Source: Rhodobacteraceae bacterium HTCC2083 (GTDB lineage Bacteria; Pseudomonadota; Alphaproteobacteria; Rhodobacterales; Rhodobacteraceae). Taken from it: a stretch of 64,000 nt of DNA. Both the position numbers and the translations under genes were made by a program. Below are positions 1-64,000 of this stretch, piece by piece. The notes under the pieces are model-generated. The model searched no databases. It worked only from the letters and a program-made list of their open reading frames with translations, and was not told the origin of the DNA. The stretch is taken from positions 190,017 to 254,016 of the forward strand of contig DS995276.1 in the NCBI GenBank assembly GCA_000156115.1, given 5' to 3'. Numbering within the stretch: the stretch's first letter is position 1; every line of letters begins with the position of its first letter.

Positions 1-16
1 GCGTGCTTGGTGAGGC

Positions 17-577
17 TTAGTTGCTTTGCTCTGCAAACTTGCGCGCATGGTATTTCTGAAACGGCTCATCGCTGTTGTAGCCTTCCTCAACCACCCAGTT
101 GAGCATATTAAGCGTGGTCCACCTCCCAAAGGCACCCGGCATATTCGCAGCCGCGACTTCGGGGGCGGTTACGCCTTCGGGAACCTCGCTCGGGAAGAAA
201 TAGATGTTCGGCGTAAACAAGGCGCGCCAGCGTTTGACCATGTCCTTTTCCGGCAAAGTCGTGCCATCAAAATCAGTGACTTCGACATCCCCAAACATAT
301 TAATCTGAACCACAAAGAAATTCTCTTCGATGTAGTCATTCACTTCTGGGACGGTGAAGACTTCCTCGTGCATCTTCTTGCAATAGATACAGCCGCGCTG
401 CTCCACGATGATCATCAAGCGTTTGCCTTCGGCGTTGGCTTCTTCCAGATCTTCGCTAAGATCTTTGAAAGTGTCACGCATCCAAGGCGCTTTGTGCAAG
501 CCGTCGTCACCAACCTCAGCGACCGCAGAACTGATCGCGAAAAATGTCGCGAATATGAGTGTCAAAGATCTTATCAT
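17..577 (-). CDS. soxW: SoxW-type thioredoxin, periplasmic
   Basis: Thioredoxin-fold protein of about 186 residues. An N-terminal hydrophobic signal segment (residues 3-20, ending A-V-A) is followed by the redox motif C63-I-Y-C66 and a cis-Pro region (FTPNIYFFP). In Sox clusters SoxW is a periplasmic thioredoxin that takes electrons from the membrane carrier SoxV; that role is family knowledge. It lies directly downstream of the CcdA/SoxV gene on the same strand. An ATG at 577 is preferred to the longer possible start at 634, because it places the signal peptide at the N-terminus. Its 3' end lies 17 bases from the window edge, so the structural genes soxX onward probably follow to the left. 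The SoxW name rests on the neighbours; the thioredoxin assignment is firm. Confidence 0.85.
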   Translation of the reverse strand: MIRSLTLIFATFFAISSAVAEVGDDGLHKAPWMRDTFKDLSEDLEEANAEGKRLMIIVEQRGCIYCKKMHEEVFTVPEVNDYIEENFFVVQINMFGDVEVTDFDGTTLPEKDMVKRWRALFTPNIYFFPSEVPEGVTAPEVAAANMPGAFGRWTTLNMLNWVVEEGYNSDEPFQKYHARKFAEQSN

Positions 578-591
578 CAAATGTTTCCCAA

Positions 592-1332
592 TTAGCCGAT
601 TGTGCTGAACCACGGAATGTTTTCCAGCATCCACTGCGCAATAATGTTGATCGAGTTTGTCGCGATCAAAAGCCCGAAGACGATCAACAAAGCGCCCATC
701 AATTTCTCGATCAAGCCCAGATAACTACGAAAGCGCGCCATCCATTTCATGAACGGCCCGATGAACAGGGCCGCGACAATGAACGGCAACGTCATCCCGA
801 CACCGTATGAAAACAACAAGACCGCGCCCTGCCCAGCGGATTCTTGGCCTGCCGCGGTAAACAGGATCGCGGCAAGGACGGGGCCAACGCAAGGCGTCCA
901 GCCGAATGCAAAGGCAAGGCCGATCACAAATGCCCCTAATAGGCCTACATTGGTCGAGTTGCCTGTATCTACCCGAAACTGGCGGTACAGAATGCCGATT
1001 TTGATGACACCCAGAAAGTGCAAACCCATCGCAATGATGATCGCGGCCGCGACCCAACGCAAAACATCAAAGTACTCGCGAACCACTTGGCCAAACATTG
1101 TGGCTGTCGCGCCAAGCCCCATGAACACGGTGATCACACCCAGCGCAAAACAACACGCCGCTGCAAAAGCACGAAGGCGCACTTGCGGTGAAACTTCTGC
1201 GTCAGCCGCGATCTGATTCATGCCCACACCTGCGAGATAACTTAGGTAGAATGGCACAATCGGTAGGATGCACGGCGACAGGAAGGACAACAGCCCCGCA
1301 ACGAGTGCCCCGAAAAGCGAAACGTCGAACAT
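592..1332 (-). CDS. soxV: CcdA/DsbD-type thiol-disulfide electron carrier SoxV
   Basis: Polytopic membrane protein of 246 residues with six evident hydrophobic segments. It carries the two CcdA-family cysteine motifs, LSPCILP near residue 21 and GWTPCVGP in the second half. The family moves reducing equivalents from cytoplasmic thioredoxin across the inner membrane; in Sox clusters the target is SoxW and the SoxYZ carrier. It is followed 14 bp downstream by soxW, so the two are probably cotranscribed leftward. The start at 1332 (MFDVSLFG) was chosen because the upstream extension to 1401 is hydrophilic and runs through the divergent promoter. The alternative, general CcdA for cytochrome c maturation, is less likely beside soxS, soxR and soxT. 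Confidence 0.87.
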   Translation of the reverse strand: MFDVSLFGALVAGLLSFLSPCILPIVPFYLSYLAGVGMNQIAADAEVSPQVRLRAFAAACCFALGVITVFMGLGATATMFGQVVREYFDVLRWVAAAIIIAMGLHFLGVIKIGILYRQFRVDTGNSTNVGLLGAFVIGLAFAFGWTPCVGPVLAAILFTAAGQESAGQGAVLLFSYGVGMTLPFIVAALFIGPFMKWMARFRSYLGLIEKLMGALLIVFGLLIATNSINIIAQWMLENIPWFSTIG

Positions 1333-1358
1333 ACGACACGTACCCTTTGGCTTGAAAT

Positions 1359-1374
1359 ATTCATAAATTAGATT
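1359..1374. promoter_or_regulatory. Candidate SoxR operator in the soxV/soxS gap
   Basis: The 44-bp gap between the divergent soxV and soxS genes holds ATTC-N8-GATT. This is one base from the ATTC-N8-GAAT site known for persulfide-sensing ArsR repressors of the SqrR/BigR type. Its location in the only divergent promoter of the cluster, with an ArsR regulator two genes away, suggests autoregulation. It is a motif match only. Confidence 0.45.
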
Positions 1375-1376
1375 AT

Positions 1377-1796
1377 GTGAACTACGAAGAATCGTCAACA
1401 ATCGGATGCGCTTTCGTGCTCAAACCACTTCTCTGTGCTGCTGCTTTCGCGTTTCCTATGGCGCTCTCTTCGACGCTTCCCGCTGCCGCAGAGTCCTATC
1501 TTTTGATGGCGGAAGAAGACGGCTGCTATTGGTGCGGACGCTGGAATAAAGAAATTTCGCAAATTTATCCCAAGACACCCGAAGGCAAGGCTGCACCTTT
1601 GAAACGCTATGATCTGCACGGTGAAATGCCGGATGTGGACTTCAAACAGCGCGTCGCCTTCACCCCAACATTTATCTTGGTGATCGATGGCAAAGAGGTT
1701 AGCAGATTAGAGGGGTATCCCGGAGAAGATTTTTTTTGGGGTTTGCTGTCTCAAATGCTATCAAGGGCAGATATTAAATTAGATGAGGCCAGTTAA
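1377..1796 (+). CDS. soxS: SoxS thioredoxin-like protein
   Basis: Small exported thioredoxin-like protein (139 residues from the GTG at 1377) with the redox motif C50-Y-W-C53 and a TPTF cis-Pro segment. SoxS is known as a periplasmic thiol reductant that keeps the SoxYZ carrier active. The signal peptide fits better with an internal GTG start at 1416 (residue 14), which would put a Leu/Ala-rich core at the N-terminus; the true start is unsettled. The stop TAA directly abuts the soxR ATG at 1797, so the two are translationally linked. It diverges from soxV across the candidate SoxR operator. Confidence 0.83.
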   Translation: MNYEESSTIGCAFVLKPLLCAAAFAFPMALSSTLPAAAESYLLMAEEDGCYWCGRWNKEISQIYPKTPEGKAAPLKRYDLHGEMPDVDFKQRVAFTPTFILVIDGKEVSRLEGYPGEDFFWGLLSQMLSRADIKLDEAS

Positions 1797-2180
1797 ATGA
1801 CCACCACAGTTGTCATGGAGCCCCAAACAGAGGGCCAAACCGTGTCTCGATTACCCGTATTCGACAAGAATATGTGCACAGACGATATGGAAAAGATGTT
1901 AGCCAATGCACAATTGGCAGCAAATTTCCTGAAGGCGATTAGTCATGAAGGGCGTTTGATGATCCTGTGCCATCTCGCGTCAGGTGAAAAATCGGTGAAT
2001 GAGCTGGAGGATCTTCTGTCCTCGCGCCAAGCCGCTGTGTCACAACAGCTGTCTCGCCTCCGCCTTGAGGGCCTCGTGACCCCGCGTCGCGAAGGCAAGG
2101 CGATATACTACAGTTTGACCAACGACCGCCCAAAGCAGATCATGGAAGTCGTCTACGACCTGTTTTGCCGCGAAGACTAA
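1797..2180 (+). CDS. soxR: ArsR-family sulfur-oxidation repressor SoxR
   Basis: ArsR/SmtB winged-helix regulator of 127 residues; the helix-turn-helix and wing lie at about 65-105 (SRQAAVSQQLSRLR). Cysteines occur at residue 27 and at C124 near the C-terminus, with a third in ILCHLASG. ArsR repressors of sulfur genes (SoxR, SqrR, BigR) sense persulfide or polysulfide by a crosslink between two conserved cysteines; which pair acts here is inference. It starts immediately after the soxS stop and is followed 39 bp later by soxT. It probably represses both arms of the divergent cluster through the 1359-1374 site. Confidence 0.87.
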   Translation: MTTTVVMEPQTEGQTVSRLPVFDKNMCTDDMEKMLANAQLAANFLKAISHEGRLMILCHLASGEKSVNELEDLLSSRQAAVSQQLSRLRLEGLVTPRREGKAIYYSLTNDRPKQIMEVVYDLFCRED

Positions 2181-2219
2181 TCAAAAATTTCGCCAATGCT
2201 TGGACTAAAGGGACACCCA

Positions 2220-3272
2220 ATGTTGGAGACTATAGGGGAAGCGAACACCGCAGCGCTCTTTGGGTTAATGGGTGGGATCGCGCTTGGTCTCGCTGCAAGG
2301 GTTGGTCGGTTTTGCACGCTTGGTGCCATCGAAGACTACCTTTACGGTGGTGATGACAAGCGTTTGCGCATGTGGGCCATCGCAATTGGGGTTGCTGTGA
2401 TCACTACCCACATCGCCATGTCTGTCGGCACATTTGATTCAACAACAACTGCCTATCTTGATCGGACTTGGAACCCTCTTGGCACAATTATAGGGGGCTT
2501 GCTATTCGGGTACGGCATGGCGCTAAGTGGCAACTGTGGCTACGGCGCGCTGGCGCGATTGGGCGGGGGTGATCTACGTTCTTTAATGATCGTGATCGTC
2601 ATGGGGTTGTCAGCCTATTTCGTGATGTCCGGCCCACTTGCGCATCTTCGCGTATGGCTATTTCCCGTAGAGACAGGGTCTGGCCAACCGCAAGGCTTTA
2701 CCCAGCTGCTATCAAATTTCGGACTACCACCTGTTCTAAGCGGGTTAATTTTAGGGGGCGGTTTGATAAGTGTCGCCCTGTTACACAAAGACATGCGCCA
2801 ATCTTACGCGCAGATGTTTTGGGGATCGATTGTCGGCCTCGCCGTATTCTCCGGTTGGCTTGGCACCTATTGGATCGCCACGACGGGTTTCTCAATAGAG
2901 CCGCTTGAAACACATTCATTCGCAGCCCCAATCGGTGACACAATCTACTATGCAATGACGGCATCCGGCAACACGCTCTCATTCAGCGTGGGCTCCGTGG
3001 TCGGTGTCGTACTTGGTGCTGTTCTTGGCTCTTATTCTAAGGGTCATTTCCGCTGGGAAGCCTGCGACGACCCCCGTGAATTGCGCCGTCAAATATTTGG
3101 GGCTGCGATTATGGGACCCGGTGCCATCCTCGCCGTTGGATGTAGCGTTGGCCAAGGCATTTCAGCCTTCTCCGTTCTTGCCTTTAGCGCGCCCGCCGCC
3201 TTTATCGCGATCTTTATCGGGGCTGCGCTCGGACTAAAGCAACTCATCACAGGTTTTGCGTTACCAGAATAG
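2220..3272 (+). CDS. YeeE/YedE-family sulfur-compound transporter (SoxT-like)
   Basis: Membrane protein of 350 residues with about nine or ten hydrophobic segments and the Gly- and Cys-containing signatures of the YeeE/YedE family (FCTLGAIEDY near the start, SGNCGYGALARLGGG, VGCSVGQGISAFS). The family includes TsuA, a thiosulfate importer, and the SoxT proteins of sox clusters. The ATG at 2220 is preferred to the one at 2196 because the first hydrophobic segment then begins normally. It is the third gene of the soxS-soxR transcript. Transport of thiosulfate or a reduced sulfur species is inferred from family and context; the exact substrate cannot be read from sequence. Confidence 0.85.
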   Translation: MLETIGEANTAALFGLMGGIALGLAARVGRFCTLGAIEDYLYGGDDKRLRMWAIAIGVAVITTHIAMSVGTFDSTTTAYLDRTWNPLGTIIGGLLFGYGMALSGNCGYGALARLGGGDLRSLMIVIVMGLSAYFVMSGPLAHLRVWLFPVETGSGQPQGFTQLLSNFGLPPVLSGLILGGGLISVALLHKDMRQSYAQMFWGSIVGLAVFSGWLGTYWIATTGFSIEPLETHSFAAPIGDTIYYAMTASGNTLSFSVGSVVGVVLGAVLGSYSKGHFRWEACDDPRELRRQIFGAAIMGPGAILAVGCSVGQGISAFSVLAFSAPAAFIAIFIGAALGLKQLITGFALPE

Positions 3273-3274
3273 CC

Positions 3275-3571
3275 GTTGATGCTCGCATTGCCAGTTGCAC
3301 GGCAGTTGCCGCAACATACTTGGAGCTGGCGAAAGTCTATGATTGGTCTGAGTACGATAGTGATACCGGGTAGTTTCTTCGAACCGTGCTTGATAGAGAC
3401 AATGAAAAATTTACAACTACGGCGCTGCCCATCGCCCGCGCTCATCAACTATGCTGTATTTCTACGGGTGATCTATCATCTTTTATCGAAGAAAGAGTAG
3501 ATGGATTCTCCAAGCACTTCGTCGTGGATGTCGGGTCAGACGGCGAGATTTACGAAAATCCTGTCTGTTAG
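3275..3571 (+). pseudogene. Unrecognised coding remnant after soxT
   Basis: One frame reads as protein-like sequence for about 98 codons, broken by a single in-frame TAG at 3371-3373. Before the stop it contains TYLELAKVYDWSEYDSD; after it, IEERVDGFSKHFVVDVGSD. No ATG with a ribosome site precedes it and I do not recognise the family. It may be the tail of a lost gene of the sox region. The rest of the gap up to 3858 shows no gene. Confidence 0.3.
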
Positions 3572-3870
3572 TCCATGCGAACCTTAGCAGACATTTCCGC
3601 GTCGATACTTTACCGTACCACACTTCCCAAAAGCAGAGACAGATGATGATGCACCTTAAATTTAACTGGACCGATGACCACTGCAAATGAGTTTCAGTCC
3701 TTGAGATGCGAAAATTTCGTGACTGCCTTAGTTCGTCAACAACAAAGATCTATTAGGAGGATGTGAGAAAATGGACTATTTTTGCAACTTCATTTACGTC
3801 CTTTTGATCCACCCGTTGGCTTCGAATTTTTATATAGACTAGATTTGTGCTTAACTAAGTGGATCGTCCT

Positions 3871-4749
3871 ATGACCTTTGACCAAATCAAAACATTTCTC
3901 TGGGTCGCGCGACTTGGTGGATTTCGCAAAGCGGCCGAGCGTTTGCACTTATCCCAGCCTGCGGTCTCGACGCGGATTGCAAACTTAGAGGATGAACTGC
4001 GCGTTCCGTTATTCGAACGCAGCCAAAGCGATGTTATTCTCACCAAACACGGATCGCTGTTGCTATCCTATGCCGAACAGATGTTGTTTGTAGAAGAAGA
4101 AATCAAACAGCGTGTCGCCAACCCTTCCGAGACCGAAGGACTGTTTCGCGTCGGCGCATCTGAGACCATAGCGCAGGCATGGCTGCCAGAATTTCTGAAA
4201 GCTTTCAGCACGCAGTATCCTCGGGTAAATGTAGATTTAACTGTCGATATTTCGCTCAATCTACGCACGGCTTTGCTAGAGCGCCGTTTGGATCTTGCTT
4301 TCTTGATGGGGCCAGTGTCCGAGTTCAGCGTCGAGAATGTGACTTTACCCGCGTTCGATCTTCATTGGTATCGCTCGACCCAGAACGAGCAAACGGATCT
4401 GAGCGAAATTCCAGTCATTTCATATTCCAGCCAAACGCGCCCTTACCGCGAACTTATGTCAGAACTTTCTCGCCGCATCGGGCCCCGTTTGCGTGTCTTC
4501 GCCTCTGCTTCTTTATCCGCGAGCCTTAAGATGATTGCTGCGGGAATCGCTGTCGGTCCTTACCCGCGCGCGCTGGCGAATGATTTTTTACTCTCAGGGC
4601 AGATCATCGAATTCGATCCGGGTTTTCGACCGCAACCCTTGATGTTTACAGCATCTTATCTCTCTGAGCCTCGCAGCTTTCTTGTTGAAAACAGTGCGGA
4701 AATCGCCAGCAACGTAGCGCAAGAATGGGATGCTTCACACCCACGATAG
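3871..4749 (+). CDS. LysR-family transcriptional regulator
   Basis: LysR-type regulator of 292 residues. The N-terminal helix-turn-helix (FRKAAERLHLSQPAVSTRIANLE, residues about 18-41) is followed by the periplasmic-binding-like effector domain. ATG 3871 (MTFDQIKTFL) matches the usual family start; a GTG at 3859 would add four residues. It is upstream of, and in line with, the DUF1445-TRAP-oxoprolinase genes, with 94 bp between. Two short inverted repeats in that gap (4762-4775 and 4821-4834) are candidate binding sites. Likely the regulator of that catabolic unit; the effector, perhaps pyroglutamate or D-glutamate, is a guess. Confidence 0.88.
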   Translation: MTFDQIKTFLWVARLGGFRKAAERLHLSQPAVSTRIANLEDELRVPLFERSQSDVILTKHGSLLLSYAEQMLFVEEEIKQRVANPSETEGLFRVGASETIAQAWLPEFLKAFSTQYPRVNVDLTVDISLNLRTALLERRLDLAFLMGPVSEFSVENVTLPAFDLHWYRSTQNEQTDLSEIPVISYSSQTRPYRELMSELSRRIGPRLRVFASASLSASLKMIAAGIAVGPYPRALANDFLLSGQIIEFDPGFRPQPLMFTASYLSEPRSFLVENSAEIASNVAQEWDASHPR

Positions 4750-4761
4750 TTCCAAAAAATC

Positions 4762-4775
4762 TATCACAAGTGATA
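4762..4775. promoter_or_regulatory. Inverted repeat upstream of the DUF1445 gene
   Basis: TATCAC-AA-GTGATA, a perfect 6-bp inverted repeat of the T-N-A form typical of LysR sites, lies 69 bp before the next gene. A second, CTATC-ACTG-GATAG, sits at 4821-4834. Both share the TATCAC half. Binding by the adjacent LysR protein is inferred. Confidence 0.4.
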
Positions 4776-4843
4776 TAAAATGATAATTTGCATGAATTGA
4801 ACGATGTGTGGAGAGTAAAGCTATCACTGGATAGGCTTTTTTC

Positions 4844-5665
4844 ATGAGCACTTCGAACACGTCTCATTCTGATCTCACCGACGCCTCCGCAAAGGAGGTG
4901 CGCGCTGCAATTCGCTCTGGATCCTACACGGGGCATACAGCGGGTCTGGCGGCTGGAAAGCTCCAATGCAATCTCGCTATTCTCCCTGAGCGCTATGCAT
5001 TGGACTTTCTGCGCTTTTGCCAACGCAACCCCAAGCCCTGCCCTGTTGTAGGCGTAAGTGATAGTGGTGACCCTTTCTTGCCAACGCTAGGGCACGACAT
5101 TGATATCCGAAGCGATGTGTCCAGGTACCGTGTTTTCACAAATGGCAGCCTGTCAGATGAAGTCACCGACATATCGAAGCTATGGCGCGATGATTTGGTA
5201 ACGGTAGCACTAGGCTGTTCGTTTACGTTTGAGAACGCGCTGATGCGCAAAGGTATTCCTGTGCGCCATATCGAAAGCGGGCGCAATGTGCCGATGTTTA
5301 GCTCCAACATTGATCTGATGTCAGCAGGGCCTTTTGCTGGCAAAATGGTCGTCACTATGCGCCCGATCCCAGAGGCGCAGGTTGATGACGCCCGCGAGAT
5401 CAGCGCGCGTTTCCCTCAAGCCCACGGCGCACCTATTGGTTTTGGCGATCCCGAAAACATCGGGATCGCTGATCTGTCAAAGCCGCACTGGGGCGAAGCG
5501 GTCGATATCAAAAGCGGCGAAGTACCGGTCTATTGGGCCTGTGGAGTCACCCCTCAAAACGTTCTGCTTGATGCAAAACTGCCGCTCTGCATCACCCATT
5601 CCCCCGGTCATATGCTGATTTCAGATGTGGCCGAAGACGCCGAGACCACAATTCTACAACCATAA
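4844..5665 (+). CDS. DUF1445 putative hydro-lyase / D-glutamate cyclase-like
   Basis: Protein of 273 residues that fits DUF1445 (YcsI type, usually 260-280) over its full length: TGHTAGLAAGKLQCNLAILP near the start, ALGCSFTFENAL in the middle, and a C-terminal ITHSPGHMLISD. Bacterial members are labelled putative hydro-lyases; the mammalian protein with this domain is D-glutamate cyclase, which interconverts D-glutamate and 5-oxo-D-proline. Here it precedes a TRAP transporter and a full 5-oxoprolinase, so a D-glutamate/5-oxoproline role is attractive. That function is inference. It is followed 30 bp later by the TRAP solute receptor. Confidence 0.85.
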   Translation: MSTSNTSHSDLTDASAKEVRAAIRSGSYTGHTAGLAAGKLQCNLAILPERYALDFLRFCQRNPKPCPVVGVSDSGDPFLPTLGHDIDIRSDVSRYRVFTNGSLSDEVTDISKLWRDDLVTVALGCSFTFENALMRKGIPVRHIESGRNVPMFSSNIDLMSAGPFAGKMVVTMRPIPEAQVDDAREISARFPQAHGAPIGFGDPENIGIADLSKPHWGEAVDIKSGEVPVYWACGVTPQNVLLDAKLPLCITHSPGHMLISDVAEDAETTILQP

Positions 5666-5695
5666 TAACCAAAACACCCAAGAAGGAGAGTATCC

Positions 5696-6733
5696 ATGAA
5701 AACAGTTACATCAGCCATTGCAGCGCTAGCGTTCAGTGCCAGCGCAAGCTTTGCCGACAGCCCTGTCGTACTTAACGCAGTCGGCACATGGTCCAGCCTG
5801 ACAAATTTTCAAAAGCACGAAGAGCCGTTTTTTAACCAGCGTCTGCGCGAAACCTCTGACGGCAATATTGTGGGCAAGATCCAGTCACAATCCGGTCTGG
5901 GCTTAAAGGGGTTTGAAATCATGCGCTTGGTGAAAAACGGCGTATTTGATTTTGCTTTCGGTCTGCCCGGATATGTCGCCGCGGAAAACGCGATCTTTGA
6001 AGGGGCGGATCTGTCGTCTCTGACCCAAGATATCGACACGCAGCGCAAAGTGTCTAATGCGTATTACCCAACGCTCGAGAAAGCCTTTGCCGACATCTAC
6101 AACGCCAAACTTTTGATGCTCTATCCGTTCCCGAGCCAGACACTTTGGTGCAATGGCGAAGTCAATGGCATCGAAGATCTGAACGGCAAAAAAATCCGCG
6201 TTTATTCCACGACTTTGGGTGATTTCGTCGAAGGGGTCGGCGGCACCTCCGTCACTGTGTCTTTCTCCGAGGTGATCCCGGCGCTTGAAAAAGGCGTCGT
6301 TGATTGCGCGATCACAGGGACGATGTCGGCCTACACCGCCAAATGGAACCAAGTCGCCACACACGCTTACACGCTGCGCGTTGGTTGGGGCCTCGCGTTT
6401 GGTGCGATGAACATGGATAAGTGGAACAGCCTCTCCGCAGATCAGCAAGCTCTGATGCAAAGCGAGATCGCAACGCTCACAGACGCAATGTGGGCGGAAA
6501 CAGCGACAGAAGATGACGTCGCAATTTCGTGCATCACAGGCGGTGCTTGCAAGGTTGGCGAAGCGGGCTCGATGACGCTTGTGGAGCCATCTAAGGCGGA
6601 CCTCAAAGCACGCGATGCAATCGCAACTGACGTTGTTCTAGCCCGCTGGGCAGAACGTTGCGGAGAAGAGTGCGCCGCAAACTGGAACGCGACGGTTGGT
6701 CCAATCTTGGGTCTAACCGCTGCGGCGAAGTAA
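5696..6733 (+). CDS. dctP: TRAP transporter solute-binding protein DctP
   Basis: Periplasmic receptor of 345 residues with a clear signal peptide (residues 1-20, cleavage after SASFA). It has the DctP-family middle segment around KKIRVYSTTLGDFVE, which contains the conserved ligand-carboxylate arginine. A strong Shine-Dalgarno (AAGAAGGAGA) precedes the ATG. DctP receptors bind organic acids in the periplasm and pass them to DctQM. Four cysteines near the C-terminus (ISCITGGACK, ERCGEECA) are unusual and may form disulfides. The gene is followed by a strong stem-loop and then dctQ and dctM. The substrate, perhaps 5-oxoproline or D-glutamate, is inferred from the neighbours. Confidence 0.9.
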   Translation: MKTVTSAIAALAFSASASFADSPVVLNAVGTWSSLTNFQKHEEPFFNQRLRETSDGNIVGKIQSQSGLGLKGFEIMRLVKNGVFDFAFGLPGYVAAENAIFEGADLSSLTQDIDTQRKVSNAYYPTLEKAFADIYNAKLLMLYPFPSQTLWCNGEVNGIEDLNGKKIRVYSTTLGDFVEGVGGTSVTVSFSEVIPALEKGVVDCAITGTMSAYTAKWNQVATHAYTLRVGWGLAFGAMNMDKWNSLSADQQALMQSEIATLTDAMWAETATEDDVAISCITGGACKVGEAGSMTLVEPSKADLKARDAIATDVVLARWAERCGEECAANWNATVGPILGLTAAAK

Positions 6734-6744
6734 GACAAATCACA

Positions 6745-6772
6745 TAAGCGGCGGGCAATGGTTCGCCGCTTA
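6745..6772 (+). promoter_or_regulatory. Stem-loop after the TRAP receptor gene
   Basis: Perfect 9-bp arms TAAGCGGCG / CGCCGCTTA with a 10-nt loop, 12 bp after the dctP stop and lacking a T-run. Such hairpins behind solute-receptor genes commonly protect the 5' message and give more receptor than permease. It also argues that dctQ starts at 6806 and not inside the loop at 6758. Confidence 0.6.
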
Positions 6773-6805
6773 CCCCCTCTCATATTCCCCAACAGGACAG
6801 TCCCG

Positions 6806-7369
6806 ATGTTAGAGCGTTTGTTAAGCAACACCCGCACCCTAAGCCTTTGGCTGACATGGTTGGGCGGTACGTTAATCGTCTTATCCGCCTTCCTCGTCAC
6901 GCTCGAAGTGTTCTTGCGCAAAGTGTTCAATGTCTCCATCGGCGGCGCAGATGAAATTTCTGGTTATGCCTTTGGTGTCGCCACGGCACTTTCGCTGTCT
7001 TACGCCTTGTTCGAGCGCGCACATATTCGGGTCGATGCACTACTCGGTGCGATCCCCAAAAAGCTACACGGGCTTATCAATTTGCTTGGGATGATCCTGT
7101 TAATCGGTTTCGCGGCGGTCATTGTGTATAACGTTTGGTCCCTTGTCAGCGACACGCTGGACAATGGATCACGCTCCATCACCCCGATGCGCGTACCACT
7201 GGCGATCCCGCAAATCCCTTGGCTGATTGGCTGGATGTTCTTCGTCTTTTCCGGTGCTTTGCTTTGCCTTGTTACGCTGAAACGCATGATGGTGGGCGGC
7301 TCCGACGGCACCCAAGATTTGATCGGTGTCAAATCCCTTGATGAACAAATCAAAGACGAGACGGTATAA
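6806..7369 (+). CDS. dctQ: TRAP transporter small permease DctQ
   Basis: Small membrane subunit of 187 residues with four hydrophobic segments: about 12-34, 50-70, 88-108 and 133-153. Conserved DctQ features include LEVFLRKVFN and the loop RAHIRVDALL. It pairs with DctM to form the sodium-coupled TRAP channel. ATG 6806 follows the receptor stem-loop, while the 6758 start would sit in its loop. DctM begins 4 bp after the stop, so the two are translationally coupled. Confidence 0.9.
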   Translation: MLERLLSNTRTLSLWLTWLGGTLIVLSAFLVTLEVFLRKVFNVSIGGADEISGYAFGVATALSLSYALFERAHIRVDALLGAIPKKLHGLINLLGMILLIGFAAVIVYNVWSLVSDTLDNGSRSITPMRVPLAIPQIPWLIGWMFFVFSGALLCLVTLKRMMVGGSDGTQDLIGVKSLDEQIKDETV

Positions 7370-7373
7370 ATCG

Positions 7374-8657
7374 ATGCTTTTGAAAACACTCCTTATTCTG
7401 TTGGCGTTGATCGGTTTGGCAGTCCCGATTGCAGCGTCACTTGGCTGGCTTGGCCTTATCCTGCAATACACCGACAGCCCCATGCCACTGCATCGCGCAA
7501 TATCGGATATGGCTTGGCAAACCTCGACCGATTTTCTCCTCGTCGCCATTCCAATGTTCGTGATGATGGGAGAAATTCTGCTACGCGCTGGCATCACAGA
7601 GCGCATGTATGATGGTATCGTCAAATGGGTCGGCTGGTTGCCTGGTGGTTTGATGCATTCCAACATCGGCTCTTCGGCCTTGTTCGCCGCGACCTCCGGC
7701 TCATCTGTTGCCACGGCAGCCACAATCGGCACCGTTGCCGTGCCGCAGATCGAAAAGCGCGGCTATAACGAGAGCCTTTTTCTTGGCACAGTCGCAGCAG
7801 GTGGTACTTTGGGTATTCTCATTCCGCCCTCGATCAACCTGATCCTCTATGGGCTGCTGACTAATACATCCGTGCCAGAACTTTACCTTGCGGGCTTTAT
7901 CCCCGGCTTCCTTCTAGCGCTTTTGTTCATGGCGACCATCGTTGTGGCCTGCATGATCAAACCTGAATGGGGCGGAGAAAAACTGCGTCACACATGGAGT
8001 GAACGTCTACGTGCGCTTCCGTCATTGATACCGCCACTAGGTATCTTTGTAGTGGTTGTCGGCTCGATCTACGCAGGTCTTGCTACCCCTACCGAAGCCG
8101 CTGCCTTGGGTGTGGTCGCATCCATGATTTTGGCCGCGCTCAATGGAAAAATGTCGGTCGACATGATGCGCCAAGCGATTGAAGGGACTATGCGGACCAC
8201 GGCGATGATCATGCTGATCATTATCGCCGCCGTGTTCTTGAACTTTGTCCTCTCCATCATCGGCTTGACCCAAGCTTTGACGAATTTCGTCACTGGTCTT
8301 GGCTGGACTCCGATGCAAACGATGCTGATGATCGTTGCAGTTCTGATCCTAATCGGCTGTTTTATGGAGACCTTGTCCATGCTACTCACAATGGCTCCGC
8401 TGATTACACCAATCGTTGTGGCACTTGGGTTTGATCCGGTCTGGTTCGGGATCCTCTTGATGGTCTTGCTCGAAACGGCGCTGATCACGCCGCCGATTGG
8501 GATCAATCTTTATGTGGTGCAGGGCATTCGCAAATCAGGACCGATGATCGATGTCATCAAAGGCGCGTTGCCATTTGTCGTCACGATGTTTGTGATGCTC
8601 GCGCTCTTGTTGATGTTCCCGAACCTCGCGCTTTGGTTGCCATCCTTGTTTTACTAA
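7374..8657 (+). CDS. dctM: TRAP transporter large permease DctM
   Basis: Large TRAP permease of 427 residues with about twelve membrane segments. Family motifs include FVMMGEIL, the serine-rich [20 protein letters not shown] and the proline-bearing [13 protein letters not shown]; the C-terminal half repeats the fold ([16 protein letters not shown]). The ATG at 7374 lies directly after the dctQ stop; the longer start at 7326 is inside dctQ. It completes a receptor-DctQ-DctM transporter in one transcript that continues into the 5-oxoprolinase gene 67 bp downstream. Confidence 0.93.
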
Positions 8658-8724
8658 ACGCAACACTCTTTCATTCTTTACACCACACTATTGCTGGTCC
8701 GCCAGCACACAAAGGAGCTATGCC

Positions 8725-11700
8725 ATGTGGCAATTCTGGGTCGACCGTGGGGGCACATTCACGGATATCGTTGCAAAGTCGCCCGATGGTGAGCTGTGCA
8801 CACACAAGCTTTTGTCCGAAAATCCAGAGGTTTACCCCGATGCCGCCGTTCACGGTATTCGAGAGCTGCTCGGGCTTGGCGTTGAAGATCCGATCCCGGC
8901 TGGTCAGATCAGCGCGGTCAAAATGGGCACCACCGTTGCGACCAATGCTTTGCTAGAGCGCAAAGGCGAACGCACGCTCCTTTTGATCACCAAAGGCATG
9001 CGCGATTTGTTGCGCATTGGATTTCAAAACCGTCCGAAACTGTTCGACGTCAATATCAAACTCCCCGAACTTTTGTATGAAGACGTGATTGAAATCCAAG
9101 AGCGGATCACCGCAAATGGTGAAGTCATCACACCGCTTGAGCAAGAGAACACACGCGCTGACCTGTTGGATGCGTATGCGCGAGGATATCGTTCTATCGC
9201 AGTCGCGTTGATGCACAGTTACCGCTTTTCTGAGCACGAAAAGCAGATTGGCGAGATGGCCCGGCAGATCGGCTTCGATCAGGTCTCACTGAGCCATGAA
9301 GCAAGCCCTTTAATCAAACTAGTGTCGCGTGGGGATACGGCTGTTGTCGATGCTTATCTATCACCCATTCTGCGCCGCTATGTGCGACAGGTCGCAGACG
9401 CGCTTGGAGCGGAAAAAGGTGGTTGCGAACGCTTGATGTTCATGCGCTCGAATGGCGGCTTAACGGATGCCGCGCTCTTTGAGGGACGCGATGCGATCTT
9501 GTCTGGTCCAGCGGGGGGCGTCGTAGGCATGGTGCGCACTGCAACGCAACATGGGTTCGATAAGCTTATAGGGTTTGATATGGGCGGCACCTCGACGGAT
9601 GTGTGCCACTACGCTGGAACTTTTGAGCGCAGTTTCGAGACGGAAGTCGCAGGTGTGCGTATGCGCGCGCCAATGATGTCGATACATACAGTTGCGGCGG
9701 GTGGAGGTTCGATCTTGTCCTACCGCGATGGCCGAATGCAGGTTGGACCGGAAAGCGCAGGCGCAAACCCTGGCCCCACCGCCTACCGCCGTGGCGGACC
9801 GTTAACGGTGACGGATTGCAACGTTTTATTGGGTAAATTGCAGCCTGATCAATTCCCCCATGTCTTTGGCCCGGGCGCGGATCAACCCCTCGATGTTGTG
9901 GCGGTGCGCAGCAAGTTCGAGGCACTCGCCCGCGAAATTGGCACAGGCATGACAGTCGAAGAAGTCGCCCAAGGTTTCTTGCGCATCGCCGTCGAAAACA
10001 TGGCCAATGCAATCAAGAAGATCAGTGTCCAACGTGGTTATGACGTGACCAAATATACGATGAACTGTTTTGGCGGCGCTGGTGGTCAACACGCCTGTCT
10101 CGTTGCGGATGCCTTAGGAATGCAGAGCGTGTTCATCCATCCGTTTGCGGGGGTATTGTCTGCCTTTGGCATGGGTTTGGCAGACGTGCGCGCGATGCGA
10201 GAATATCAATTTGGCCAAGGGGTCGAACACATTCAAAAGGCGCGCAAGATCTTGGAACGACTTGTGCGCGATGCGCAAAGCGAAGTCAGCAGCCAAGGGA
10301 TTGACCCTGCGCAGATCAGCATCGTTCAGACGGCCCATATCAGACCGTCTGGAGCGCAACAAACGCTGGACGTCCCTTTTGCAAGCGCGGAAGAAATGCG
10401 AAAGACGTTTGAAAAAGGACATCAACAACGCTTTGGATTTGTGCCAAAGGAGGCAAGCTTGGTAATTGAAGTGCTGTCTGCCGAAGCGATTGGCGCAACC
10501 GGGGAGACTGTTCAGTTTGAGCAAAAACCATCGACCAAGGTTGCATCTAAAACCACTCAAATGTGGTCGGACGGTAAGCACCATGACGCACCGATTGTGG
10601 ATCGCACGCAGATGCACGTCGGCGAGACCATCCAAGGCCCTGCGATCCTGGCGGAGCCCACAGGCACCAACATTCTTGAACAAGGCTGGCAAGCACAGTG
10701 CATTGAGGGGGGATGCCTTGTGCTGACACGAGCTACAGCGCTGGTACGAAAAGAGGCAATCGGGACAACGGTCGATCCGGTCATGCTCGAAGTGTTCAAT
10801 AACCTGTTCATGTCAATTGCGGAACAAATGGGCGCAACTTTGGCCAACACCGCCTATTCGGTGAATATCAAAGAACGCTATGATTTCTCTTGCGCAATAT
10901 TTGACGCAGTTGGCGATTTGGTCGCCAACGCGCCGCATGTTCCAGTGCATCTTGGATCCATGTCTGAAAGTGTGCGTGTAATTTTGGAGCAAAACCGTGG
11001 CAAAATTCGCCCAGGCGATGTGTTCATGATGAACAATCCTTTCAACGGCGGCACGCATTTGCCGGATATCACTGTGATCACCCCTGTTTTTGACGAGATA
11101 GGTGAGCGCATAATCTATAACGTTGCCAGCCGCGGTCATCATGCGGATATCGGAGGCAAGACCCCCGGTTCAGCGCCACCAGATAGCCGCAGGATTGAAG
11201 AAGAAGGTGTTCTGATCGATAACTTCTTGTTGGTGCAAGAAGGCCAGTTGCGCGATGCACAAACACGCGAACTTCTTGCGTCCGGCAGCTACCCGTGTCG
11301 TAATATTGATCAAAACATGGCAGATCTTTCAGCGCAAATTGCCGCGAACACAACTGGCTTGAGCGAGCTGCAAAAGATCACTCAGCACTTCGGCGTCGAG
11401 ACTGTACACGCTTACATGTCTCACGTGCAGAACAACGCCGAGGAAAGCGTGCGCCGTGTGCTTGATGTTCTCCATGATTGTGATTTCACCTATCCGCTCG
11501 ATAGCGGTGATCAAATCCAAGTGGCAATCGCCGTTGACAAACAGCAGCGCGAGGCGACGATAGACTTTACAGGCACCTCTGCGCAGAACGCCTATAACTA
11601 CAACGCGCCTTTGGCGATTTGCCGAGCCGTGGTTCTTTACGTGTTTCGCACGTTGGTCGGTGCCGATATCCCGATGAATGAAGGCTGCTTGAAACCGCTT

Positions 11701-12300
11701 GAGCTTGTCGTTCCCGAAGGATCAATGATCAATCCCAAAGCCCCTGCAGCCGTTATTTCTGGCAATACTGAAGTCAGCCAAGCAATCGCCGATACGCTTT
11801 ATGGTGCGCTTGGTGTGGTCGCAGGCAGCCAAGGAACAATGAACAATTTTGTCTATGGAAATGAAACTTATCAAAACTATGAAACCATTTGCGGTGGAAC
11901 GGGTGCGGGCGACGGGTTTCATGGCACCGATGCGGTTCACAGTCACATGACAAACACAAGAATGACGGATCCAGAGGTTTTGGAAACGCGCTTCCCAGTG
12001 CGCCTTGATGAATTCTCAATACGCCAAGGCTCAGGTGGCCAAGGCAAATATCAAGGCGGAGAAGGCATTGTCAGACGGCTCCGTTTTCTTGAGCCAACCA
12101 CGGTCACTGTTTTGTCCTCTCATCGCTTAGTCCCCACACATGGGATCAATGGGGGGCGTGCCGGAGCAGTTGGTGAAAACTTCATTGAACGTGCAAATGG
12201 GACAAAAGGGCTATTGCAGGGCAATGACGAAGCTCAGATGTGCGCTGAGGATGTGTTTGTCCTCAAATCGCCAGGTGGAGGTGGATTTGGAAAGGCATGA
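8725..12300 (+). CDS. 5-oxoprolinase (ATP-hydrolysing), HyuA-HyuB fusion
   Basis: Full-length 1191-residue protein made of a HyuA-like N-terminal half (to about 690, ASKHA-type ATP site [13 protein letters not shown]) and a HyuB-like C-terminal half (about 700-1190, with GHHADIGG and TGAGDGFHG). Length and the opening [14 protein letters not shown] fit eukaryote-type 5-oxoprolinase, which hydrolyses 5-oxo-L-proline to L-glutamate using ATP. A strong ribosome site (AAAGGAG) precedes the ATG. Being fused rather than two hydantoinase subunits, it favours 5-oxoproline over hydantoins, although a racemase of hydantoin type lies beyond the IS element. It is the last gene of the LysR-linked transcript. 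Confidence 0.9.
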
Positions 12301-12644
12301 GTATCTATCGTGAAGTGCGGGTATGAGTAGATGGAATTTGGGGCATCCTGCGCAAGTCGTAGCGATGCAACAAACTAACAATTGAAGCGTGAATTTGCGC
12401 TTATTCATGTAGAACTGGTTCGGCCGGTCTAAGCTTCTCGCCGTATCCGCTATTTTCCCTGATAACGCGAGCGTCCCTTACCCGCCTTTGGGCAAACTGG
12501 AATTGCCGCACTACAACTTCCCCAAAGCCGCCATTAACGGTTTAGCCTAGAAATCACATCTCTTCGCATATGAAAGGATCGTCAACTTCGTTGTATAACC
12601 GATTTTGTGGCAACTTATTAAGTGGCAGTTTTCTTAACAGTAAT
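12301..12644. other. Gap without a recognisable gene
   Basis: The 344 bases after the 5-oxoprolinase carry no good reading frame. A short stretch around 12480-12548 reads like the tail of a protein (GKLELPHYNFPKAAINGLA then stop) on the + strand, with no start and no recognised family. The stretch ends in a stem-loop. Confidence 0.4.
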
Positions 12645-12668
12645 AGGGCGGCACTCACGGACCGCCCT
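12645..12668 (+). terminator. Stem-loop, candidate terminator
   Basis: Arms AGGGCGG / CCGCCCT (7 bp, GC-rich) with a 10-nt loop, followed at a short distance by an AT-rich tract with a T-run (GTCTTTTTTA). It is the likely end of the oxoprolinase transcript or of the small remnant before it. Confidence 0.5.
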
Positions 12669-12711
12669 TAAATCTAAAATGTCTTTTTTAAATGACTTTT
12701 ACCCTTTTTCC

Positions 12712-13802
12712 GGCTTTGTTGCACAAATCGCGTGAAGGATTCACCTCATGAATCCAGCATGTTAGCTGGGAGCCATGAGCAGTTGGTCCCCTACAAAATA
12801 CAAGACGACAAACTGGTCGTCATACAATGACAGTTTGAAGCGTCGTGGCTCACTTTCTATTTGGTTGGATCCTGAGATGGTTTGGGTACCACCACCGAGC
12901 GGCAAGCGTGGTCGGCAACAGAGTTACAGCGACGCTGCGATCCAAGCGTGTCTCACCTTGAAAGTGCTGTTCGGCCTGCCTTTGCGACAGGCCACAGGTT
13001 TTGTGCAAAGCCTGCTGCAACTCATCGGGCTGGATTGGGCGGTACCAGACTTCAGCACCCTTTGCCGCCGTCAGAGAACGCTGAACGCAAGCCTGCCATA
13101 TCGCGGTGGTACTGGGCCGCTGAACCTCTTGATCGATAGCACAGGCATCAAGGCAGAGGGCGAAGGTGCCCTCTCGGGATCATGCCACGCATAACCCTGC
13201 CGGGTAATAAGTGGAATGCCCGCAAGCATGGCGGCTCCAAGCGACGTATCTGGCGCAAGATACACATAGGTATTGACGAAGAAACGCTAGAGGTTCGGAC
13301 GGTCGAAGTCACAGGCAGCAACATCGGTGATGCGCCCGTGTTGCCCGATCTCTTGAACCAAATTCCGCCCCACCAAGACATCGGCAGTGTCACCGCAGAC
13401 GGAGCATACGACACGCGCAAATGCCACGAAGCCATCGCTGCCAGAAACGCTCACGCGGTGATCCCACCACGCAAAAATGCCAAACCCTGGAAGCCGACGA
13501 GCGCCGGAGCCATAGCTCGGAACGACGCGGTCAGCGCACAACGATATCTGGGACGCACTGTGTGGCGACGCTGGAGCGGGTACCACCAGCGAAGCCGCGT
13601 CGAAACCAAGATGCACTGCCTGAAACTGATGGGCCAATCTCTCATGGCACGGGACTTCGACAGGCAGGTCGCCGAGATCCAAGTCCGTATTGCCGTTCTC
13701 AATCGCTATACTGCGCTTGGCATACCTGTCACTGAGGCCGTAGGCTAAATCCGTCTGGGGTAAGGGGAAGAACGCCCTACATACGGTTTGTGCAACAAAG
13801 CC
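12712..13802 (+). mobile_element. IS5-family insertion sequence, transposase broken
   Basis: A 1091-bp element bounded by perfect 16-bp terminal inverted repeats, GGCTTTGTTGCACAAA at 12712 and its complement ending at 13802. No clear target duplication can be read at the borders. A decayed 5' copy of a close relative lies at 47544-47700. It separates the oxoprolinase unit from the racemase and Liv genes, which may once have been closer. Confidence 0.9.
12775..13748 (+). pseudogene. IS5-family transposase, interrupted
   Basis: Two reading frames (12775-13194 and 13182-13748) together make one IS5-family DDE transposase of about 310 residues. The first half has LIDSTGIKAEGEG with the first catalytic Asp. 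The second has the ARKHGGSKRR region, VTADGAYDTRKCH with the second Asp, and the SRVETKMHC region with the Glu. Between GEG and the expected E-W-N-A-R-K junction lie about 41 extra bases (roughly 13168-13208) carrying an in-frame TAA and shifting the frame. Programmed frameshifting does not explain an insertion of this kind, so the element is probably dead unless helped in trans. Confidence 0.85.
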
Positions 13803-14154
13803 CTTTCAAATTAATTTTCTATTTGATCACCTTTGAATGAGCGGCTTCACCGGTTGTATCCGTAATTAGGAGCCACTCGAAAGCCAATCTGCTTATGGTG
13901 GAGCATGCGCCTTCAACAGTAAATCAATAATGCGTTTACTGTGCTGCCGCATTTGGATTCCCAACCCTTCGGACATAAAGACAATTTGGCTTATTTGAGA
14001 ATTTGGATCAGACCACTGCTGTTAGTTTGTGAACGTCAGACCAGCCTGCGGCATTGGCGCGAGCCCAATAGCTGGCCTGCGGGGCAAAGCGTTTATTCGC
14101 GACGATTGACCCTGCGTGAGATTCAAACGGCCATAAAAAAGCAACAAGCGGCAG
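13803..14154. other. Gap with a possible gene tail on the minus strand
   Basis: No complete gene. On the minus strand, about 14130 down to a TGA at 14008-14010, one frame reads as protein-like (VANKRFAPQASYWARANAA, then GWSDVHKLTAVV). It looks like the C-terminus of a lost gene upstream of the IS element. I do not recognise it. The remaining bases show nothing. Confidence 0.25.
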
Positions 14155-14838
14155 TTAATTATATGAATAGGCTCCGATTTTCGAAGTGCTCAGCCTGTTG
14201 TTCACCAACGCCTCAGCAAATGCGACACTGGCAGACACGCCATCGATAACAGGCAGGCCGAACTCTTCGCTGAGCTGGGCCATTAGGTCAGCCATTCCTG
14301 CGCATCCGAGAACGATTGCTTCTGCGTTGTCCTCATCTATTGACGCACGGATTGCAGAACGGATTTTATCCAACGTAGCTGGGTCGCCCTCTTCCAGCTT
14401 AAGCACTGGGATTTCAGTTGCTCGAACACGCGAGCATTTTTGCGCAAGCCCATAGCGCATCAGATTGTTTTCCAGCCCCGGCACCGAGCGAGACAGTGTT
14501 GTAATTACGCTGAACTTATTCGCGATCATGCTTGCAGCATGATAAGCCGCTTCGCCGATGCCCAGAACGGGAACGGACATCAACGTGCGTACAGCGTCGA
14601 GACCGGTGTCGTCAAAGCATGCAATGACGATTGCATCGACGTCTTTGTGCTGCGCGACTTCTTTCAACAACTCCGGCACGCAAGTTGCGACGTCCAAGAA
14701 TCCCTGAATACTGGCGGGGCCATCATGCGAACTGGCTGCAATGATCTCCGTGTCAGGACGGGCCACAGCGCGCGCGACTGTCGCGATCTTGTTAGTCATA
14801 GAGACGGTTCTGTTGGGATTGATTACAAGAATTTTCAT
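14155..14838 (-). CDS. Asp/Glu/hydantoin racemase family protein
   Basis: Protein of 227 residues in the cofactor-independent Asp/Glu-hydantoin racemase fold: an opening MKILVINPNRTVSMT and two catalytic cysteines in IACFDDTG (about residue 74) and VLGCAGM (about 181). Members racemise 5-substituted hydantoins, aspartate or glutamate, or act as maleate isomerases. It is the last gene of the leftward group with livF 6 bp upstream, so it is probably cotranscribed with it. The nearby 5-oxoprolinase suggests a shared theme of cyclic amides, but the two groups are on opposite strands and separated by an IS. Confidence 0.85.
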   Translation of the reverse strand: MKILVINPNRTVSMTNKIATVARAVARPDTEIIAASSHDGPASIQGFLDVATCVPELLKEVAQHKDVDAIVIACFDDTGLDAVRTLMSVPVLGIGEAAYHAASMIANKFSVITTLSRSVPGLENNLMRYGLAQKCSRVRATEIPVLKLEEGDPATLDKIRSAIRASIDEDNAEAIVLGCAGMADLMAQLSEEFGLPVIDGVSASVAFAEALVNNRLSTSKIGAYSYN

Positions 14839-14844
14839 GTCAGA

Positions 14845-15567
14845 TCACACCTCACCACCAAGGTAGGCGGCCTTGATCCTGTCGTCGTGCAAAAGCTCCT
14901 TGGAATTGCCTTCAATCACAACATTCCCTGTTGCCATCGCGTAAGCGCGATGTGAAATGCTCAACGCCATGCGTGAGTTTTGTTCCACCAACAGCACAGA
15001 AACACCTTCATCACGATTGATGGCTACGATGGACCGGGCAATGTCCTGCACCAGTTTGGGAGCGATTCCGAGGCTCGGTTCATCCAGCAGCAATAGTTTG
15101 GGTTTGGCCATCAACGCGCGGCCAATCACCATCATCTGTTGCTCGCCTCCAGATAGCGTTCCAGCGGCCTGATTGTAACGTTCCTTAAGGCGCGGAAAAC
15201 GCGTCAGAATGCTGTCCAGAGTGGCCTGGATGTCGGCTTTTTCGCTGCGGGTGAAGGCACCCATCATCAGATTGTCCTTGACCGACATGAATGGAAACAC
15301 GCGGCGGCCTTCGGGCACCATCGCGATACCGCGTTTGACAATAGCGGACGGATCCGTGCCATCCACGCGCTCGCCTTCGAAGGTCACTGAGCCGCTTTTC
15401 GGCTTGGCCAAGCCAGTGATCGCACGCAGAATTGAAGACTTGCCCGCGCCGTTGGCCCCAATCAATGCAACGGTTTCACCCAGATTTACGTTCAGAGAGA
15501 CACCTTTCAGCGCGTAAACATGATCATAGTAAAGTTCGACGTCTTTGAAATCTAACATGCTTGTCAT
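14845..15567 (-). CDS. livF: Branched-chain amino acid-type ABC ATPase LivF
   Basis: ABC ATPase of 240 residues with Walker A GANGAGKSS (about 37-45), signature LSGGEQQ, Walker B KLLLLDEPS and switch His region LVEQN. Length and the closing AAYLGGEV type are typical of LivF of the HAAT amino acid or urea/amide importers. It overlaps no neighbour and follows the livG remnant by 3 bp. No liv permease or receptor is present on this strand next to it, so it may not serve a working transporter unless partners lie elsewhere. Confidence 0.92.
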   Translation of the reverse strand: MTSMLDFKDVELYYDHVYALKGVSLNVNLGETVALIGANGAGKSSILRAITGLAKPKSGSVTFEGERVDGTDPSAIVKRGIAMVPEGRRVFPFMSVKDNLMMGAFTRSEKADIQATLDSILTRFPRLKERYNQAAGTLSGGEQQMMVIGRALMAKPKLLLLDEPSLGIAPKLVQDIARSIVAINRDEGVSVLLVEQNSRMALSISHRAYAMATGNVVIEGNSKELLHDDRIKAAYLGGEV

Positions 15568-15570
15568 GGC

Positions 15571-16110
15571 TTACATCCCGATCTCGTCGTCGACGCTGCC
15601 CAGATAGGCCTCGATGACTTTTTCATTGTTCTGAATTTCGGAAGGCGTGCCTTCGGCGATCTTTTCGCCAAAGTTAAGCACAACAATCCGGTCCGAAATG
15701 CTCATTACGGCGGGCATATCATGCTCCACCAGCATGACCGTGACACCACGTTCGTCGCGTACAGAGCGCACGAGATTGACCATGTTCATCGTCTCATCGT
15801 GGTTCATTCCTGCGAAAGGCTCATCCAGAAGTAAGACTTTGGGATCTGTCGCAAGGCCGATTGCAATGCCAAGCGCCCGAAGGCTGCCCTGCGGTAGATT
15901 GCTGGCCTGCTCATTGCTGATCTCGGACATACCAAGGAACTCCAGCAACTCGTCTGCATATTTCCCAAAAGCGAAGACATCATCCTTGGCTGTTTTCGAT
16001 CCCCAAAAATATCCCGCGAGCGAGGCTTTCGCGCGCAGGTGCTGCGCGACCACAACGCTTTCACGCACGGTCATGCTTTTAAAAATCGTGGTGCGACTAT
16101 TCTTCTTCAA
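15571..16110 (-). pseudogene. livG: LivG ATPase lacking its N-terminal third
   Basis: Reads as the C-terminal about 170 residues of LivG: FKSMTVRESVVVAQH, a signature region LPQGSLRALGIAIG, Walker B KVLLLDEPFAG, and LVEHDM. The Walker A region and roughly 80 N-terminal residues of the normal 250-260 are missing. Homology begins at about 16090, and the preceding bases are the 3' end of the decarboxylase-like gene, whose stop overlaps this frame. This is best explained by a deletion that removed the 5' part of livG and any upstream permease and receptor genes and joined two loci. Without Walker A it cannot bind ATP normally. Confidence 0.85.
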
Positions 16111-16477
16111 TCACACGGCGCGCGACGCGGAAGCACTCTAATGCTTGGGGAACACCGCAATAGATGCCGATCACATGGATAATCGCGCGGATCTGGTCAT
16201 GGGAAACACCATTTGTGATAGCCCCGCGGCAGTGGATTTCCCATTCGTTCATCTTACCCAAGGCACCGATCATCGAGAGATTCATCATGGAGCGTGTTTT
16301 GGCGTCGATCACATCATCGCCCCAGCCAAAACCCCAGCACCACGCGGTCATCGCCTCTTGAAACGGACCGGTGAAATCGTCGGCTGCTGCAAGGTTCTTT
16401 TCCACATATTCCGCACCTAAGGTTGCTTTGCGTTGCTCTAGGCCCTTCAGGAATAAGTCTTCGTCAAATGCGCTCAT
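16097..16477 (-). CDS. Carboxymuconolactone decarboxylase-family protein
   Basis: Protein of 126 residues of the CMD/AhpD superfamily, gamma-carboxymuconolactone decarboxylase branch. It has the usual helical core with RSMMNLSMIGAL, the active-site region WEIHCRGAITNGVS and the helix IRAIIHVIGIYCG. A good Shine-Dalgarno (AAAAGGACC) precedes the ATG at 16477. The C-terminus (ARRVIEEE) ends exactly where livG homology begins, so the last few residues may be altered by that junction. Its substrate is unknown; in this operon it may act on a lactone or keto acid product of the LLM enzyme. Confidence 0.83.
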   Translation of the reverse strand: MSAFDEDLFLKGLEQRKATLGAEYVEKNLAAADDFTGPFQEAMTAWCWGFGWGDDVIDAKTRSMMNLSMIGALGKMNEWEIHCRGAITNGVSHDQIRAIIHVIGIYCGVPQALECFRVARRVIEEE

Positions 16478-16537
16478 GGCTGGTCCTTTTCAATCTTTTG
16501 GGCTGTGCCCAATTGCAGCAGGTTGCATGCGCATCAT

Positions 16538-17500
16538 TCAGGTGTTGCGTTCACTCTGCAACAGGATTTGTTTCCAGATCGCGATCTCATCATAGAGCGT
16601 GGTTTCCCGCCGGATTCCGCGCGGTCCAAACTCCACATGGCTCACACCCATCACATGCACCTGCGCGCCTGTTGGTGGACCAAACGCCCCCCATCCATCA
16701 TGTGTGCCGGTCAGGGACCAACGGATCGCGCTGCGCGGTGGTAGCATCGATTCTACGCGGCCAATCTGATGCTCGACTTTGAACGTGGCGGAGGGGAAAG
16801 CGCTGCGCAACGCCATCCAAAACGTATCGAGCGCACGCCATCCATACACGTCCTGCCCGCCCGGCAATGACAGATGGCAGGCGCGGTCATAGACGTCGGG
16901 GACAACGGCAAAATCAGCCTGCACCAAGCGGTGTAGAATATCGGCATGTTTCGCCCCCCATTCGTTGTCGTTGCCGCGCCCCTGATAGGGGCCTTTGATG
17001 TCCGTGTCCGGCGTCAGCGGCATGTTTGTGTCGCCCGCCTCGATCTGCGCTTGTGCCATCTGTTGAGAGGTTTGCCCCAGCCCAACAGCAATCGCCGCGT
17101 TGTCGCGGATCAACCATTCATCCCACACTCGATTGTCTTTGCAAAAGGTGTCAGCAATCGTGCGAAACGTTAGCTTACGACCGCTCGCAGGGCCAAAGGC
17201 CCCGCCCCGATGTGTCGCGGTTGAAACGATCCGGTGCGAAGACAGAAAGCCAGCGTCTGCATCCCCAGACCAAATCACATCCTCGCCCAGCAACTCGCGA
17301 TCCGGAAACTCGGCAAGGGTAGCCATGGTGTTGGCCTTGCCCGCACCGTTGCCACGGCTGATCCCTGCCGGAGTGCGCACCAGCAAATCATCGCCATAGT
17401 GCCAGTCGAGTTCGGCAATCCCGCGCCCTTCCCAGATCATCGCTGTGCATTTCAGGATGTAATCTGTGATGTCCGCGTACTTCGGATCGAACCCCTTCAT
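16538..17500 (-). CDS. Tandem SnoaL/NTF2-like protein
   Basis: A 320-residue protein with two NTF2-like (SnoaL polyketide-cyclase type) domains, roughly 1-150 and 185-310. Each has the cone-fold pattern seen in WHYGDDLLVRTPAG and YDRACHLSLPGG. Single-domain relatives are 120-150 residues, so this is a duplicated or fused form. Such proteins are cyclases, dehydratases or isomerases of small hydrophobic substrates. The ATG overlaps the stop of the next SnoaL-like gene, indicating cotranscription and perhaps a complex. Substrate unknown. Confidence 0.75.
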   Translation of the reverse strand: MKGFDPKYADITDYILKCTAMIWEGRGIAELDWHYGDDLLVRTPAGISRGNGAGKANTMATLAEFPDRELLGEDVIWSGDADAGFLSSHRIVSTATHRGGAFGPASGRKLTFRTIADTFCKDNRVWDEWLIRDNAAIAVGLGQTSQQMAQAQIEAGDTNMPLTPDTDIKGPYQGRGNDNEWGAKHADILHRLVQADFAVVPDVYDRACHLSLPGGQDVYGWRALDTFWMALRSAFPSATFKVEHQIGRVESMLPPRSAIRWSLTGTHDGWGAFGPPTGAQVHVMGVSHVEFGPRGIRRETTLYDEIAIWKQILLQSERNT

Positions 17501-17868
17501 GTGCGGTGCTTATAATAGGTGTCTTTGTGCACGATCAGGCCGTCTTTGAACGTAAGGATATCAACGCTCAGGTATTCCTCTGTGGTGCCGTCCTTGTGGC
17601 GCGCTGTGCGGCGGTATTCGCAATAGGCTTTGGTGCCCGTTAACGCACAATCGAGCGTTTCCCAATGCACGTTTTCAACCTTGTCAAACAAGCCTGCAAA
17701 GACACCGCGGATCACCTCTGCGCCTTTAAAACGCATCCCATGCGCGTCCGGGCCAATTGCATGATCAAACGTCGCATCTGGTGCAAAAAACTGCATCACG
17801 GCGTCGATATCATTGGCGTTAAAGGCGTTGCCCACGGCGTCCACCAACTCGCGTGTTAAGTCTGTCAT
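17497..17868 (-). CDS. SnoaL-like NTF2-family protein
   Basis: Single NTF2/SnoaL-like domain of 123 residues (FNANDIDAVMQFFAPDATFDHA at the start, then a typical beta sheet ending DTYYKHRT). Its stop overlaps the start of the tandem SnoaL gene by 4 bp. Together three NTF2-like folds are encoded side by side. Enzymatic role unknown; probably handles an intermediate made by the LLM enzyme of the same operon. Confidence 0.8.
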   Translation of the reverse strand: MTDLTRELVDAVGNAFNANDIDAVMQFFAPDATFDHAIGPDAHGMRFKGAEVIRGVFAGLFDKVENVHWETLDCALTGTKAYCEYRRTARHKDGTTEEYLSVDILTFKDGLIVHKDTYYKHRT

Positions 17869-17880
17869 TTCTGTTATCCT

Positions 17881-18762
17881 TCAAAGGCCAAGCATGGCGC
17901 AGGTTTTAGCAAAGAATGGGCTGGCAGGGTCAGCCAGCACGTTGAGCTCATCAAAGTGATCGACACCCGGGACCACGTACATTTCCATAGCCCGCGCGTC
18001 GGTGCCGAATGTGTCGAGATACATCTGAGATTGGCGGTGAAACTCATCCGTTTCTGCGCCGCCCACAACGATCAATTGCGGCGCGTCCGTTAAGGGGGGA
18101 TGATTTGTCATCGGGCTTTCGGCCTCCGCTTCAACCCTGTCCATTCGCAAGTTAGCATTCAGCGCGATGGTCAGGCGAACAGGTTCCAGATAGCTAAGCG
18201 GAGAGACAGGAATACCCGCTTTGATCATATCCGCTGGCAGGGTAGCGGCACGCGCAGGCCAATCTGTTGCCATCATCATTTGGGTTAGATGTCCGCCAGC
18301 TGAATGGCCCATTACGGTCAAGCGGTCGCGGTTGATGCCCAGCGCCTCGCCTTCCTGCCAAACATAGGTTAGTGCCTCACGTAGCTCCTCGGAAATACGG
18401 GTCATGCTGACGGTTGGGCACAATTCATAGCCAACGACCACAACATTCACACCCGCTTGCACAAAAGGTGCCGCAAGAAAGCTGTAAACCGATTTGTCGC
18501 CGCGCTGCCAATACCCGCCGTGTATCCAGATCAATGTGGGTGCTGTTGCATCCCCGCAGCGGAACACATCCAGCATTTGCTTTTCGCCAGCCGCGTAGCG
18601 GATATCAAGCGTGCAATTGAGCGTATCGCGTGCTTTCTGGCTATCCGCGATCCAGCCCGGAATAACCGTCTCTTCATAATCGGGCCGCCCCGCCCGCAGA
18701 TTATACTGGACGTCGAACCAATCGGGGTCGTAACCTTCGTGATAGCTAAGTGCATTGTCCAT
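17881..18762 (-). CDS. Alpha/beta hydrolase, kynurenine formamidase-like
   Basis: Alpha/beta hydrolase of 293 residues with the oxyanion motif HGGYW, nucleophile elbow GHSAGGH and a C-terminal GVDHFDELN that supplies the His. The HGGYW plus GHSAGG pair is typical of the BD-FAE/kynurenine formamidase group, which hydrolyses formamides or small esters. ATG 18762 (MDNALSYHEGYDP) is preferred to 18789, which lies within the end of the GST gene. In the operon it could hydrolyse an N-formyl or ester product of oxidative ring opening; that is inference. Confidence 0.85.
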   Translation of the reverse strand: MDNALSYHEGYDPDWFDVQYNLRAGRPDYEETVIPGWIADSQKARDTLNCTLDIRYAAGEKQMLDVFRCGDATAPTLIWIHGGYWQRGDKSVYSFLAAPFVQAGVNVVVVGYELCPTVSMTRISEELREALTYVWQEGEALGINRDRLTVMGHSAGGHLTQMMMATDWPARAATLPADMIKAGIPVSPLSYLEPVRLTIALNANLRMDRVEAEAESPMTNHPPLTDAPQLIVVGGAETDEFHRQSQMYLDTFGTDARAMEMYVVPGVDHFDELNVLADPASPFFAKTCAMLGL

Positions 18763-18764
18763 GC

Positions 18765-19442
18765 TCAAATTACTCCTTCGCTCGCGCAAGCCACCTCAAG
18801 TGCGGCCCATTCATCAGGGTTGCTACCAAAATGGCGCATCACATGATCCTGGTAGGCGGGTCGCTCGGCCAAGCGCTGATACCACGCCTCCACATTGGGC
18901 AAGGCGGGGCGGTCTAAATCAACATTGAAATAACGATAGGCGACGCAGCCCAGCGGGATGTCCCCCATCGTGAAACGGTCACCGCAGACATAGGCCTGCT
19001 GTGCCAAGTGGCTGTCGAGAATGCTGAGGGCCGCGTGCGCCTCATCGCGCAGGGCGGCAATTTTGGAGGGATCACGAACCGAGGGCTGGGTGCGCACGGT
19101 AGCAAAGAACAGATAAATCACTGGCATAAACGCCTTTGACGCCGACCATTCCATCCATTGATCCGCCATCGCACGGGTTTGCGGGTTCGATGGGCTCAAT
19201 CCCCCTGCGCCGTAGCGATCACAAAGGTAGCGCACTATCGACAGGCTTTCCCAAAGAGCGAATTCACCATCGCGGATCGCTGGTATCATTCGGTTGGGAT
19301 TGATCTTAGCATATTCAGGCGTGTCCAGTTTGCCGAAACTGCCCCCAGCGAGTTGAAGCGTATAGTCCAATCCCAATTCATTGGCCGTCCAGATCACAGG
19401 GATTACGTTGGACGAATAGGGTCGCCCCCAAATTTCAAGCAT
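18765..19442 (-). CDS. Glutathione S-transferase family protein
   Basis: Two-domain GST of 225 residues: an N-terminal thioredoxin fold with the catalytic Ser/Asn region RPYSSNV, the cis-Pro MIPAI and the glutathione-binding ESLSIVRYL, then the all-helical domain from about 90. It overlaps the upstream LLM gene by 8 bp and lies 2 bp before the hydrolase start. Maleylacetoacetate isomerase, dehalogenase or detoxification roles are all possible; the context suggests a step in breakdown of the LLM product. Confidence 0.9.
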   Translation of the reverse strand: MLEIWGRPYSSNVIPVIWTANELGLDYTLQLAGGSFGKLDTPEYAKINPNRMIPAIRDGEFALWESLSIVRYLCDRYGAGGLSPSNPQTRAMADQWMEWSASKAFMPVIYLFFATVRTQPSVRDPSKIAALRDEAHAALSILDSHLAQQAYVCGDRFTMGDIPLGCVAYRYFNVDLDRPALPNVEAWYQRLAERPAYQDHVMRHFGSNPDEWAALEVACASEGVI

Positions 19443-20625
19443 GTCCTAGTTCCCGTTTTTGCGCAATCGACTGGGTGCCAAAGCGCGGCACCACATGTTC
19501 AAACAGACGGTGCCAGCTAGCAAGAATTTTCTCGTAAGGCACACCGGTGTATTGCTGCATTAACATCAGATGATCGAGGCCGGTGGTCTCTTGCCGTTCG
19601 GCAATCCGGTCCGCGACGAATTCCGCGTCTCCCACCATGATAATTCCGCGCTTGTTGAGAAAATCGAACCAGTCGGCGTCTTCATCCTCTGGGGTCATTT
19701 CCTCTCCGATGTCGAGGTAGCCGTGTTTGCTCCACTCCCCCGCAGGGCGCGAGCCGCCAAGGAATTCGTAATAGGCGTTGATCGAAGGGCGAATGGTTTC
19801 CACTGCCTCCTCCATGCTCTCGCCCACGTAAAAGGCTGTGCAAACGCCCACGCCTTCGCCCAAGGCAACCTCACGTCCAGTGCTCGCGGTCAAAGCGTCG
19901 CTGTAGGGTTCCCAGCACGCGAGCGTTCGTTTGACCCCTGCCGCCATGGAAATGACGCCCCAGCCTTTTTCGCCGGCCAATTTGAACGTGGGCGGCGCGT
20001 TGGACATGAGCCAGACTGGCGGATGCCCGTCCTGATAGGGTCGCGGATGCAAATACATGGCTTTGTATTCTCCATCCCCAGCGTGATAACGCGGATCAAG
20101 GGGCTCAAAAAAACGGTTGGTTTCTTTCCACCCGGGCACAGGGAATTCATAGAACTCGCCTTTATGGGTAAACGCCTCATTGGTCCAAGCCTTCAGGATG
20201 ATCTCAAGGCTTTCCTGATAGAGCCGCATGACCTTGCCATTGTCCCGACGATCCGCATTTGGGTTGAACTGGATTGTGGAACGCTCATTGATGCCCTTGG
20301 CTACACCAAAATCTACGCGCCCCAAGGTCATATTATCCAGCATCGCCACATCCTCAGCCACGCGCAGCGGGTGCCAGTCGGGCAGAATAATAGGCGCGGT
20401 TCCAACGCGTAACTTTTTGCAATGTGCAGCCACATGCGTGCACATCTGCACCGGATTGGGAGGCGCGTTCATAAACCCGTTGTGGGCAAAGTGATGTTCG
20501 GTGAACCACGCAGTGGTGAAACCCGCATTCTCAGCCAGACTGCATTGTTCAAGGATCATCTCAAGCGTGCGCGTCCACGGGATCGTCTCCCCTGGGCTAA
20601 AATTTGCAATCAGATCAAAACGCAT
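19435..20625 (-). CDS. LLM-class flavin-dependent monooxygenase
   Basis: Bacterial-luciferase-like protein of 396 residues. The TIM-barrel features are WFTEHHFAHNG, VGTAPIILPDWHPLRVAEDVAMLDN, RVDFGVAKG and the C-terminal LDHLMLMQQY. These enzymes use reduced FMN from a separate reductase to insert oxygen, often with C-N or ring cleavage. ATG 20625 (MRFDLIANF) is the family start; 20640 would add five residues. It is the first gene of the leftward operon and faces the XRE-cupin regulator across an 96-bp gap with a strong palindrome. No flavin reductase is adjacent; the nearest in the window is the CaiB fusion near 40.5 kb. Confidence 0.9.
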   Translation of the reverse strand: MRFDLIANFSPGETIPWTRTLEMILEQCSLAENAGFTTAWFTEHHFAHNGFMNAPPNPVQMCTHVAAHCKKLRVGTAPIILPDWHPLRVAEDVAMLDNMTLGRVDFGVAKGINERSTIQFNPNADRRDNGKVMRLYQESLEIILKAWTNEAFTHKGEFYEFPVPGWKETNRFFEPLDPRYHAGDGEYKAMYLHPRPYQDGHPPVWLMSNAPPTFKLAGEKGWGVISMAAGVKRTLACWEPYSDALTASTGREVALGEGVGVCTAFYVGESMEEAVETIRPSINAYYEFLGGSRPAGEWSKHGYLDIGEEMTPEDEDADWFDFLNKRGIIMVGDAEFVADRIAERQETTGLDHLMLMQQYTGVPYEKILASWHRLFEHVVPRFGTQSIAQKRELGHA

Positions 20626-20657
20626 GGCACCATCTCCCAATGGAACGATTCAGAGGA

Positions 20658-20682
20658 GTTGAATTTTTTGCTCAAATTCAAC
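20658..20682. promoter_or_regulatory. Palindromic operator between LLM and XRE-cupin genes
   Basis: GTTGAATTT-N7-AAATTCAAC, a perfect 9-bp inverted repeat, lies in the divergent gap; further TTGATT/AATCAA halves continue to 20709. A TATAAT box at 20711-20716 ends only 5 bp before the regulator ATG, so its transcript may be nearly leaderless. It is likely the binding site of the XRE-cupin protein. Confidence 0.6.
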
Positions 20683-20721
20683 TTGATTGAATTTCTTGTA
20701 AAAAATCAACTATAATTTTCC

Positions 20722-21339
20722 ATGACCAAAAATGACCCTTCTTCCACTGCCAAACGACTCGGTGCAGAAATCCGCGAAGTGCGCAAAGCACGCGGGCTGA
20801 CGCTGAATGATCTCAGCGATCAACTGTCTTGCTCGACTGCCTATCTCAGCCGGATCGAGCTGGGCAGCGCACGGATCTCAGGCGCCCTTCTGCAAGAAAT
20901 CGGCAAAGCGTTGCATGTTGATCCAGAATGGTTCGCACCCGTGCAATCTGGCGAGGGACCTTTGGAGCGCCATCACATCGTGCGCGCTGAGAACCGCAGA
21001 AAACTGTCGGATATGTATACTCGCGGCGAAGAGGAAATGGGGTTTTGCGATGAGCTGCTGTCCAGCACCCTTTCCGGCGATTGCTATCTCATCTTGTCGC
21101 GCTTTGCCGCCAGCAAAGGTGCGCCGCCCGGGCCACTGGAAGGTTACATATTTGAGGGAGAACAGCACGCTATTGTTATCACTGGCGAAGTCGAATTGCG
21201 CTTGGGCGATGAAGTAATCGTGCTGCGCGAAGGCGACAGTTTTTCCTACCCCTCCATGATCGCACACCGTTTTCGCAACCGCACAGACAAGGAAGCCACA
21301 ATGGTCTGGGCTATGTCGCCGGTTCGGATTTCTTGGTAG
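20722..21339 (+). CDS. XRE-cupin transcriptional regulator
   Basis: Regulator of 205 residues with an N-terminal XRE helix-turn-helix (residues about 13-66, LGAEIREVRKARGLTLNDLS) and a C-terminal cupin barrel (about 130-200, EGEQHAIVITGEVELRLGD and SYPSMIAHRFRN). In this family the cupin senses a small molecule and controls a neighbouring catabolic operon. It diverges from the LLM gene over a palindrome, so it most likely regulates that operon and itself. It is followed on the same strand by the decayed FAD oxidoreductase. Confidence 0.9.
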   Translation: MTKNDPSSTAKRLGAEIREVRKARGLTLNDLSDQLSCSTAYLSRIELGSARISGALLQEIGKALHVDPEWFAPVQSGEGPLERHHIVRAENRRKLSDMYTRGEEEMGFCDELLSSTLSGDCYLILSRFAASKGAPPGPLEGYIFEGEQHAIVITGEVELRLGDEVIVLREGDSFSYPSMIAHRFRNRTDKEATMVWAMSPVRISW

Positions 21340-21362
21340 AAAATTAAGTCTGGATAGGAATT

Positions 21363-22057
21363 TCGATCAGGCAGTAACCGTTCGTAATAGTGTCGACCGA
21401 AAGAATTCCAAGGCCCATACCATTGTCTCCGAAGCGGCCCGCCTAACGCCAGTGATCCACCAAACAGTTGTGCTCGTCGTCGGTTCCTGCCCCGCTGGAT
21501 TGGCCAATGCGCTGGCTGTCGCCCGCGCGGGTGTTGAGGTCACTTTGTTGGAACGCTTTAGTTGCAATATCACCGTTGTCGGCGTCAAAACCAAACCCCA
21601 GACTCACAAGGATCAACCTTTGCGCGAATGGGAAGTGGAAACAGATGACAAAAAGACATCATATTTTCGCCCTTTCTTGGCAAACCATTTGATCAAGCGA
21701 TGCACCCCATTAAGGCGTTGATGCACTCTACAACATGACCGAAGCGGACGTGTCCAATGAGGCGCGCTTTGACAATAGCATCGGGTTTTACCCTGAATTC
21801 ATCGATGGCAGAGGTATCCTTATCCTGCAAACGACGGGGTGGTAAATACACATTTCCTACCGCTTGCTGTTGCCCGAGGGCGTGAACAATCTAATCGTTT
21901 CTGGGCGCGCCGACAGGAGGCGATGTGTCTTTCATGCTACGAGCCGCAACATAGCCTGCGGCGCTGTTCAAGGCCAAGGCGCAGGCGTCGCCGCGGCGTG
22001 GCAGTAAAGAACGGTGTCGCGCTTGACCAGGTTGACATACCCGCCGTGCAAAAATGA
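21363..22057 (+). pseudogene. Decayed FAD-dependent oxidoreductase
   Basis: Pieces of a FAD_oxidored-type protein survive in order. The N-terminal dinucleotide motif VVLVVGSCPAGLANALA lies about 21465-21530, followed by NITVVGV, then a large loss, then IGFYPEFIDGRG, YRLLLPEGVNNLIVSGR and QGAGVAAAW near 21850-22010. Stops and frame changes separate them, and the motif has Cys where Gly is usual. Intact relatives are about 430-460 residues; here fewer than half remain. It probably once belonged to the XRE-cupin transcript. Confidence 0.8.
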
Positions 22058-22103
22058 TTGTCGCGCAAGGCGTGCGTATTTACTAGCAACTAAGGTCAGG
22101 CCG

Positions 22104-23246
22104 CTAATTTGCGCGGCAACACACCTGCCGCAAAATCCGCGCGACGTTGCCCATGTAGGCATCATTATAGCCTGCGTCATTTTCAAGCACGCTGAGAAAG
22201 GCGCAAGATGTTCCAGTTTCCATATCCACCATTAGGAATTGACCACCATAACCAGCATGCGCGACTACACGGCCATCAGTCATCACTTGATTTGAATACC
22301 TGAGCCACGCTTTGGGCGGTGGAAGCGAAGGCGCAGATCGCTCAAGGCTATCATTGAGGAAAGTGGCATTGGCGACAGGTTGTCCAATCAGATCACGCCC
22401 CGATCGTGCCAGAAAAAGACCAAAGCGTGCCAGATCACGGGCACTCAGGCACCCACCCCCTGAAAACGCAGGATACCCATCCTTGCTGCAACTGATATGA
22501 AACGCACCCTCAAACCCGACCGCATCCGCGATCCGTTCAATTTGTGCGGACAGTGGGATAGGCGAAACAGCTGCGGCGATCAGGGTCAGCACATCGGTAT
22601 TTGCGGATTTGTATTCTGCCTCTATGCGCCCATTGCTCGGTTTGAAACCAGTGATGTTGTTTGCAAAATCCATTAGCGTGATTTCGTTTTGCCCCTGCGC
22701 GGGCAAGCGCCACCCTAGTGCTATCTCTTCGCTGTAGCAGTCAGAGTCTGGATCGCTGTAATCTTCGCTAAAATCATTGCTGACAGCCATATCCAATAGA
22801 GCTTGAACAGTTGCGTCGCGATACCCCGACCCTATCTCAGGCAGGTAGCGAGACACCTTAGCCTCCAACGATATCAGCCCCTGCTGCAGCAATTGACCCA
22901 AGATCAAATGGACATGCATCTTCGTCACGGATTGTATGGAATGGGGATGGGTCACAGAAAAGTCAGGGGCGGCAGCTTCCATAATGATCTTGTCACCGCG
23001 CAGGCAACAAAAAGCAGAAAACGCAGGATGCGCGAACAGTTCGTCCAATTCCGTGGATTGTGGAGCTGCTTTCGCATCGACAGCTTCAAGCAGTAGAACG
23101 TCGCGCGCGCGCACCATCAAAGTGCGCCGGAACAAATTATGTGCGTTGTGGAACCCATGGCGGCGATGGCTCGGCTGGTTCCAGCGCTGTTTATTGTTTG
23201 CTCCAACAGCAAGGTCAGGATTGGGAGCAGTCTTAAGCTGTCTCAT
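22104..23246 (-). CDS. Serine hydrolase, class C beta-lactamase fold
   Basis: Beta-lactamase-related serine hydrolase (380 residues from ATG 23246). The nucleophile motif is S106-V-T-K109 (SIQSVTKMH), a Tyr-containing motif is YKSANTDVL near 215, and a C-terminal HAGYGGQF stands in the KTG position. The first 40 residues are rich in charged residues and do not look like a signal peptide, so the start may be later, for example Met44. The ATG overlaps the stop of the acyl-CoA synthetase gene. In catabolic operons such proteins act as esterases, lactonases or amidases; beta-lactam resistance is not implied. Confidence 0.83.
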   Translation of the reverse strand: MRQLKTAPNPDLAVGANNKQRWNQPSHRRHGFHNAHNLFRRTLMVRARDVLLLEAVDAKAAPQSTELDELFAHPAFSAFCCLRGDKIIMEAAAPDFSVTHPHSIQSVTKMHVHLILGQLLQQGLISLEAKVSRYLPEIGSGYRDATVQALLDMAVSNDFSEDYSDPDSDCYSEEIALGWRLPAQGQNEITLMDFANNITGFKPSNGRIEAEYKSANTDVLTLIAAAVSPIPLSAQIERIADAVGFEGAFHISCSKDGYPAFSGGGCLSARDLARFGLFLARSGRDLIGQPVANATFLNDSLERSAPSLPPPKAWLRYSNQVMTDGRVVAHAGYGGQFLMVDMETGTSCAFLSVLENDAGYNDAYMGNVARILRQVCCRAN

Positions 23247-25333
23247 GACGCCACCATGTGGACCAGCGCATCTACAGCGACAATATGATCTGCGTAAACG
23301 AACATCGGATTGATTTCTATCTCAGCAACCTTTGCGCGCTCTTCAAGATACGCATCGCACAATTGGTGCAGTGCGGTTGCGATTTCTTCAAGGTCAGCAA
23401 CCACGCGCCCTCGAAACCCGTTGAGCAATCGTGCGACCCGCAAGGAGCCAAGCGCCTCGGCTATGTCGGCAGGCGTTGCTGGCAGGAGCAACGTCACAGC
23501 GTCCCCCACCAGTTCCGTCAGTATCCCACCGCTACCAAGCACCAAAGCGGGCCCAAATTGCGGATCTGAGCGCAAGGTTACAATCAGCTCAGCCAATGGC
23601 AGAGGCGACATAGCTTCAATCAGAAAGCTGTCCGAGAGGGCATTCACATCATGCTGTGCGACTGAGCGTGTCATGCGCGTCAGCGCAATGCCTAATGCCT
23701 CTTTATCGTTAATGCCTAAAGCTACTGCCCCAGCCTCAGTCTTATGGGCAAGGTCCAGCGACATCATCTTCAGTGCTACGGGATAGCCGATTTTTGTTGC
23801 AGCATCATCCGCGTCTACTGCCGCAACAGTGCGCCCGTTAGGAACACGAACGCCCCGCGCTGAGAGCCACGCCTTGCCTGCATCCTCGGTGAGCATGCTT
23901 AGTGTTTCTGCCGCCTCGCTCGGCAACAATCCTGCGGGCCAGTCGGCCAAAATACGTTGCCGCCGGTTTGACCAAATGGCTGCGTCGCGCATTGCGTTCA
24001 GCGCCTCGTGGATGCCCTGCATGGGGGCCACACCGAGCGAGATCAAATGCCTGCGCGTTGCTTTGTCCAAGTTCTCTGGCAATGTCGCGCAAATGGATGC
24101 GGGAATACCATGCTCTTTCGCAGCTCGCGCGAAAGCGCCTGCGTCGTTTTGATAATACACCTTTGAGGCATCCAGCCCTTCTGCAGGATAATCCTGTACC
24201 AAAACGGCCGCCTCTGCCCCAACGGTTTCCATCGTTTTGGCAAAGACCGGATACGTATGCTCTGCCTGCCCCCAAATCGGCGTTGTGTAATCGAGTGGAT
24301 TCGACACGGTGGCGATATCAGGCAGCAAGTCTTGCAGGCGCGCGTGACCCTCTGCGCTCACTTTGGGAAAGCTCAAGCCAATCTTCTCCGCATGATCCGC
24401 TAGCATCGTCGCGCCGCCGCCCGAGCATGTGAACCCGGTGACGCTTGGTGCTTTGGGTGCCTTCACAACGCAAAGGTATTTCAACGTTTCTATGAATTGC
24501 GCGGGGCTGGTCACGCTAATCACACCTGAGCGCGCAAACAGCGCCTCGTAGAGCTCATCTGAACCCGACAGCGAGCCTGTGTGACTCACCGTCAATGCCG
24601 CCCCTATGGCTGAGCTGCCTGTCTTAAGCGCAACCACGGCTATGCCACGTTCAATTGCTTTCAAGGCGGCGCGCTCAAAAGCCTGAATGTCTTGCAACCC
24701 TTCGATATGCAGTCCGATTGCACGCACGCTTGCATCGTCTGCGAAGACGTCCAGAAAATCCTCGAGCCCAAGCACAGCTTGATTGCCCGCAGACACCATG
24801 TAAGCAAGCGGCAGAGACCGTGCGCTCATTGTGATATCTGAAGAAAACATGCCCGATTGCGTTATGATCGCGGCGCCATAGCCGGGTGACCAACCTCCAT
24901 GCTCGAAGGACCAAAGAGCCACGTTGTCTATGTAGTTGATCAACCCGTAACAATTTGGGCCGATTAGGGCCATGTCACCAGCCGCTTCGATCAGGGCTTG
25001 TTCAGCGGCCGCATCGCCAGTTTCTTTGAAGCCTGCGGAAAAGCAAACGACGCCACCAACGCCGATCGCGGCCAACTCGCTCAGGGCTGCAACAATCCCG
25101 TCTGCAGGAATTGCCAGATAAACCGCATCAGGCACTTGGGGCAAATCGGCGATAGACGGAACGCAAGGCACGCCGTCCAAGTCTGCACGCTTAGGGTTAA
25201 CCGCCCACATTTGTCCATCAAATCCACGTCTGCGCGCTTCGCGCACAGCGATCAGCGCATCGCGCCCGCCGACAAAGGCGATATTACGCGGTTTGAGCAA
25301 ACGCTGAAAATTGGCACTGCGTTCAGGTGTCAT
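23243..25333 (-). CDS. NDP-forming acyl-CoA synthetase, fused subunits
   Basis: A 696-residue acetate-CoA ligase (ADP-forming) type protein. It has an N-terminal CoA-binding Rossmann domain (VGGRDALIAVREARRRGF), succinyl-CoA ligase-like domains with SHTGSLSG containing the phosphorylated His, and a C-terminal ATP-grasp domain (about 480-690, GYPVALKMMSLDLAHKTEAG). It makes acyl-CoA from a carboxylic acid reversibly with NTP. It overlaps both neighbours by 4 bp (acyl-CoA dehydrogenase upstream, serine hydrolase downstream). With that dehydrogenase it suggests CoA activation and desaturation of an imported acid, such as a betaine carboxylate. Confidence 0.92.
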   Translation of the reverse strand: MTPERSANFQRLLKPRNIAFVGGRDALIAVREARRRGFDGQMWAVNPKRADLDGVPCVPSIADLPQVPDAVYLAIPADGIVAALSELAAIGVGGVVCFSAGFKETGDAAAEQALIEAAGDMALIGPNCYGLINYIDNVALWSFEHGGWSPGYGAAIITQSGMFSSDITMSARSLPLAYMVSAGNQAVLGLEDFLDVFADDASVRAIGLHIEGLQDIQAFERAALKAIERGIAVVALKTGSSAIGAALTVSHTGSLSGSDELYEALFARSGVISVTSPAQFIETLKYLCVVKAPKAPSVTGFTCSGGGATMLADHAEKIGLSFPKVSAEGHARLQDLLPDIATVSNPLDYTTPIWGQAEHTYPVFAKTMETVGAEAAVLVQDYPAEGLDASKVYYQNDAGAFARAAKEHGIPASICATLPENLDKATRRHLISLGVAPMQGIHEALNAMRDAAIWSNRRQRILADWPAGLLPSEAAETLSMLTEDAGKAWLSARGVRVPNGRTVAAVDADDAATKIGYPVALKMMSLDLAHKTEAGAVALGINDKEALGIALTRMTRSVAQHDVNALSDSFLIEAMSPLPLAELIVTLRSDPQFGPALVLGSGGILTELVGDAVTLLLPATPADIAEALGSLRVARLLNGFRGRVVADLEEIATALHQLCDAYLEERAKVAEIEINPMFVYADHIVAVDALVHMVAS

Positions 25334-26490
25334 GCACCAAGGGGCCGCAAAATTGAACGTGTGATGATATGGCGCTGAATTTCGGAAGTGCCATCCCAGA
25401 TACGTTCAAGGCGACTATCACGCCAGAACCGCTGGATCGGCATTTCTTCCATCAATCCCATGCCACCGTAAATTTGAACTGTATCATCCGCGATCTTACA
25501 GAGCATTTCCGAGCAGAACACTTTGATCATCGCTGCATCCGCATCGCTCATTACGCCCTGCTCTGCGCGCGCTACGGCATCTTTCACCATCAGATCAGCG
25601 GCGCGAAGCTGGATCGCGCCATCTGCTAGACGGAAACCTGTCGCTTGAAAGGCACCAATCGGTTTGCCGAATTGCTTGCGTGAGGCAGCCCAATCTGTGG
25701 CCATGTCCAAGATACGCTCTGCCTTACCGCAGCACGTCGCCCCGACCCAGATACGCCCCATGCCAAGCCATTTGCCAGAGAGTTCCAAGCCACGCCCTTC
25801 TTCACCAAGAACTTGCTTAGGCCCAAGGCGCACATTATCGAAATGCAGCTCAAACGTCTTGTAGCCGCGATAACTGACGCACTTCGTGCCTTCACGGCAC
25901 TCAAATCCCTTGGCACCCACATCGACCAAAAAAGCCGTAACACGTTTGCGCGGCCCACGTGGGGTTTCATCCTCGCCGGTTGCTGCAAAAACAATTGCGA
26001 AATCAGGCATGCACGGACCGGAAATGAAATGCTTGGAGCCATTCAAGATCCAGTCATCCCCATCGCGTCGCGCGTTGGACTTCATCCCCATCACGTCAGA
26101 GCCTGCATCAGGTTCGGTCAGCGCGAACAACTCTCGCTTTTCACCGCGCACGGCGGGCAGCAAATACTTCTCGCGCTGATCCCCCTCGCAAGCCATCAGC
26201 AATTCCGTCGGGCGCGCCGCCCAGCTTTGCAATGCATGGCTAGTACGTCCATATTCACGTTCAATGAGCGACATTTGCGCAATGCCCAAGCCACCGCCAC
26301 CAACCTTCTCGGGCAGGTTACAGGCATAAAGGCCAAGTTCATGGGCCTTGTCCGCAATCTGCTTGCCGATCTCATCTGGCACATAACCAAGACGATCCAC
26401 CTCTTCTTCGTGCGGATACATCTCTGTTTCAACAAAGCGGCGCACCGTGCTGATCAGGAGTTCGGTTTCGTGGCTGGTTTCCATATTCAT
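25330..26490 (-). CDS. Acyl-CoA dehydrogenase
   Basis: Flavoprotein of 386 residues with the acyl-CoA dehydrogenase signatures FALTEPDAGSDVMGM in the middle and YGGMGLMEEMPIQRFWRD plus WDGTSEIQRH near the C-terminus. It introduces an alpha-beta double bond in an acyl-CoA. ATG 26490 (MNMETSHE) is used; the extension to 26634 overlaps the permease gene and is not family sequence. It follows the PotC-like gene by 12 bp. With the CaiD-like dehydratase at 33.4 kb it would parallel the gamma-butyrobetainyl-CoA to carnitinyl-CoA steps. Confidence 0.93.
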   Translation of the reverse strand: MNMETSHETELLISTVRRFVETEMYPHEEEVDRLGYVPDEIGKQIADKAHELGLYACNLPEKVGGGGLGIAQMSLIEREYGRTSHALQSWAARPTELLMACEGDQREKYLLPAVRGEKRELFALTEPDAGSDVMGMKSNARRDGDDWILNGSKHFISGPCMPDFAIVFAATGEDETPRGPRKRVTAFLVDVGAKGFECREGTKCVSYRGYKTFELHFDNVRLGPKQVLGEEGRGLELSGKWLGMGRIWVGATCCGKAERILDMATDWAASRKQFGKPIGAFQATGFRLADGAIQLRAADLMVKDAVARAEQGVMSDADAAMIKVFCSEMLCKIADDTVQIYGGMGLMEEMPIQRFWRDSRLERIWDGTSEIQRHIITRSILRPLGA

Positions 26491-26501
26491 AATAGGTTCC
26501 T

Positions 26502-27299
26502 TTACGAGGCGGCGCGCTTCTCGCTGCGCCGCGACAGGATCGCGGACACAACAAAGGCAATGAGGGTGATAGCGATCAGGACCACCGCCGCAGCGGCCAC
26601 TGTGGGATCGGTGTTTTCGCGGATGCCGTTCCACATGCGGCGCGGCAAGGTGTAGACGCTGTATTTTGAGATAAAGAGCGTGACGACGATTTCATCCCAG
26701 CTGAGGATGAAGGCAAATAACGCACCCGCAAAAACTCCTGGTTTGATTGAGGGCAGGATCACACGGTGCATCGTGGTCCAGTTAGACGCGCCTAAATTTT
26801 TGGATGCTTGTTCTAGTTTGGGATCAAAGGTCGCGAGCGACGCGCTGACAGTGATCAGAACCATGGGCGCGGCAAGGATTGTATGCGCTAGGATCAACCC
26901 CGCATAGCTATCGAGCAGGCCGAGCGGTATCCAAAGACGGTAAAACGCCATGGCGGAAATAATCTGGGGAATGATAAGAGGCATTAATAGGAACGCCCGC
27001 ACCAATTCAGAATATTTCGAAGACACCCGCCACAGGCCAATCGCACAAAGGGTGCCAAGGAAAGTTGCCAGTAATGAAGTAGAAATCGCAATGACGCCGC
27101 TCTGAAAGAAGCTGGATATCCACTCTTCACTGGTGAAAAGCTTTTCGAAATGACGCAGGGATAGCTCACCCTTGGGCATGCTGAGGAAACGCTTGGGCGT
27201 CAGCGAAACAGGGATCGCAATTAGGGCAGGCGTCACAAGAAAGAGCAGCAAAATCCATGCGCCAACGCGATTGAAATGTGTGAACAATCCAGACTTCAA
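26502..27299 (-). CDS. ABC transporter permease, PotC type
   Basis: Inner-membrane permease of about 265 residues with six hydrophobic segments and the EAA-loop sequence LGASNWTTMHRVILPSIKPG. It resembles PotC of polyamine/betaine importers. No ATG fits the N-terminus: a TTG at 27299 overlaps the upstream permease stop and begins just before the first membrane segment, while the ATG at 27410 lies well inside the upstream gene. Forms the channel with the PotB-type gene directly upstream. Confidence 0.88.
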   Translation of the reverse strand: MKSGLFTHFNRVGAWILLLFLVTPALIAIPVSLTPKRFLSMPKGELSLRHFEKLFTSEEWISSFFQSGVIAISTSLLATFLGTLCAIGLWRVSSKYSELVRAFLLMPLIIPQIISAMAFYRLWIPLGLLDSYAGLILAHTILAAPMVLITVSASLATFDPKLEQASKNLGASNWTTMHRVILPSIKPGVFAGALFAFILSWDEIVVTLFISKYSVYTLPRRMWNGIRENTDPTVAAAAVVLIAITLIAFVVSAILSRRSEKRAAS

Positions 27300-28144
27300 C
27301 GCGCGGCTCCCCCAAAGACGGTCGAGAGCTTCATAAACCGTGACATCACCCAGAGCATTGCAAGTACGCCAAACAGCATCAGCGCTGCCAACATCGCCGC
27401 CGTGCCCCATTTGAGCGTGACCAGCAATTGCACAGAGATATATTCAGCCACCATGAGGACTTTGCCCCCGCCTAAGACCGCGGGTGTCACATAAAAGCCA
27501 AGGCTGAGAATGAAGACCAGCAAGGTTGAAGCGACAAGCCCCGGCGTTGTCAACGGCAAGTATATGCGCCAGAAGGTCTGGCTTCCGCTCGCGCCAAGAT
27601 TGCGCGAGGCATCCATGACACGGGTGTCCAACGATTGCATCGACACCAAGAGCGGCAGCACTGCATAAGGGATCATGTAGTGGATCATGCCAATCAGCAC
27701 CCCGAGTTCGTTGCGCATGAAGGCGATGGGCTCTGCAATCAATCCGATATCTTCTAGCGTGACATTCACAAGGCCTTTGCGGCCCAGCAGCATCAGCCAA
27801 GAAAACGTACGCACGAGTATAGAAATCCAAAAGGACACAAGCAGCAGCGTCAGCATATAGCTCTTTTGGCGCTGGTGGCAGTGCACCATGGCATAGGCGA
27901 TGGAATAACCTAGCGTGACACTAAACAGGGTTGTGATGATACAGATGCGCACCGTGGTCCAAACAATGCGCAGCAATGCATCGCTTTCGCCTAGCTTGGC
28001 ATAATTGCCCAAACCCGGTTCAGGGTCAGTCACACTCAACCACAGGATATTCAGGATCGGGCCCAAATACAAAAGCGTCACCAGTGCCAAAAGCGGCGCG
28101 ATGATCAACCATCCAGGGTGCATATGTTTGGTAAGCGCGTTCAT
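27296..28144 (-). CDS. ABC transporter permease, PotB type
   Basis: Permease of 282 residues with six membrane segments and the EAA motif LGASGSQTFWRIYLPLTTPG. Its partner overlaps its stop by 4 bp. Together with the receptor (28.2-29.3 kb) and ATPase (29.4-30.4 kb) it makes a complete Pot-type importer; substrates of such systems include polyamines, glycine betaine-like and other cationic compounds. The specificity here is unknown. Confidence 0.9.
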   Translation of the reverse strand: MNALTKHMHPGWLIIAPLLALVTLLYLGPILNILWLSVTDPEPGLGNYAKLGESDALLRIVWTTVRICIITTLFSVTLGYSIAYAMVHCHQRQKSYMLTLLLVSFWISILVRTFSWLMLLGRKGLVNVTLEDIGLIAEPIAFMRNELGVLIGMIHYMIPYAVLPLLVSMQSLDTRVMDASRNLGASGSQTFWRIYLPLTTPGLVASTLLVFILSLGFYVTPAVLGGGKVLMVAEYISVQLLVTLKWGTAAMLAALMLFGVLAMLWVMSRFMKLSTVFGGAAR

Positions 28145-28164
28145 GTGAATTCCGGTGCTGCAGA

Positions 28165-28202
28165 TACATGGCGGCCCGCAGGAAGGCCCGGGCCGCCATG
28201 TA
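28165..28202 (-). promoter_or_regulatory. Stem-loop after the ABC receptor gene
   Basis: Perfect 13-bp arms TACATGGCGGCCC / GGGCCGCCATGTA with a 12-nt loop, between the receptor stop and the PotB start. No T-run follows in either direction, so it more likely stabilises receptor mRNA and limits read-through than terminates fully. Confidence 0.65.
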
Positions 28203-28211
28203 TTGGGTAGG

Positions 28212-29318
28212 TTAACTAATGGCTTCGAGGAACGCGTTCACCGCGTCGCCGCCATTTTTACCCCACCAGTCAGGATCGTTGTAAACGATCTTATCGATGT
28301 TTTTCGCAGAGGTGATCGCATAGTCCTGCTGATCCTCTGGGATTTGACCGAAAGCTTCTGGATTAGACGGCGTCATGCCAAGGCAATCGAGCAGAGCAAG
28401 CTGCGCAGGAACCTCTTGCGCAGTCGCGATGAATTCCATCACCGCAGCGCCAGCAGGGTTGCCTTTGGGCACAATGTAAGCACCGGGCATCGCAATCGCT
28501 TGCATGTTCACCAATTTGTAGCGCCCATCAGTGTCATTCTCGATGTTGCGACCACGGTTTTGCCAAACCATACCCATTGAGACTTCGCCGTTCACGACCA
28601 TCGAATGCGCCTCAGAGCCTGAACCCCAGTAGAGGCTGTCGTCCTTGATCGACTTTAGCTTTGCCAAGGCACGATCCATGTCGAGCGGGTAAAGCGCGTC
28701 ACCAGATACGCCATCCGCCAACAAGGCTGCTTCGAGCGAGCCATTGGCCCATTTGTAAAGGGAACGCATGCCCGGGAATTTCTCAGTATCAAAGAAATCC
28801 GCCCAGTTTTGCGGTGGGTTGTCGCCATAAACCTCAGTGTCATAGACAAAGGCATAGCCATAAAGGATCACGGACACGCCATGCTCCAGCGCGTAGCCGG
28901 GCAATGTTTTGTCTTTGGAAACAACAGAGTAATCAATCGGCTCAAGATGGCCAGTTGGGCCAAGCGATACCGCGTTGAACAGGTCGGCATCTGCTACGTC
29001 AGCAGTCACATTGCCGCTATCGACCATCTCTTTGATCTTACCCTCAAGCGGGCCGGATGTGTCGAATTTCAAACCTTTGCCAGTCTCAGCTGTGAACGCG
29101 TCACCAATGGCAGAGCCGTGGCATTCCTCGGACTGACCGCCCCAGTTCCACATGACCACATGATCGGCGGCAGCTTGAGCATCGCCTGCCATCACGGAAC
29201 TCATCGCAACGCCAGACGCGCCGCAAAGCGCGAGAAACATGCGGCGGTCCATGCGACCAGCTTTGTAGGCGTGCGCGCTGTCCGTTAGCATCTCTTTCAT
29301 GAATTGTTTATCTTGCAT
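28212..29318 (-). CDS. ABC transporter solute-binding protein, PotD/PotF type
   Basis: Periplasmic receptor of 368 residues. The N-terminus has a long leader with a twin-arginine-like motif (MDRRMFLALCGASG, residues about 23-36) and AQAAA cleavage near 50, so Tat export is likely. Mature sequence opens VVMWNWGGQSEECHG, typical of the spermidine/putrescine-type receptors (family 1 fold), and contains a tryptophan-rich middle (NPPQNWADFFD) that could form an aromatic cage for a quaternary amine. A Shine-Dalgarno AGGAGA precedes the ATG. Followed by a strong stem-loop, then permeases. Confidence 0.9.
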   Translation of the reverse strand: MQDKQFMKEMLTDSAHAYKAGRMDRRMFLALCGASGVAMSSVMAGDAQAAADHVVMWNWGGQSEECHGSAIGDAFTAETGKGLKFDTSGPLEGKIKEMVDSGNVTADVADADLFNAVSLGPTGHLEPIDYSVVSKDKTLPGYALEHGVSVILYGYAFVYDTEVYGDNPPQNWADFFDTEKFPGMRSLYKWANGSLEAALLADGVSGDALYPLDMDRALAKLKSIKDDSLYWGSGSEAHSMVVNGEVSMGMVWQNRGRNIENDTDGRYKLVNMQAIAMPGAYIVPKGNPAGAAVMEFIATAQEVPAQLALLDCLGMTPSNPEAFGQIPEDQQDYAITSAKNIDKIVYNDPDWWGKNGGDAVNAFLEAIS

Positions 29319-29395
29319 TCTTCTCTCCTATTGGTGCGCGGGAAAATGCCCGCCAGTTGGTCGCGGCGCCTTTTGGCGCTCTCGTTTGGGCTCGT

Positions 29396-30403
29396 TTAAC
29401 CCGTTTGTAATTCCACAGCGGCGGCATCGTTCCAGAGCAAATCAACGCTGTCGCCTGCGCTCAGGCTTTCGCTATTACGCCACACGTCGATATCCACCTC
29501 GATTTCGTCCCCTCCTCCGGTGTCCACAATCACCCGATGCATAGAGCCAAAATAGGTGACAGAACGCACGACCCCACTACTACGTGCGTCGGGATGACCT
29601 GTGCCGAGCTGGAGATCGATTTTTTCAGGGCGCAATGCAAAGATCTTGCCGTTTGCGCGAATAAAGTTGGATTTGCCAAGGAAACCAGCTGTGAATTCGT
29701 TAATTGGCCGCTCATATAGCTCTTTGGGTGTACCCACCTGTTCAATCGCCCCATCGCGCATGATCACGATGCGATCCGACATAGAAAGCGCCTCTTCTTG
29801 ATCATGGGTTACATAGATAAATGTGGTGCCGACCCGGCGGTGAATATCTTTGAGTTGCTCTTGCACTTCTACACGCAGCTTCTTGTCGAGCGCGCCAAGC
29901 GGTTCATCCAATAGCAAAACAGGCGGCGCAAAGCAGAGCGCGCGCGCGAGCGCGACACGCTGTTGCTGACCACCAGACAGTTGGCCGGGTTTACGATCCG
30001 CAAAGTCGTTGAGCTGGACCAGATCAAGCATCTCGTCGACGCGGTTTTTGATTTCGCTCACAGGCCGTTTGCGCACGCTGAGCGCATATCCAATATTGTC
30101 GCGCACGCTCATGTGTGGGAACAGCGCGTAACCTTGAAAAACCATGCCAAAGTTGCGCTTTTCTGCAGGCACATCGGTAATGGAGGACCCATCAAGCGCA
30201 ATGTCCCCTTTGGTGATGCCCAAAAAGCCCGCAATCATCATTAACAACGTGGTTTTTCCTGAGCCTGACGGTCCAAGCAAGGTCAGGAACTCTCCGTTCC
30301 GGATATCAAGATTGATATCATTTACGGCGCGGAACTCTCCAAAATACTTGGAGACTCCCCGAACCTGCAAACTGCCAACCTGATTGGAATCAGACATTCG
30401 CAC
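29396..30403 (-). CDS. ABC transporter ATPase, PotA type
   Basis: ATPase of 335 residues with Walker [10 protein letters not shown], signature [15 protein letters not shown], Walker [15 protein letters not shown] and H-loop [10 protein letters not shown], plus a C-terminal TOBE-type domain (about 250-330). This is the MalK/PotA architecture. It overlaps the BKACE gene upstream by 14 bp if ATG 30403 is used, or 8 bp with ATG 30397. It energises the Pot-type permeases downstream. Confidence 0.93.
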
Positions 30404-31280
30404 CCCGAAGTTTCAATTTGTTACGGGCTTCTTGAGGGGTTAAAACACGCCCACCCATACGTTCTATAATTTCGCGTGCGCGGGTGACCAGATCACCGTT
30501 GCTGGCGAGCACCCCACGATCCAAATAGATGTTGTCCTCAAGCCCAACGCGCACATTGCCGCCCAGCGCAACAGAGGCTGCTGCCATCGGCATTTGCCCA
30601 CGCCCGATGCCAAAACTCGCCCAGCTTGCGCCTACAGGGAGCTGCGCTTTCATCGCCGCCATCGTTTCAACCGTTTGATCTGCGCCCCACGGAATGCCAA
30701 GGCAGAGCTGAAACATGGGCGGGGCGTCGATCAGACCCTCTTCGACCATAGCTTTGGCAAAACGGATATGTCCGAGATCGAACACCTCAAGCTCAGGCTT
30801 CACGCCCCATTCTTGCACCAGACTCGCCATCTTGCGAAGCGTTGGCGGGGTGGAGATGTAAATCATGTCCGTGTCGGAAAAGTTCAACGTGCCGCAATCG
30901 AGCGAGCAAATATCAGGCATGCATTCTTTCACATGTGCGAGCCGCTCTTCTGGGCCGATCATATCGGTACCCAGACCCGGCATCGCTGGGTTTGCAGGGT
31001 CAGAGACCCAATCGCCGCCCATGCCCGCAGTGATGTTGATCACCACATCTGTGTCGCTCTCGCGAATGCGATCAACGATCTCTTTGAACGATTTCGGATC
31101 GCGAGAACCCTGCCCCGTTTCTGGATCACGCGCATGAATATGTGCCGCAGAAGCACCCGCTTTTGCCGCTTCAATCGCAGCATCGGCAATCTCTTGTGGT
31201 GTCACTGGCACGTGTGAGCTTTTGCCCGTGGTATCGCCTGCACCGGTCACGGCACAGGTCAGCACGACTTCGTAATTCAT
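30390..31280 (-). CDS. BKACE-family beta-keto acid cleavage enzyme
   Basis: Protein of 296 residues of the BKACE (DUF849) family. It is a TIM barrel with the zinc-binding H-I-H in [12 protein letters not shown] (about residues 46-52), CGTLNF, and [13 protein letters not shown] enzymes condense a beta-keto acid with acetyl-CoA and release a shortened acid and acetoacetyl-CoA; known members act on 3-keto-5-aminohexanoate, dehydrocarnitine and others. Its neighbours, an L-carnitine dehydrogenase-like gene and a GlxA-type regulator, make dehydrocarnitine to glycine betaine the leading guess. First gene of the leftward transport operon, divergent from the regulator. Confidence 0.9.
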
Positions 31281-31400
31281 TAGGCGGGGCCCTCCTTTTG
31301 TTCAGATTGGCGTGCAACACATCAAAAAACTTATCGATTATTCGACGGACTTTCGGCTATAGTGACGAAAAAACGCACCAAAACTCGCGGATCCAGACAC

Positions 31401-32456
31401 ATGCAAATTGATATGACCCAACAAAGCCCCCGCGCATCGCATCATGCGATTTTTGTTGTTGTGCCAAGGTTTAACATCACCACGCTGATCACCATGATTG
31501 AGGCGATGCGAATCGCGAATTACCTAGCCCCGGAGCCGCTTTTTTCGTGGGATATCGTCTCTTTTGATGGCTCTAAAGTAGCCGCCAGCAATGGCATGAC
31601 AACCACCGTTTCGACAGACCCGGACTCGCTGCACCCTTCTGAATTTGTTTTCGTTTTGGGCAGTTGGGGAACAGAGCATTACAACAACCGCGCGCTCACA
31701 GCATGGCTGCGCAAACGCGCCCGCGCAGGTGAAAACATATGCGGCGTTGAGCTTGGCTGCTACATCATTGCGCGCGCTGGTCTTCTGGATCTCAAACCCG
31801 CTACGACCCATTGGTCATGGCTCAGCGGCTTTCGGGAAAGTTTTGATCGCGTGGATGTGCAGGATTGCCTTTTTACTATGGAGGGTAAGACTATGACTTG
31901 TTCAGGCGGCTTGGCAGGCATCGATCTGATGTTGCGCCTCATAGAGCGCTCTCACGGTAGCAGTTTTTCGGGAGAGATCGCAGATCAAATGTTGCATCAT
32001 CCGATCCGTAACGCGAACGCGCCTCAGCGCAGCACAATGGGACGCAGTACGGAGACAATGCTGCCTTTAGTTCGAGAAGCGATGACGTTGATTGAAGAAA
32101 ATATCGAAGAACCGCTCAGCGTACCAGCAATCTCAGAGGCGTTGGACGTCTCGCAACGACAGTTAGAGCGTCAATTCAAGAAACACGTTGGTTGCACCGT
32201 TGTGCAGTTCGGATTGCTCAGACGCTTGCAAAATGCGCGGCTACTTTTGATCTCGACCGAGCTCAGCGTGCGTGAAATTGCGACGGCTTCTGGCTTCAAC
32301 ACGCTGTCGCATTTCGCCTATTCCTTTGGTAAGTTTTTTGGCCGACGCCCATCGGAATATCGCGAAGCCTGGCCTGCAAACGAACCAGCACCAAGCTGGC
32401 CTGGCTCGCTGTCAGATTTCTTGTCTACGCTGAAAAAAATTCCAACCGAAGGTTAA
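31401..32456 (+). CDS. GlxA/AraC-family regulator (CdhR-like)
   Basis: Regulator of about 352 residues with an N-terminal DJ-1/PfpI amidase-like sensor domain (residues 10-190, including GVELGCYIIARAG) and a C-terminal AraC double helix-turn-helix (about 245-340, SQRQLERQFKKHVG and ASGFNTLSHFAYSFGKFFGRRPSEYR). GlxA-type regulators such as GbdR and CdhR control betaine and carnitine catabolism. It sits between the BKACE operon (divergent) and the carnitine dehydrogenase-like operon (convergent). ATG 31401 is preferred; a GTG at 31362 would add 13 residues. Confidence 0.9.
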   Translation: MQIDMTQQSPRASHHAIFVVVPRFNITTLITMIEAMRIANYLAPEPLFSWDIVSFDGSKVAASNGMTTTVSTDPDSLHPSEFVFVLGSWGTEHYNNRALTAWLRKRARAGENICGVELGCYIIARAGLLDLKPATTHWSWLSGFRESFDRVDVQDCLFTMEGKTMTCSGGLAGIDLMLRLIERSHGSSFSGEIADQMLHHPIRNANAPQRSTMGRSTETMLPLVREAMTLIEENIEEPLSVPAISEALDVSQRQLERQFKKHVGCTVVQFGLLRRLQNARLLLISTELSVREIATASGFNTLSHFAYSFGKFFGRRPSEYREAWPANEPAPSWPGSLSDFLSTLKKIPTEG

Positions 32457-32477
32457 CCCAATCGCCTTTTGCCAACA

Positions 32478-33428
32478 CTATGCCAAGCGCGTTTCGCGCA
32501 ATGCACGCAACACCGCTACAATCTCACGGTCTCTCTGCGCTGCCATATCTTCAAAGTGTCGTTCTCCGGCGATGGCGTTGCATCCATTCACCATCCGGTC
32601 GCGTAAATCGCGGGTCAATTCTGGGGCATCTAGCCGCGTCCACGGCAGTTTCAACGCAGGGCCGAATTGATCAAGGTTGGTCGCCATGCCGCCCTCACCG
32701 CAGGCCACGTGAAACGCCATGCACTGACCTTGTGACACCATGCGCGGCGCGGGGCCGTTCATAAGAGCAATATCGATATCCTCAGGGGTGGCCTCGCCAT
32801 TGGCAACCATATGCAAGGCTTCACGCCAAAGCGCTTCTTGCAAGCGAGTTGCCACAAAGCCCGGAATTTCCTTTTTCATGAGCAGGGGCGCTTTCCCCGC
32901 GACCTCGAAGAACTTGCCCGCCCAGGCAACAGCCTCAGGATCGGTTTTTTCACCGCCCACAATTTCGACCAAAGGCAACAAGTAAGGCGGATTAAACGGA
33001 TGCCCGATCACCGTACGTTCAGGCGTTGCACAGGTGGCTTGGATCTCGCTCATGGTCAGGCCAGACGTTGAGGATGCAATAATCACAGATGCAGGCAAGA
33101 TATCCCCCATGCGTTTATACAATGCCTGTTTGATCTCTAGACGCTCCGGTGCGCTCTCTTGCACGAACTCAGCACCCTCCAGAGCTTCATCTAGATCGGT
33201 GACAATCCGCAATCGATCCAAAGACGCCCCCTCGGCCAAGCCCAACTCAGTGAGGCTGCCCCAAGCGGTGTCGAGAATAGAGTTGAACGCGTCCGTCTCG
33301 CCCGCATCGTGCAGATAGGCCGTAACATCATAGCCGCGTGCAAGAAAATGCGCGGCCCAACCACCGCCGATGGGGCCTGCGCCAATGCTTGTAACGCGGG
33401 TGACATTTGAAGGATCTGAATACATCAT
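32478..33428 (-). CDS. L-carnitine dehydrogenase-like 3-hydroxyacid dehydrogenase
   Basis: NAD-dependent 3-hydroxyacyl-CoA dehydrogenase-fold protein of 316 residues. The dinucleotide motif GAGPIGGGWA lies near residue 16. Family core features are VQESAPE, ASSTSG and GHPFNPPYLLPLVEIVGGE, with the C-terminal PALKLPWTRLDAPE typical of L-carnitine dehydrogenases. These convert carnitine to 3-dehydrocarnitine, the substrate of BKACE-type cleavage. It is single-domain, without the fused thioesterase some have. Overlaps the upstream CaiD-like gene. The substrate here may be a carnitine relative. Confidence 0.87.
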   Translation of the reverse strand: MMYSDPSNVTRVTSIGAGPIGGGWAAHFLARGYDVTAYLHDAGETDAFNSILDTAWGSLTELGLAEGASLDRLRIVTDLDEALEGAEFVQESAPERLEIKQALYKRMGDILPASVIIASSTSGLTMSEIQATCATPERTVIGHPFNPPYLLPLVEIVGGEKTDPEAVAWAGKFFEVAGKAPLLMKKEIPGFVATRLQEALWREALHMVANGEATPEDIDIALMNGPAPRMVSQGQCMAFHVACGEGGMATNLDQFGPALKLPWTRLDAPELTRDLRDRMVNGCNAIAGERHFEDMAAQRDREIVAVLRALRETRLA

Positions 33429-34228
33429 TCACCTTTGAAATTGGGTTCGCGTTTCTCGACAAAAGCGGCGACACCTTCCGCAGCATCCGCAGATTTGAGC
33501 ATCTTGCGATAGGTCGGCATCGGATCCGTGCGCATTTTGTGAAACGCGCCTTCTAGCGGCATACATTCGATCTCGCGCTGCACTTCTTTGACGGATTGCA
33601 TTGCCAAGGGCGCGGACCATGCAATCGACGCGGCCCATTCGCGTGCGGCGTCCATCAATTGCTCTTTTGGCACCACCTTGTTGACCAACCCGTAGTGCGC
33701 CGCCTCGGCTGCGCTCATCCGGCGACCAAGTAGGAACATTTCCATCGCGATATTGTGCGGGATGCGACGCGGCAAACGCTGCAAAGCACCAGCGTCTGGC
33801 ACGATTCCAAGAGGCATTTCAGGCAAGCCGAATTCGACGTGATCCGCAGCAATAAGCAAATCGCAGCCCATCGCCATTTCGAAACCACCGCCAATCGCAA
33901 GACCATTGATCGCCGCTATGACTGGCTTGTTCAGCGTCCAATTCTCCGTGAGGCCAGTGAACCCGCCAAAGCCGTATTCATCCGCCTCCCACCAATTATC
34001 AAGCTGCATCTCGCCATCATTGAGCGCTTTGAGATCCCATCCGGCCGAGAAAATCTTGTCTCCGCCGCCTGTAAGGATAGCGCAACGCAAGTCTTTGTCT
34101 TCATGCAGTTCCTGAAAGGCTGCCGCCAATGCCTGAGATGTGGGAACATCAATTGCATTGACCTTGCCGCGCTCCAGAGTGACCTCCAAAACATGACTAT
34201 CTCGAGTAACTTTTACACCTTCTGACAT
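33425..34228 (-). CDS. Enoyl-CoA hydratase, carnitinyl-CoA dehydratase-like
   Basis: Crotonase-fold protein of 267 residues with oxyanion-hole FSAGWDLKA and GLAIGGGFEMAMGCDL, and LPEMPLGIVPDAGALQRLP holding the catalytic Glu. The pattern (AGWDLKA, LTENWTLNKPVIAAINGLA, GIVPDAG) is closest in my recollection to CaiD-type carnitinyl-CoA dehydratases. It would hydrate a crotonobetainyl-like CoA. It starts the pair with the carnitine dehydrogenase-like gene (4-bp overlap) and follows the LLM gene by 11 bp. Confidence 0.85.
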   Translation of the reverse strand: MSEGVKVTRDSHVLEVTLERGKVNAIDVPTSQALAAAFQELHEDKDLRCAILTGGGDKIFSAGWDLKALNDGEMQLDNWWEADEYGFGGFTGLTENWTLNKPVIAAINGLAIGGGFEMAMGCDLLIAADHVEFGLPEMPLGIVPDAGALQRLPRRIPHNIAMEMFLLGRRMSAAEAAHYGLVNKVVPKEQLMDAAREWAASIAWSAPLAMQSVKEVQREIECMPLEGAFHKMRTDPMPTYRKMLKSADAAEGVAAFVEKREPNFKGE

Positions 34229-34239
34229 TGGCGCCCTCC

Positions 34240-35274
34240 TTATTTGAATTCTGGCATGACTTCGTTCACGAACATGCGCAGCGACTTTTGCTGTGATGCA
34301 TGATCCAGCCCCATTGAGGCGTAATAGATGAATTCATTCACGCCCAGCGCCTCGTATTTCTTGAGCTTTTCAATGACGCGTTCAGGAGAACCGAACATCA
34401 GATTTACTTCAAGCATTGCCGGATCATACTGCTCGCGGCCCTCTAGTTGCTCCAGAGGAATGGACGCGGGAAAGCCGTTTTTCACATCGCCAAGGTTGCG
34501 ATAGAGATTTTCAAACTGGCTAAGCAAACGGCGAATGGAATTCATCGCGTTTTCCCTATCCACTTCATTATCGTACACGCAGGCATGGCGCATCAGAGCA
34601 AAGCGCGGGTTCCAACCGTTGTCAGCCTTTGCGATAGCTTCATCGAGATGCTTTTTGTAAAGCTCGGCTTCTTCAAAGGAGCGCGTGAAGGGCCAACAGT
34701 TCACATGGCATTTCTCGCGCATTGCGTAATCGTAGGTGATGGGTGAGCGCGCGGCGACCCAAACAGGGACTTCAGATTGAACCGGTTTTGGCACGGACGT
34801 CGATGTCGGGAACTGCCAGTACTCGCCGTCATGCTCGTAATCGCCCTGCCATAGCGCGCGAACTGCAGGCAGCATCTCTTGCATGTAACGCCACGCATCA
34901 GATTGCTTGAGGCCCGGCTTCATACGATCAAATTCACGTTGATACGCTCCAGACCCAATGCCAAACTCAAGCCGCCCGCCGCTGACCAAATCAGTGAACG
35001 CCGCTTCGCCAGCCAGATTAATCGGATGCCAATAGGCTGCGGTTGCGACGGCAGTGCCCAAACGAATGCGGCTGGTTTCAGTTGACCACCATGTCAACAA
35101 TTGAAAGGGGTTCGGCGCGATGGTCATTTCCAATGCGTGGTGCTCGGCTGACCAAACAATGTCGAAGCCGCCGTCTTCAGCAATTTGCACCATTTCAAGC
35201 GTGTGGCGTGCAACGTCGTTCATGTCCAGACTATCATCAATCCGTTCCATGTTCACAGCAAGTTGGAATTTCAT
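34240..35274 (-). CDS. LLM-class flavin-dependent monooxygenase
   Basis: Luciferase-like monooxygenase of 344 residues: VWSAEHHALEM, IRLGTAVATAAYWHPINLAGEAAFTDLVSGGRLEFGIGSG split over the barrel, and a C-terminal VNEFIYYASMGLDH. It is from a different subgroup than the enzyme at 19.4-20.6 kb. It needs FMNH2; the flavin-reductase domain fused to CaiB at 40.4 kb is the natural partner. ATG 35274 (MKFQLAVNM) is used rather than 35313. Lies between the Rieske gene and the CaiD-like gene in one leftward run. Expected to oxygenate a nitrogen compound or ring; substrate unknown. Confidence 0.9.
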   Translation of the reverse strand: MKFQLAVNMERIDDSLDMNDVARHTLEMVQIAEDGGFDIVWSAEHHALEMTIAPNPFQLLTWWSTETSRIRLGTAVATAAYWHPINLAGEAAFTDLVSGGRLEFGIGSGAYQREFDRMKPGLKQSDAWRYMQEMLPAVRALWQGDYEHDGEYWQFPTSTSVPKPVQSEVPVWVAARSPITYDYAMREKCHVNCWPFTRSFEEAELYKKHLDEAIAKADNGWNPRFALMRHACVYDNEVDRENAMNSIRRLLSQFENLYRNLGDVKNGFPASIPLEQLEGREQYDPAMLEVNLMFGSPERVIEKLKKYEALGVNEFIYYASMGLDHASQQKSLRMFVNEVMPEFK

Positions 35275-35321
35275 GTCAGGGTCCTTTCGGGTGAAGTTTT
35301 CAAAGTGTTTCAATCGTTTTA

Positions 35322-36428
35322 TCAGCGTACCAACGGGTAAAGACCTGCCACATTGGGTTCCAGCAAAGGCTTGAAATGGTCTTGGCCTGCATCAGGATGC
35401 GCCAGCCCAAGGTGCTGGGTTTCAAGGGCGGGAATGTCTTCGGCCAACGCTGCATCAAGTCGGCTATGATAAGCCGCAACTTTCGCGTCTGCGCCCTTGA
35501 AAGCCAGCGTTTCTGGCGGGAAGCACGCGGTTTGCACAACTTTGCAGCGATTTGGCCCTAAAGGATAAGCCTCATAAACCCAGAGGGCATCGGTGCCAGC
35601 CGCAAACGTCAAATTCGGGAAAGCCCAAGTATAGCGCACGCCCGCTGATTCGCGCCCACTCAACGGTAGCGCCATGTCCTGCTCATCTTGCAACAGGCCA
35701 CCTGTCCCTTCGGTCGCACCGAATTGGGTCACAAAATCACCCGCCACTTGATCAGGCGTTTCGGGCGGGTTGTAGACATCACCGATGCTATCAGGATACA
35801 CAAACGGCAGGTGGTAGTATTCGTTAAAGACTTCGAGAAAGGCTTTCCAATTAAATGCGACCTCAAGCACTTCACGGCGTGTGCTAACAACCGTTTCCAG
35901 CAGCCAAGGCGCATGGAGATCTGCAAAATTTCTCAGAAAGTAATCAAGCTCTGGCGCATCAGTATATAAGCAAACAAAGACGAAACCCAAACGTTCCTCG
36001 GCGTGGTAGTGGATCAACCCATTTTCGGCCTTATCAAACCCATCAACCTCATCCATGGGCGGCGCAGCAACAAGCGACCCGTCCAAACGATAGGCCCATG
36101 AATGAAACGGGCAACGAATGCCCCGGCAATTGCTTGTCCCATCCAGCAGACGCATCGCGCGATGGCGGCAAGTATTAGCAAGCGCTTGGAGTTTCCCCGA
36201 TTGGTCGCATACCAGAATGATCGACATACCGGCGACGTCCAAAGCGACATAATCCCCTTTTTCCTTAAGCTGATCAGCGCGGCCCACGCCAAACCAGTCA
36301 CCGCGAAAGAGGTGATCGATCTCGACTGTCGTCACCTCAGGGTCCACATAGCAGGCTGGTGGCAGTGACACGATGCAACTCGCCGTACGCAACCCTTCCA
36401 GAGATGATTTCAGAACCGCAGTGTTCAT
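35322..36428 (-). CDS. Rieske non-heme iron oxygenase, alpha subunit
   Basis: A 368-residue Rieske oxygenase alpha subunit. The [2Fe-2S] site is complete: C-R-H (NTCRHRAM) and C-P-F-H (CPFHSWAY). The mononuclear iron motif reads NEYYHLPFVYPD, so the first His is present but the usual second His four residues on is Tyr (TAT codon), and the C-terminal acid is in AEDIPALE. Relatives demethylate betaines (GbcA, stachydrine demethylase, CntA) or hydroxylate aromatics. No ferredoxin reductase is nearby. It overlaps the aldehyde dehydrogenase gene by 4 bp. Confidence 0.88.
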   Translation of the reverse strand: MNTAVLKSSLEGLRTASCIVSLPPACYVDPEVTTVEIDHLFRGDWFGVGRADQLKEKGDYVALDVAGMSIILVCDQSGKLQALANTCRHRAMRLLDGTSNCRGIRCPFHSWAYRLDGSLVAAPPMDEVDGFDKAENGLIHYHAEERLGFVFVCLYTDAPELDYFLRNFADLHAPWLLETVVSTRREVLEVAFNWKAFLEVFNEYYHLPFVYPDSIGDVYNPPETPDQVAGDFVTQFGATEGTGGLLQDEQDMALPLSGRESAGVRYTWAFPNLTFAAGTDALWVYEAYPLGPNRCKVVQTACFPPETLAFKGADAKVAAYHSRLDAALAEDIPALETQHLGLAHPDAGQDHFKPLLEPNVAGLYPLVR

Positions 36429-37906
36429 CGCATCACGAATGGATTGGCCATCGGCTCATCTGAGGTGTTCATCCAAATGGTTTTTGGCCGTGTGTAGTCA
36501 TAGATTGCTTGGAAGCCGCTTTCGCGCCCATAACCCGATCCTTTGACACCGCCAAACTCCGCGATAGGTGATACAACGCGGTAGGTATTCACCCAAACGA
36601 TGCCAGCGCGGACTGATCCCGCCATACGCAGCGACCGCGCGCTGTCTTTGGTAAATATGCCAGCCGCCAAACCATGCTCGCTGTCGTTGGCCCGCGCGAG
36701 TACTTCTTCTTCGGTTTTGAAGCGTTGCACGGACAGGACCGGGCCGAAAAGCTCTGTATCAACGATACGCAAATCCTGCCGAGGGCATTCGATTATCGTG
36801 GGCTCATAATATAGACCATCCATACCTTCAGGCTGCTTGCCTCCGACGAGGACTACACCGCCCTCGCTTTGGGCGTGCGCCACCTCGCGCTGGATATTTT
36901 CCAGCTGACCTGTTGTGCAGAGCGGCCCCATCTGCGTGGCATCTTCAAGCGGGTCGCCAATTACGATCTGCTTGGCTAAAGTGATCATCTTTTCAAGGAA
37001 TTCGTCTGCGATATCTTCATGCAGATAGAGCCGTGAACCCGCCACGCAGCTTTGACCAGTCGCGCCGAAAATTCCAGCAATCGAGGCGTTAACCGCGCTT
37101 TCGATATTTGCATCGTCAAAGACGATAAACGGCGACTTGCCACCCAGCTCCAGAGAGACCTCAGCGAAGTTACGTTTCACATTCTCAAGCACATGGCGCG
37201 CAGCATTCGGGCCACCGGTGAAAGACACGCGCGCAACGAGCGGATGCCCCGTTAAGGCACGCCCGCAAGGCTCACCGTGGCCAGTTACGATGTTCACCAC
37301 ACCGGGCGGAATACCTGCCGCCTCAACCAATTTGCCAAACTCCAACATCGCGGCGCTTGCATGCTCGGAAGCCTTAAGAACAACCGTATTACCCGCCGCG
37401 AGAGCAGGCCCAATTTTGACAGCGACCAAGAAAAGCTGCGAATTCCACGGGACCACAGCGGCGACGACTCCCAATGGCTCACGTTTGGTGAAGACAAACA
37501 TATCAGGCTTATCGATTGGCAGCGTTTCGCCGCTAACCTTGTCAGCGCAGCCCGCAAAAAAGTGCAGGAATTCAGCGATATACGTCGCCTGCCAGCGGGT
37601 TTCCTTAAGCATCTTGCCCGTATCTATGGACTCGGTCCGTCCCAGAAGTTCGGAATTTTCGGCCAACAAATCACCCAATTTACGTAGGCATTTGCCGCGC
37701 TCTGTCGGGGTCATTTTGGACCATGGGCCTGTCGAAAAGGCCGCATGGGCTGTTTCAACGGAGCGGTTCACATCAGCTTCGGTCGCTTCAGGAACGCGGC
37801 TCCAGACTTTGCCATCTGCGGGGTTCACACTGTCAAATGTGCCGCCATCGGACGCATCGACCCACTCTCCGTTGATCAGCATTTGGTAACTTGTGATATC
37901 CGCCAT
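36425..37906 (-). CDS. NAD(P)-dependent aldehyde dehydrogenase
   Basis: Classical aldehyde dehydrogenase of 493 residues: VPWNSQLFLV, Glu motif LELGGKSPFIV, catalytic Cys in GATGQSCVAGSR, and ELFGPVLSV near the end. It resembles betaine-aldehyde, 4-trimethylaminobutyraldehyde and hydroxymuconic-semialdehyde dehydrogenases. In a carnitine-like pathway it could supply gamma-butyrobetaine from its aldehyde; in a ring-cleavage pathway it could oxidise a semialdehyde. It is the first gene of the leftward run, divergent from RidA across about 140 bp. Confidence 0.92.
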   Translation of the reverse strand: MADITSYQMLINGEWVDASDGGTFDSVNPADGKVWSRVPEATEADVNRSVETAHAAFSTGPWSKMTPTERGKCLRKLGDLLAENSELLGRTESIDTGKMLKETRWQATYIAEFLHFFAGCADKVSGETLPIDKPDMFVFTKREPLGVVAAVVPWNSQLFLVAVKIGPALAAGNTVVLKASEHASAAMLEFGKLVEAAGIPPGVVNIVTGHGEPCGRALTGHPLVARVSFTGGPNAARHVLENVKRNFAEVSLELGGKSPFIVFDDANIESAVNASIAGIFGATGQSCVAGSRLYLHEDIADEFLEKMITLAKQIVIGDPLEDATQMGPLCTTGQLENIQREVAHAQSEGGVVLVGGKQPEGMDGLYYEPTIIECPRQDLRIVDTELFGPVLSVQRFKTEEEVLARANDSEHGLAAGIFTKDSARSLRMAGSVRAGIVWVNTYRVVSPIAEFGGVKGSGYGRESGFQAIYDYTRPKTIWMNTSDEPMANPFVMR

Positions 37907-38049
37907 TGTGCGAGTCTCCCCCGTTTGTTGCCTTGTTATTCATGTCCGCTTTGTTTTCGGACGTACCAGAAAAAACGACACGAGCTGTCGAAAAATCCGA
38001 AACTGCTATTTCAGGATCGGGGCAGGTTGGCCGCAAGGGAGGCTGGGAC

Positions 38050-38448
38050 ATGAATAAGAAAAAGCAAATTATCGGAGGGCCGCTAGAAATCGGTGGGCGG
38101 GTTTTGTCGCTCTCGCGAGCGATCCGCGCTGGCGATTTTGTATACCTCACAGGTCAAATCCCAATGAAAAACGGCGTCCCGATGACCGACGGTTCGGTTG
38201 AAGATCAAACACGCGCTGTGCTTGATGACATCACCGCCACTTTGGCCGAAGCTGGCTGCGTGCGCGATGACGTGATCAAGGCGATGGTCTGGCTTCGTGA
38301 TCGCAGTGATTTCGCAGGTTTCAATGCCGTTTATGGCGAATACTTCCCGATCGAACCGCCGATCCGCTCAGCAGTGGTGAGTGATCTGCTGGTAGATGCA
38401 CGTGTTGAGGTTGAGGTGGTTGCGTACCGCCCTTTAGACAATGCATAG
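38050..38448 (+). CDS. RidA-family (YjgF/YER057c) protein
   Basis: RidA/RutC-type protein of 132 residues: GDFVYLTGQIPM, the Arg-containing PPIRSAVV that binds the substrate carboxylate, and VEVEVVAYRP at the end. RidA proteins hydrolyse enamine/imine intermediates; RutC has a similar place in the pyrimidine pathway. ATG 38050 (MNKKKQ) is used; the frame extension to 37906 is not family sequence. It overlaps the next gene by 8 bp and opens the rightward operon. Confidence 0.9.
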   Translation: MNKKKQIIGGPLEIGGRVLSLSRAIRAGDFVYLTGQIPMKNGVPMTDGSVEDQTRAVLDDITATLAEAGCVRDDVIKAMVWLRDRSDFAGFNAVYGEYFPIEPPIRSAVVSDLLVDARVEVEVVAYRPLDNA

Positions 38449-39241
38449 AGCACCAGACGGCACCGCCTATGATCTAAATGGCCCTGACAATGCTCCAGTG
38501 GTCGTACTTATTCATGGTTTGGGATTGAACCGCGCGAGCTGGCAATGGACGGTGCCTGCGTTGACAGATCACTACCGCGTGCTCAGCTATGATCTTTATG
38601 GTCACGGGCAAAGCGCGCCGCCAAGTGACACACCCAACCTAACGTTTTTCTCGCAGCAATTATCCACCCTATTGGATCATTGCGGCATGGATACCGCCGT
38701 TCTTGCGGGCTTCTCACTTGGCGGAATGATCGCGCGCCGCTTCGCCCAAGATGCACCTGACCGCACAGACGCATTGGTGATACTGCATTCCCCACATAAG
38801 CGCAGCCCAGAAGCACAAGACGCCATTCTCAAACGCGTAGAACAGGCCTGCCTTGAGGGACCGAATTCCACTGTTGAAGCCGCTTTAGAGCGTTGGTTTA
38901 CACGTGATTTCAGGCAAGCCAACCCCGACATGATGGATACGGTTCGCCGCTGGGTCACCGCTAACGACATCGCCATTTATCACACGATCTACCGCGTTCT
39001 CGCGGATGGAATTGATGAAATCACCGCCCCTACCCCGCCGATTACATGCCCAACTTTGGTCATCACAGGCGACGAGGACTATGGCAATGGCCCAGAAATG
39101 ACCCATGCGATCGCGCGTGAAATAGACGGGGCTCAGACCATGATCTTGAGCGGGCTTCGTCACATGGCACTGGCCGAAGCCCCTGATGCAATTAACGCGC
39201 CCTTGCGATCCTTTCTTGAGAAATTGGACAGTCAAAAATGA
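38441..39241 (+). CDS. Alpha/beta hydrolase (RutD / enol-lactonase-like)
   Basis: Alpha/beta hydrolase of 266 residues with HGLGLNRASWQW (oxyanion), nucleophile elbow GFSLGGM, acid in ITGDEDYGNGPE and His in GLRHMALAEAP. It falls among 3-oxoadipate enol-lactonase-like hydrolases, the same broad group as RutD. Overlaps RidA upstream and the CaiB fusion downstream by 4 bp. Likely hydrolyses an ester, lactone, carbamate or thioester in the pathway. Confidence 0.9.
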   Translation: MHRAPDGTAYDLNGPDNAPVVVLIHGLGLNRASWQWTVPALTDHYRVLSYDLYGHGQSAPPSDTPNLTFFSQQLSTLLDHCGMDTAVLAGFSLGGMIARRFAQDAPDRTDALVILHSPHKRSPEAQDAILKRVEQACLEGPNSTVEAALERWFTRDFRQANPDMMDTVRRWVTANDIAIYHTIYRVLADGIDEITAPTPPITCPTLVITGDEDYGNGPEMTHAIAREIDGAQTMILSGLRHMALAEAPDAINAPLRSFLEKLDSQK

Positions 39242-41334
39242 GCACACAAATCCTCAAAGGTCTGCGCGTTTTGGACCTAAGCCGTATGTTGTCTGGCCCT
39301 TATTGCACCATGCATCTGGCCGATCACGGCGCGGAAGTGATCAAGATAGAAGCGGGCAGCGGTGATACAAGTCGTGGCAACGGCCCCTTTCGCGACGATG
39401 ATGTGAGCCATGAATGGGCAGGCTATTTTGTTAGCTTGAACCGTGGTAAGAAAAGCATTCAACTCGACCTTAAGACACCCGAAGGAAAAGCGCATTTTCG
39501 CGCGCTTGCCGCGAATGCAGATGTTATCGTCGAGAACTTTCGACCGGGCGTGATGGACCGGCTTGACCTGTCCTATGAATCGCTTTCGGCGGATAACCCA
39601 AAGCTGGTTTATGCTGCCATCCGAGGGTTTGGCGATCCACGCACAGGCGAGAGCCCCTATGCCAAATGGCCCTCCTACGATGTAGTTGCGCAGGCAATGG
39701 GCGGCTTGATGGCAATCACAGGAGCGAATGCGGATAGCCCGACCAAAACAGGCCCCGGTGTCGGCGATATTTTTGCAGGTATGGTGATGGCCTTTGGCAT
39801 CATGGCGGCGCTGCGCGAGGCTGATGCGACGGGAAAAGGTCAATTCGTAGACGTGGCGATGTATGACGCGATGATTTCACTGTGCGAACGTATGGTCTAT
39901 CTCCACGACATCACAGGAAAAGTGCCAGGCCCAGAAGGCAACGGGCATCCCTTCCTTAGCCCCTTCGGGCTCTACCCTGCTAAGGACGGCCAAATCGCGC
40001 TTGGTATTGTAGATGATGCGTTTTGGCAGCGTTTGGCAGAACTTATGCGGCAACCAGAGCTTGGCCCAGACCCTCGTTTTGCCACACGTGCGCAGCGAGC
40101 AAAAAACGCGGCTGAAATAGACCGTGTCGTTTCCGCATGGAGCTCGCAATTGAGCAAAGCAGAGTTGACTAGCCTACTCGGGGGGCAAGTTCCATTTGGC
40201 CCGCTCAACACGATTGCGGACATCGCCAATGATACACATGTGGCTTCGCGCGAAATGCTGGCAAAAGTCAGCGGTCCTGATCCATCCCAAAAACCTTGGA
40301 CGGTTGCGGCCAATCCATTGCGCTTTAGCGCACATGGTCATGGACCGTTGGCACCACCCCCTGCGCTTGGCGCGGACAACACGATGCTTGATAGCCTGAC
40401 ACCAAAAACGCCGATGGACCCCGAAATCAAACGGAGCCTGCGCGATGCCTTTGGCCGCTTTGCCACGGGCGTTACCATCGTAACTACGCGCCAAGAGGAC
40501 GGCACACCGCGTGGTTTTACAGCAAACTCTTTCACGTCAGTGTCTCTGGACCCGCCGCTCTTGCTTGTATGTATCGGCAAAGCAGCCCACTCTTGCGATA
40601 CCTTCGCCAGTTCCGAGCACTTCACAGTCAACATTCTGGCAGACGATCAAAAAGATGTCTCCGGGCTGTTCGCATCGCAATCAACACAGAAGTTCGACAT
40701 CGCAAAATGGCACGCCGATGAGCAGGACATGCCTGTCATTAACGGCGCACTCGCGAGCTTTAGCTGCACAAATCATAAGCTTGTGGATGCGGGCGATCAC
40801 CTTATCCTCATTGGCCGCGTCTTGGACTTTGAGACCGAAGACGGCAGACCGCTCGGATATTACAAAGGGTCATACTTTGACATTGGCCTCGACCGCGCTG
40901 TGACGGAGGCCGCTACAACAGGCGGCGGTACTGTCGCGGCGGTGCTGTCTCATGAAAATGGTTTGCTGCTCACCGAAGATGCGGACGGCAACCTTTTGCT
41001 GCCTACAGCACAGTCAATGAACGAATTAGTGCAGAGCTTCAAAGGGAGCGGCCTGACGCCGGAGCTCGCGCATCTCTATGCCGTTTACCAAGTAGGAGGC
41101 ACGAGCTCGCAGCGCATTGTGTATCATGGGGTCGTGCAAGGCACCCCAGGCAAAACACAAAATTTCTATGCTCTGGGAGAGCTGCCGTTTGAGCGTATTA
41201 ACGATAAGGCTGAACGCTCGCTTTTGCGTCGATATGCGAAGGAAAACCAACATGGCTCCTTTGGCATTTACCACGGAACAGAGGATGAAGGGGTCGTTCA
41301 CAGACTCGCCGGACACCACAAATACCACGTCTAA
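39238..41334 (+). CDS. CaiB-type CoA transferase fused to RutF-like flavin reductase
   Basis: A 698-residue fusion. Residues 1 to about 390 are a family III (CaiB/BaiF) CoA transferase with LSRMLSGPYCTMHLADHGAEV at the start and the region of the catalytic Asp in GPGVGDIFAGM. About 398-560 are a DIM6/NTAB-type flavin reductase (GRFATGVTIVTT, TANSFTSVSLDPPLLL, FTVNILADDQ). About 575-698 are a further domain seen in longer flavin reductases (GLLLTEDADG, Nudix-like in pattern). The frame is continuous with no stop at the join near 39238+1180. The parts are normally separate proteins. It could supply FMNH2 to the LLM enzyme and move CoA in the same operon. Confidence 0.88.
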   Translation: MSTQILKGLRVLDLSRMLSGPYCTMHLADHGAEVIKIEAGSGDTSRGNGPFRDDDVSHEWAGYFVSLNRGKKSIQLDLKTPEGKAHFRALAANADVIVENFRPGVMDRLDLSYESLSADNPKLVYAAIRGFGDPRTGESPYAKWPSYDVVAQAMGGLMAITGANADSPTKTGPGVGDIFAGMVMAFGIMAALREADATGKGQFVDVAMYDAMISLCERMVYLHDITGKVPGPEGNGHPFLSPFGLYPAKDGQIALGIVDDAFWQRLAELMRQPELGPDPRFATRAQRAKNAAEIDRVVSAWSSQLSKAELTSLLGGQVPFGPLNTIADIANDTHVASREMLAKVSGPDPSQKPWTVAANPLRFSAHGHGPLAPPPALGADNTMLDSLTPKTPMDPEIKRSLRDAFGRFATGVTIVTTRQEDGTPRGFTANSFTSVSLDPPLLLVCIGKAAHSCDTFASSEHFTVNILADDQKDVSGLFASQSTQKFDIAKWHADEQDMPVINGALASFSCTNHKLVDAGDHLILIGRVLDFETEDGRPLGYYKGSYFDIGLDRAVTEAATTGGGTVAAVLSHENGLLLTEDADGNLLLPTAQSMNELVQSFKGSGLTPELAHLYAVYQVGGTSSQRIVYHGVVQGTPGKTQNFYALGELPFERINDKAERSLLRRYAKENQHGSFGIYHGTEDEGVVHRLAGHHKYHV

Positions 41335-41346
41335 CAGGAGAATTAT

Positions 41347-41949
41347 ATGATACCGGAACTGCGCAAAATCGTCACCTTTGACGAAGACATCCACACCGAA
41401 GGCGGTCGCGCCTCTGACCCCGTCTTGCGCATGATTGGCGTTGCGGCTGTGGTTAAGAACCCTTGGGCGGGCCTCGGGTTTATTGAAGATCTGCAACCTG
41501 AAATCCGCCGTATGGCCCCTGTTTTAGGCGAACTGCTGTCGGATCGTTTGATTGAATTGGCCGGTTCCGGCGATGCGATCGAAGCCTACGGAAAAGCCTG
41601 TATTGCGGGTACTAGCTGCGAAGTCGAACATGCCTCAGCGCTCATTCACACTCTGCATTTCGGCAATTTCTACCGTGAAGCCGTCGGGGCCAAAAGCTAT
41701 CTTGGATTCACAAACACGCGCGGCCCCGCAAACACGCAAATTCAAATTCCACTCATGGACAAACACGATACGGGTCGCCGCTCGCATTATCTCACGGTTC
41801 AGTTTTCGATCTATGACGCACCGGCTGTTGACGAACTCGTCGTTGCGCTTGGCGCCGCGACGCGTGGGCGCCCACACCATCGGATTGGTGATCGCTATTC
41901 AGATTTGGCTTCTCTGGGCCGAGATGTAGAGAACCCCGCTGGGGTCTGA
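41347..41949 (+). CDS. DUF1185 'amino acid synthesis' family protein
   Basis: Protein of 200 residues matching DUF1185 in length and pattern: RKIVTFDEDIHTEGG at the start, AVVKNPWAG, YGKACIAGTSCEVEHASALIHT and ATRGRPHHRIGDRYSD at the end. The family is labelled 'amino acid synthesis' without a proven reaction and often travels with flavin reductases and LLM enzymes. A Shine-Dalgarno (AACAGGAGAA) precedes the ATG. Last gene of the rightward operon, with mobile-element remnants beginning about 30 bp downstream. Confidence 0.85.
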   Translation: MIPELRKIVTFDEDIHTEGGRASDPVLRMIGVAAVVKNPWAGLGFIEDLQPEIRRMAPVLGELLSDRLIELAGSGDAIEAYGKACIAGTSCEVEHASALIHTLHFGNFYREAVGAKSYLGFTNTRGPANTQIQIPLMDKHDTGRRSHYLTVQFSIYDAPAVDELVVALGAATRGRPHHRIGDRYSDLASLGRDVENPAGV

Positions 41950-41980
41950 CGGCGGGCTGGAAGTGGACCGGTCGCGGTTT

Positions 41981-42685
41981 GATTGGGATTGTTGCATTAG
42001 GGCTGTTTAGCCACGCTCATGTTTGTGATGTTGATCATGCCGCACAAATCGCCGTCCAAACATTACCGTTTCTCGCGTGATTTCATCCTTTGCGATATTC
42101 GTTGATACTCGCGGTACCCACTGCCTTACCAGTGTGCGGTCGTTCTTCTGACCGAACGCGATATTTCGGTCGCTCGATCAACTGTTTATCGTTGGGTACA
42201 GAAATTTGGACCAGAACTGACCAAACGAATCGGGAAAACCTGCACCGCGCGAGTGTCGATTGGCCTGTAGAAGATACCAACATTCGGCTTAAGGGTAGAT
42301 GGCGCTATCTATAGCGCGCCGTCGACGCAAGTGGTCAAATGGTCGATTTCAGACTGACCACGTGGCTGGACGCAAAAAGCTGCGAAAGCCTCTCTGAACA
42401 AGGCTATCGAACGTGTGCGACTGCAATGGACCGTAATGATCTGTATAGACAAGGCTCAAAGCTATCGACGTTTCATTCGTGAAATCAATTATCGTTATGA
42501 TCCGCATTTTGATTGTATTCGGCACGTCGACAAGAAGTGGCTCAACAACCGAATTGAAAGCGACCACGCTGCAATGAAGCGGTTCTTAGGATACCGGCAA
42601 AGCTTCCGTTCTTTGCGAAAAGTTAAAGTTGTGTTGATTTGCATAGAAATCTGCCCTGTCGCAGCATTTCTTGAGCCTCCCCCTT
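41981..42685 (+). mobile_element. IS6-family element, decayed and truncated
   Basis: The left end (TTGTTGCATTAGGGCTGTTTA region at about 41987) resembles IS6-family termini. The right end is lost where the IS3-type remnant begins at 42686. Insertion of the latter probably removed it. Confidence 0.65.
42037..42655 (+). pseudogene. IS6-family transposase, multiple stops
   Basis: Fragments of an IS6/IS26-type DDE transposase in order: MPHKSPSKHYRFSRDFIL, STVYRWVQKFGPELTKR, NKAIERVRLQ, CIDKAQSYRR, YRYDPHFDCIRHVDKKW and ESDHAAMKRFLGYRQSFRS. Several in-frame stops and shifts interrupt it, and the expected W-x-V-D-E-T-Y segment has become unreadable. An inactive relic. Confidence 0.85.
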
Positions 42686-42728
42686 TGAAGTGGTCCGCCC
42701 CTATAGTTAGGAAAGCGGAGGACCTGAG

Positions 42729-43007
42729 ATGGCCATTAAGAGACCAAAGCCCGAAGAGATTGTCGTGAAGTTACGGCAGGTTGAAGTTCTGATGGGGCAA
42801 GGCATGCCTCGGATTGACGCAATCAGACAGATCAGTGTGACTGAACAAACCTATTATCGCTGGAAGAAGAAGTATGGCGGAATGGGCACGGAACAACTCA
42901 AGGAATTAAAGCGCCTTCAGAAAGAGAACGAACGTCTTCGGCGTGCAGTTTCCGACCCGACGCTGGATAAGTTGATCTTAAGGGAGGCCGCATCGGGAAA
43001 CTTCTAA
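42729..43007 (+). CDS. IS3-family OrfA
   Basis: A 92-residue OrfA of the IS3 family, IS407 group. It has a helix-turn-helix (IDAIRQISVTEQTYYRWKKKYG) followed by a leucine-zipper-like coiled coil (LKELKRLQKENERLRRAV). A Shine-Dalgarno GGAGGACC precedes the ATG. It appears intact, but its orfB partner is deleted, so it cannot transpose alone. Confidence 0.85.
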   Translation: MAIKRPKPEEIVVKLRQVEVLMGQGMPRIDAIRQISVTEQTYYRWKKKYGGMGTEQLKELKRLQKENERLRRAVSDPTLDKLILREAASGNF

Positions 43008-43022
43008 GCCCCTCGCGCAGGC

Positions 43023-43343
43023 GTGCCAGCCTACATCCGTTCAGACAACGGCCCTGAGTTCATTGCTGAGGCCGTCAGAGATTGGATCAAAGCCGTGGGA
43101 GCCAAGACGGCTTATATAGAACCTGGATCACCCTGCGAGAACGGATACTGCGAAAGCTTCAACGGGAGAATGCGAGACGAGTTGCTGAACGGAGAAATCT
43201 TCTACTCGCTCCGAGAAGCCCAAATCATCATCGAAAGCTGGAGGAAACATTACAACACCAAGCGACCACACAGTGCATTGGGCTACCGCCCGCCTGCGCC
43301 AGAGGCCATCGTTCCGATGGACCAAAGGACGATCATGCACTAA
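43023..43343 (+). pseudogene. IS3-family OrfB, C-terminal part
   Basis: About 106 residues of the rve integrase core: [14 protein letters not shown] with the second catalytic Asp, [19 protein letters not shown] with the Glu, and [14 protein letters not shown]. The N-terminal 160-180 residues, including the first Asp, are missing between orfA and this fragment. Inactive. Confidence 0.85.
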
Positions 43344-43423
43344 CTTTCAAATTGGACCACTCAAGTGGGACTGCTCAGCAAAAAAAAGCACTCCACTTTC
43401 TGAGCACCCACACTAAAAGGCTT

Positions 43424-43567
43424 TCATGATGTATCAACTCTTTCGTTACCCATAGATAGGATCACTAAGCCAGCACCTTTGGTTTCGATCTGCTCTAACA
43501 AATCTCCCATGTAAGCCACAGCCCTCGCTAAGCGATCCAGTCTCGTACTCAACTGGAAGTTGCCATT
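43424..43567 (-). pseudogene. Serine recombinase (resolvase) fragment
   Basis: On the minus strand an open stretch reads RLDRLARAVAYMGDLLEQI, then ETKGAGLVILSMGNERVDTS and a stop. This is the conserved middle of the small serine resolvase/invertase catalytic domain, around the helix with L-D-R-L-A-R. The N-terminal Ser-containing part and the DNA-binding domain are absent. It is a relic of another mobile element in this cluster. Confidence 0.7.
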
Positions 43568-43822
43568 GATATGCTACGCGAAGACAACAAATCAGCCCTG
43601 CTCGCTTCGAGTATGTTTACTCCGGCAGCATCGCTGAACACGTTACACAATAAATTTAATGTAGATTATTAGACAGATTTTAATTTGAAAAATCTTTAAA
43701 ATCTGCAGTGTTCGGATTGTTTATTTGATCATAATTTAAGTTGAATGATGCTGAAGAGTAATCAGTCTTGCGGGGGTTTTGTCCCCCGACAATTTTTTCA
43801 AATAATGCGTTTCTCAATCGTT

Positions 43823-44113
43823 TTAAAGTTGAGACATTTGGCCCATTACAAACCCAATATTTTCATCAATCAATTGAGCGCCCTCTTCATGATTTCTTTC
43901 GCGTTCTTCCAAAACAGATCCGCGCTCTTTTTTGAAATCAGCTTCATTCGCATAAGTAGTAACCGAACCATGATGATTATCGTCAACTTTAAATAAGACA
44001 GTATCCTCAGCAATCATATTTGGCTTGCGGCCTCTTAACCAATCTTGGACAAAGGCATCTTCAGGCACACCATCTTTCCAAAACCATTTACTATAAACTA
44101 CAAACTTGGTCAT
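43823..44113 (-). CDS. Small protein, possibly dimeric alpha/beta-barrel fold
   Basis: Protein of 96 residues with a good Shine-Dalgarno (AAAGGAGCAATTCG before ATG). It opens with a beta strand (MTKFVVYSKWFW) and is rich in charged helix (DFKKERGSVLEERERNHEEG). I do not recognise it with certainty; size and pattern are compatible with small ABM/GYD-like proteins. It lies 38 bp after a GYD-domain gene on the same strand, in AT-rich DNA unlike the GC-richer operons to the left, so it is probably acquired. Confidence 0.7.
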   Translation of the reverse strand: MTKFVVYSKWFWKDGVPEDAFVQDWLRGRKPNMIAEDTVLFKVDDNHHGSVTTYANEADFKKERGSVLEERERNHEEGAQLIDENIGFVMGQMSQL

Positions 44114-44151
44114 CGAATTGCTCCTTTATCGTAGAATGCGGTTCACTTTTG

Positions 44152-44475
44152 TTAAGCGTTAGCTGGCACGTAGGCCTTCAGAATCCGCTGGGCTGCTGCG
44201 ACTACTGGCGCGTTATCAATACACTCATGAACTTCCAGGCTTGAAAAAGTACCAGAAGCGTGGGCCGCAGCCATGACGCCCATCATTGTCGTTGCATCAG
44301 GCACATTGAAATCGACAATAATATCCATTCTTCCGCGCATGAAACTCACATGATTAACTGAACCACCAGCTGCTTCAGCGACCGCCTTGACTGCGGCCAT
44401 TCTGTCCGAACCACCAATTATTCCCTTTGCTCCTTCTGAGTTGTAGGCACCCATCATTATCGCTCTAATCGACAT
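44152..44475 (-). CDS. GYD-domain protein
   Basis: Protein of 107 residues of the GYD family: AIMMGAYNSEGAKGI in the first strand and turn, DRMAAVKAVAEAAGG in the first helix, GRMDIIVDFNVPDATTMMGVM in the second half. GYD proteins are small dimeric alpha/beta proteins of unknown function, sometimes linked to monooxygenases. A strong Shine-Dalgarno (AAAAGGAGAAA) precedes ATG 44475. Pairs with the small gene downstream; a second GYD gene is at 60.7 kb. Confidence 0.83.
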   Translation of the reverse strand: MSIRAIMMGAYNSEGAKGIIGGSDRMAAVKAVAEAAGGSVNHVSFMRGRMDIIVDFNVPDATTMMGVMAAAHASGTFSSLEVHECIDNAPVVAAAQRILKAYVPANA

Positions 44476-44814
44476 CTATTTCTCCTTTTCTTAATTCAAT
44501 TTAAACGTTGTTATGGTACCTTGGGCGGAATGAATATCTACTATTAAAATTAAAGTGGTTTATACCCTATCATTTTCAAAACCTAATATGGATACACAAG
44601 TCATTGAATCATTGATGAAAAATACAAGATCTAATCGTAAAACTACGACGAAGCTGTCCGTGCAACATGAGTTCACGCTGTTGAGCAGTGCCCCAATCAA
44701 GCGCGTCGTCAGCAACTTACGGTTCACATGAACAGCCACATTGCCCATCGTCATATAAAGTTGGACGTAGTAGCGATCTGAGTACCAGAGGCTCTGGTTC
44801 GTTTGTGTGATTGA
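44476..44814. other. AT-rich gap without a gene
   Basis: It contains the promoter region of the GYD gene and AT-rich sequence; no supported reading frame, only a 64-codon frame without family features or a ribosome site. Confidence 0.4.
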
Positions 44815-45003
44815 TTATGCTGCTTGTTTTTGATGCTGCAAGCGGCTTTGTCGGACTGTCTATTTCTCGATCTTTTCCCTTCCTCTTAGGATGGCTTTAT
44901 CTCGCCCGAAGTAGACGCCTGCTGGTGTGACGTTGCTCAGGCTCTCGTGGTAGCGTTGATGATTGTAATGATCGACAAAGGCTTCGAATTTATCAGGCTT
45001 ACC
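44815..45003 (-). pseudogene. IS3-type integrase C-terminal fragment
   Basis: About 60 codons of the end of an IS3/IS481-type transposase: FEAFVDHYNHQRYHESL, VYFGRDKAILRGREKI, then an in-frame TAG, then RLQHQKQAA and the true stop. The rest is absent. It differs from the IS407-like remnant at 42.7 kb and marks a separate insertion. Confidence 0.75.
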
Positions 45004-45199
45004 ACTTCGAGGGCGCAGGCTCACGCCAACAACACACAGCCGCGCGTATGCGGGCGCGCAAGTAGAGGAAAAGTGTAAATATGGCATTACCTCTGACCTA
45101 ATAGATGATTTGGTGCCCATTTAATGTACCATTATTTTGATTTGGGCGCTGTGTTTAAACTTCGTTGAATAAATCAGGTGAAAGGCAGCCTTCCCATTA

Positions 45200-45451
45200 C
45201 CCCGAACGTTCTCAGCATCACGGCTCGGTTATAGGTATGCCATGAGCTGTGAAGCGGTCCAGCACCGCGACGCGGACTTTTACGCTTGATCACGCCGGCT
45301 GGCTACAGCCTTGGCGCAGTAGGGCATCGGGCGCGGCGAAACTGTATCAGCCTTGGTTGCCAATACGCCTGCGATGTTGGCGTGCTGTTACGGGCTGCCC
45401 ATACGCGACGGTGTTTGCACTAAGTAAACACGAACCTTGGTCCGTCTGTGA
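45200..45451 (+). pseudogene. Fragment of an AMP-forming acyl-CoA synthetase
   Basis: Starting at about 45275 one frame reads DFYA, stop, SRRLATALAQ, stop, GIGRGETVSALVANTPAML and YGLPIRDGV. It matches the N-terminal region of fatty-acid/DMSP-type acyl-CoA ligases (A-E-F-Y-x-R-x-x-R-L-A-x-A-L-A, then G-I-G-R-G-D-T-V). Three stops interrupt it, and the upstream part (about 45200-45270) is shifted. GC-rich like the host operons, it is host or related DNA stranded among mobile sequences. Confidence 0.6.
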
Positions 45452-45616
45452 TTGCGTTTAGCTGGGTCTGCAGCCCAAGAAGACAGGAAGTTCAGCGCAT
45501 CGGCACCGACCGGCGCGGTCCGCTTTGATCCGGAGACAGCCACAATCAAGAGGGGGAAATAAAGGGGGAAGTGATTTTCATGTTTTACTTAAAATCAACC
45601 ACTTAAGTCTAGAAAA

Positions 45617-45633
45617 TGGCGGAGGCTCAGGGA
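45617..45633. other. Candidate attachment site beside the integrase
   Basis: TGGCGGAGGCTCAGGGA equals the reverse complement of a serine-tRNA 3' end (acceptor stem with CCTCCGCCA and the start of the T-arm), but the match stops before the T-loop. Its place 99 bp before an integrase start fits an att half-site left by integration into a tRNA gene. No second copy was found by eye. Confidence 0.35.
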
Positions 45634-45731
45634 ATCTCTGCAATACCACTAACTCGATCATATTTCGTTGATACATTGAGGTTTTAGATCTATGCGTGTG
45701 TGCAAAACGTGTGTGCAATAGGTTCTCTTCA

Positions 45732-46931
45732 ATGAAGCATATCATCAAACGCCGCAACGGATACTATGCCAACCTAAGAGTCCCTGAAGACGTCAAAGAC
45801 CTCATTGGCAAAACTCGTTATTTCAAGTCTCTCAAGACCTCTGATCCGGTAATCGCACAGGAGCGTGCCGGTGCATTCATTGCATCTTGGAAGCAGGACA
45901 TACGCCTCGCCCGTCAAAACCTCTCTGGCATCCCTGAAGACAGGTTTGAGTTGCTGGAACATATAGAGGTAGAGCGTTCCACCATACCTGCTGAGCACCT
46001 TTGGGCATATGATGATGCTATCGTTGATCTGGCTGAAACGCGTAGCGACCTTTTGCTTTATCCTGAAGCGACAGGCCAACTAACCAAAACCGTTTTACTC
46101 CTCTCAGAATACATTCAGGCGTCTAGCAACACCGAAAAGACAAAAGACATGCAGCGCAGCGATGTTTTACGGTTCGCAAAAGACTTTCCCCACTTTGAGA
46201 ATATCACCAACAAAGCCGTCAAATCATGGTTTAAGTCTCTTGATCTCAAGCTAAATACACAGCGCCGGATCAGGACTGCAATTTCTTCGTACTGGAACTG
46301 GTGTGTCGAAGAGCGTGACCTCTCCGTCCCTTCCTGCTTGGATGGCGTTGTTCCACCCCAGAGCAAGGCTAAGAGTGCCAGAAAGCAAGATCGCGCGCCC
46401 TACACTGACAGTGACTACAGGAGGCTCCTAAAGGGGTCTGAGGGCGATCCTGTGCTCAATGATCTGATCAGACTCGGAGCATATACCGGCTGTCGCATCG
46501 AAGAGCTTTGCAGTCTGAAACTGGTTGATGTCAGTTCTGAAGCTATTTCCATCGTGGACCCCAAAACGCCCGCAGGTAAACGTGAGATTCCACTACATAA
46601 AGAGATACGCCAATTAGTTGCCCGCTTGAAAGATACATCTACAGATGGCTACCTGATCTCAGGTCTTGGCTTCAATAAATACGGCAACAGGTCCAATGCA
46701 GTGGGGAAACGCTTTGGCAGACTAAAGCGCAAGCTAGGCTTTGGTCCGTCTCATGTATTCCACTCCTTTAGGAATACGCTAGCGAGGAAACTTGAGGAGG
46801 CTGGCATCCCAGAGAACATTGCTGCCCGCATCGTTGGCCATGAATTTAGCACGATGACCTATGGTCTCTACTCTGGCGGTGTCTCACTGGAGGTAAAACA
46901 AGAGGCGATAAACGAGATAGGATATTTATAA
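45732..46931 (+). CDS. Phage/island tyrosine recombinase (integrase)
   Basis: Integrase of 399 residues. The N-terminus (KHIIKRRNGYYANLRVPEDVKDLIGKTRYFKSLKT) is the DUF6538-type arm-binding domain common in Rhodobacterales island integrases. A SAM-like core-binding domain spans about 115-205. The catalytic domain has Arg in TGCRIEEL, HVFHSFRNTLA (H-x-x-R), VGHEF and the nucleophile in TYGLYSGG. All catalytic residues appear present. ATG 45732 is preferred over 45696. It sits beside the tRNA-like att sequence; a related but broken integrase tail lies at 60.4 kb. Confidence 0.9.
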   Translation: MKHIIKRRNGYYANLRVPEDVKDLIGKTRYFKSLKTSDPVIAQERAGAFIASWKQDIRLARQNLSGIPEDRFELLEHIEVERSTIPAEHLWAYDDAIVDLAETRSDLLLYPEATGQLTKTVLLLSEYIQASSNTEKTKDMQRSDVLRFAKDFPHFENITNKAVKSWFKSLDLKLNTQRRIRTAISSYWNWCVEERDLSVPSCLDGVVPPQSKAKSARKQDRAPYTDSDYRRLLKGSEGDPVLNDLIRLGAYTGCRIEELCSLKLVDVSSEAISIVDPKTPAGKREIPLHKEIRQLVARLKDTSTDGYLISGLGFNKYGNRSNAVGKRFGRLKRKLGFGPSHVFHSFRNTLARKLEEAGIPENIAARIVGHEFSTMTYGLYSGGVSLEVKQEAINEIGYL

Positions 46932-47198
46932 TACTCCTCCAGCCCTCTCAGCGCCTCTCAGGCCATGTATTACAGCACCAGCACCGTCAGGAATTTGCTA
47001 AGAATAGATAAGATGAAAAATCCAATCCTTTCAGATGGTTAGCCTGTGTTTGCGGCTTAGGTTTCATTCGCTTTCAGTGATGCTCTGGCCTGTAAAAAAC
47101 TGTTATATTTCAGAGCCTTATGTCTCCTTTGGCAAGGTTTTCGTTTGAAGTTTGCGCTTGGAGCTTTTACCTATCGCTTTGAATTGAAGGATACGTTG

Positions 47199-47519
47199 AT
47201 GACAACTCAAGATATTAAGGCCACTGAAGACTACAACTCTATTGGCCACTGGAACCCTGATGACGGTTCCGATTTCATAAAAAATACCCACATTCCTTGG
47301 CTGACCAATTTCGTTAAGAAGAACGTCAAAGCTGGCGTCAAAGGTAAGTGGGACAAGGTCATCCAAAGAGCGATTGCTTTGTCTTATCGCTTTTACATCA
47401 CCAGCAACGCATCCGGGCAAGATGTGCTGCGCGAGATTACAGGATATGGTCGTTCAGAAGTTGTCTCGCCCCGGCGTTTGGTTCAATTCTGTCGCGCCGA
47501 ATGGGGTGGCCAAAATTAA
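47199..47519 (+). CDS. Hypothetical protein of the island
   Basis: About 106 residues from ATG 47199, which has a Shine-Dalgarno (GAAGGA) 6-12 bp upstream. The sequence (NSIGHWNPDDGSDFIKN, VKGKWDKVIQRAIALSYRFYI) is not one I recognise. The last dozen residues precede by 24 bp the left end of an IS5 fragment, so the C-terminus may be native. Probably cargo of the integrase-bearing element. Confidence 0.5.
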   Translation: MTTQDIKATEDYNSIGHWNPDDGSDFIKNTHIPWLTNFVKKNVKAGVKGKWDKVIQRAIALSYRFYITSNASGQDVLREITGYGRSEVVSPRRLVQFCRAEWGGQN

Positions 47520-47543
47520 GACATTCCCTTTATGCCAAAATAG

Positions 47544-47700
47544 GGCTTTGTTGCACAAACGAATTGAGGGATTCATTATGTGAATCCAGCATGATATATC
47601 GAGTGCATGAGCAGTTGGACGCCTATGAAGTACAAGACCTGGAACTGGCCAGAGTATAGCCTTTCACTGAAAAAGCGGGGATCTCTTTCGATCCACTGAC
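47544..47700 (+). mobile_element. IS5-family left-end fragment
   Basis: Begins with the same 16-bp terminal repeat as the element at 12.7 kb (GGCTTTGTTGCACAAA). It encodes the first about 29 residues of its transposase (MSSWTPMKYKTWNWPEYS, LKKRGSLSI) before homology stops. The DNA is clearly diverged from the first copy, so it is a separate, older relative. Confidence 0.8.
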
Positions 47701-48335
47701 CGGCAAGCATTGCTTGCAACGCTAAGAGGTTGCAGAGATAAAGCCCCCGCAATGTCGATAAGACGGCGCCAATCTGAATTTGGGCCGCTAATCTAAAGGC
47801 GGCTACCTGCCTCGAGTCCTTCCAAGGTTGTCCGTGCCAAGTCATCTGCTAGCAAACTTTGCGAGGCAGCTTGCAGTTTAGGCTATTCTGCGAGTTCGGC
47901 AGCATGTGCCTTCTTCCAGAATGATGCATCAAACTTGATCATATGTCTTCGCGAGACCTTTGACTGGTTAATTCAGCACGCTGGAAAGCCGCCATTTGCG
48001 CAACTGCAGCGAACGCTCACTATGTCCGCTGAGTCGACATTCTGAGAAGCAACATCAAGAAGCCTTAGCAGCGAACGTCCGCTTCTCTAATTGGGTGTTT
48101 GGGTCAAGCTCATTTTCCTTCTTTCTTTCGGGTCATTGTCACTCATCCGGGTCACGCTTCTCTTCGCAGTCTGGTTGATGCCGTGTTGGCACCGCTGCAC
48201 GCATATGTCGGATCGGACGCGGAGAGCCTTGCTTTGAGACGCGCTTCAAGATGCGCAGCAGACATTTTCGGCTTCTTCCACGAACCTCGTCCGGTGAGGG
48301 ACGACCCCGTCAGGATTGGGGCCCGGCTGTTCAGA
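47701..48335. other. Gap of unidentified remnant DNA
   Basis: No supported gene. On the minus strand near 47895-47955 a short frame reads MIKFDASFWKKAHAAELAE then stops. On the + strand 48120-48330 reads as possible protein (VIVTHPGHASLRSLVDAVLA) without start or family. Likely a mixture of truncated pieces between the IS5 fragment and the IS110 element. Confidence 0.35.
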
Positions 48336-49370
48336 TCATGCCATGCCTCCTACGTTCTCCTGACGGAATTCGGTGCCATCCGTCCACATCCTGTGGAGCA
48401 AGACGGCGAGTTTGCGGGCGACGGCAACAACAGCGCGACGACGCCCTTTGGTGCGCACCAGACGCATGCCCCATGACTTGATCTGGGACCCCGCCATCGT
48501 ACGCATAAGCAAAGCGTTGGCTGCAGCGTACAAAGTTGCGCGTACATCTCGATCCCCAGCTTTCGATATGCGGCCAGGATTGTCATGTTCACCAGACTGG
48601 TAGCGTCGCGGTGTCAGACCAAAATGCGCACCAACAGTCCGTGACCGTTTGAAGCGCGTCGGATCATCGACAGCCGCTTTGAAGGTGAGAGATGCAATTG
48701 GTCCGACGCCTGGCACCGTCATCATCCGCATGCAAACCTCATCTTGGCTGGCGGCGCGTTTGACCCTGCGATCTAGCTCCAAAAAGTGTTCGTACAGGGC
48801 GACGCGTGCATCCAACAGCGGCACCAAAGCATGGACCAAAACCTCGTCCATCTCGATCAACGGTCGCACGACACCGTCGAAGCTGCCGTGCTTCACGGTC
48901 ATTGGGAGGCGAATACCAAAAACCTTCAACAGCCCACGAACCTCATTGGCAAGATCCATCGTCTTCTTCAGAAGCGCTTTGCGGGTGCTCAGCAAGGCAC
49001 GGACGCCATGCGCTTCGCGGCTCTTCATGTGAACAGGGCTGAACCAGCCGGTGCGTAGGACTTGAGCAATGCCGCGTGCGTCATTCTTGTCTGTCTTGTT
49101 GCGCATTGCTGAAAGCGCGGCATTGACCTGACGCGCCTCCATACAAACGACGTCAAACCCTACTTTGGTCAGGCCAAAGAACAGATGCTGACTCATCGTA
49201 CCAGCCTCAAAACCAACCCGTTCAATCGGATAGGGAAATGCGCGAAGGCATTCAGCGATGTCGCTGACCTCACAAGGCAGCTCTCGTTCAAGCAGCACGT
49301 TTCCCTTGCCATCAACAATGCAAAGCGCACAGGATCGCAGCGATACGTCTATTCCGGCAAAATATTCCAT
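48336..49370 (-). CDS. IS110-family transposase
   Basis: Intact 344-residue IS110 transposase. The N-terminal RuvC-like DEDD domain has FAGIDVSLRS (first Asp), VGFEAGT (Glu) and KTDKNDARGIAQ (last Asps). The C-terminal Tnp_IS116/110/902 domain has MMTVPGVGPIASLTF and GLTPRRYQSGE with the serine nucleophile region. IS110 elements carry no clear inverted repeats and use a bridge RNA encoded in their flanks; the 5' flank (49371-49450) is a possible site. It lies just beyond the serine-cycle operon. Confidence 0.93.
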   Translation of the reverse strand: MEYFAGIDVSLRSCALCIVDGKGNVLLERELPCEVSDIAECLRAFPYPIERVGFEAGTMSQHLFFGLTKVGFDVVCMEARQVNAALSAMRNKTDKNDARGIAQVLRTGWFSPVHMKSREAHGVRALLSTRKALLKKTMDLANEVRGLLKVFGIRLPMTVKHGSFDGVVRPLIEMDEVLVHALVPLLDARVALYEHFLELDRRVKRAASQDEVCMRMMTVPGVGPIASLTFKAAVDDPTRFKRSRTVGAHFGLTPRRYQSGEHDNPGRISKAGDRDVRATLYAAANALLMRTMAGSQIKSWGMRLVRTKGRRRAVVAVARKLAVLLHRMWTDGTEFRQENVGGMA

Positions 49371-49810
49371 CTTCTATCTCCCTTGTTCACAGATATCCTG
49401 TGATCCTATCGGGAGCTCGACCTCAGAATAGAGGGTAGCCCAATTACGCATGCTTCGAGCCTAGACTGAGATTTTGATTTTCTAGCTGAGCGTGCTCGCT
49501 GTATAAATATTTTTGCACCTGCGAAGAATTGGGTATCGCTATGCGGAATCAAAAATAGCCTTTCGTTTCAGCACAAGAAAAAGCCGGCCAAGAAGCCAAT
49601 CACGGAACGAAGCGGCTTTTTTTTGCGCTTCACCCCGATCGAGGCTTTTGGGTAGTACAGGCCAGTCTGCAAAAAGTTTTGGAACATGTTCCTGCCTTCA
49701 GCGTGGTGCTGATGTCAGATTATATAAGCAGGAAGAGAGGGCATTTTGTGCTAAGATCCGACTTCAAAGAAGTATTGCTGGCCTGAAATCGCAGGATTTT
49801 TCGCGCTTCG
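49371..49810. other. Gap between IS110 and glyA
   Basis: No gene seen. It holds the upstream flank of the IS110 gene and, at about 49582-49622, AAGCCG/CGGCTT arms with an A-run before and T8 after. That may act as a weak bidirectional terminator for the leftward serine-cycle operon. The long loop makes this uncertain. Confidence 0.4.
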
Positions 49811-51097
49811 TCACAGCTCCATATACATAGGGAATTTGTCACACAGCGTTTCTACTTCGCCTTTGACTTTGGCTTCGACCGCGCCGTTGCCGTCCGGGCC
49901 ATTGGCAGCCAGCCCGTCCACCACTTCGACAATCCAATCTGCGATCTGGCGAAATTCCGCCTCGCTAAATCCGCGAGTAGTACCCGCGGGCGTGCCAAGC
50001 CGAATGCCAGATGTGACCATTGGCTTTTCTGGGTCAAACGGAATGCCGTTCTTGTTGGTAGTGATATGCGCACGTCCAAGGGCGGCGTCGGTGATGTTAC
50101 CTGTCACGCCTTTGGGCCGCAGATCCACCAGCATTACGTGAGTGTCCGTGCCGCCCGTGACAATATCTAACCCACCTTTGATCAACTGATCAGCCAGCGC
50201 AACTGCGTTGGCGCGTACTTGCCGCATGTAGTCTCTGAACTCAGGGCGCAGCGCCTCACCAAAGGCCACAGCCTTAGCGGCAATCACATGCATCAGCGGG
50301 CCGCCCTGAATGCCGGGGAAGATCGCAGAGTTAAACTTTTTCGCCAAAGCCTCGTCGTTGGTGACGATCATGCCGCCACGGGGGCCGCGTAAGGTTTTGT
50401 GTGTCGTTGTGGTCGCAACATGCGCGTGCGGGAACGGGCTTGGGTGTTCACCCGCCGCCACGAGGCCTGCAAAGTGTGCCATGTCGACGTGCAGGTAGGC
50501 CCCCACGCTGTCCGCAATCTGGCGCATCCGGCCAAAATCAATGATCCTTGGGATCGCAGACCCACCAGCAATAATCATCTTGGGTTGGTGTTCTGTTGCC
50601 AGCGCCTGAACCTCATCATAGTCCAGCAGATTGTCCACACGACGCACACCGTATTGCACCCCGTTAAACCATTTGCCGGACTGGTTTGGGGCCGCCCCAT
50701 GGGTCAGGTGACCGCCAGAGGCGAGGTTCATGCCCAAAATGGTATCGCCGGGCTGCAACAACGCTTGAAACACACCCTGATTTGCCTGAGAGCCAGAGTT
50801 GGGCTGCACGTTCGCGTATGCACAGCCAAAAAGCTGCGTGGCGCGCTCAATGGCGAGGTTCTCGGCCACGTCCACATGCTGGCAACCTCCATAATACCGA
50901 CGCCCCGGATAGCCTTCGGCATATTTGTTGGTCATCACTGACCCTTGGGCTTCCATGACAGCAGCAGAGACGATGTTTTCAGAGGCAATCAGCTCAATCT
51001 CTTTGCGCTGACGCCCCAGTTCGGCGTCAATTGCCGCGGCAATCTCAGGATCACGGGTGGCAAGGGTTTCCGTAAAAAACGCATTTTTGGTGGTCAT
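49811..51097 (-). CDS. glyA: Serine hydroxymethyltransferase
   Basis: SHMT of 428 residues: [11 protein letters not shown] near the N-terminus, the PLP-lysine motif [14 protein letters not shown] and the [11 protein letters not shown] region. It adds the one-carbon unit of methylene-tetrahydrofolate to glycine to make serine, the entry step of the serine cycle. As the last gene of the operon sgaA-mtkA-mtkB-hprA-ppc-glyA it is probably the pathway-dedicated paralogue; a housekeeping copy may exist elsewhere. It follows ppc by 19 bp. Confidence 0.95.
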
Positions 51098-51116
51098 GTG
51101 AGGTCCTTGTCGTAGG

Positions 51117-53756
51117 TTAGCCAGTCCAGCCCAGACCCGCAGAAATGCAGTTCATGGATTGAAGCAACGGGCCGGTTTCAGCTGATTGATTCTCGCGACG
51201 CAATGCACGCAATTGTTTGATCTGAATTGTATGAATGGTTTCGAGGTAACGACGGTTTCCTTCAAAACGCTCCGTCAGATTTGGGAAGCGCGCCGCTAGA
51301 CTTGGCTGTCCTGTAATCTTTTGAATTGCCGCAACCGAGCTAGCATATTCGGCCTCAATCATCCCCAATATGGCTGTGCCGGATGCCGTATCAGTCGACA
51401 GCGCCGCATACTTGGCCGCAATTTGCATATCTGCTTGAAACAGGCTCTTCTCAACTTCATCGACCATCAGTTGGAACAAGGTCGATGTCGCAAACATATC
51501 GCATAGCATCTTCCATCCCAGTTCACCGCGTACTTTGGCAAAAGAAGTACACGCCGCACCAAACCCATACCACCCGGTCAGCAGATGGCGGTTTTGCGAC
51601 CATGCAAACACCCAAGGGATCGCACGCAGGTCGGACAGGCTGGATGCCCCGAACCGGCGCGCGGGCCGCGATCCGATCTTGAGCATGGCAAGTTCCTCGA
51701 CCGGACTGGCCTCTTGGAAATATTGGACAAACCCCGGCGAATTGAGCAGCGCATCATAGGCGACTTGCGACATGCCGGACAGGGCTTGCAGGGCGTTATC
51801 GTATTCCGGGTTGGTTTGTGGAGCATTGTGCGAAAGGGCTGTGTGAAGCAGCGCTGAGGACGCCAGCTGTTCAAGTTCCCTCAGTGCAGTCCCGCAGTTG
51901 GCGTATTTGGTAGACACGACCTCGCCTTGTTCCGTTGTACGCAGGGCACCATTCACGGTGCCTGACGGTTGCGCTGCGATTGCGCGCCCCGTTGGCGCAC
52001 CCCCGCGACTGACGGAGCCACCACGACCGTGAAAGAAGGCAGGAACAAATCCGAGACCTTGCAGCGTTTGTTTAATCTTGCGTTGGGCTTGTTCCAACTC
52101 CCACGTCGAACAGATAAAACCGCCGTCCTTATTGCTGTCTGAATACCCGAGCATGACTTCGATACGAGACCCTTGCCTCTTGAGGCTGCGGCGTGCGGTT
52201 GGAACGGCGATCAGGTCACTCAGAATACGGGGGGCATTGCGAAGATCTTCGATTGTTTCAAACAAGGGCACTACAGGAAGATCAAGCGTATCTCCGGTTG
52301 CGCCAGCGTACCGGGCCAACAAATATACAGCTAACAGATCATCCGTGGATCGTGTCATAGACAAGATAAAACAACCTATCGCATCTGGGTCGTTCCCTTC
52401 GCGTGCATCAACAATTGCTTCCAGCAAATTGAGCAATTCTTGGGCCTGTTCACTCAGCGCTTCCACGTCGATATCTGGCAGATCATCGACGGCTATTTCG
52501 TAGCGCAAACGCTGTGACCACTTAATGCTGCCATAAGTCTCGCCTGGTCCCCAAATCTCAGCCAAAACGTCAGTTGTGACAGTGGAATTCTGCCTGATAT
52601 CCAGTGAAGTTGTGCGAAATCCAAAGACCTCGACCCTCCAGCGCACTGGACGGATGTAGCGATTGCTCAGTTGCTGTGCGCCAATCGCAAAAAGGGCATT
52701 TTCGATTTCGTGAAGGTCCGAGACAAGTTCATCTGTGTGCGTGTAGAGTGGGCGACCTTCTAGGCGAGCGATGATGGCACTGATGGCTTGACGGAAAACT
52801 TCACCGGGATTGCGTTTTATAAGCGCATCAAATTCGTCGGATCTTGTGGTGATCGAGGCAAGCAGTTGAACATGGATATCGGGCAATTCTGCAATGTCGC
52901 AGCTGATGCTGATATGGCGCGCTGCACGCGAGAGGTCATCGATATGTTTGGTGATCGCCGTATCACGCCCGCGCGCCATGGCAGATTTGGTCGCTGCCAC
53001 AGTGACGTTGGGATTGCCGTCGCGGTCCCCGCCAATCCATGAATGGAACTTTATGCAGGGGCGCAGCGAACGAGGCTGTGTTGGAAAGGTATTTTCCAGC
53101 CCAATCAGGAATTGATCAAACAGCTGCGGCGTCGCGTCGAACAGGCTGTCGCGAAAGAACTGCAGTCCCCAGTCGATTTCGTCTGATAAGCTGGGTCGCT
53201 CCAGCCGCAATTCGCCAGACAACCACAAAAGATCTACCTCGCCCCGCAGGTCCTCGACCCTGTTTGCGCGTTCACGCGGTGTCAATCTTTGCGTTTCCAG
53301 CGCCACCAAGTGGCGATAAATACGGCGGTGGATTTCGAGGATCGTAATGCGCTTGGCTTCGGTTGGGTGGGCGGTCAACGTTGGCCCAACTGACAAGGAC
53401 GCAACCGCGCTTTCAAATTGATCAGGTGCGTGTTCGGCGATTTTTGCCATCACTTGCGCAAATGTGCCGTCGACACATTCCGCGCCATCCATGGTTTCTG
53501 TATTTCGGCGGTCTCGAACGGCAGTGTTTTCATCTGCAATTTTTTTAAGCTGAAACCAAATGTTTGCCGCCTGCAGGAAATCACTGATCTGTGAGTCCTG
53601 AAGGCTTTCAATGTCACGCGGTGACGCTAAGAATGCAGCAATATCAGGCGCGCGCCGCATAACCGTCTTAAAAAGCAAATCCCACAGCAGATCTCTCAGC
53701 GACTTGGCATAGTCTTGACCCTCACAATCCACCATGCAAGCCCTCACCACGTTCAT
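51117..53756 (-). CDS. ppc: Phosphoenolpyruvate carboxylase
   Basis: PEP carboxylase of 879 residues with all main motifs: [10 protein letters not shown] (catalytic His), [21 protein letters not shown] and [16 protein letters not shown]. It fixes bicarbonate onto PEP to give oxaloacetate, the CO2-fixing step of the serine cycle. The C-terminus ends GLGWTG rather than the usual RNTG; serine-cycle enzymes are often insensitive to acetyl-CoA, but no regulation can be read here. Its start overlaps the hprA stop, showing cotranscription. Confidence 0.95.
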
Positions 53757-54727
53757 CAGTTCACGCGATCCGGGGGTGTTTCACCGTTAAAAAACGCCTC
53801 AAGATTGTTCAGGGCGCGAAAACCCATTTCCTCGCGCGCTTCTGCAGTGGCGCTGCCAAGATGGGGCAACATGACGAGGTGGTCGCTGTCTAGCAGGGAC
53901 TGTGCGATCTTTGGCTCGCCATCAAAAACATCTAGTGCCGCGCCGCCTATGGTCTTGAATGTCAATGCCTGCACGAGATCATGTTCATTGATTACCTCGC
54001 CGCGGGCTGTATTAATCAGGAACGCACCTGGGCGCATCAAGTCAAGCCTGCGGGAATTGATCAGGTGACGGTTTTCCGCGCCACCGGGGCAATGCAAGGA
54101 AACAAAATCACATCGCGGCAAAAGATCATCTAGATCGTCCGCTTGTACGGCATTGTAACGCGCCAGAATTTCAGGGGCAACACGGCTGCGGTTGTGAACG
54201 ACAATGTCCATGCCAAAACCATGATGCGAACGACGGGCCATTTCCTGCCCGATACGGCCAAAGCCGACGATGCCCAATGTCTTTCCAGACACCTTGGTGC
54301 CAACCAGATGCGTCGGGCGCCATCCGCTCCAGCGACCTTCGCGGACCTCTCGTTCGCCTTCGCCTGCCCGGCGGGCCGCCATCAGCATCAAGGTCATCGC
54401 AAGATCAGCTGTACATTCTGACAGAACATCCGGCGTGTTGGTCACTGTCATGCCATGGGCCTGAGCACTTGGCATATCAATGTGGGTATAGCCAACGCCA
54501 TAGTTGGCAAGCAGCTTGGTCCGCGGGTCAGACAGCTCAAGTGCATCAACACCTATCTTGTCTGTGACCGTCGGCAAAACCGCGTCATAGTCCAGAAACG
54601 CCTGACGGAATTCATGCGTCATCAGCGGGACATCGCCCCGGTTCAACACAACATCAAACTTTTCGGACAATTGTGCTTCTACAGCGGCAGGCCAACGACG
54701 GGTTACGAGAACTTTAGGCTTGGTCAT
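53756..54727 (-). CDS. hprA: Hydroxypyruvate reductase (D-isomer 2-hydroxyacid dehydrogenase)
   Basis: D-2-hydroxyacid dehydrogenase of 323 residues with the NAD motif GFGRIGQEMA, catalytic Arg in NTARGEV, Glu in DVFDGEP and His in MLPHLGSAT. It reduces hydroxypyruvate from the aminotransferase step to D-glycerate. The name follows from position between mtkB and ppc in a serine-cycle operon; by itself the family also includes glyoxylate reductases. Confidence 0.92.
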   Translation of the reverse strand: MTKPKVLVTRRWPAAVEAQLSEKFDVVLNRGDVPLMTHEFRQAFLDYDAVLPTVTDKIGVDALELSDPRTKLLANYGVGYTHIDMPSAQAHGMTVTNTPDVLSECTADLAMTLMLMAARRAGEGEREVREGRWSGWRPTHLVGTKVSGKTLGIVGFGRIGQEMARRSHHGFGMDIVVHNRSRVAPEILARYNAVQADDLDDLLPRCDFVSLHCPGGAENRHLINSRRLDLMRPGAFLINTARGEVINEHDLVQALTFKTIGGAALDVFDGEPKIAQSLLDSDHLVMLPHLGSATAEAREEMGFRALNNLEAFFNGETPPDRVN

Positions 54728-54737
54728 TGTCTTCTCC

Positions 54738-55616
54738 TCACATCACGCTTGCGATTGTTTCACCAATGACCGCTGGATTTTCGGCCACTGTCACGCCGGC
54801 GGCGGTCAGGATTTCCACCTTTTCCGAAGCACTTTCGCCAAAGGCTGAAATGATGGCACCTGCGTGGCCCATGGTGCGGCCTTTGGGAGCGGTCAGACCG
54901 GCCACGTAGGCCACAACGGGCTTGGTTACATGTTCCTGGATGTAGGCGGCAGCTTCGGCTTCTTGCGGGCCGCCGATTTCACCGATCATGGCGATGACAT
55001 GGGTGTCTTCGTCATTCTCGAACTGCTCCAAAATATCGCGGAACGAGGAACCATTGATCGGATCGCCGCCAATACCAACGCTGGTGGAAACGCCAATACC
55101 GCGTTCCTTGAGTTGTGCCGCAGCCTCATAACCCAGCGTGCCAGAACGGCCTATGATCCCGACGTTGCCTGGCAAAAAGATATGTCCGGGCATGATGCCC
55201 AGCATCGCCTTGCCCGGAGAAATTGTGCCCGCGCAGTTCGGCCCGGTCAGGACCATCCGGCGTTCTTTAGGATAACGCATCATGTAACGTTTCACCTGGA
55301 TCATATCCTGCGCTGGAATGCCGTCCGTGATGCAAACGCAGTAGCGGATACCGGCATCGGCGGCCTCCATGATGCTGTCAGCGGCAAAGGGCGGGGGCAC
55401 AAACACAAGGCTGGCCTCGGCTTGGGTGGCTTCCACGGCTTCTTTGACGGTGTCGAACACCGGCACGCCATGCACAGTTTCCCCGCCCTTGCCGGGCACA
55501 ACGCCGCCGACAACATTTGTGCCGTATTCCAACATATCCTCGGTGTGGAATTGCGCCATCCGGCCTGTAATGCCCTGAACTATGACGCGGGTTTCGCGGT
55601 TTAGGTAAATGCTCAT
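54738..55616 (-). CDS. mtkB: Malate-CoA ligase (malate thiokinase), alpha subunit
   Basis: SucD-like subunit of 292 residues: CoA-binding Rossmann start RETRVIVQGITGRMA, GPNCAGTISPG, active His region in AGLTAPKGRTMGHAGAII. It is the CoA-binding, phospho-His subunit of an ATP-dependent acid-CoA ligase. Presence beside sgaA, hprA, ppc and mcl identifies it as malate thiokinase rather than succinyl-CoA synthetase. The start 55616 (MSIYLNRE) is used; 55658 would lie in mtkA. Confidence 0.92.
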   Translation of the reverse strand: MSIYLNRETRVIVQGITGRMAQFHTEDMLEYGTNVVGGVVPGKGGETVHGVPVFDTVKEAVEATQAEASLVFVPPPFAADSIMEAADAGIRYCVCITDGIPAQDMIQVKRYMMRYPKERRMVLTGPNCAGTISPGKAMLGIMPGHIFLPGNVGIIGRSGTLGYEAAAQLKERGIGVSTSVGIGGDPINGSSFRDILEQFENDEDTHVIAMIGEIGGPQEAEAAAYIQEHVTKPVVAYVAGLTAPKGRTMGHAGAIISAFGESASEKVEILTAAGVTVAENPAVIGETIASVM

Positions 55617-55618
55617 GG

Positions 55619-56809
55619 TTACACAGCCTTCAGGTTGGGGGAAATGTCGCTTTTCCATGCGGAAACAGACCGTTCGGCCGCTTCCATCAGTGTCGTCGCA
55701 CGGATGATGGGCAGCCCACTTTTTGCAAGGATCTTCTGGCCTTCTTCGACATTGGTTCCTGCCAAGCGCACGATGATAGGCACGTCGACTTGCACTTCTT
55801 TCAACGCCTGCACAACGCCTTCGGCCACCCAGTCACAGCGGTTGATGCCCGCAAAAATGTTGACCAACACTGCTTGCACATTCTTGTCTGACATCACCAG
55901 ACGGAACGCCTTGGCAACACGTTCAGGCGTGGCTCCGCCGCCAATGTCGAGGAAATTTGCAGGCTCTCCACCCGCTAGTTTGATGGTGTCCATCGTAGCC
56001 ATCGCAAGACCTGCACCATTAACGATGCACCCGATGTTACCCTCAAGGCCGACATAAGACAGGCCGCGATCTGCCGCGCGGCTTTCACGGGGGTCTTCTT
56101 GGCTTTTGTCGCGCAGCTCACTGATTTGCGGGTGGCGAAACAACGCGTTGTCGTCGAATGTCATTTTCGCATCCAGCGCCAACACGCGGTTGTCACCAGT
56201 GATAACCAGCGGGTTGATCTCGACCATTGTGGCATCCAAGTCGCGAAAGGCGCGGTAACAGCCTTGCAAAGTGCGTACCATGGATTGCGTCAAGCTGGGT
56301 TCAATCCCCAACTTGAAAGCAATATCGCGGGCCTGAAAATCACGTAGACCAACGGCAGGTTCGACGGTCGAACGTACGATGCTCTCTGGCTTATTTTCTG
56401 AGATTTCCTCAATCTCCATGCCACCTTCGGCGGAGGCCACGATCATGATGCGCTGTGTTGTGCGATCAAGAACGAAACCAAGATAGATTTCACGGTCAAT
56501 AGGCACGGCAGCTTCGACATAGACACGGTAAATGCCTTTTCCTTCGGGTCCGGTCTGATGTGTGACTAGTTTCTTGCCAAACATGTCTTCGCAGGTGGCT
56601 TGGATTTCATGGTCCGTGTCGCACAGCTTGACACCACCGGCCTTGCCGCGGCCTCCGGCATGGACCTGCGCCTTGACGACCCACTTTTCGCCACCCATTT
56701 CACGGGCACGGTAGGCCGCCTGTTCAGGGCTATAGGCCAGCGCACCAGCAGGGATTTCAACGCCAAAGTTGCTGAGCACTTCCTTGGCTTGATATTCGTG
56801 AATATCCAT
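55619..56809 (-). CDS. mtkA: Malate-CoA ligase (malate thiokinase), beta subunit
   Basis: SucC-like ATP-grasp subunit of 396 residues ([51 protein letters not shown]). It joins MtkB to make malyl-CoA from malate, CoA and ATP. The malyl-CoA is split by the mcl product 2.2 kb away on the other strand. Two bp separate it from mtkB, and 12 bp from sgaA upstream. Confidence 0.93.
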
Positions 56810-56821
56810 GTCTTGTTTCCT

Positions 56822-58066
56822 TTAAGCTGCGATGCGGGATTGGTAGTGGAATTCTAGCTGCGCGGTGATCGCGTCGATATCAACCTCTGCGCCAATGTCG
56901 TTCATGGCTTGGGCAAACTTGGTCACGATCTCGGTGATGGCGGCTTGTGTCAGCAGGTTCAGGATCCCGATCCGCACTTGCACTGGTGCCGAAAGGGTTG
57001 GCCAAATCCCGAACCCAGTTGCACGACAGTCCTGCACCAACTCCATTTCGCGGCCTTCAAAAGCAGGGGGCAGGTTCAACACCACGAGGCTGGTCATGTT
57101 GGAGGTCACCTCGCAGCCCATCGCCGTCACGGCATCGCGCAGCGCTTTCTCGTGGAACACATAGTCCTGAGCTCGCTGCGCAAGGCCGTCTGCCAAATTG
57201 ATCCGAAGCGCCTCGTGAAAGGCGGACACTGCGTAAGCAGAATGGGTGCGGTGGTACGCGCCTTTTTCCACATCTTCGCCATCAACAATACCCCAGTGGC
57301 GGGCCTCCATGATCGGGTGATTGGCGTAAGTATAGGCACCGTTTGCGCGCAGTGTTTCGATGTAGCGATCAGAAAAGCTCACCGGTGCGTAGGTCAGCGG
57401 CAGGCACAACAGGCCCTTCTGCGGGCAAGAAGCCCAGCCAACCACGCCAGGGAAGTCATCGACTGCAAATTCCTCGACGCCGAGGGAGGACACGGCGTCG
57501 ACGAGGCCCATCGCATCGTGCTTTACGCATGCGTCCGAAAACCCTTTGATGTCATTGATCCGGCCAGAACCGGTTTCCCAATGTGTCATAAAGGCCCACG
57601 TGGGTTTGTGTTCAGCCAATGCGGCCTCCACGATTTCCGCGGTGACCGACTGACCGTGGGGCACCTCGATCACGGTAACGCTGGCAGGTTGTGGGTTCAG
57701 GCTGTCGGCGGCCAGCTCTTCGCGGGTGGCGGCCTTCATCCGAAGCGTGAGCGCGTCAATGCCCGAGAATGTACCATTGGCGAATGCGACGACTGTGTCA
57801 CCTGGCATCACGGCGGACATCATGCAATCCAGCCCGCTCCACCCGGTGCCTGCCACGCCGAAAGTGTGGACGTTGGTCGTGCCCATGAATTGACGCAGCA
57901 TATGTTTGCATTCGATCATGCCGCGCAGCACGTCGGGCTGCATGTGATCGGCGATACCCGCACCCGCATAGGCTGCAAGAACTCGGGCATCGGTATTGCC
58001 GGGTCCGGGGCCAGCGGCCAAAGTGTTTGGGATAACGAGTTGCGGGAACGAAGAAGCATTTGTCAT
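56822..58066 (-). CDS. sgaA: Serine-glyoxylate aminotransferase
   Basis: Class V aminotransferase of 414 residues: GPGNTDARVLAAYA, FGVAGTGWSGLDC, SLGVEEFAVDDF with the PLP Asp region upstream, and the lysine in SCPQKGLLCLP. It transfers the amino group of serine to glyoxylate, giving hydroxypyruvate and glycine. First gene of the leftward operon; ATG 58066 (MTNASSFPQL) fits the family better than 58093. Its promoter region carries the GGGTAG palindrome. Confidence 0.94.
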   Translation of the reverse strand: MTNASSFPQLVIPNTLAAGPGPGNTDARVLAAYAGAGIADHMQPDVLRGMIECKHMLRQFMGTTNVHTFGVAGTGWSGLDCMMSAVMPGDTVVAFANGTFSGIDALTLRMKAATREELAADSLNPQPASVTVIEVPHGQSVTAEIVEAALAEHKPTWAFMTHWETGSGRINDIKGFSDACVKHDAMGLVDAVSSLGVEEFAVDDFPGVVGWASCPQKGLLCLPLTYAPVSFSDRYIETLRANGAYTYANHPIMEARHWGIVDGEDVEKGAYHRTHSAYAVSAFHEALRINLADGLAQRAQDYVFHEKALRDAVTAMGCEVTSNMTSLVVLNLPPAFEGREMELVQDCRATGFGIWPTLSAPVQVRIGILNLLTQAAITEIVTKFAQAMNDIGAEVDIDAITAQLEFHYQSRIAA

Positions 58067-58163
58067 AGCTTTGCCTATCTGATCGGGAAACATTTCTTCC
58101 CCAGATGAAGCATCGGTTTGTTTTTTACCGCAACGTAGGTTACTCCTGCTTTTGGGTAACTAA

Positions 58164-58187
58164 TTGGGTAGGTAATATACTACCCAA
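58164..58187. promoter_or_regulatory. Palindromic operator between sgaA and the NarL-type regulator
   Basis: TTGGGTAG-N8-CTACCCAA is a perfect 8-bp inverted repeat. The half GGGTAGGTAA occurs again at 58233-58242, and a further GGGTAACTAA lies at 58154-58163. Placement between the divergent sgaA operon and the LuxR/NarL gene makes it the likely binding site of that regulator. Confidence 0.6.
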
Positions 58188-58260
58188 ATTGATAGAAATA
58201 CCGTAGTATACCGAAATATGACCCACCAAAACGGGTAGGTAAATTGTGAAAGAGCCTTAA

Positions 58261-58911
58261 ATGCAAGACCTTACAGACAACACCGGCCCGATCACGGTGG
58301 CACTTGCGGACAGCAACATGCTGGTCCTTTCCGCCATGTCCGAGATTTTCGATCGTGATCCGCGATTCTCTTTGGTGGCAACGGCCTCTACTGCGGAAGA
58401 CTTCCTCGGGACGGTGATGCGCGTGCCTGTCCAAATTGGGATCATCGACTGGAACCTCCCCGCCTTGGGGGGGCAAAAGCTGATTGAGGTTATGCGTGAT
58501 CAGCCAAGTGCGCCACGCATTTTGGTCTACGGCAACAACGCGGGCGACATGCCCCGACAAGCGCTTTCGGCGGGCGCGGCAGGCTTCACCCCGCGCAATG
58601 GCCCAGTGGAGGGATTGCTCGACACCTGTGCTGCGGTGGCGGCGGGGCAGATGGTGTTTCCCTTCCTCGATGTGAGGGAGCTGCAAAGCGACCCGATCCA
58701 CCAGCTGACCAAGCGCGAAAAAGCGCTGCTTGAGGCGCTCTCGCGCGGGCTGTCAAACAGGCAGCTTGCGGCAGAATTTGAGATCTCTGCAAACACGGTG
58801 AAATTTCACCTCTCAAACCTTTACGAAAAGCTGTCCGTAACCAGCCGCACGCAGGCTGTTGCGTTCTTCTTTTCAGCTCGGATCGGGGATCGATCGGCAG
58901 ATGACGCCTGA
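58261..58911 (+). CDS. NarL/LuxR-family regulator with degenerate receiver
   Basis: Response-regulator-like protein of 216 residues. Residues 10-125 form a receiver fold with D63 (IIDWNLP) in the phosphoacceptor place, but the acidic pair is A16-D17-S18, the switch Thr/Ser is replaced (VYGNN) and the conserved Lys is absent (GFTPRN). Residues 150-205 are a LuxR helix-turn-helix (LSNRQLAAEFEISANTVKFHLSNLYEKL). No histidine kinase is nearby. It stands between the divergent serine-cycle arms and is the probable activator of both, perhaps independent of phosphorylation. Confidence 0.88.
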   Translation: MQDLTDNTGPITVALADSNMLVLSAMSEIFDRDPRFSLVATASTAEDFLGTVMRVPVQIGIIDWNLPALGGQKLIEVMRDQPSAPRILVYGNNAGDMPRQALSAGAAGFTPRNGPVEGLLDTCAAVAAGQMVFPFLDVRELQSDPIHQLTKREKALLEALSRGLSNRQLAAEFEISANTVKFHLSNLYEKLSVTSRTQAVAFFFSARIGDRSADDA

Positions 58912-59016
58912 GTGAAATGCGACCAAACATCGCCTGAAATTTATTCTTGACAGGTAATTTTTTTTCCTGCCTGTGTTGCCGTCACTTTCGCATCACAACC
59001 TCAAGGATTATCGAAA

Positions 59017-59994
59017 ATGAGTTTCCATCCCATCGACCAAGCCACCGCACGCCTTAACAGATCAGAGCTGGCAGTTCCGGGAAGCCAGCCTCAAATGTTT
59101 GAAAAAGCAGCAGAATCTGACGTTGACGTGATCTTTCTTGACCTCGAAGATGCTGTCGCGCCTGACGAGAAAGAACAGGCCCGCAAGAACATCATCAAGG
59201 GCCTGAACGAAATCGACTGGGGCAACAAGTCGATGTCGATTCGTATCAACGGATTGGATACGCACTACATGTATCGTGATGTTGTTGACGTTGTGGAACA
59301 GGCTGGCGAGCGGCTGGATCTGATCATGATTCCTAAGGTTGGCACCGCCGCAGATGTCTATGCGGTGGACATGATGGTAACCCAAATTGAGGACGCAAAA
59401 GGGTACTCAAAACGCATCGGTTTTGAGCACATCATCGAGACCGCTTTGGGCATGCAAAACGTCAACGAAATTGCCGCCGCTTCCAAGCGGAATGAGAGCC
59501 TTCATTTCGGGGTTGCAGACTACGCCGCAAGTATGCGCGCACGCACCACTGTGATCGGTGGCGTAAACGAGCATTATGCAGTTTTGACCGATCCTGCGGA
59601 GGACGGATTACGACAGGTCCATTGGGGCGACATGTGGCACTCTGCGCTAACCAATATGGTCGTTGCCGCCCGCGCAAACGGCTTGCGTCCGGTTGATGGT
59701 CCTTTCGGTGATTTCTCCGATCCCGAAGGCTATAAAGCCGCCGCTTATCGTGCCGCAGTTTTGGGCTGTGAAGGCAAATGGGCGATCCACCCCAGCCAAA
59801 TCGCACTGGCGAACGAAGTGATGAGCCCGTCCGAGGCCGAAGTCACCAAAGCCAACCGGATCATCGAAGCCATGGCCGAGGCCGAAGCAGCGGGCAAAGG
59901 GGCAGTTTCCCTTGATGGTCGTCTGATCGACTACGCATCCATTCGTCAGGCCGAGAACTTGGTCGTAAAAGCCAAACAAATCGCAGCTGGATGA
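59017..59994 (+). CDS. mcl: Malyl-CoA lyase (CitE-like)
   Basis: CitE/Mcl family TIM-barrel lyase of 325 residues: FLDLEDAVAPDEKEQAR with the Mg-binding Glu/Asp, SMSIRINGLDT, FEHIIETALGM and WAIHPSQIALANEV. It cleaves malyl-CoA to glyoxylate and acetyl-CoA, closing the serine cycle. It overlaps the glycerate kinase fragment by 4 bp. A TTGACA box at 58947-58952 may be part of its promoter. Confidence 0.93.
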   Translation: MSFHPIDQATARLNRSELAVPGSQPQMFEKAAESDVDVIFLDLEDAVAPDEKEQARKNIIKGLNEIDWGNKSMSIRINGLDTHYMYRDVVDVVEQAGERLDLIMIPKVGTAADVYAVDMMVTQIEDAKGYSKRIGFEHIIETALGMQNVNEIAAASKRNESLHFGVADYAASMRARTTVIGGVNEHYAVLTDPAEDGLRQVHWGDMWHSALTNMVVAARANGLRPVDGPFGDFSDPEGYKAAAYRAAVLGCEGKWAIHPSQIALANEVMSPSEAEVTKANRIIEAMAEAEAAGKGAVSLDGRLIDYASIRQAENLVVKAKQIAAG

Positions 59995-60365
59995 ACCTTA
60001 CTGATCTAAATCACCTTGCACGGACCCTATTTCTGGAAGGGGTCCGTGCCGCCGACCCGAAATTAGCCGTCCAGCGGGCGCTGACGGCTGAGCCGCTAAA
60101 GGTAAACCCAGAGGGGTGTCTTTTAGTCATTGCCTTTGGCAAAGCGTCGGTTGCGATGATACAGCAAGCTCTGCAACATATTCCAGCGGCCCAACGCACA
60201 GAGGCCATCGCCGTCACAAACTACGAAAACGCGCGGGAAATTGACGGTTGCCGGGTCATGGCTGCGGGCCATCCGTTGCCAGATCAGAATGGCATTGAAG
60301 CCGGTACCGCCGTTATGGACCTTCTGCGCAGTGCAACAAAAAGCGATCAGGTTCTTTACCTGTGA
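59991..60365 (+). pseudogene. gck: Glycerate 2-kinase, truncated after 124 residues
   Basis: N-terminal part of a DUF4147-type glycerate 2-kinase (MNLTDLNHLARTLFLEG, VIAFGKASVAM, AAGHPLPDQNGIEAG). It stops at VLYL, exactly where intact enzymes continue with L-S-G-G-G-S-A. Normal length is about 420 residues, so roughly 70 percent is missing, including the MOFRL domain. The join at about 60361 leads into an integrase 3' end. The step glycerate to 2-phosphoglycerate must be carried by another enzyme if the cycle works. Confidence 0.85.
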
Positions 60366-60460
60366 CTGTAGTCGCCAGACTTATGGGGCATGAGATCGAA
60401 GGACAGACCTTTGGTAATTACTCTGATGGTCTAGCCCTCAAGGGACTTCGCGAAGGAAGC
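60362..60460 (+). pseudogene. Tyrosine recombinase C-terminal fragment
   Basis: From about 60362 a frame reads VVARLMGHEIEGQTFGNYSD then GLALKGLREG. This is the last part of an integrase: the G-H (third catalytic His) and the Tyr in F-G-N-Y-S-D-G. It aligns with VGHEFSTMTYGLYSGG of the intact integrase at 45.7 kb, though it is clearly a different gene. Everything upstream is lost at the join with gck. Confidence 0.75.
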
Positions 60461-60532
60461 AATCAACCACGTAGACTGGTCGCTACACTAGAGGTGGGGC
60501 TGAGGCTCACACAGACGCACGTACAGGCTCAT

Positions 60533-60610
60533 CTAGGCGATTACATACGTGTTATCACCCCTGACACCACAGCCTCTACATACGGCTCTTTGACGTACCT
60601 CGTGGGCGGC
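60533..60610 (-). pseudogene. Remnant of the small zinc-binding protein at 61.8 kb
   Basis: The minus strand encodes HEVRQRAVCRGCGVRGDNTY and then stops, nearly the same as the C-terminus of the 64-residue gene at 61782-61976 (HEVRQKTVCRGCGVRWDNTY). The rest of that gene is absent. It shows an imperfect duplication inside the accessory region. Confidence 0.65.
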
Positions 60611-60727
60611 TATCAGGCTGAGTTAGCTGAACCAATCTAATAATTAGACTAGACTTGTGCTCCAACTGCACCCACCCTTCTTTAAAGGCATCCTAAGAAC
60701 GATGAAATATTAGAAGGAATTCCAATA

Positions 60728-61057
60728 ATGACTAAATATTTGGTTCGGGCAAGCTACAATGGTAGCGGCTTCAAAGGTATGATTTCAAACCCATCTGATC
60801 GAGGTGAAGCAATTAAGGGAATGACGGCGGCGCTTGGTATTACAACCGAGTGCATTTACTTCTCTCCGTCAACTGGCGAAGCAATAATGATCATAGATTC
60901 AGATGCTGACAAAAACGCCAGATTGATGATGGTTGTAATGTCATCGGATACATTCACAGGTGGCTCCATAATTGATCTTATCGACACCGATAGTATGCTG
61001 TCAGCTATGCAAGAGTCTGGATCGTTGCTCGGAACTTACAAATCAGTGGCCGACTAG
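60728..61057 (+). CDS. GYD-domain protein
   Basis: Protein of 109 residues resembling GYD-domain proteins: KYLVRASYNGSGFKGMI, DRGEAIKGMTAALG, GEAIMIIDSDADKNARLMMVV. It is a distant relative of the gene at 44152-44475. A Shine-Dalgarno (GAAGGAATT) precedes the ATG. Unknown function; small soluble dimer expected. Followed by a four-helix membrane protein on the same strand. Confidence 0.78.
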   Translation: MTKYLVRASYNGSGFKGMISNPSDRGEAIKGMTAALGITTECIYFSPSTGEAIMIIDSDADKNARLMMVVMSSDTFTGGSIIDLIDTDSMLSAMQESGSLLGTYKSVAD

Positions 61058-61120
61058 AAAGCGAAGTTTTCAAAATACATCACGCACCGTGGTGTTGAAA
61101 TGCAACTTTAGGAGAGAAAA

Positions 61121-61531
61121 ATGGTAGAGAATTTTGGGGGTTCACTGAACCTAGTAATTTGGGTTCTTCTTTTAATTGGCGCAGCTTTTTATAGTTTTAG
61201 ATGCCTTTTTCAGACGAAAGCCTTCAACGACCAGTATGGCTTCGGAGACAGTGGCATATTTATGACCCGCTTTGCAGGTACTCAAGTTGGTGCTGCGGCA
61301 GTTATATCATTAGTCTTATTGGTCAATGGCCCAGAAGGCTCTTGGGCTTTCGTGGCTTGGGGCTGGACGCAATCACTTTTAGCTGCCGTTTTTGGCTTTC
61401 GTACTATCAACAGTGATTGGGCAAATATAGAGGGTGTAAAGGCAACGGCTGAGGGTTATCTCGCTCCGACAGTCTTTTTAATACTTAATACAATTCTTCT
61501 ACTTAACATGGGTGATATTCTCTACGGATAA
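61121..61531 (+). CDS. Small membrane protein, four predicted helices
   Basis: Protein of 136 residues with four hydrophobic segments at about 9-29, 49-68, 74-94 and 112-131. A strong Shine-Dalgarno (TTAGGAGAG) precedes the ATG. I do not recognise the family. It lies 63 bp after the GYD gene and may be coexpressed with it. A membrane partner for that protein is possible but not shown. Confidence 0.7.
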   Translation: MVENFGGSLNLVIWVLLLIGAAFYSFRCLFQTKAFNDQYGFGDSGIFMTRFAGTQVGAAAVISLVLLVNGPEGSWAFVAWGWTQSLLAAVFGFRTINSDWANIEGVKATAEGYLAPTVFLILNTILLLNMGDILYG

Positions 61532-61781
61532 CATGATACTTTAAAATATGACTCCAACAAAGATGTTAAGCGTGAGTAGCGAAGGTAATGATCCTGCTCG
61601 TTGAATGACAGAATATTGGCCCACATTGGTTAGGGGATCAAGTCGTGCTAATCGGGCAGCCGTAGAGGCGCTGTAAGCCCCCGCTGAGACAGGTGAGGAC
61701 GTGCATGTAGGCAGTGGGTGGCTGAGCCGATCTAAACGACCTCAGCGGGAGGTTGTGTTGAGTACTGTCAACATCGGCCCA

Positions 61782-61976
61782 TCACACAACCTGATATGTG
61801 TTATCCCATCTGACACCACAGCCTCTGCATACGGTTTTCTGACGGACTTCATGGGTAGTTTTGTCATCGCTGGTTGCTAGGATCAGATCAGCAATCTTGT
61901 AACTGAACTCATGACCAAATGCACTGCACGTGAGGTCCACGCGTTTGTCAGACACCGCAGATAGTTTAGTGTTCAT
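61782..61976 (-). CDS. Small CxxC protein
   Basis: A 64-residue protein with one C-x-x-C (VCRGCGVRW) near the C-terminus and a lone Cys near residue 17 (LTCSAFGHEF). This could make a half zinc knuckle, as in short phage or island proteins. An inverted repeat (AGGTTGTGT/ACACAACCT, 61750-61792) covers its stop. A partial copy lies at 60533-60610, which supports that it is a real gene. Function unknown. Confidence 0.55.
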   Translation of the reverse strand: MNTKLSAVSDKRVDLTCSAFGHEFSYKIADLILATSDDKTTHEVRQKTVCRGCGVRWDNTYQVV

Positions 61977-62079
61977 GGGGTAATCCTAAGACGTCAGAAT
62001 AACGTATGCCTTCGCAAGCAAGGCAAAGGCTATGACTGCGATCAGTACCTTGTTGGCTGTCATGGTGTTCTTAAGAGCC

Positions 62080-62787
62080 TCAGTAGCCACAGTTCTGATA
62101 GCTGCTGCTCATGCACTCACGAGCCATAGCTACGGCCTTTTCTATGTCTGCATTGGTCATGTCTTTTGCTATTCTGTCCCTGTTTGTTGCGCCGTTTTCA
62201 TTTCCATTAGCATTAGCAAGATTCCACCACATGTGAGCCATTACATAATCTTGTATTAAGCCTTTGCCTGTGGCGTAACTGACGGCGAGGTTATTCTGTG
62301 CCTCAGCATTCCCTTGTTCAGCAGCTAAACGATACAACTTAACCGCTCCCGCATAATTTTGAGAGACGCCTTCACCATTTTCGTACATGACAGCAAGGTT
62401 ATATTGCGCTTTCGCATATCCTTGGTCAGCAGCCAAACGATACCACTTAATGCCTTCAGCATAATCTTGAGGAACGCCCTCACCATTTTTGTAGATGAAA
62501 CCTAGGTTATACTGCGCCTGAGCTTTCCCTTGTTCAGCGGCTAAGTGGTACCACTTGGTGGCTTCAGCATAATCTTGAGTGACGCCTTTGCCTTTGCGGT
62601 ACATGTCACCGACGACAGTCTGCAAGAGAGCATTGCCCTGCTCAGCCAGTGGCCTAAACTCTTTCAGAGCAGTTGCGTAGTCACCAGCTTGGTAAGCATC
62701 GTAACCCTTCTGATAGTCCTGTGCAGCCATTGGCGTGAAGGCCATGAAGGACAACATGGTGGCTAGTGCGAATGTAATACGTGGCAT
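62080..62787 (-). CDS. Sel1-repeat (TPR-like) secreted protein
   Basis: Protein of 235 residues with a signal peptide (residues 1-22, MAAQ) followed by about five Sel1-like repeats of 36 residues, each of the type A-E-Q-G-x-A-x-A-Q-Y-N-L-G, separated by GKGVTQDY, GEGVPQDY and GEGVSQNY. Sel1 repeats mediate protein-protein contacts, often in the periplasm. The C-terminus has two Cys (ECMSSSYQNCGY). ATG 62787 is used because the extension to 62940 lacks a signal-like start. Partner unknown. Confidence 0.85.
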   Translation of the reverse strand: MPRITFALATMLSFMAFTPMAAQDYQKGYDAYQAGDYATALKEFRPLAEQGNALLQTVVGDMYRKGKGVTQDYAEATKWYHLAAEQGKAQAQYNLGFIYKNGEGVPQDYAEGIKWYRLAADQGYAKAQYNLAVMYENGEGVSQNYAGAVKLYRLAAEQGNAEAQNNLAVSYATGKGLIQDYVMAHMWWNLANANGNENGATNRDRIAKDMTNADIEKAVAMARECMSSSYQNCGY

Positions 62788-63120
62788 GGCGTTGCTATTC
62801 TTTGCGCTGCGAGAGTTGGATTCAAGATAACGATAAGAATTGGATGGTAAAGTCTTTAGGGGTTGGGAAGACCGAGGGGCAAACCAAAACCAAATCTTTG
62901 CCTTGGCTTCATACGGGCAAACCAAGCGAGACAGATTCACCTCTGTATTTTCTGGAGGGTCCCACGCTGGTCACGACAACAGCCGTACTCAACGACCTGA
63001 AACCTTGATGCGATGATCGTTTTGTTTCATCATCTGATGGCAGTTATTTCGGCTTTCACACTTGAGGGCTTCAGTCCTCGCTACATTTGAAACAGTCCTA
63101 ATCATCTTCAAGGAAGGAAC
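62788..63120. other. Gap upstream of the DUF1330 gene
   Basis: No supported gene. A frame on the + strand ending at 63008 (SPLYFLEGPTLVTTTAVLNDLKP) has no ribosome site and mostly overlaps the Sel1 promoter. A weak hairpin GATGATCG...CATCATC lies near 63015-63040. Confidence 0.35.
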
Positions 63121-63417
63121 ATGAATATGCCCAAGGGGTATTTAGTTGCTAATATACGGGTCACCGATGCAGATAAGTTCGCTGCATTTTCTGGCATGGC
63201 TGGCCCTGTCATTAAAGCTCATGGAGGAAAAGTATTGGCGAAAGGTCCTGATGCTGAGCGGCATGAAGGTAATGTAACAGGAACAGTGATGATGATTGAA
63301 TTTGATAGTCTTAGTGCTGCTAGGAAATTCTATTTAAGCGATGAATACCAAGCTGCAAAAGCGATTAGGGACGCCTGCTCTGAAACTGATCTGATGCTTA
63401 TTGAAGGTACTAATTAG
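63121..63417 (+). CDS. DUF1330 domain protein
   Basis: Protein of 98 residues fitting DUF1330: GYLVANIRVTDADKFAAF, then VIKAHGGKVLAKG and MMIEFDSLSAARKFYLSDEYQ. The family is a dimeric alpha/beta-barrel like GYD and ABM proteins, of unknown function. A Shine-Dalgarno (CAAGGAAGG) precedes ATG 63121; ATG 63127 is also possible. One of several small proteins of this fold class in the accessory stretches. Confidence 0.88.
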   Translation: MNMPKGYLVANIRVTDADKFAAFSGMAGPVIKAHGGKVLAKGPDAERHEGNVTGTVMMIEFDSLSAARKFYLSDEYQAAKAIRDACSETDLMLIEGTN

Positions 63418-63505
63418 AACAAACTATAACTAGGTGGAGACCGCATGAGTTGTCGATATCAGTGCGACTGGCCTCCACTCATTGGTAAGATTGGGAGTTA
63501 AACGG

Positions 63506-63697
63506 ATGATGGACAACACCCTTCACCCAGCTAATGCTCACAAGCAGCGATGCCCAAGGTGTCAGTCACCGCTGAACACTGTTGTCGTGCATGGGCATGA
63601 GCAGTGTGTTATCTGCAAGTCCAACATCTTTGAGTGCTGCTCTGGGGATACTTGTGAGACCGATCACAACCTGAGCGTTGGGTATAAAAGGGGGTAA
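63506..63697 (+). CDS. Small zinc-ribbon protein
   Basis: About 63 residues from ATG 63506 with C-P-R-C (QRCPRCQSPL) and C-V-I-C (HEQCVICKSN) spaced 18 residues apart, a classical zinc ribbon. A further cluster C-C-S-G-D-T-C follows. The extension to 63482 lacks support. It is followed 10 bp later by the OGFr_N-like gene, so the two may form an operon. Confidence 0.65.
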   Translation: MMDNTLHPANAHKQRCPRCQSPLNTVVVHGHEQCVICKSNIFECCSGDTCETDHNLSVGYKRG

Positions 63698-63707
63698 TGT
63701 AGGCATA

Positions 63708-64000
63708 ATGAACCTCCGAATGAGAATGTTTTACGACGCCAATGCCCCTCTTGCGGATGGCTTTCGCAGGAAAGAACTCCTGTCGATCAGTAATGAGGAC
63801 TTTGAGAGCAAGCACGGCTTCATACAATGGGCTTTCCCAACACCAGAAAGCAGCAATCAAGTTTCAGATGCTCCTGTTCTAGATTTGGAGACAGCCGTGT
63901 GGCTGGCAGAAAAACCAGAGGTTTCCACTTTCTTAGAAGCTATGACAGTTAGGTTCTTGGAGTTCCTTTCTGTTAATGACCATTGGAAGCAAAAATACAA
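63708..64000 (+). CDS. OGFr_N-domain-like protein, partial (runs off the window)
   Basis: An open frame from ATG 63708 (alternatives at 63720 and 63726) with no stop before the window end, at least 97 codons. It reads MRMFYDANAPLADGF, ISNEDFESKHGFIQWAFP, DAPVLD, then a helix RFLEFLSVNDHW. This pattern, a short helix then H-x-F-I-Q-W-x-F-P and A-P-V-L, is that of the 'opioid growth factor receptor-related' N-terminal domain found in many bacteria, where its function is unknown. It follows the zinc-ribbon gene closely. Confidence 0.65.
   Translation, partial: MNLRMRMFYDANAPLADGFRRKELLSISNEDFESKHGFIQWAFPTPESSNQVSDAPVLDLETAVWLAEKPEVSTFLEAMTVRFLEFLSVNDHWKQKY

Follow-up and report, generated by a model that had tools for sequence, protein, structure and literature searches.

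The described systems closest to the cluster analyzed here are the trigonelline (Tgn) type of ring opening, the Rut pathway, the carnitine/gamma-butyrobetaine route and a homarine pathway of marine bacteria. According to a passage in PMC4207669, an S. meliloti strain that lacks pSymA fails to grow on trigonelline. On pSymA, locus L025 encodes, in order, a DUF1185 protein, a hydrolase, a flavin reductase (PDB 3rh7), a luciferase-like flavin-dependent monooxygenase (LLM), an aldehyde dehydrogenase (ALDH), a Pot-type ABC importer and an SSADH, and we infer that this is the S. meliloti trigonelline cluster. L025 and our cluster have LLM, flavin reductase, ALDH, alpha/beta hydrolase and DUF1185 protein in common (30–65% identity), and both include a Pot-type importer. 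Whereas L025 contains the SSADH (695 bits; cut-off 646), our cluster has none and adds RidA, a CaiB domain, an enoyl-CoA hydratase (ECH), a dehydrogenase (DH), BKACE, an acyl-CoA dehydrogenase (ACAD) and an acyl-CoA ligase (ACS); an ALDH 65% identical to the L025 SSADH is found elsewhere in the genome (L004). The Rut pathway uses the same LLM, flavin reductase, RidA and alpha/beta hydrolase families, but our proteins do not pass the Rut models (RutC 51/169, RutD 63/238 and RutF 88/255 bits), and RutA is not among the 25 of 31 LLM families listed for our LLM. Within the Rut/Tgn parallel drawn in an earlier note on this DNA, the oxidative set is nearer to the Tgn side than to the Rut side.

The window, the whole 64,000-nucleotide stretch of Rhodobacteraceae bacterium HTCC2083 that was analyzed, contains at 22104–41949 a conserved 18-gene set that recurs in many marine bacteria. 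Pfam searches recovered every family that the earlier note had named here, including the GlxA regulator, the Pot-type importer, RidA and DUF1185. They also revealed a member absent from its gene list, a beta-lactamase-fold serine hydrolase (22104–23246, minus strand), which is the last gene of a leftward operon and is kept in G043, G036, G141 and Parasedimentitalea. The first gene of that operon encodes the 493-aa ALDH (PF00171; 36425–37906, minus strand). Importer genes lie on the same strand: a PotA-like ABC ATPase (29396–30403) and a periplasmic solute-binding protein of the SBP_bac_8 (PotD-like) type (28212–29318), both recognized by domain and family models, and two Pfam-assigned permeases (27296–28144 and 26502–27410), the second with an ORF start that is probably over-extended into the first. 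A GlxA/GbdR-type AraC regulator (31362–32456, plus strand) scores 238 bits against the GbdR cut-off of 480, and its start may lie downstream. We lean slightly towards reading the whole as one regulon that serves to degrade an imported N-heteroaromatic betaine, N-methylated and carboxylated and of the homarine or trigonelline type.

The oxidative half is built around the LLM (PF00296; 34240–35313, minus strand), a putative ring-opening oxygenase that, judging from an alignment of 12, probably starts at Met14 (~35274). It shares just 38% identity with the L025 LLM, whose branch in the tree is very long, and this low figure counts against our reading. The ALDH and the DUF1185/AA_synth protein (41347–41949, plus strand) are 56% and 65% identical to their S. 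meliloti counterparts. Also on the plus strand are a RidA-family enamine/imine deaminase (37906–38448; start probably Met49, ~38050) and an alpha/beta hydrolase (38441–39241) whose best NCBIfam model, PcaD, falls below cut-off. The flavin reductase of the earlier note is present as a domain but not as a stand-alone protein, since it is fused to a CaiB-type (class III) CoA-transferase (39238–41334, plus strand; CoA_transf_3 at residues 6–381, E 6e-122; Flavin_Reduct at 405–549, E 4e-42), and residues 398–693 match PDB 3rh7. This fusion occurs in 31 of the best 80 LLM-centred loci, which were drawn from 497 stretches encoding an LLM relative (E 1e-3), and both genes are unfused in 1. The Rieske oxygenase large subunit (368 aa; 35322–36428, minus strand; Pfam), apparently an accessory member, is most similar in the PDB (phmmer) to carnitine monooxygenase (6y9c/6y8j), followed by 9o71, 3vca and 4qup, the last two of which we take to be the Stc2 demethylase. 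Ortholog alignment showed that its 2-His-1-carboxylate iron site is incomplete: Tyr replaces the second His of the HxxxxH motif, a ligand that the nine distinct close orthologues compared, including two partial ones, retain.

Genes resembling those of methylamine assimilation lie beside some clusters and support the release of methylamine. In L027 and its near-twin L061, a GS-III/gmaS-like gene stands in a row with three genes of mgs type; L100, L103 and L189 have two or three of the latter next to the cluster, and L034, L037, L121, L122 and L129 a GS-III gene alone, the mgs label being assigned from size, order and one weak glutamate-synthase match. On balance, the oxidative half probably carries out N-methyl ring opening. 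It could be the homarine system of Ferrer-Gonzalez et al. (2026, Nat Microbiol), of which a citing text says that Mgd takes part; as far as that text describes it, the two have in common marine bacteria, an N-methylpyridine betaine and a link to N-methylglutamate. Against a homarine-type substrate, it has been argued on steric grounds that TgnA/TgnB is unlikely to act on homarine, and growth of R. pomeroyi DSS-3 was poorer on homarine than on trigonelline (PMC8269262).

The CoA half comprises, on the minus strand, ECH (CaiD-like; 33425–34228), a carnitine-dehydrogenase-like DH of the 3-hydroxyacyl-CoA dehydrogenase family (32478–33428), BKACE (PF05853; 30390–31280), ACAD (25330–26634) and ACS (23243–25333), all assigned by Pfam. 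The ACAD start is probably ~26490, and alignment with many relatives begins only at residue 45–54. The acyl-CoA synthetase named earlier is indeed there, with the make-up of an ADP-forming ligase (CoA-binding, Succ_CoA_lig and ATP-grasp domains). These are the enzyme families of the carnitine/gamma-butyrobetaine route (carnitine dehydrogenase, BKACE/CdhC and CaiD-, CaiA- and CaiB-like proteins), and the earlier note had recognized the parts of such a route and suggested glycine betaine and acetoacetyl-CoA as end points. The corresponding reading would take gamma-butyrobetaine or carnitine to acetoacetate and glycine betaine, the oxygenases being accessory. Besides this family composition, BKACE is 52–65% identical to carnitine-type BKACEs; those of relatives from the same taxonomic class (genus g331; 63–65%) lie beside a DH that, in the one case scored, passes the L-carnitine dehydrogenase model (555 bits against 414). 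Our ECH and ACAD miss the CaiD and CaiA models (296/500 and 168/540 bits), but this says little, because their counterparts in that cluster with a true L-carnitine dehydrogenase also fall short (334/500 and 202/540). The DH, however, lies below both carnitine dehydrogenase equivalog models (303/414 and 250/592 bits), and in the DH and BKACE trees our proteins form sister clades beside, rather than within, the carnitine enzymes, an outcome that the earlier note, which named ECH as well, had set beforehand as refuting its view.

Residue changes point the same way. At BKACE position 173, which we infer to contact the head group, Arg is found in 65/65 LLM-associated rows and Trp in 12/12 carnitine-type rows (11 distinct genes; typed by clade, and for two of them the adjacent DH was also scored), and in the DH a Trp is replaced by Met in 66/71. 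Arg173 suggests a beta-keto acid with an anionic head rather than trimethylammonium. Moreover, the same genome encodes a separate DH that passes the carnitine 3-dehydrogenase model and adjoins a BKACE. A carnitine route would be expected to have a betainyl-CoA thioesterase joined to the DH or next to it; no thioesterase Pfam match was found among the 18 proteins, although the serine hydrolase could replace it. With these differences and its tie to an LLM, the cluster is highly improbable as a carnitine route. Of the end products of such a route, the glycine betaine/carnitine end is not supported, and acetoacetate has the indirect support of BKACE and of an acetoacetate-CoA ligase encoded where the Aminobacter operon ends.

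We then considered how firmly the two halves are joined. Parasedimentitalea plasmid pW43B carries these genes in an identical order (all except the Rieske gene), and so does Aminobacter pSR3 (missing the Rieske gene, the in-line CoA-transferase domain and the serine hydrolase), a recurrence indicating that the cluster is more than chance. Among the 80 LLM-centred loci, all from other genomes and many cut by contig ends, 41 had ALDH, LLM, ECH, 3HCDH, BKACE, ACAD and ACS at the identity thresholds applied. Window-type ECH was detected in 12 of 295 family genomes, window-type BKACE in the same 12, and window-type LLM in 29, including all 12 (hypergeometric 7e-14, with kinship and linkage ignored); none of the 295 had window-type ECH or BKACE without the LLM. 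Among marine Rhodobacterales, the cluster recurs in records titled Ruegeria, Roseovarius, Sulfitobacter and Planktomarina, among others; relatives of the LLM are also present in other lineages. In five genomes, both halves are kept though apart (G295, G299, G300, G301 and G303; in the last three, all drafts, the halves are on separate contigs). Contig ends truncate G297 and G245. The earlier note's joining of a carnitine-type and a Rut/Tgn-like set into one unit thus gains support from co-occurrence, split loci, the fusion and a shared operator.

An alternative is that one regulon serves two separate pathways, one for rings of the homarine/trigonelline type and, independent of it, a carnitine-like acid route that handles a second osmolyte. 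They would be switched jointly because the same algae supply both substrates. Seventeen of the 29 LLM genomes, two of them <90% complete, are ring-only with the same LLM family, so the ring half can do without the CoA half, and the halves in G299 and G300 have a GlxA gene and ABC importer genes apiece, as expected of two pathways; both observations count against our preferred reading. The alternative is nevertheless unlikely, given the fusion, the absence of close window-type ECH/BKACE without LLM in the 295 genomes, and an identical operator at unlinked loci. The half-like sets without any LLM (E 1e-40; G473, G570 and G346) are more distant, and the G570 DH, the sole one scored from them, is a true L-carnitine dehydrogenase. 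Both halves, in our assessment, probably act on one substrate.

A putative two-part operator precedes both operons, with a spacer of 6–7 or 16–17. In the window, TTTTCGNCA-N6-GKCGNWWWW lies in the divergent ALDH/RidA promoter (37971–37994, minus strand) and TTTTCGNCA-N16-GKCGNWWWW upstream of BKACE (31338–31371, minus strand), each with 0 mismatches. With ≤1 mismatch, it was present in 67/96 ALDH upstream regions (spacer 6–7), in 63/79 BKACE upstream regions (spacer 16–17) and at both promoters in 33/41 loci having both; as the operator was spotted by eye in these very sequences, which come from related loci, these counts are not independent. Across spacers 0–25 over 2.1 Mb, 6 (75 sites) and 16/17 (58/17) stood out, the others giving 0–14. 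R. pomeroyi SZCCDBG043 has the operator at each of its two loci, which lie 1.47 Mb from each other; of the two 20-kb stretches examined, only the one with the LLM locus contains a GlxA gene. Both modules are apparently under one shared control signal and almost certainly form one regulon, even though the ALDH-side operator is degenerate in G299 and G300, which speaks against our reading.

How the halves might cooperate can be sketched from the families, with step order and substrate inferred. The flavin reductase part of the fusion would supply FMNH2 to the LLM, which would open the ring of an N-methylpyridinium-type betaine; ALDH would oxidize the aldehyde freed, the alpha/beta hydrolase would take off an N-formyl group and RidA would hasten methylamine loss from an enamine. 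The resulting acid would be activated with CoA by either the ADP-forming ligase or the CaiB-type domain of the fusion, and the ester would be desaturated by ACAD and hydrated by ECH. A free 3-hydroxy acid would then be released and oxidized by the DH, and BKACE would convert the beta-keto acid and acetyl-CoA into acetoacetate and an acyl-CoA, which may recycle its CoA via the transferase. That ring opening precedes the CoA steps is a tentative ordering. Several facts weigh against the scheme: a number of full clusters have no RidA gene beside them (e.g., L076, L092, L099 and L115), and a number have no CoA-transferase gene (G141, L021, L057, L069, L092 and L105). By known logic, ring opening of homarine or trigonelline would lead to 2-oxoglutarate or succinate semialdehyde, products for which BKACE is unneeded. 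None of the compounds considered fits every step.

The reverse order deserves mention. Here the substrate would be an analogue of carnitine that bears a ring, namely a pyridinium carboxylate to which an acid chain of four carbons is attached; the CoA half would trim the chain to an acetic-acid stub and acetoacetate, the CoA-transferase would free the stub, and the fused flavin reductase and LLM would open the ring. Such an order would suit the one-way dependence, in which the CoA half occurs only with LLM and LLM often alone, as well as the fusion, the sister relationship of BKACE and DH to carnitine enzymes, and the finding that the Pot importer goes with the BKACE part in G295, G299 and G300, three of the five genomes with split loci. 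Yet no Pot importer was found beside BKACE in the other two (G301 and G303), and the mgs/gmaS-like neighbours point to an N-methyl group rather than an N-linked acid chain. In G090, L121 and L122, furthermore, ALDH stays with ECH-3HCDH-BKACE, and LLM closes the other operon. This placement of ALDH is also a point against our preferred reading, but L207 and L212, which are more distant, have LLM and not ALDH next to BKACE or ECH. No abundant marine compound with the structure required is known to us, and we consider this order improbable.

Returning to ring opening first, we put forward as a possibility an undescribed marine route in which Tgn-type opening of an N-methylpyridinium-type betaine is joined, within one regulon and with the CoA-transferase–flavin reductase fusion as coupling, to a re-specialised carnitine-derived CoA/BKACE route for an acidic beta-keto acid with a carboxylate head, the whole yielding methylamine and acetoacetate. 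Homarine and other betaines of phytoplankton make up a pool of carbon and nitrogen that has been little studied (PMC8269262); a correction notes that homarine amounts had been overstated (PMC10134881). The Trp/Arg split in BKACE and the operator tying unlinked loci make the substrate question directly testable. The cluster probably lets the cell feed on a methylated ring-type osmolyte, and a regulon marking the use of one such betaine would be a gene marker for its turnover.

Spacing and strand suggest that the cluster is organized as two operons within the window, which spans bases 190017–254016 of a 3.95 Mb contig in a 4.0 Mb genome. The leftward operon would run ALDH, Rieske protein, LLM monooxygenase, ECH, DH, BKACE, a four-gene Pot-type ABC importer, ACAD, an ADP-forming-type ACS and a serine hydrolase, with DH and BKACE flanking a GlxA/GbdR-type regulator that lies on the opposite strand. 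The rightward operon would comprise RidA, whose match extends upstream of the RidA start on the ALDH side, an alpha/beta hydrolase, a CaiB-type CoA-transferase fused to a flavin reductase, and DUF1185. A tyrosine integrase with DUF6538 on the right (45696–46931) and a DDE transposase on the left (13182–13748) suggest a mobile or island context. The minus strand also carries a neighbouring second oxidative row at 14155–20640, with another LLM (19435–20640), GST, an alpha/beta hydrolase, SnoaL-like and CMD proteins, an ABC ATPase and an Asp/Glu-racemase-like protein; beside it, on the plus strand, is an XRE-cupin regulator (20722–21339). At 7326–12300, a DctM-type TRAP transporter subunit precedes a 1191-aa protein in which hydantoinase A and B are fused (oxoprolinase-like).

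The arrangement recurs. Parasedimentitalea pW43B carries the entire gene set except Rieske, and Aminobacter pSR3 almost all of it, with an unfused flavin reductase and, after ACS, an acetoacetate-CoA ligase (752 bits, cut-off 521). Adjoining the pSR3 cluster (L021:4307–13111) are ETF genes, a CoA ester lyase, MaoC, a CoA-transferase, an acyl-CoA dehydrogenase and MmgE/PrpD, a group resembling an itaconate/mesaconate route. An LLM scan of one genome per species at E 1e-3 yielded 497 stretches with an LLM relative. Among the best 80 of these 497, many truncated by contig ends, ALDH was found in 71, ECH in 57, DH in 55, BKACE in 47, ACAD in 44 and ACS in 42; the complete seven-gene set including LLM was present in 41. 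CaiB and flavin reductase were fused in 31/80 loci, present unfused in one, and flavin reductase lacked CaiB in nine. A strict tie of the CoA-transferase to the CoA half was rejected, as it is absent from several full clusters and present in the ring-only locus L071.

Close Rieske orthologues (57–71%) occurred in a few loci from several lineages, usually flanked by ALDH and LLM: 8 of the best 80 of 497, plus the window and L197, the gene of L186 being the same as that of L113. In the window copy (35322–36428), the HxxxxH motif carries Tyr instead of its second His, a position kept as the iron-ligand His in nine close orthologues, all distinct and two partial; because of this replacement, the window protein may be inactive or altered. 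We take PDB 3vca/4qup to be Stc2. Given its rarity and the altered window copy, Rieske was rejected as a core gene and is an accessory to the cluster.

Among 295 family genomes, LLM (59–100% identity) was found in 29, and window-type ECH (66–100%) and BKACE (63–100%) in the same 12, all of which carry LLM. BKACE identities fall from 63% directly to 56%, where the carnitine type starts. The co-occurrence has a probability of 7e-14 if genomes are independent; since they are in fact related and the genes mostly linked, genomes with split loci carry more weight. In Ruegeria pomeroyi SZCCDBG043 (G295), 1.47 Mb separates BKACE-importer-ACAD-ACS-hydrolase from ALDH-LLM-ECH-DH and the rightward operon; the whole CoA half of G299 and G300, with its own importer, is located away from the ring half; and in G301 and G303 BKACE-ACAD-ACS is on a different contig. 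G297 and G245, where contig ends interrupt the loci, were not counted as split.

Dependence is one-way: 17 of the 29 LLM genomes in the family sample lack the CoA half. Of 16 genomes assessed by their loci, 10 likewise had no window-type ECH (Pseudooceanicola G296, Roseovarius G298, Neomegalonema-type G302 and G304–G307, and Acidimicrobiia G308–G310); the Neomegalonema MAG L113 is also G054 of the family sample. The idea that the CoA half goes with an LLM subclade of its own was rejected, since mapping the CoA-half label onto the LLM tree takes 12 changes and ring-only lineages are nested. In loci L182–L199, from the same family, the ring half stands alone in a compact form, ALDH-LLM-DUF1185-hydrolase, and RidA is mostly absent; the operator described below was not found where looked at, and their LLMs form a single clade of 14 rows. 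Outside the family, distant ECH matches (57–69% identity) occurred in 11 genomes; LLM was matched at E 1e-40 in seven of them (six at 53–66% identity, one at 38%) and not in the other four. Three of these four belong to genus g331 and carry a carnitine-type cluster, which a fourth g331 genome has together with LLM; in the remaining one, G326, ECH alone was seen within the 20 kb fetched.

ALDH and BKACE apparently share one control signal, a putative operator defined by motif. Upstream of both genes lies a two-part site, TTTTCGNCA followed by GKCGNWWWW, with a spacer of 6 (64 cases) or 7 (3) at ALDH and 16 (55) or 17 (8) at BKACE, a difference of about one helical turn. With at most one mismatch, it was present in 67/96 ALDH and 63/79 BKACE upstream regions, sets that include near-duplicates; within L057–L136 only, the counts were 51/64 and 36/46, and 33 of the 41 loci having both promoters carried both sites. 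The half-site motif GKCGNWWWWTCG alone (24/96 and 53/79) was less clear than the composite. Base-shuffled regions gave means of 0.1 (ALDH) and 0.05 (BKACE), a weak control given that the motif had first been spotted in this very set. More telling is the spacer test: with spacers swapped, the composite appeared in 7/96 ALDH and 4/79 BKACE regions, and across spacers 0–25 in 2.1 Mb, spacer 6 gave 75 sites, 16 gave 58, 17 gave 17 and the others 0–14. The window has exact matches at 37971–37994 and 31338–31371; a further one-mismatch site at 18581–18605 is probably a chance match. On the ALDH side the operator is degenerate in G299 and G300 (two mismatches in L078; one, on the other strand, in L079). 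It was missing from 10 of 12 LLM-only promoters examined, the exceptions being L186 and L196, both with a window-like divergent arrangement. The earlier note's view that the two gene sets belong together is thus borne out by the 12/12 co-occurrence, the split loci and the common operator. That they are nonetheless two separate pathways in one regulon, as the ring-only genomes would allow, we consider less likely.

For the ring half, the closest comparison is locus L025 on S. meliloti pSymA, which holds in one row DUF1185, hydrolase, flavin reductase, LLM, ALDH, a Pot importer and an SSADH scoring above its subfamily cut-off. Its flavin reductase matches PDB 3rh7 across all 308 residues given. 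The comparison takes the chemistry of the Tgn steps as background. According to PMC4207669, trigonelline does not support growth of S. meliloti strains lacking pSymA, and a 1991 title (cited in PMC12093977) places trigonelline genes on pSym. From the gene row, the 3rh7 match, this phenotype and the title, we infer that L025 is the trigonelline cluster. The window shares its five components at 65% (DUF1185), 56% (ALDH), 38% (LLM), 37% (flavin reductase) and 30% (hydrolase) identity, and has RidA in addition. The previously drawn Tgn parallel stands for the component families, with an LLM only 38% identical; the Rut parallel was dropped, since Rut model scores fell below cut-off. The presence of RidA would suit a homarine-type substrate, which gives an alpha-enamine on ring opening, but several full clusters have no RidA beside them. 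PMC13390433 states that Mgd participates in homarine catabolism. The rhizobial and Azospirillum LLM modules at L022, L023 and L024 have the order flavin reductase-ALDH-LLM-hydrolase-CMD, a nearby DUF1185 gene and, instead of Pot, importers of the ProXVW or amino-acid type.

Methylamine assimilation genes, which include GmaS and MgsABC, may adjoin the cluster. In two nearly identical loci, L027 and L061, three mgs-like genes stand beside a GS-III gene (652 bits, cut-off 470; TIGR03105, presumably GmaS). By MgsABC sizes and gene order, the mgs-like genes may encode Mgs subunits; a single one of the mgs-like proteins had an NCBIfam match, a weak one to glutamate synthase. L100 and L103 have two mgs-like genes ahead of the locus end, ring-only L189 has three, and L034, L037, L121, L122 and L129 have the GS-III gene without them.

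The carnitine pathway proper, parts of which the earlier note had listed here, was rejected. The window DH fails carnitine dehydrogenase models, and elsewhere in the genome a carnitine 3-dehydrogenase (699 bits, cut-off 592) adjoins another BKACE. Window ECH and ACAD also fail their models, but the ECH and ACAD that accompany a true carnitine DH in the g331 cluster fail them as well; of the three results, the one for DH is therefore the only one to carry weight. This genome has a third DH-BKACE pair (L138, G000:C5:1134092–1135929), its DH scoring 182 bits to PRK07531 and its BKACE 36% identical to the window's. The phylogenetic check covered DH and BKACE, both falling outside the carnitine-type clades: the BKACE tree sets 65 LLM-associated rows apart from two carnitine-type groups (support 92/45, 100% of bootstrap trees), and the DH tree shows the same split (92/92, 93%). 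At BKACE position 173, 65/65 LLM-associated rows carry Arg and 12/12 carnitine-type rows Trp (11 distinct genes, typed by clade, with DH neighbours scored for two); a further group at 48–50% identity has Trp there in 3/4, and Kce (2y7d), an enzyme of lysine fermentation, has Asp, read by eye through alignments. At DH position 230, 66/71 LLM-associated rows have Met and the other five Trp, which is also the residue in 6/6 carnitine-type rows. From these residues we infer a trimethylammonium pocket remade for a carboxylate-bearing head. The CaiB domain scored best, under cut-off (408 of 700 bits), as succinyl-CoA:mesaconate CoA-transferase, a dicarboxylate enzyme.

Each chemical step of the proposed mechanism is drawn from family and neighbours. 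We tentatively place ring opening before the CoA steps, because BKACE looks suited to an acidic substrate, the CoA-transferase scores closest to dicarboxylate enzymes, and in G090, L121 and L122 it is ALDH that accompanies ECH-DH-BKACE, with LLM as the end gene of the other operon. The more distant L207 and L212, however, have LLM next to BKACE or ECH, and ALDH at some other point of the locus. The weak point of this order is that known ring-opening logic ends in 2-oxoglutarate or succinate semialdehyde, needing no BKACE; the reverse, with the CoA half acting on a side chain before ring opening, seems less likely. On paper, glutarate/3-oxoglutarate, 3-oxoadipate, gonyol, N-methylglutamate and nicotianine, as substrates or intermediates, each left some gene unaccounted for.

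The individual parts of the cluster are already known; no description of both halves combined was found in the literature searched, which took in few subscription articles and did not extend to the homarine paper of 2026. In one Alphaproteobacteria genus, four genomes (L209, L210, L211, L213), three without any LLM at E 1e-40, hold a carnitine-DH-type enzyme, BKACE, ACAD and ECH, a probable gamma-butyrobetaine CoA route judging by gene content. In g331, class relatives of the window genome, the cluster comprises GlxA, BKACE (63–65%), DH, a ~165-aa protein, ACAD and ECH, and the one DH scored (L210) clears the cut-off of the L-carnitine DH model, with 555 bits against 414. This g331 cluster may be a picture of a possible ancestor of the CoA half.
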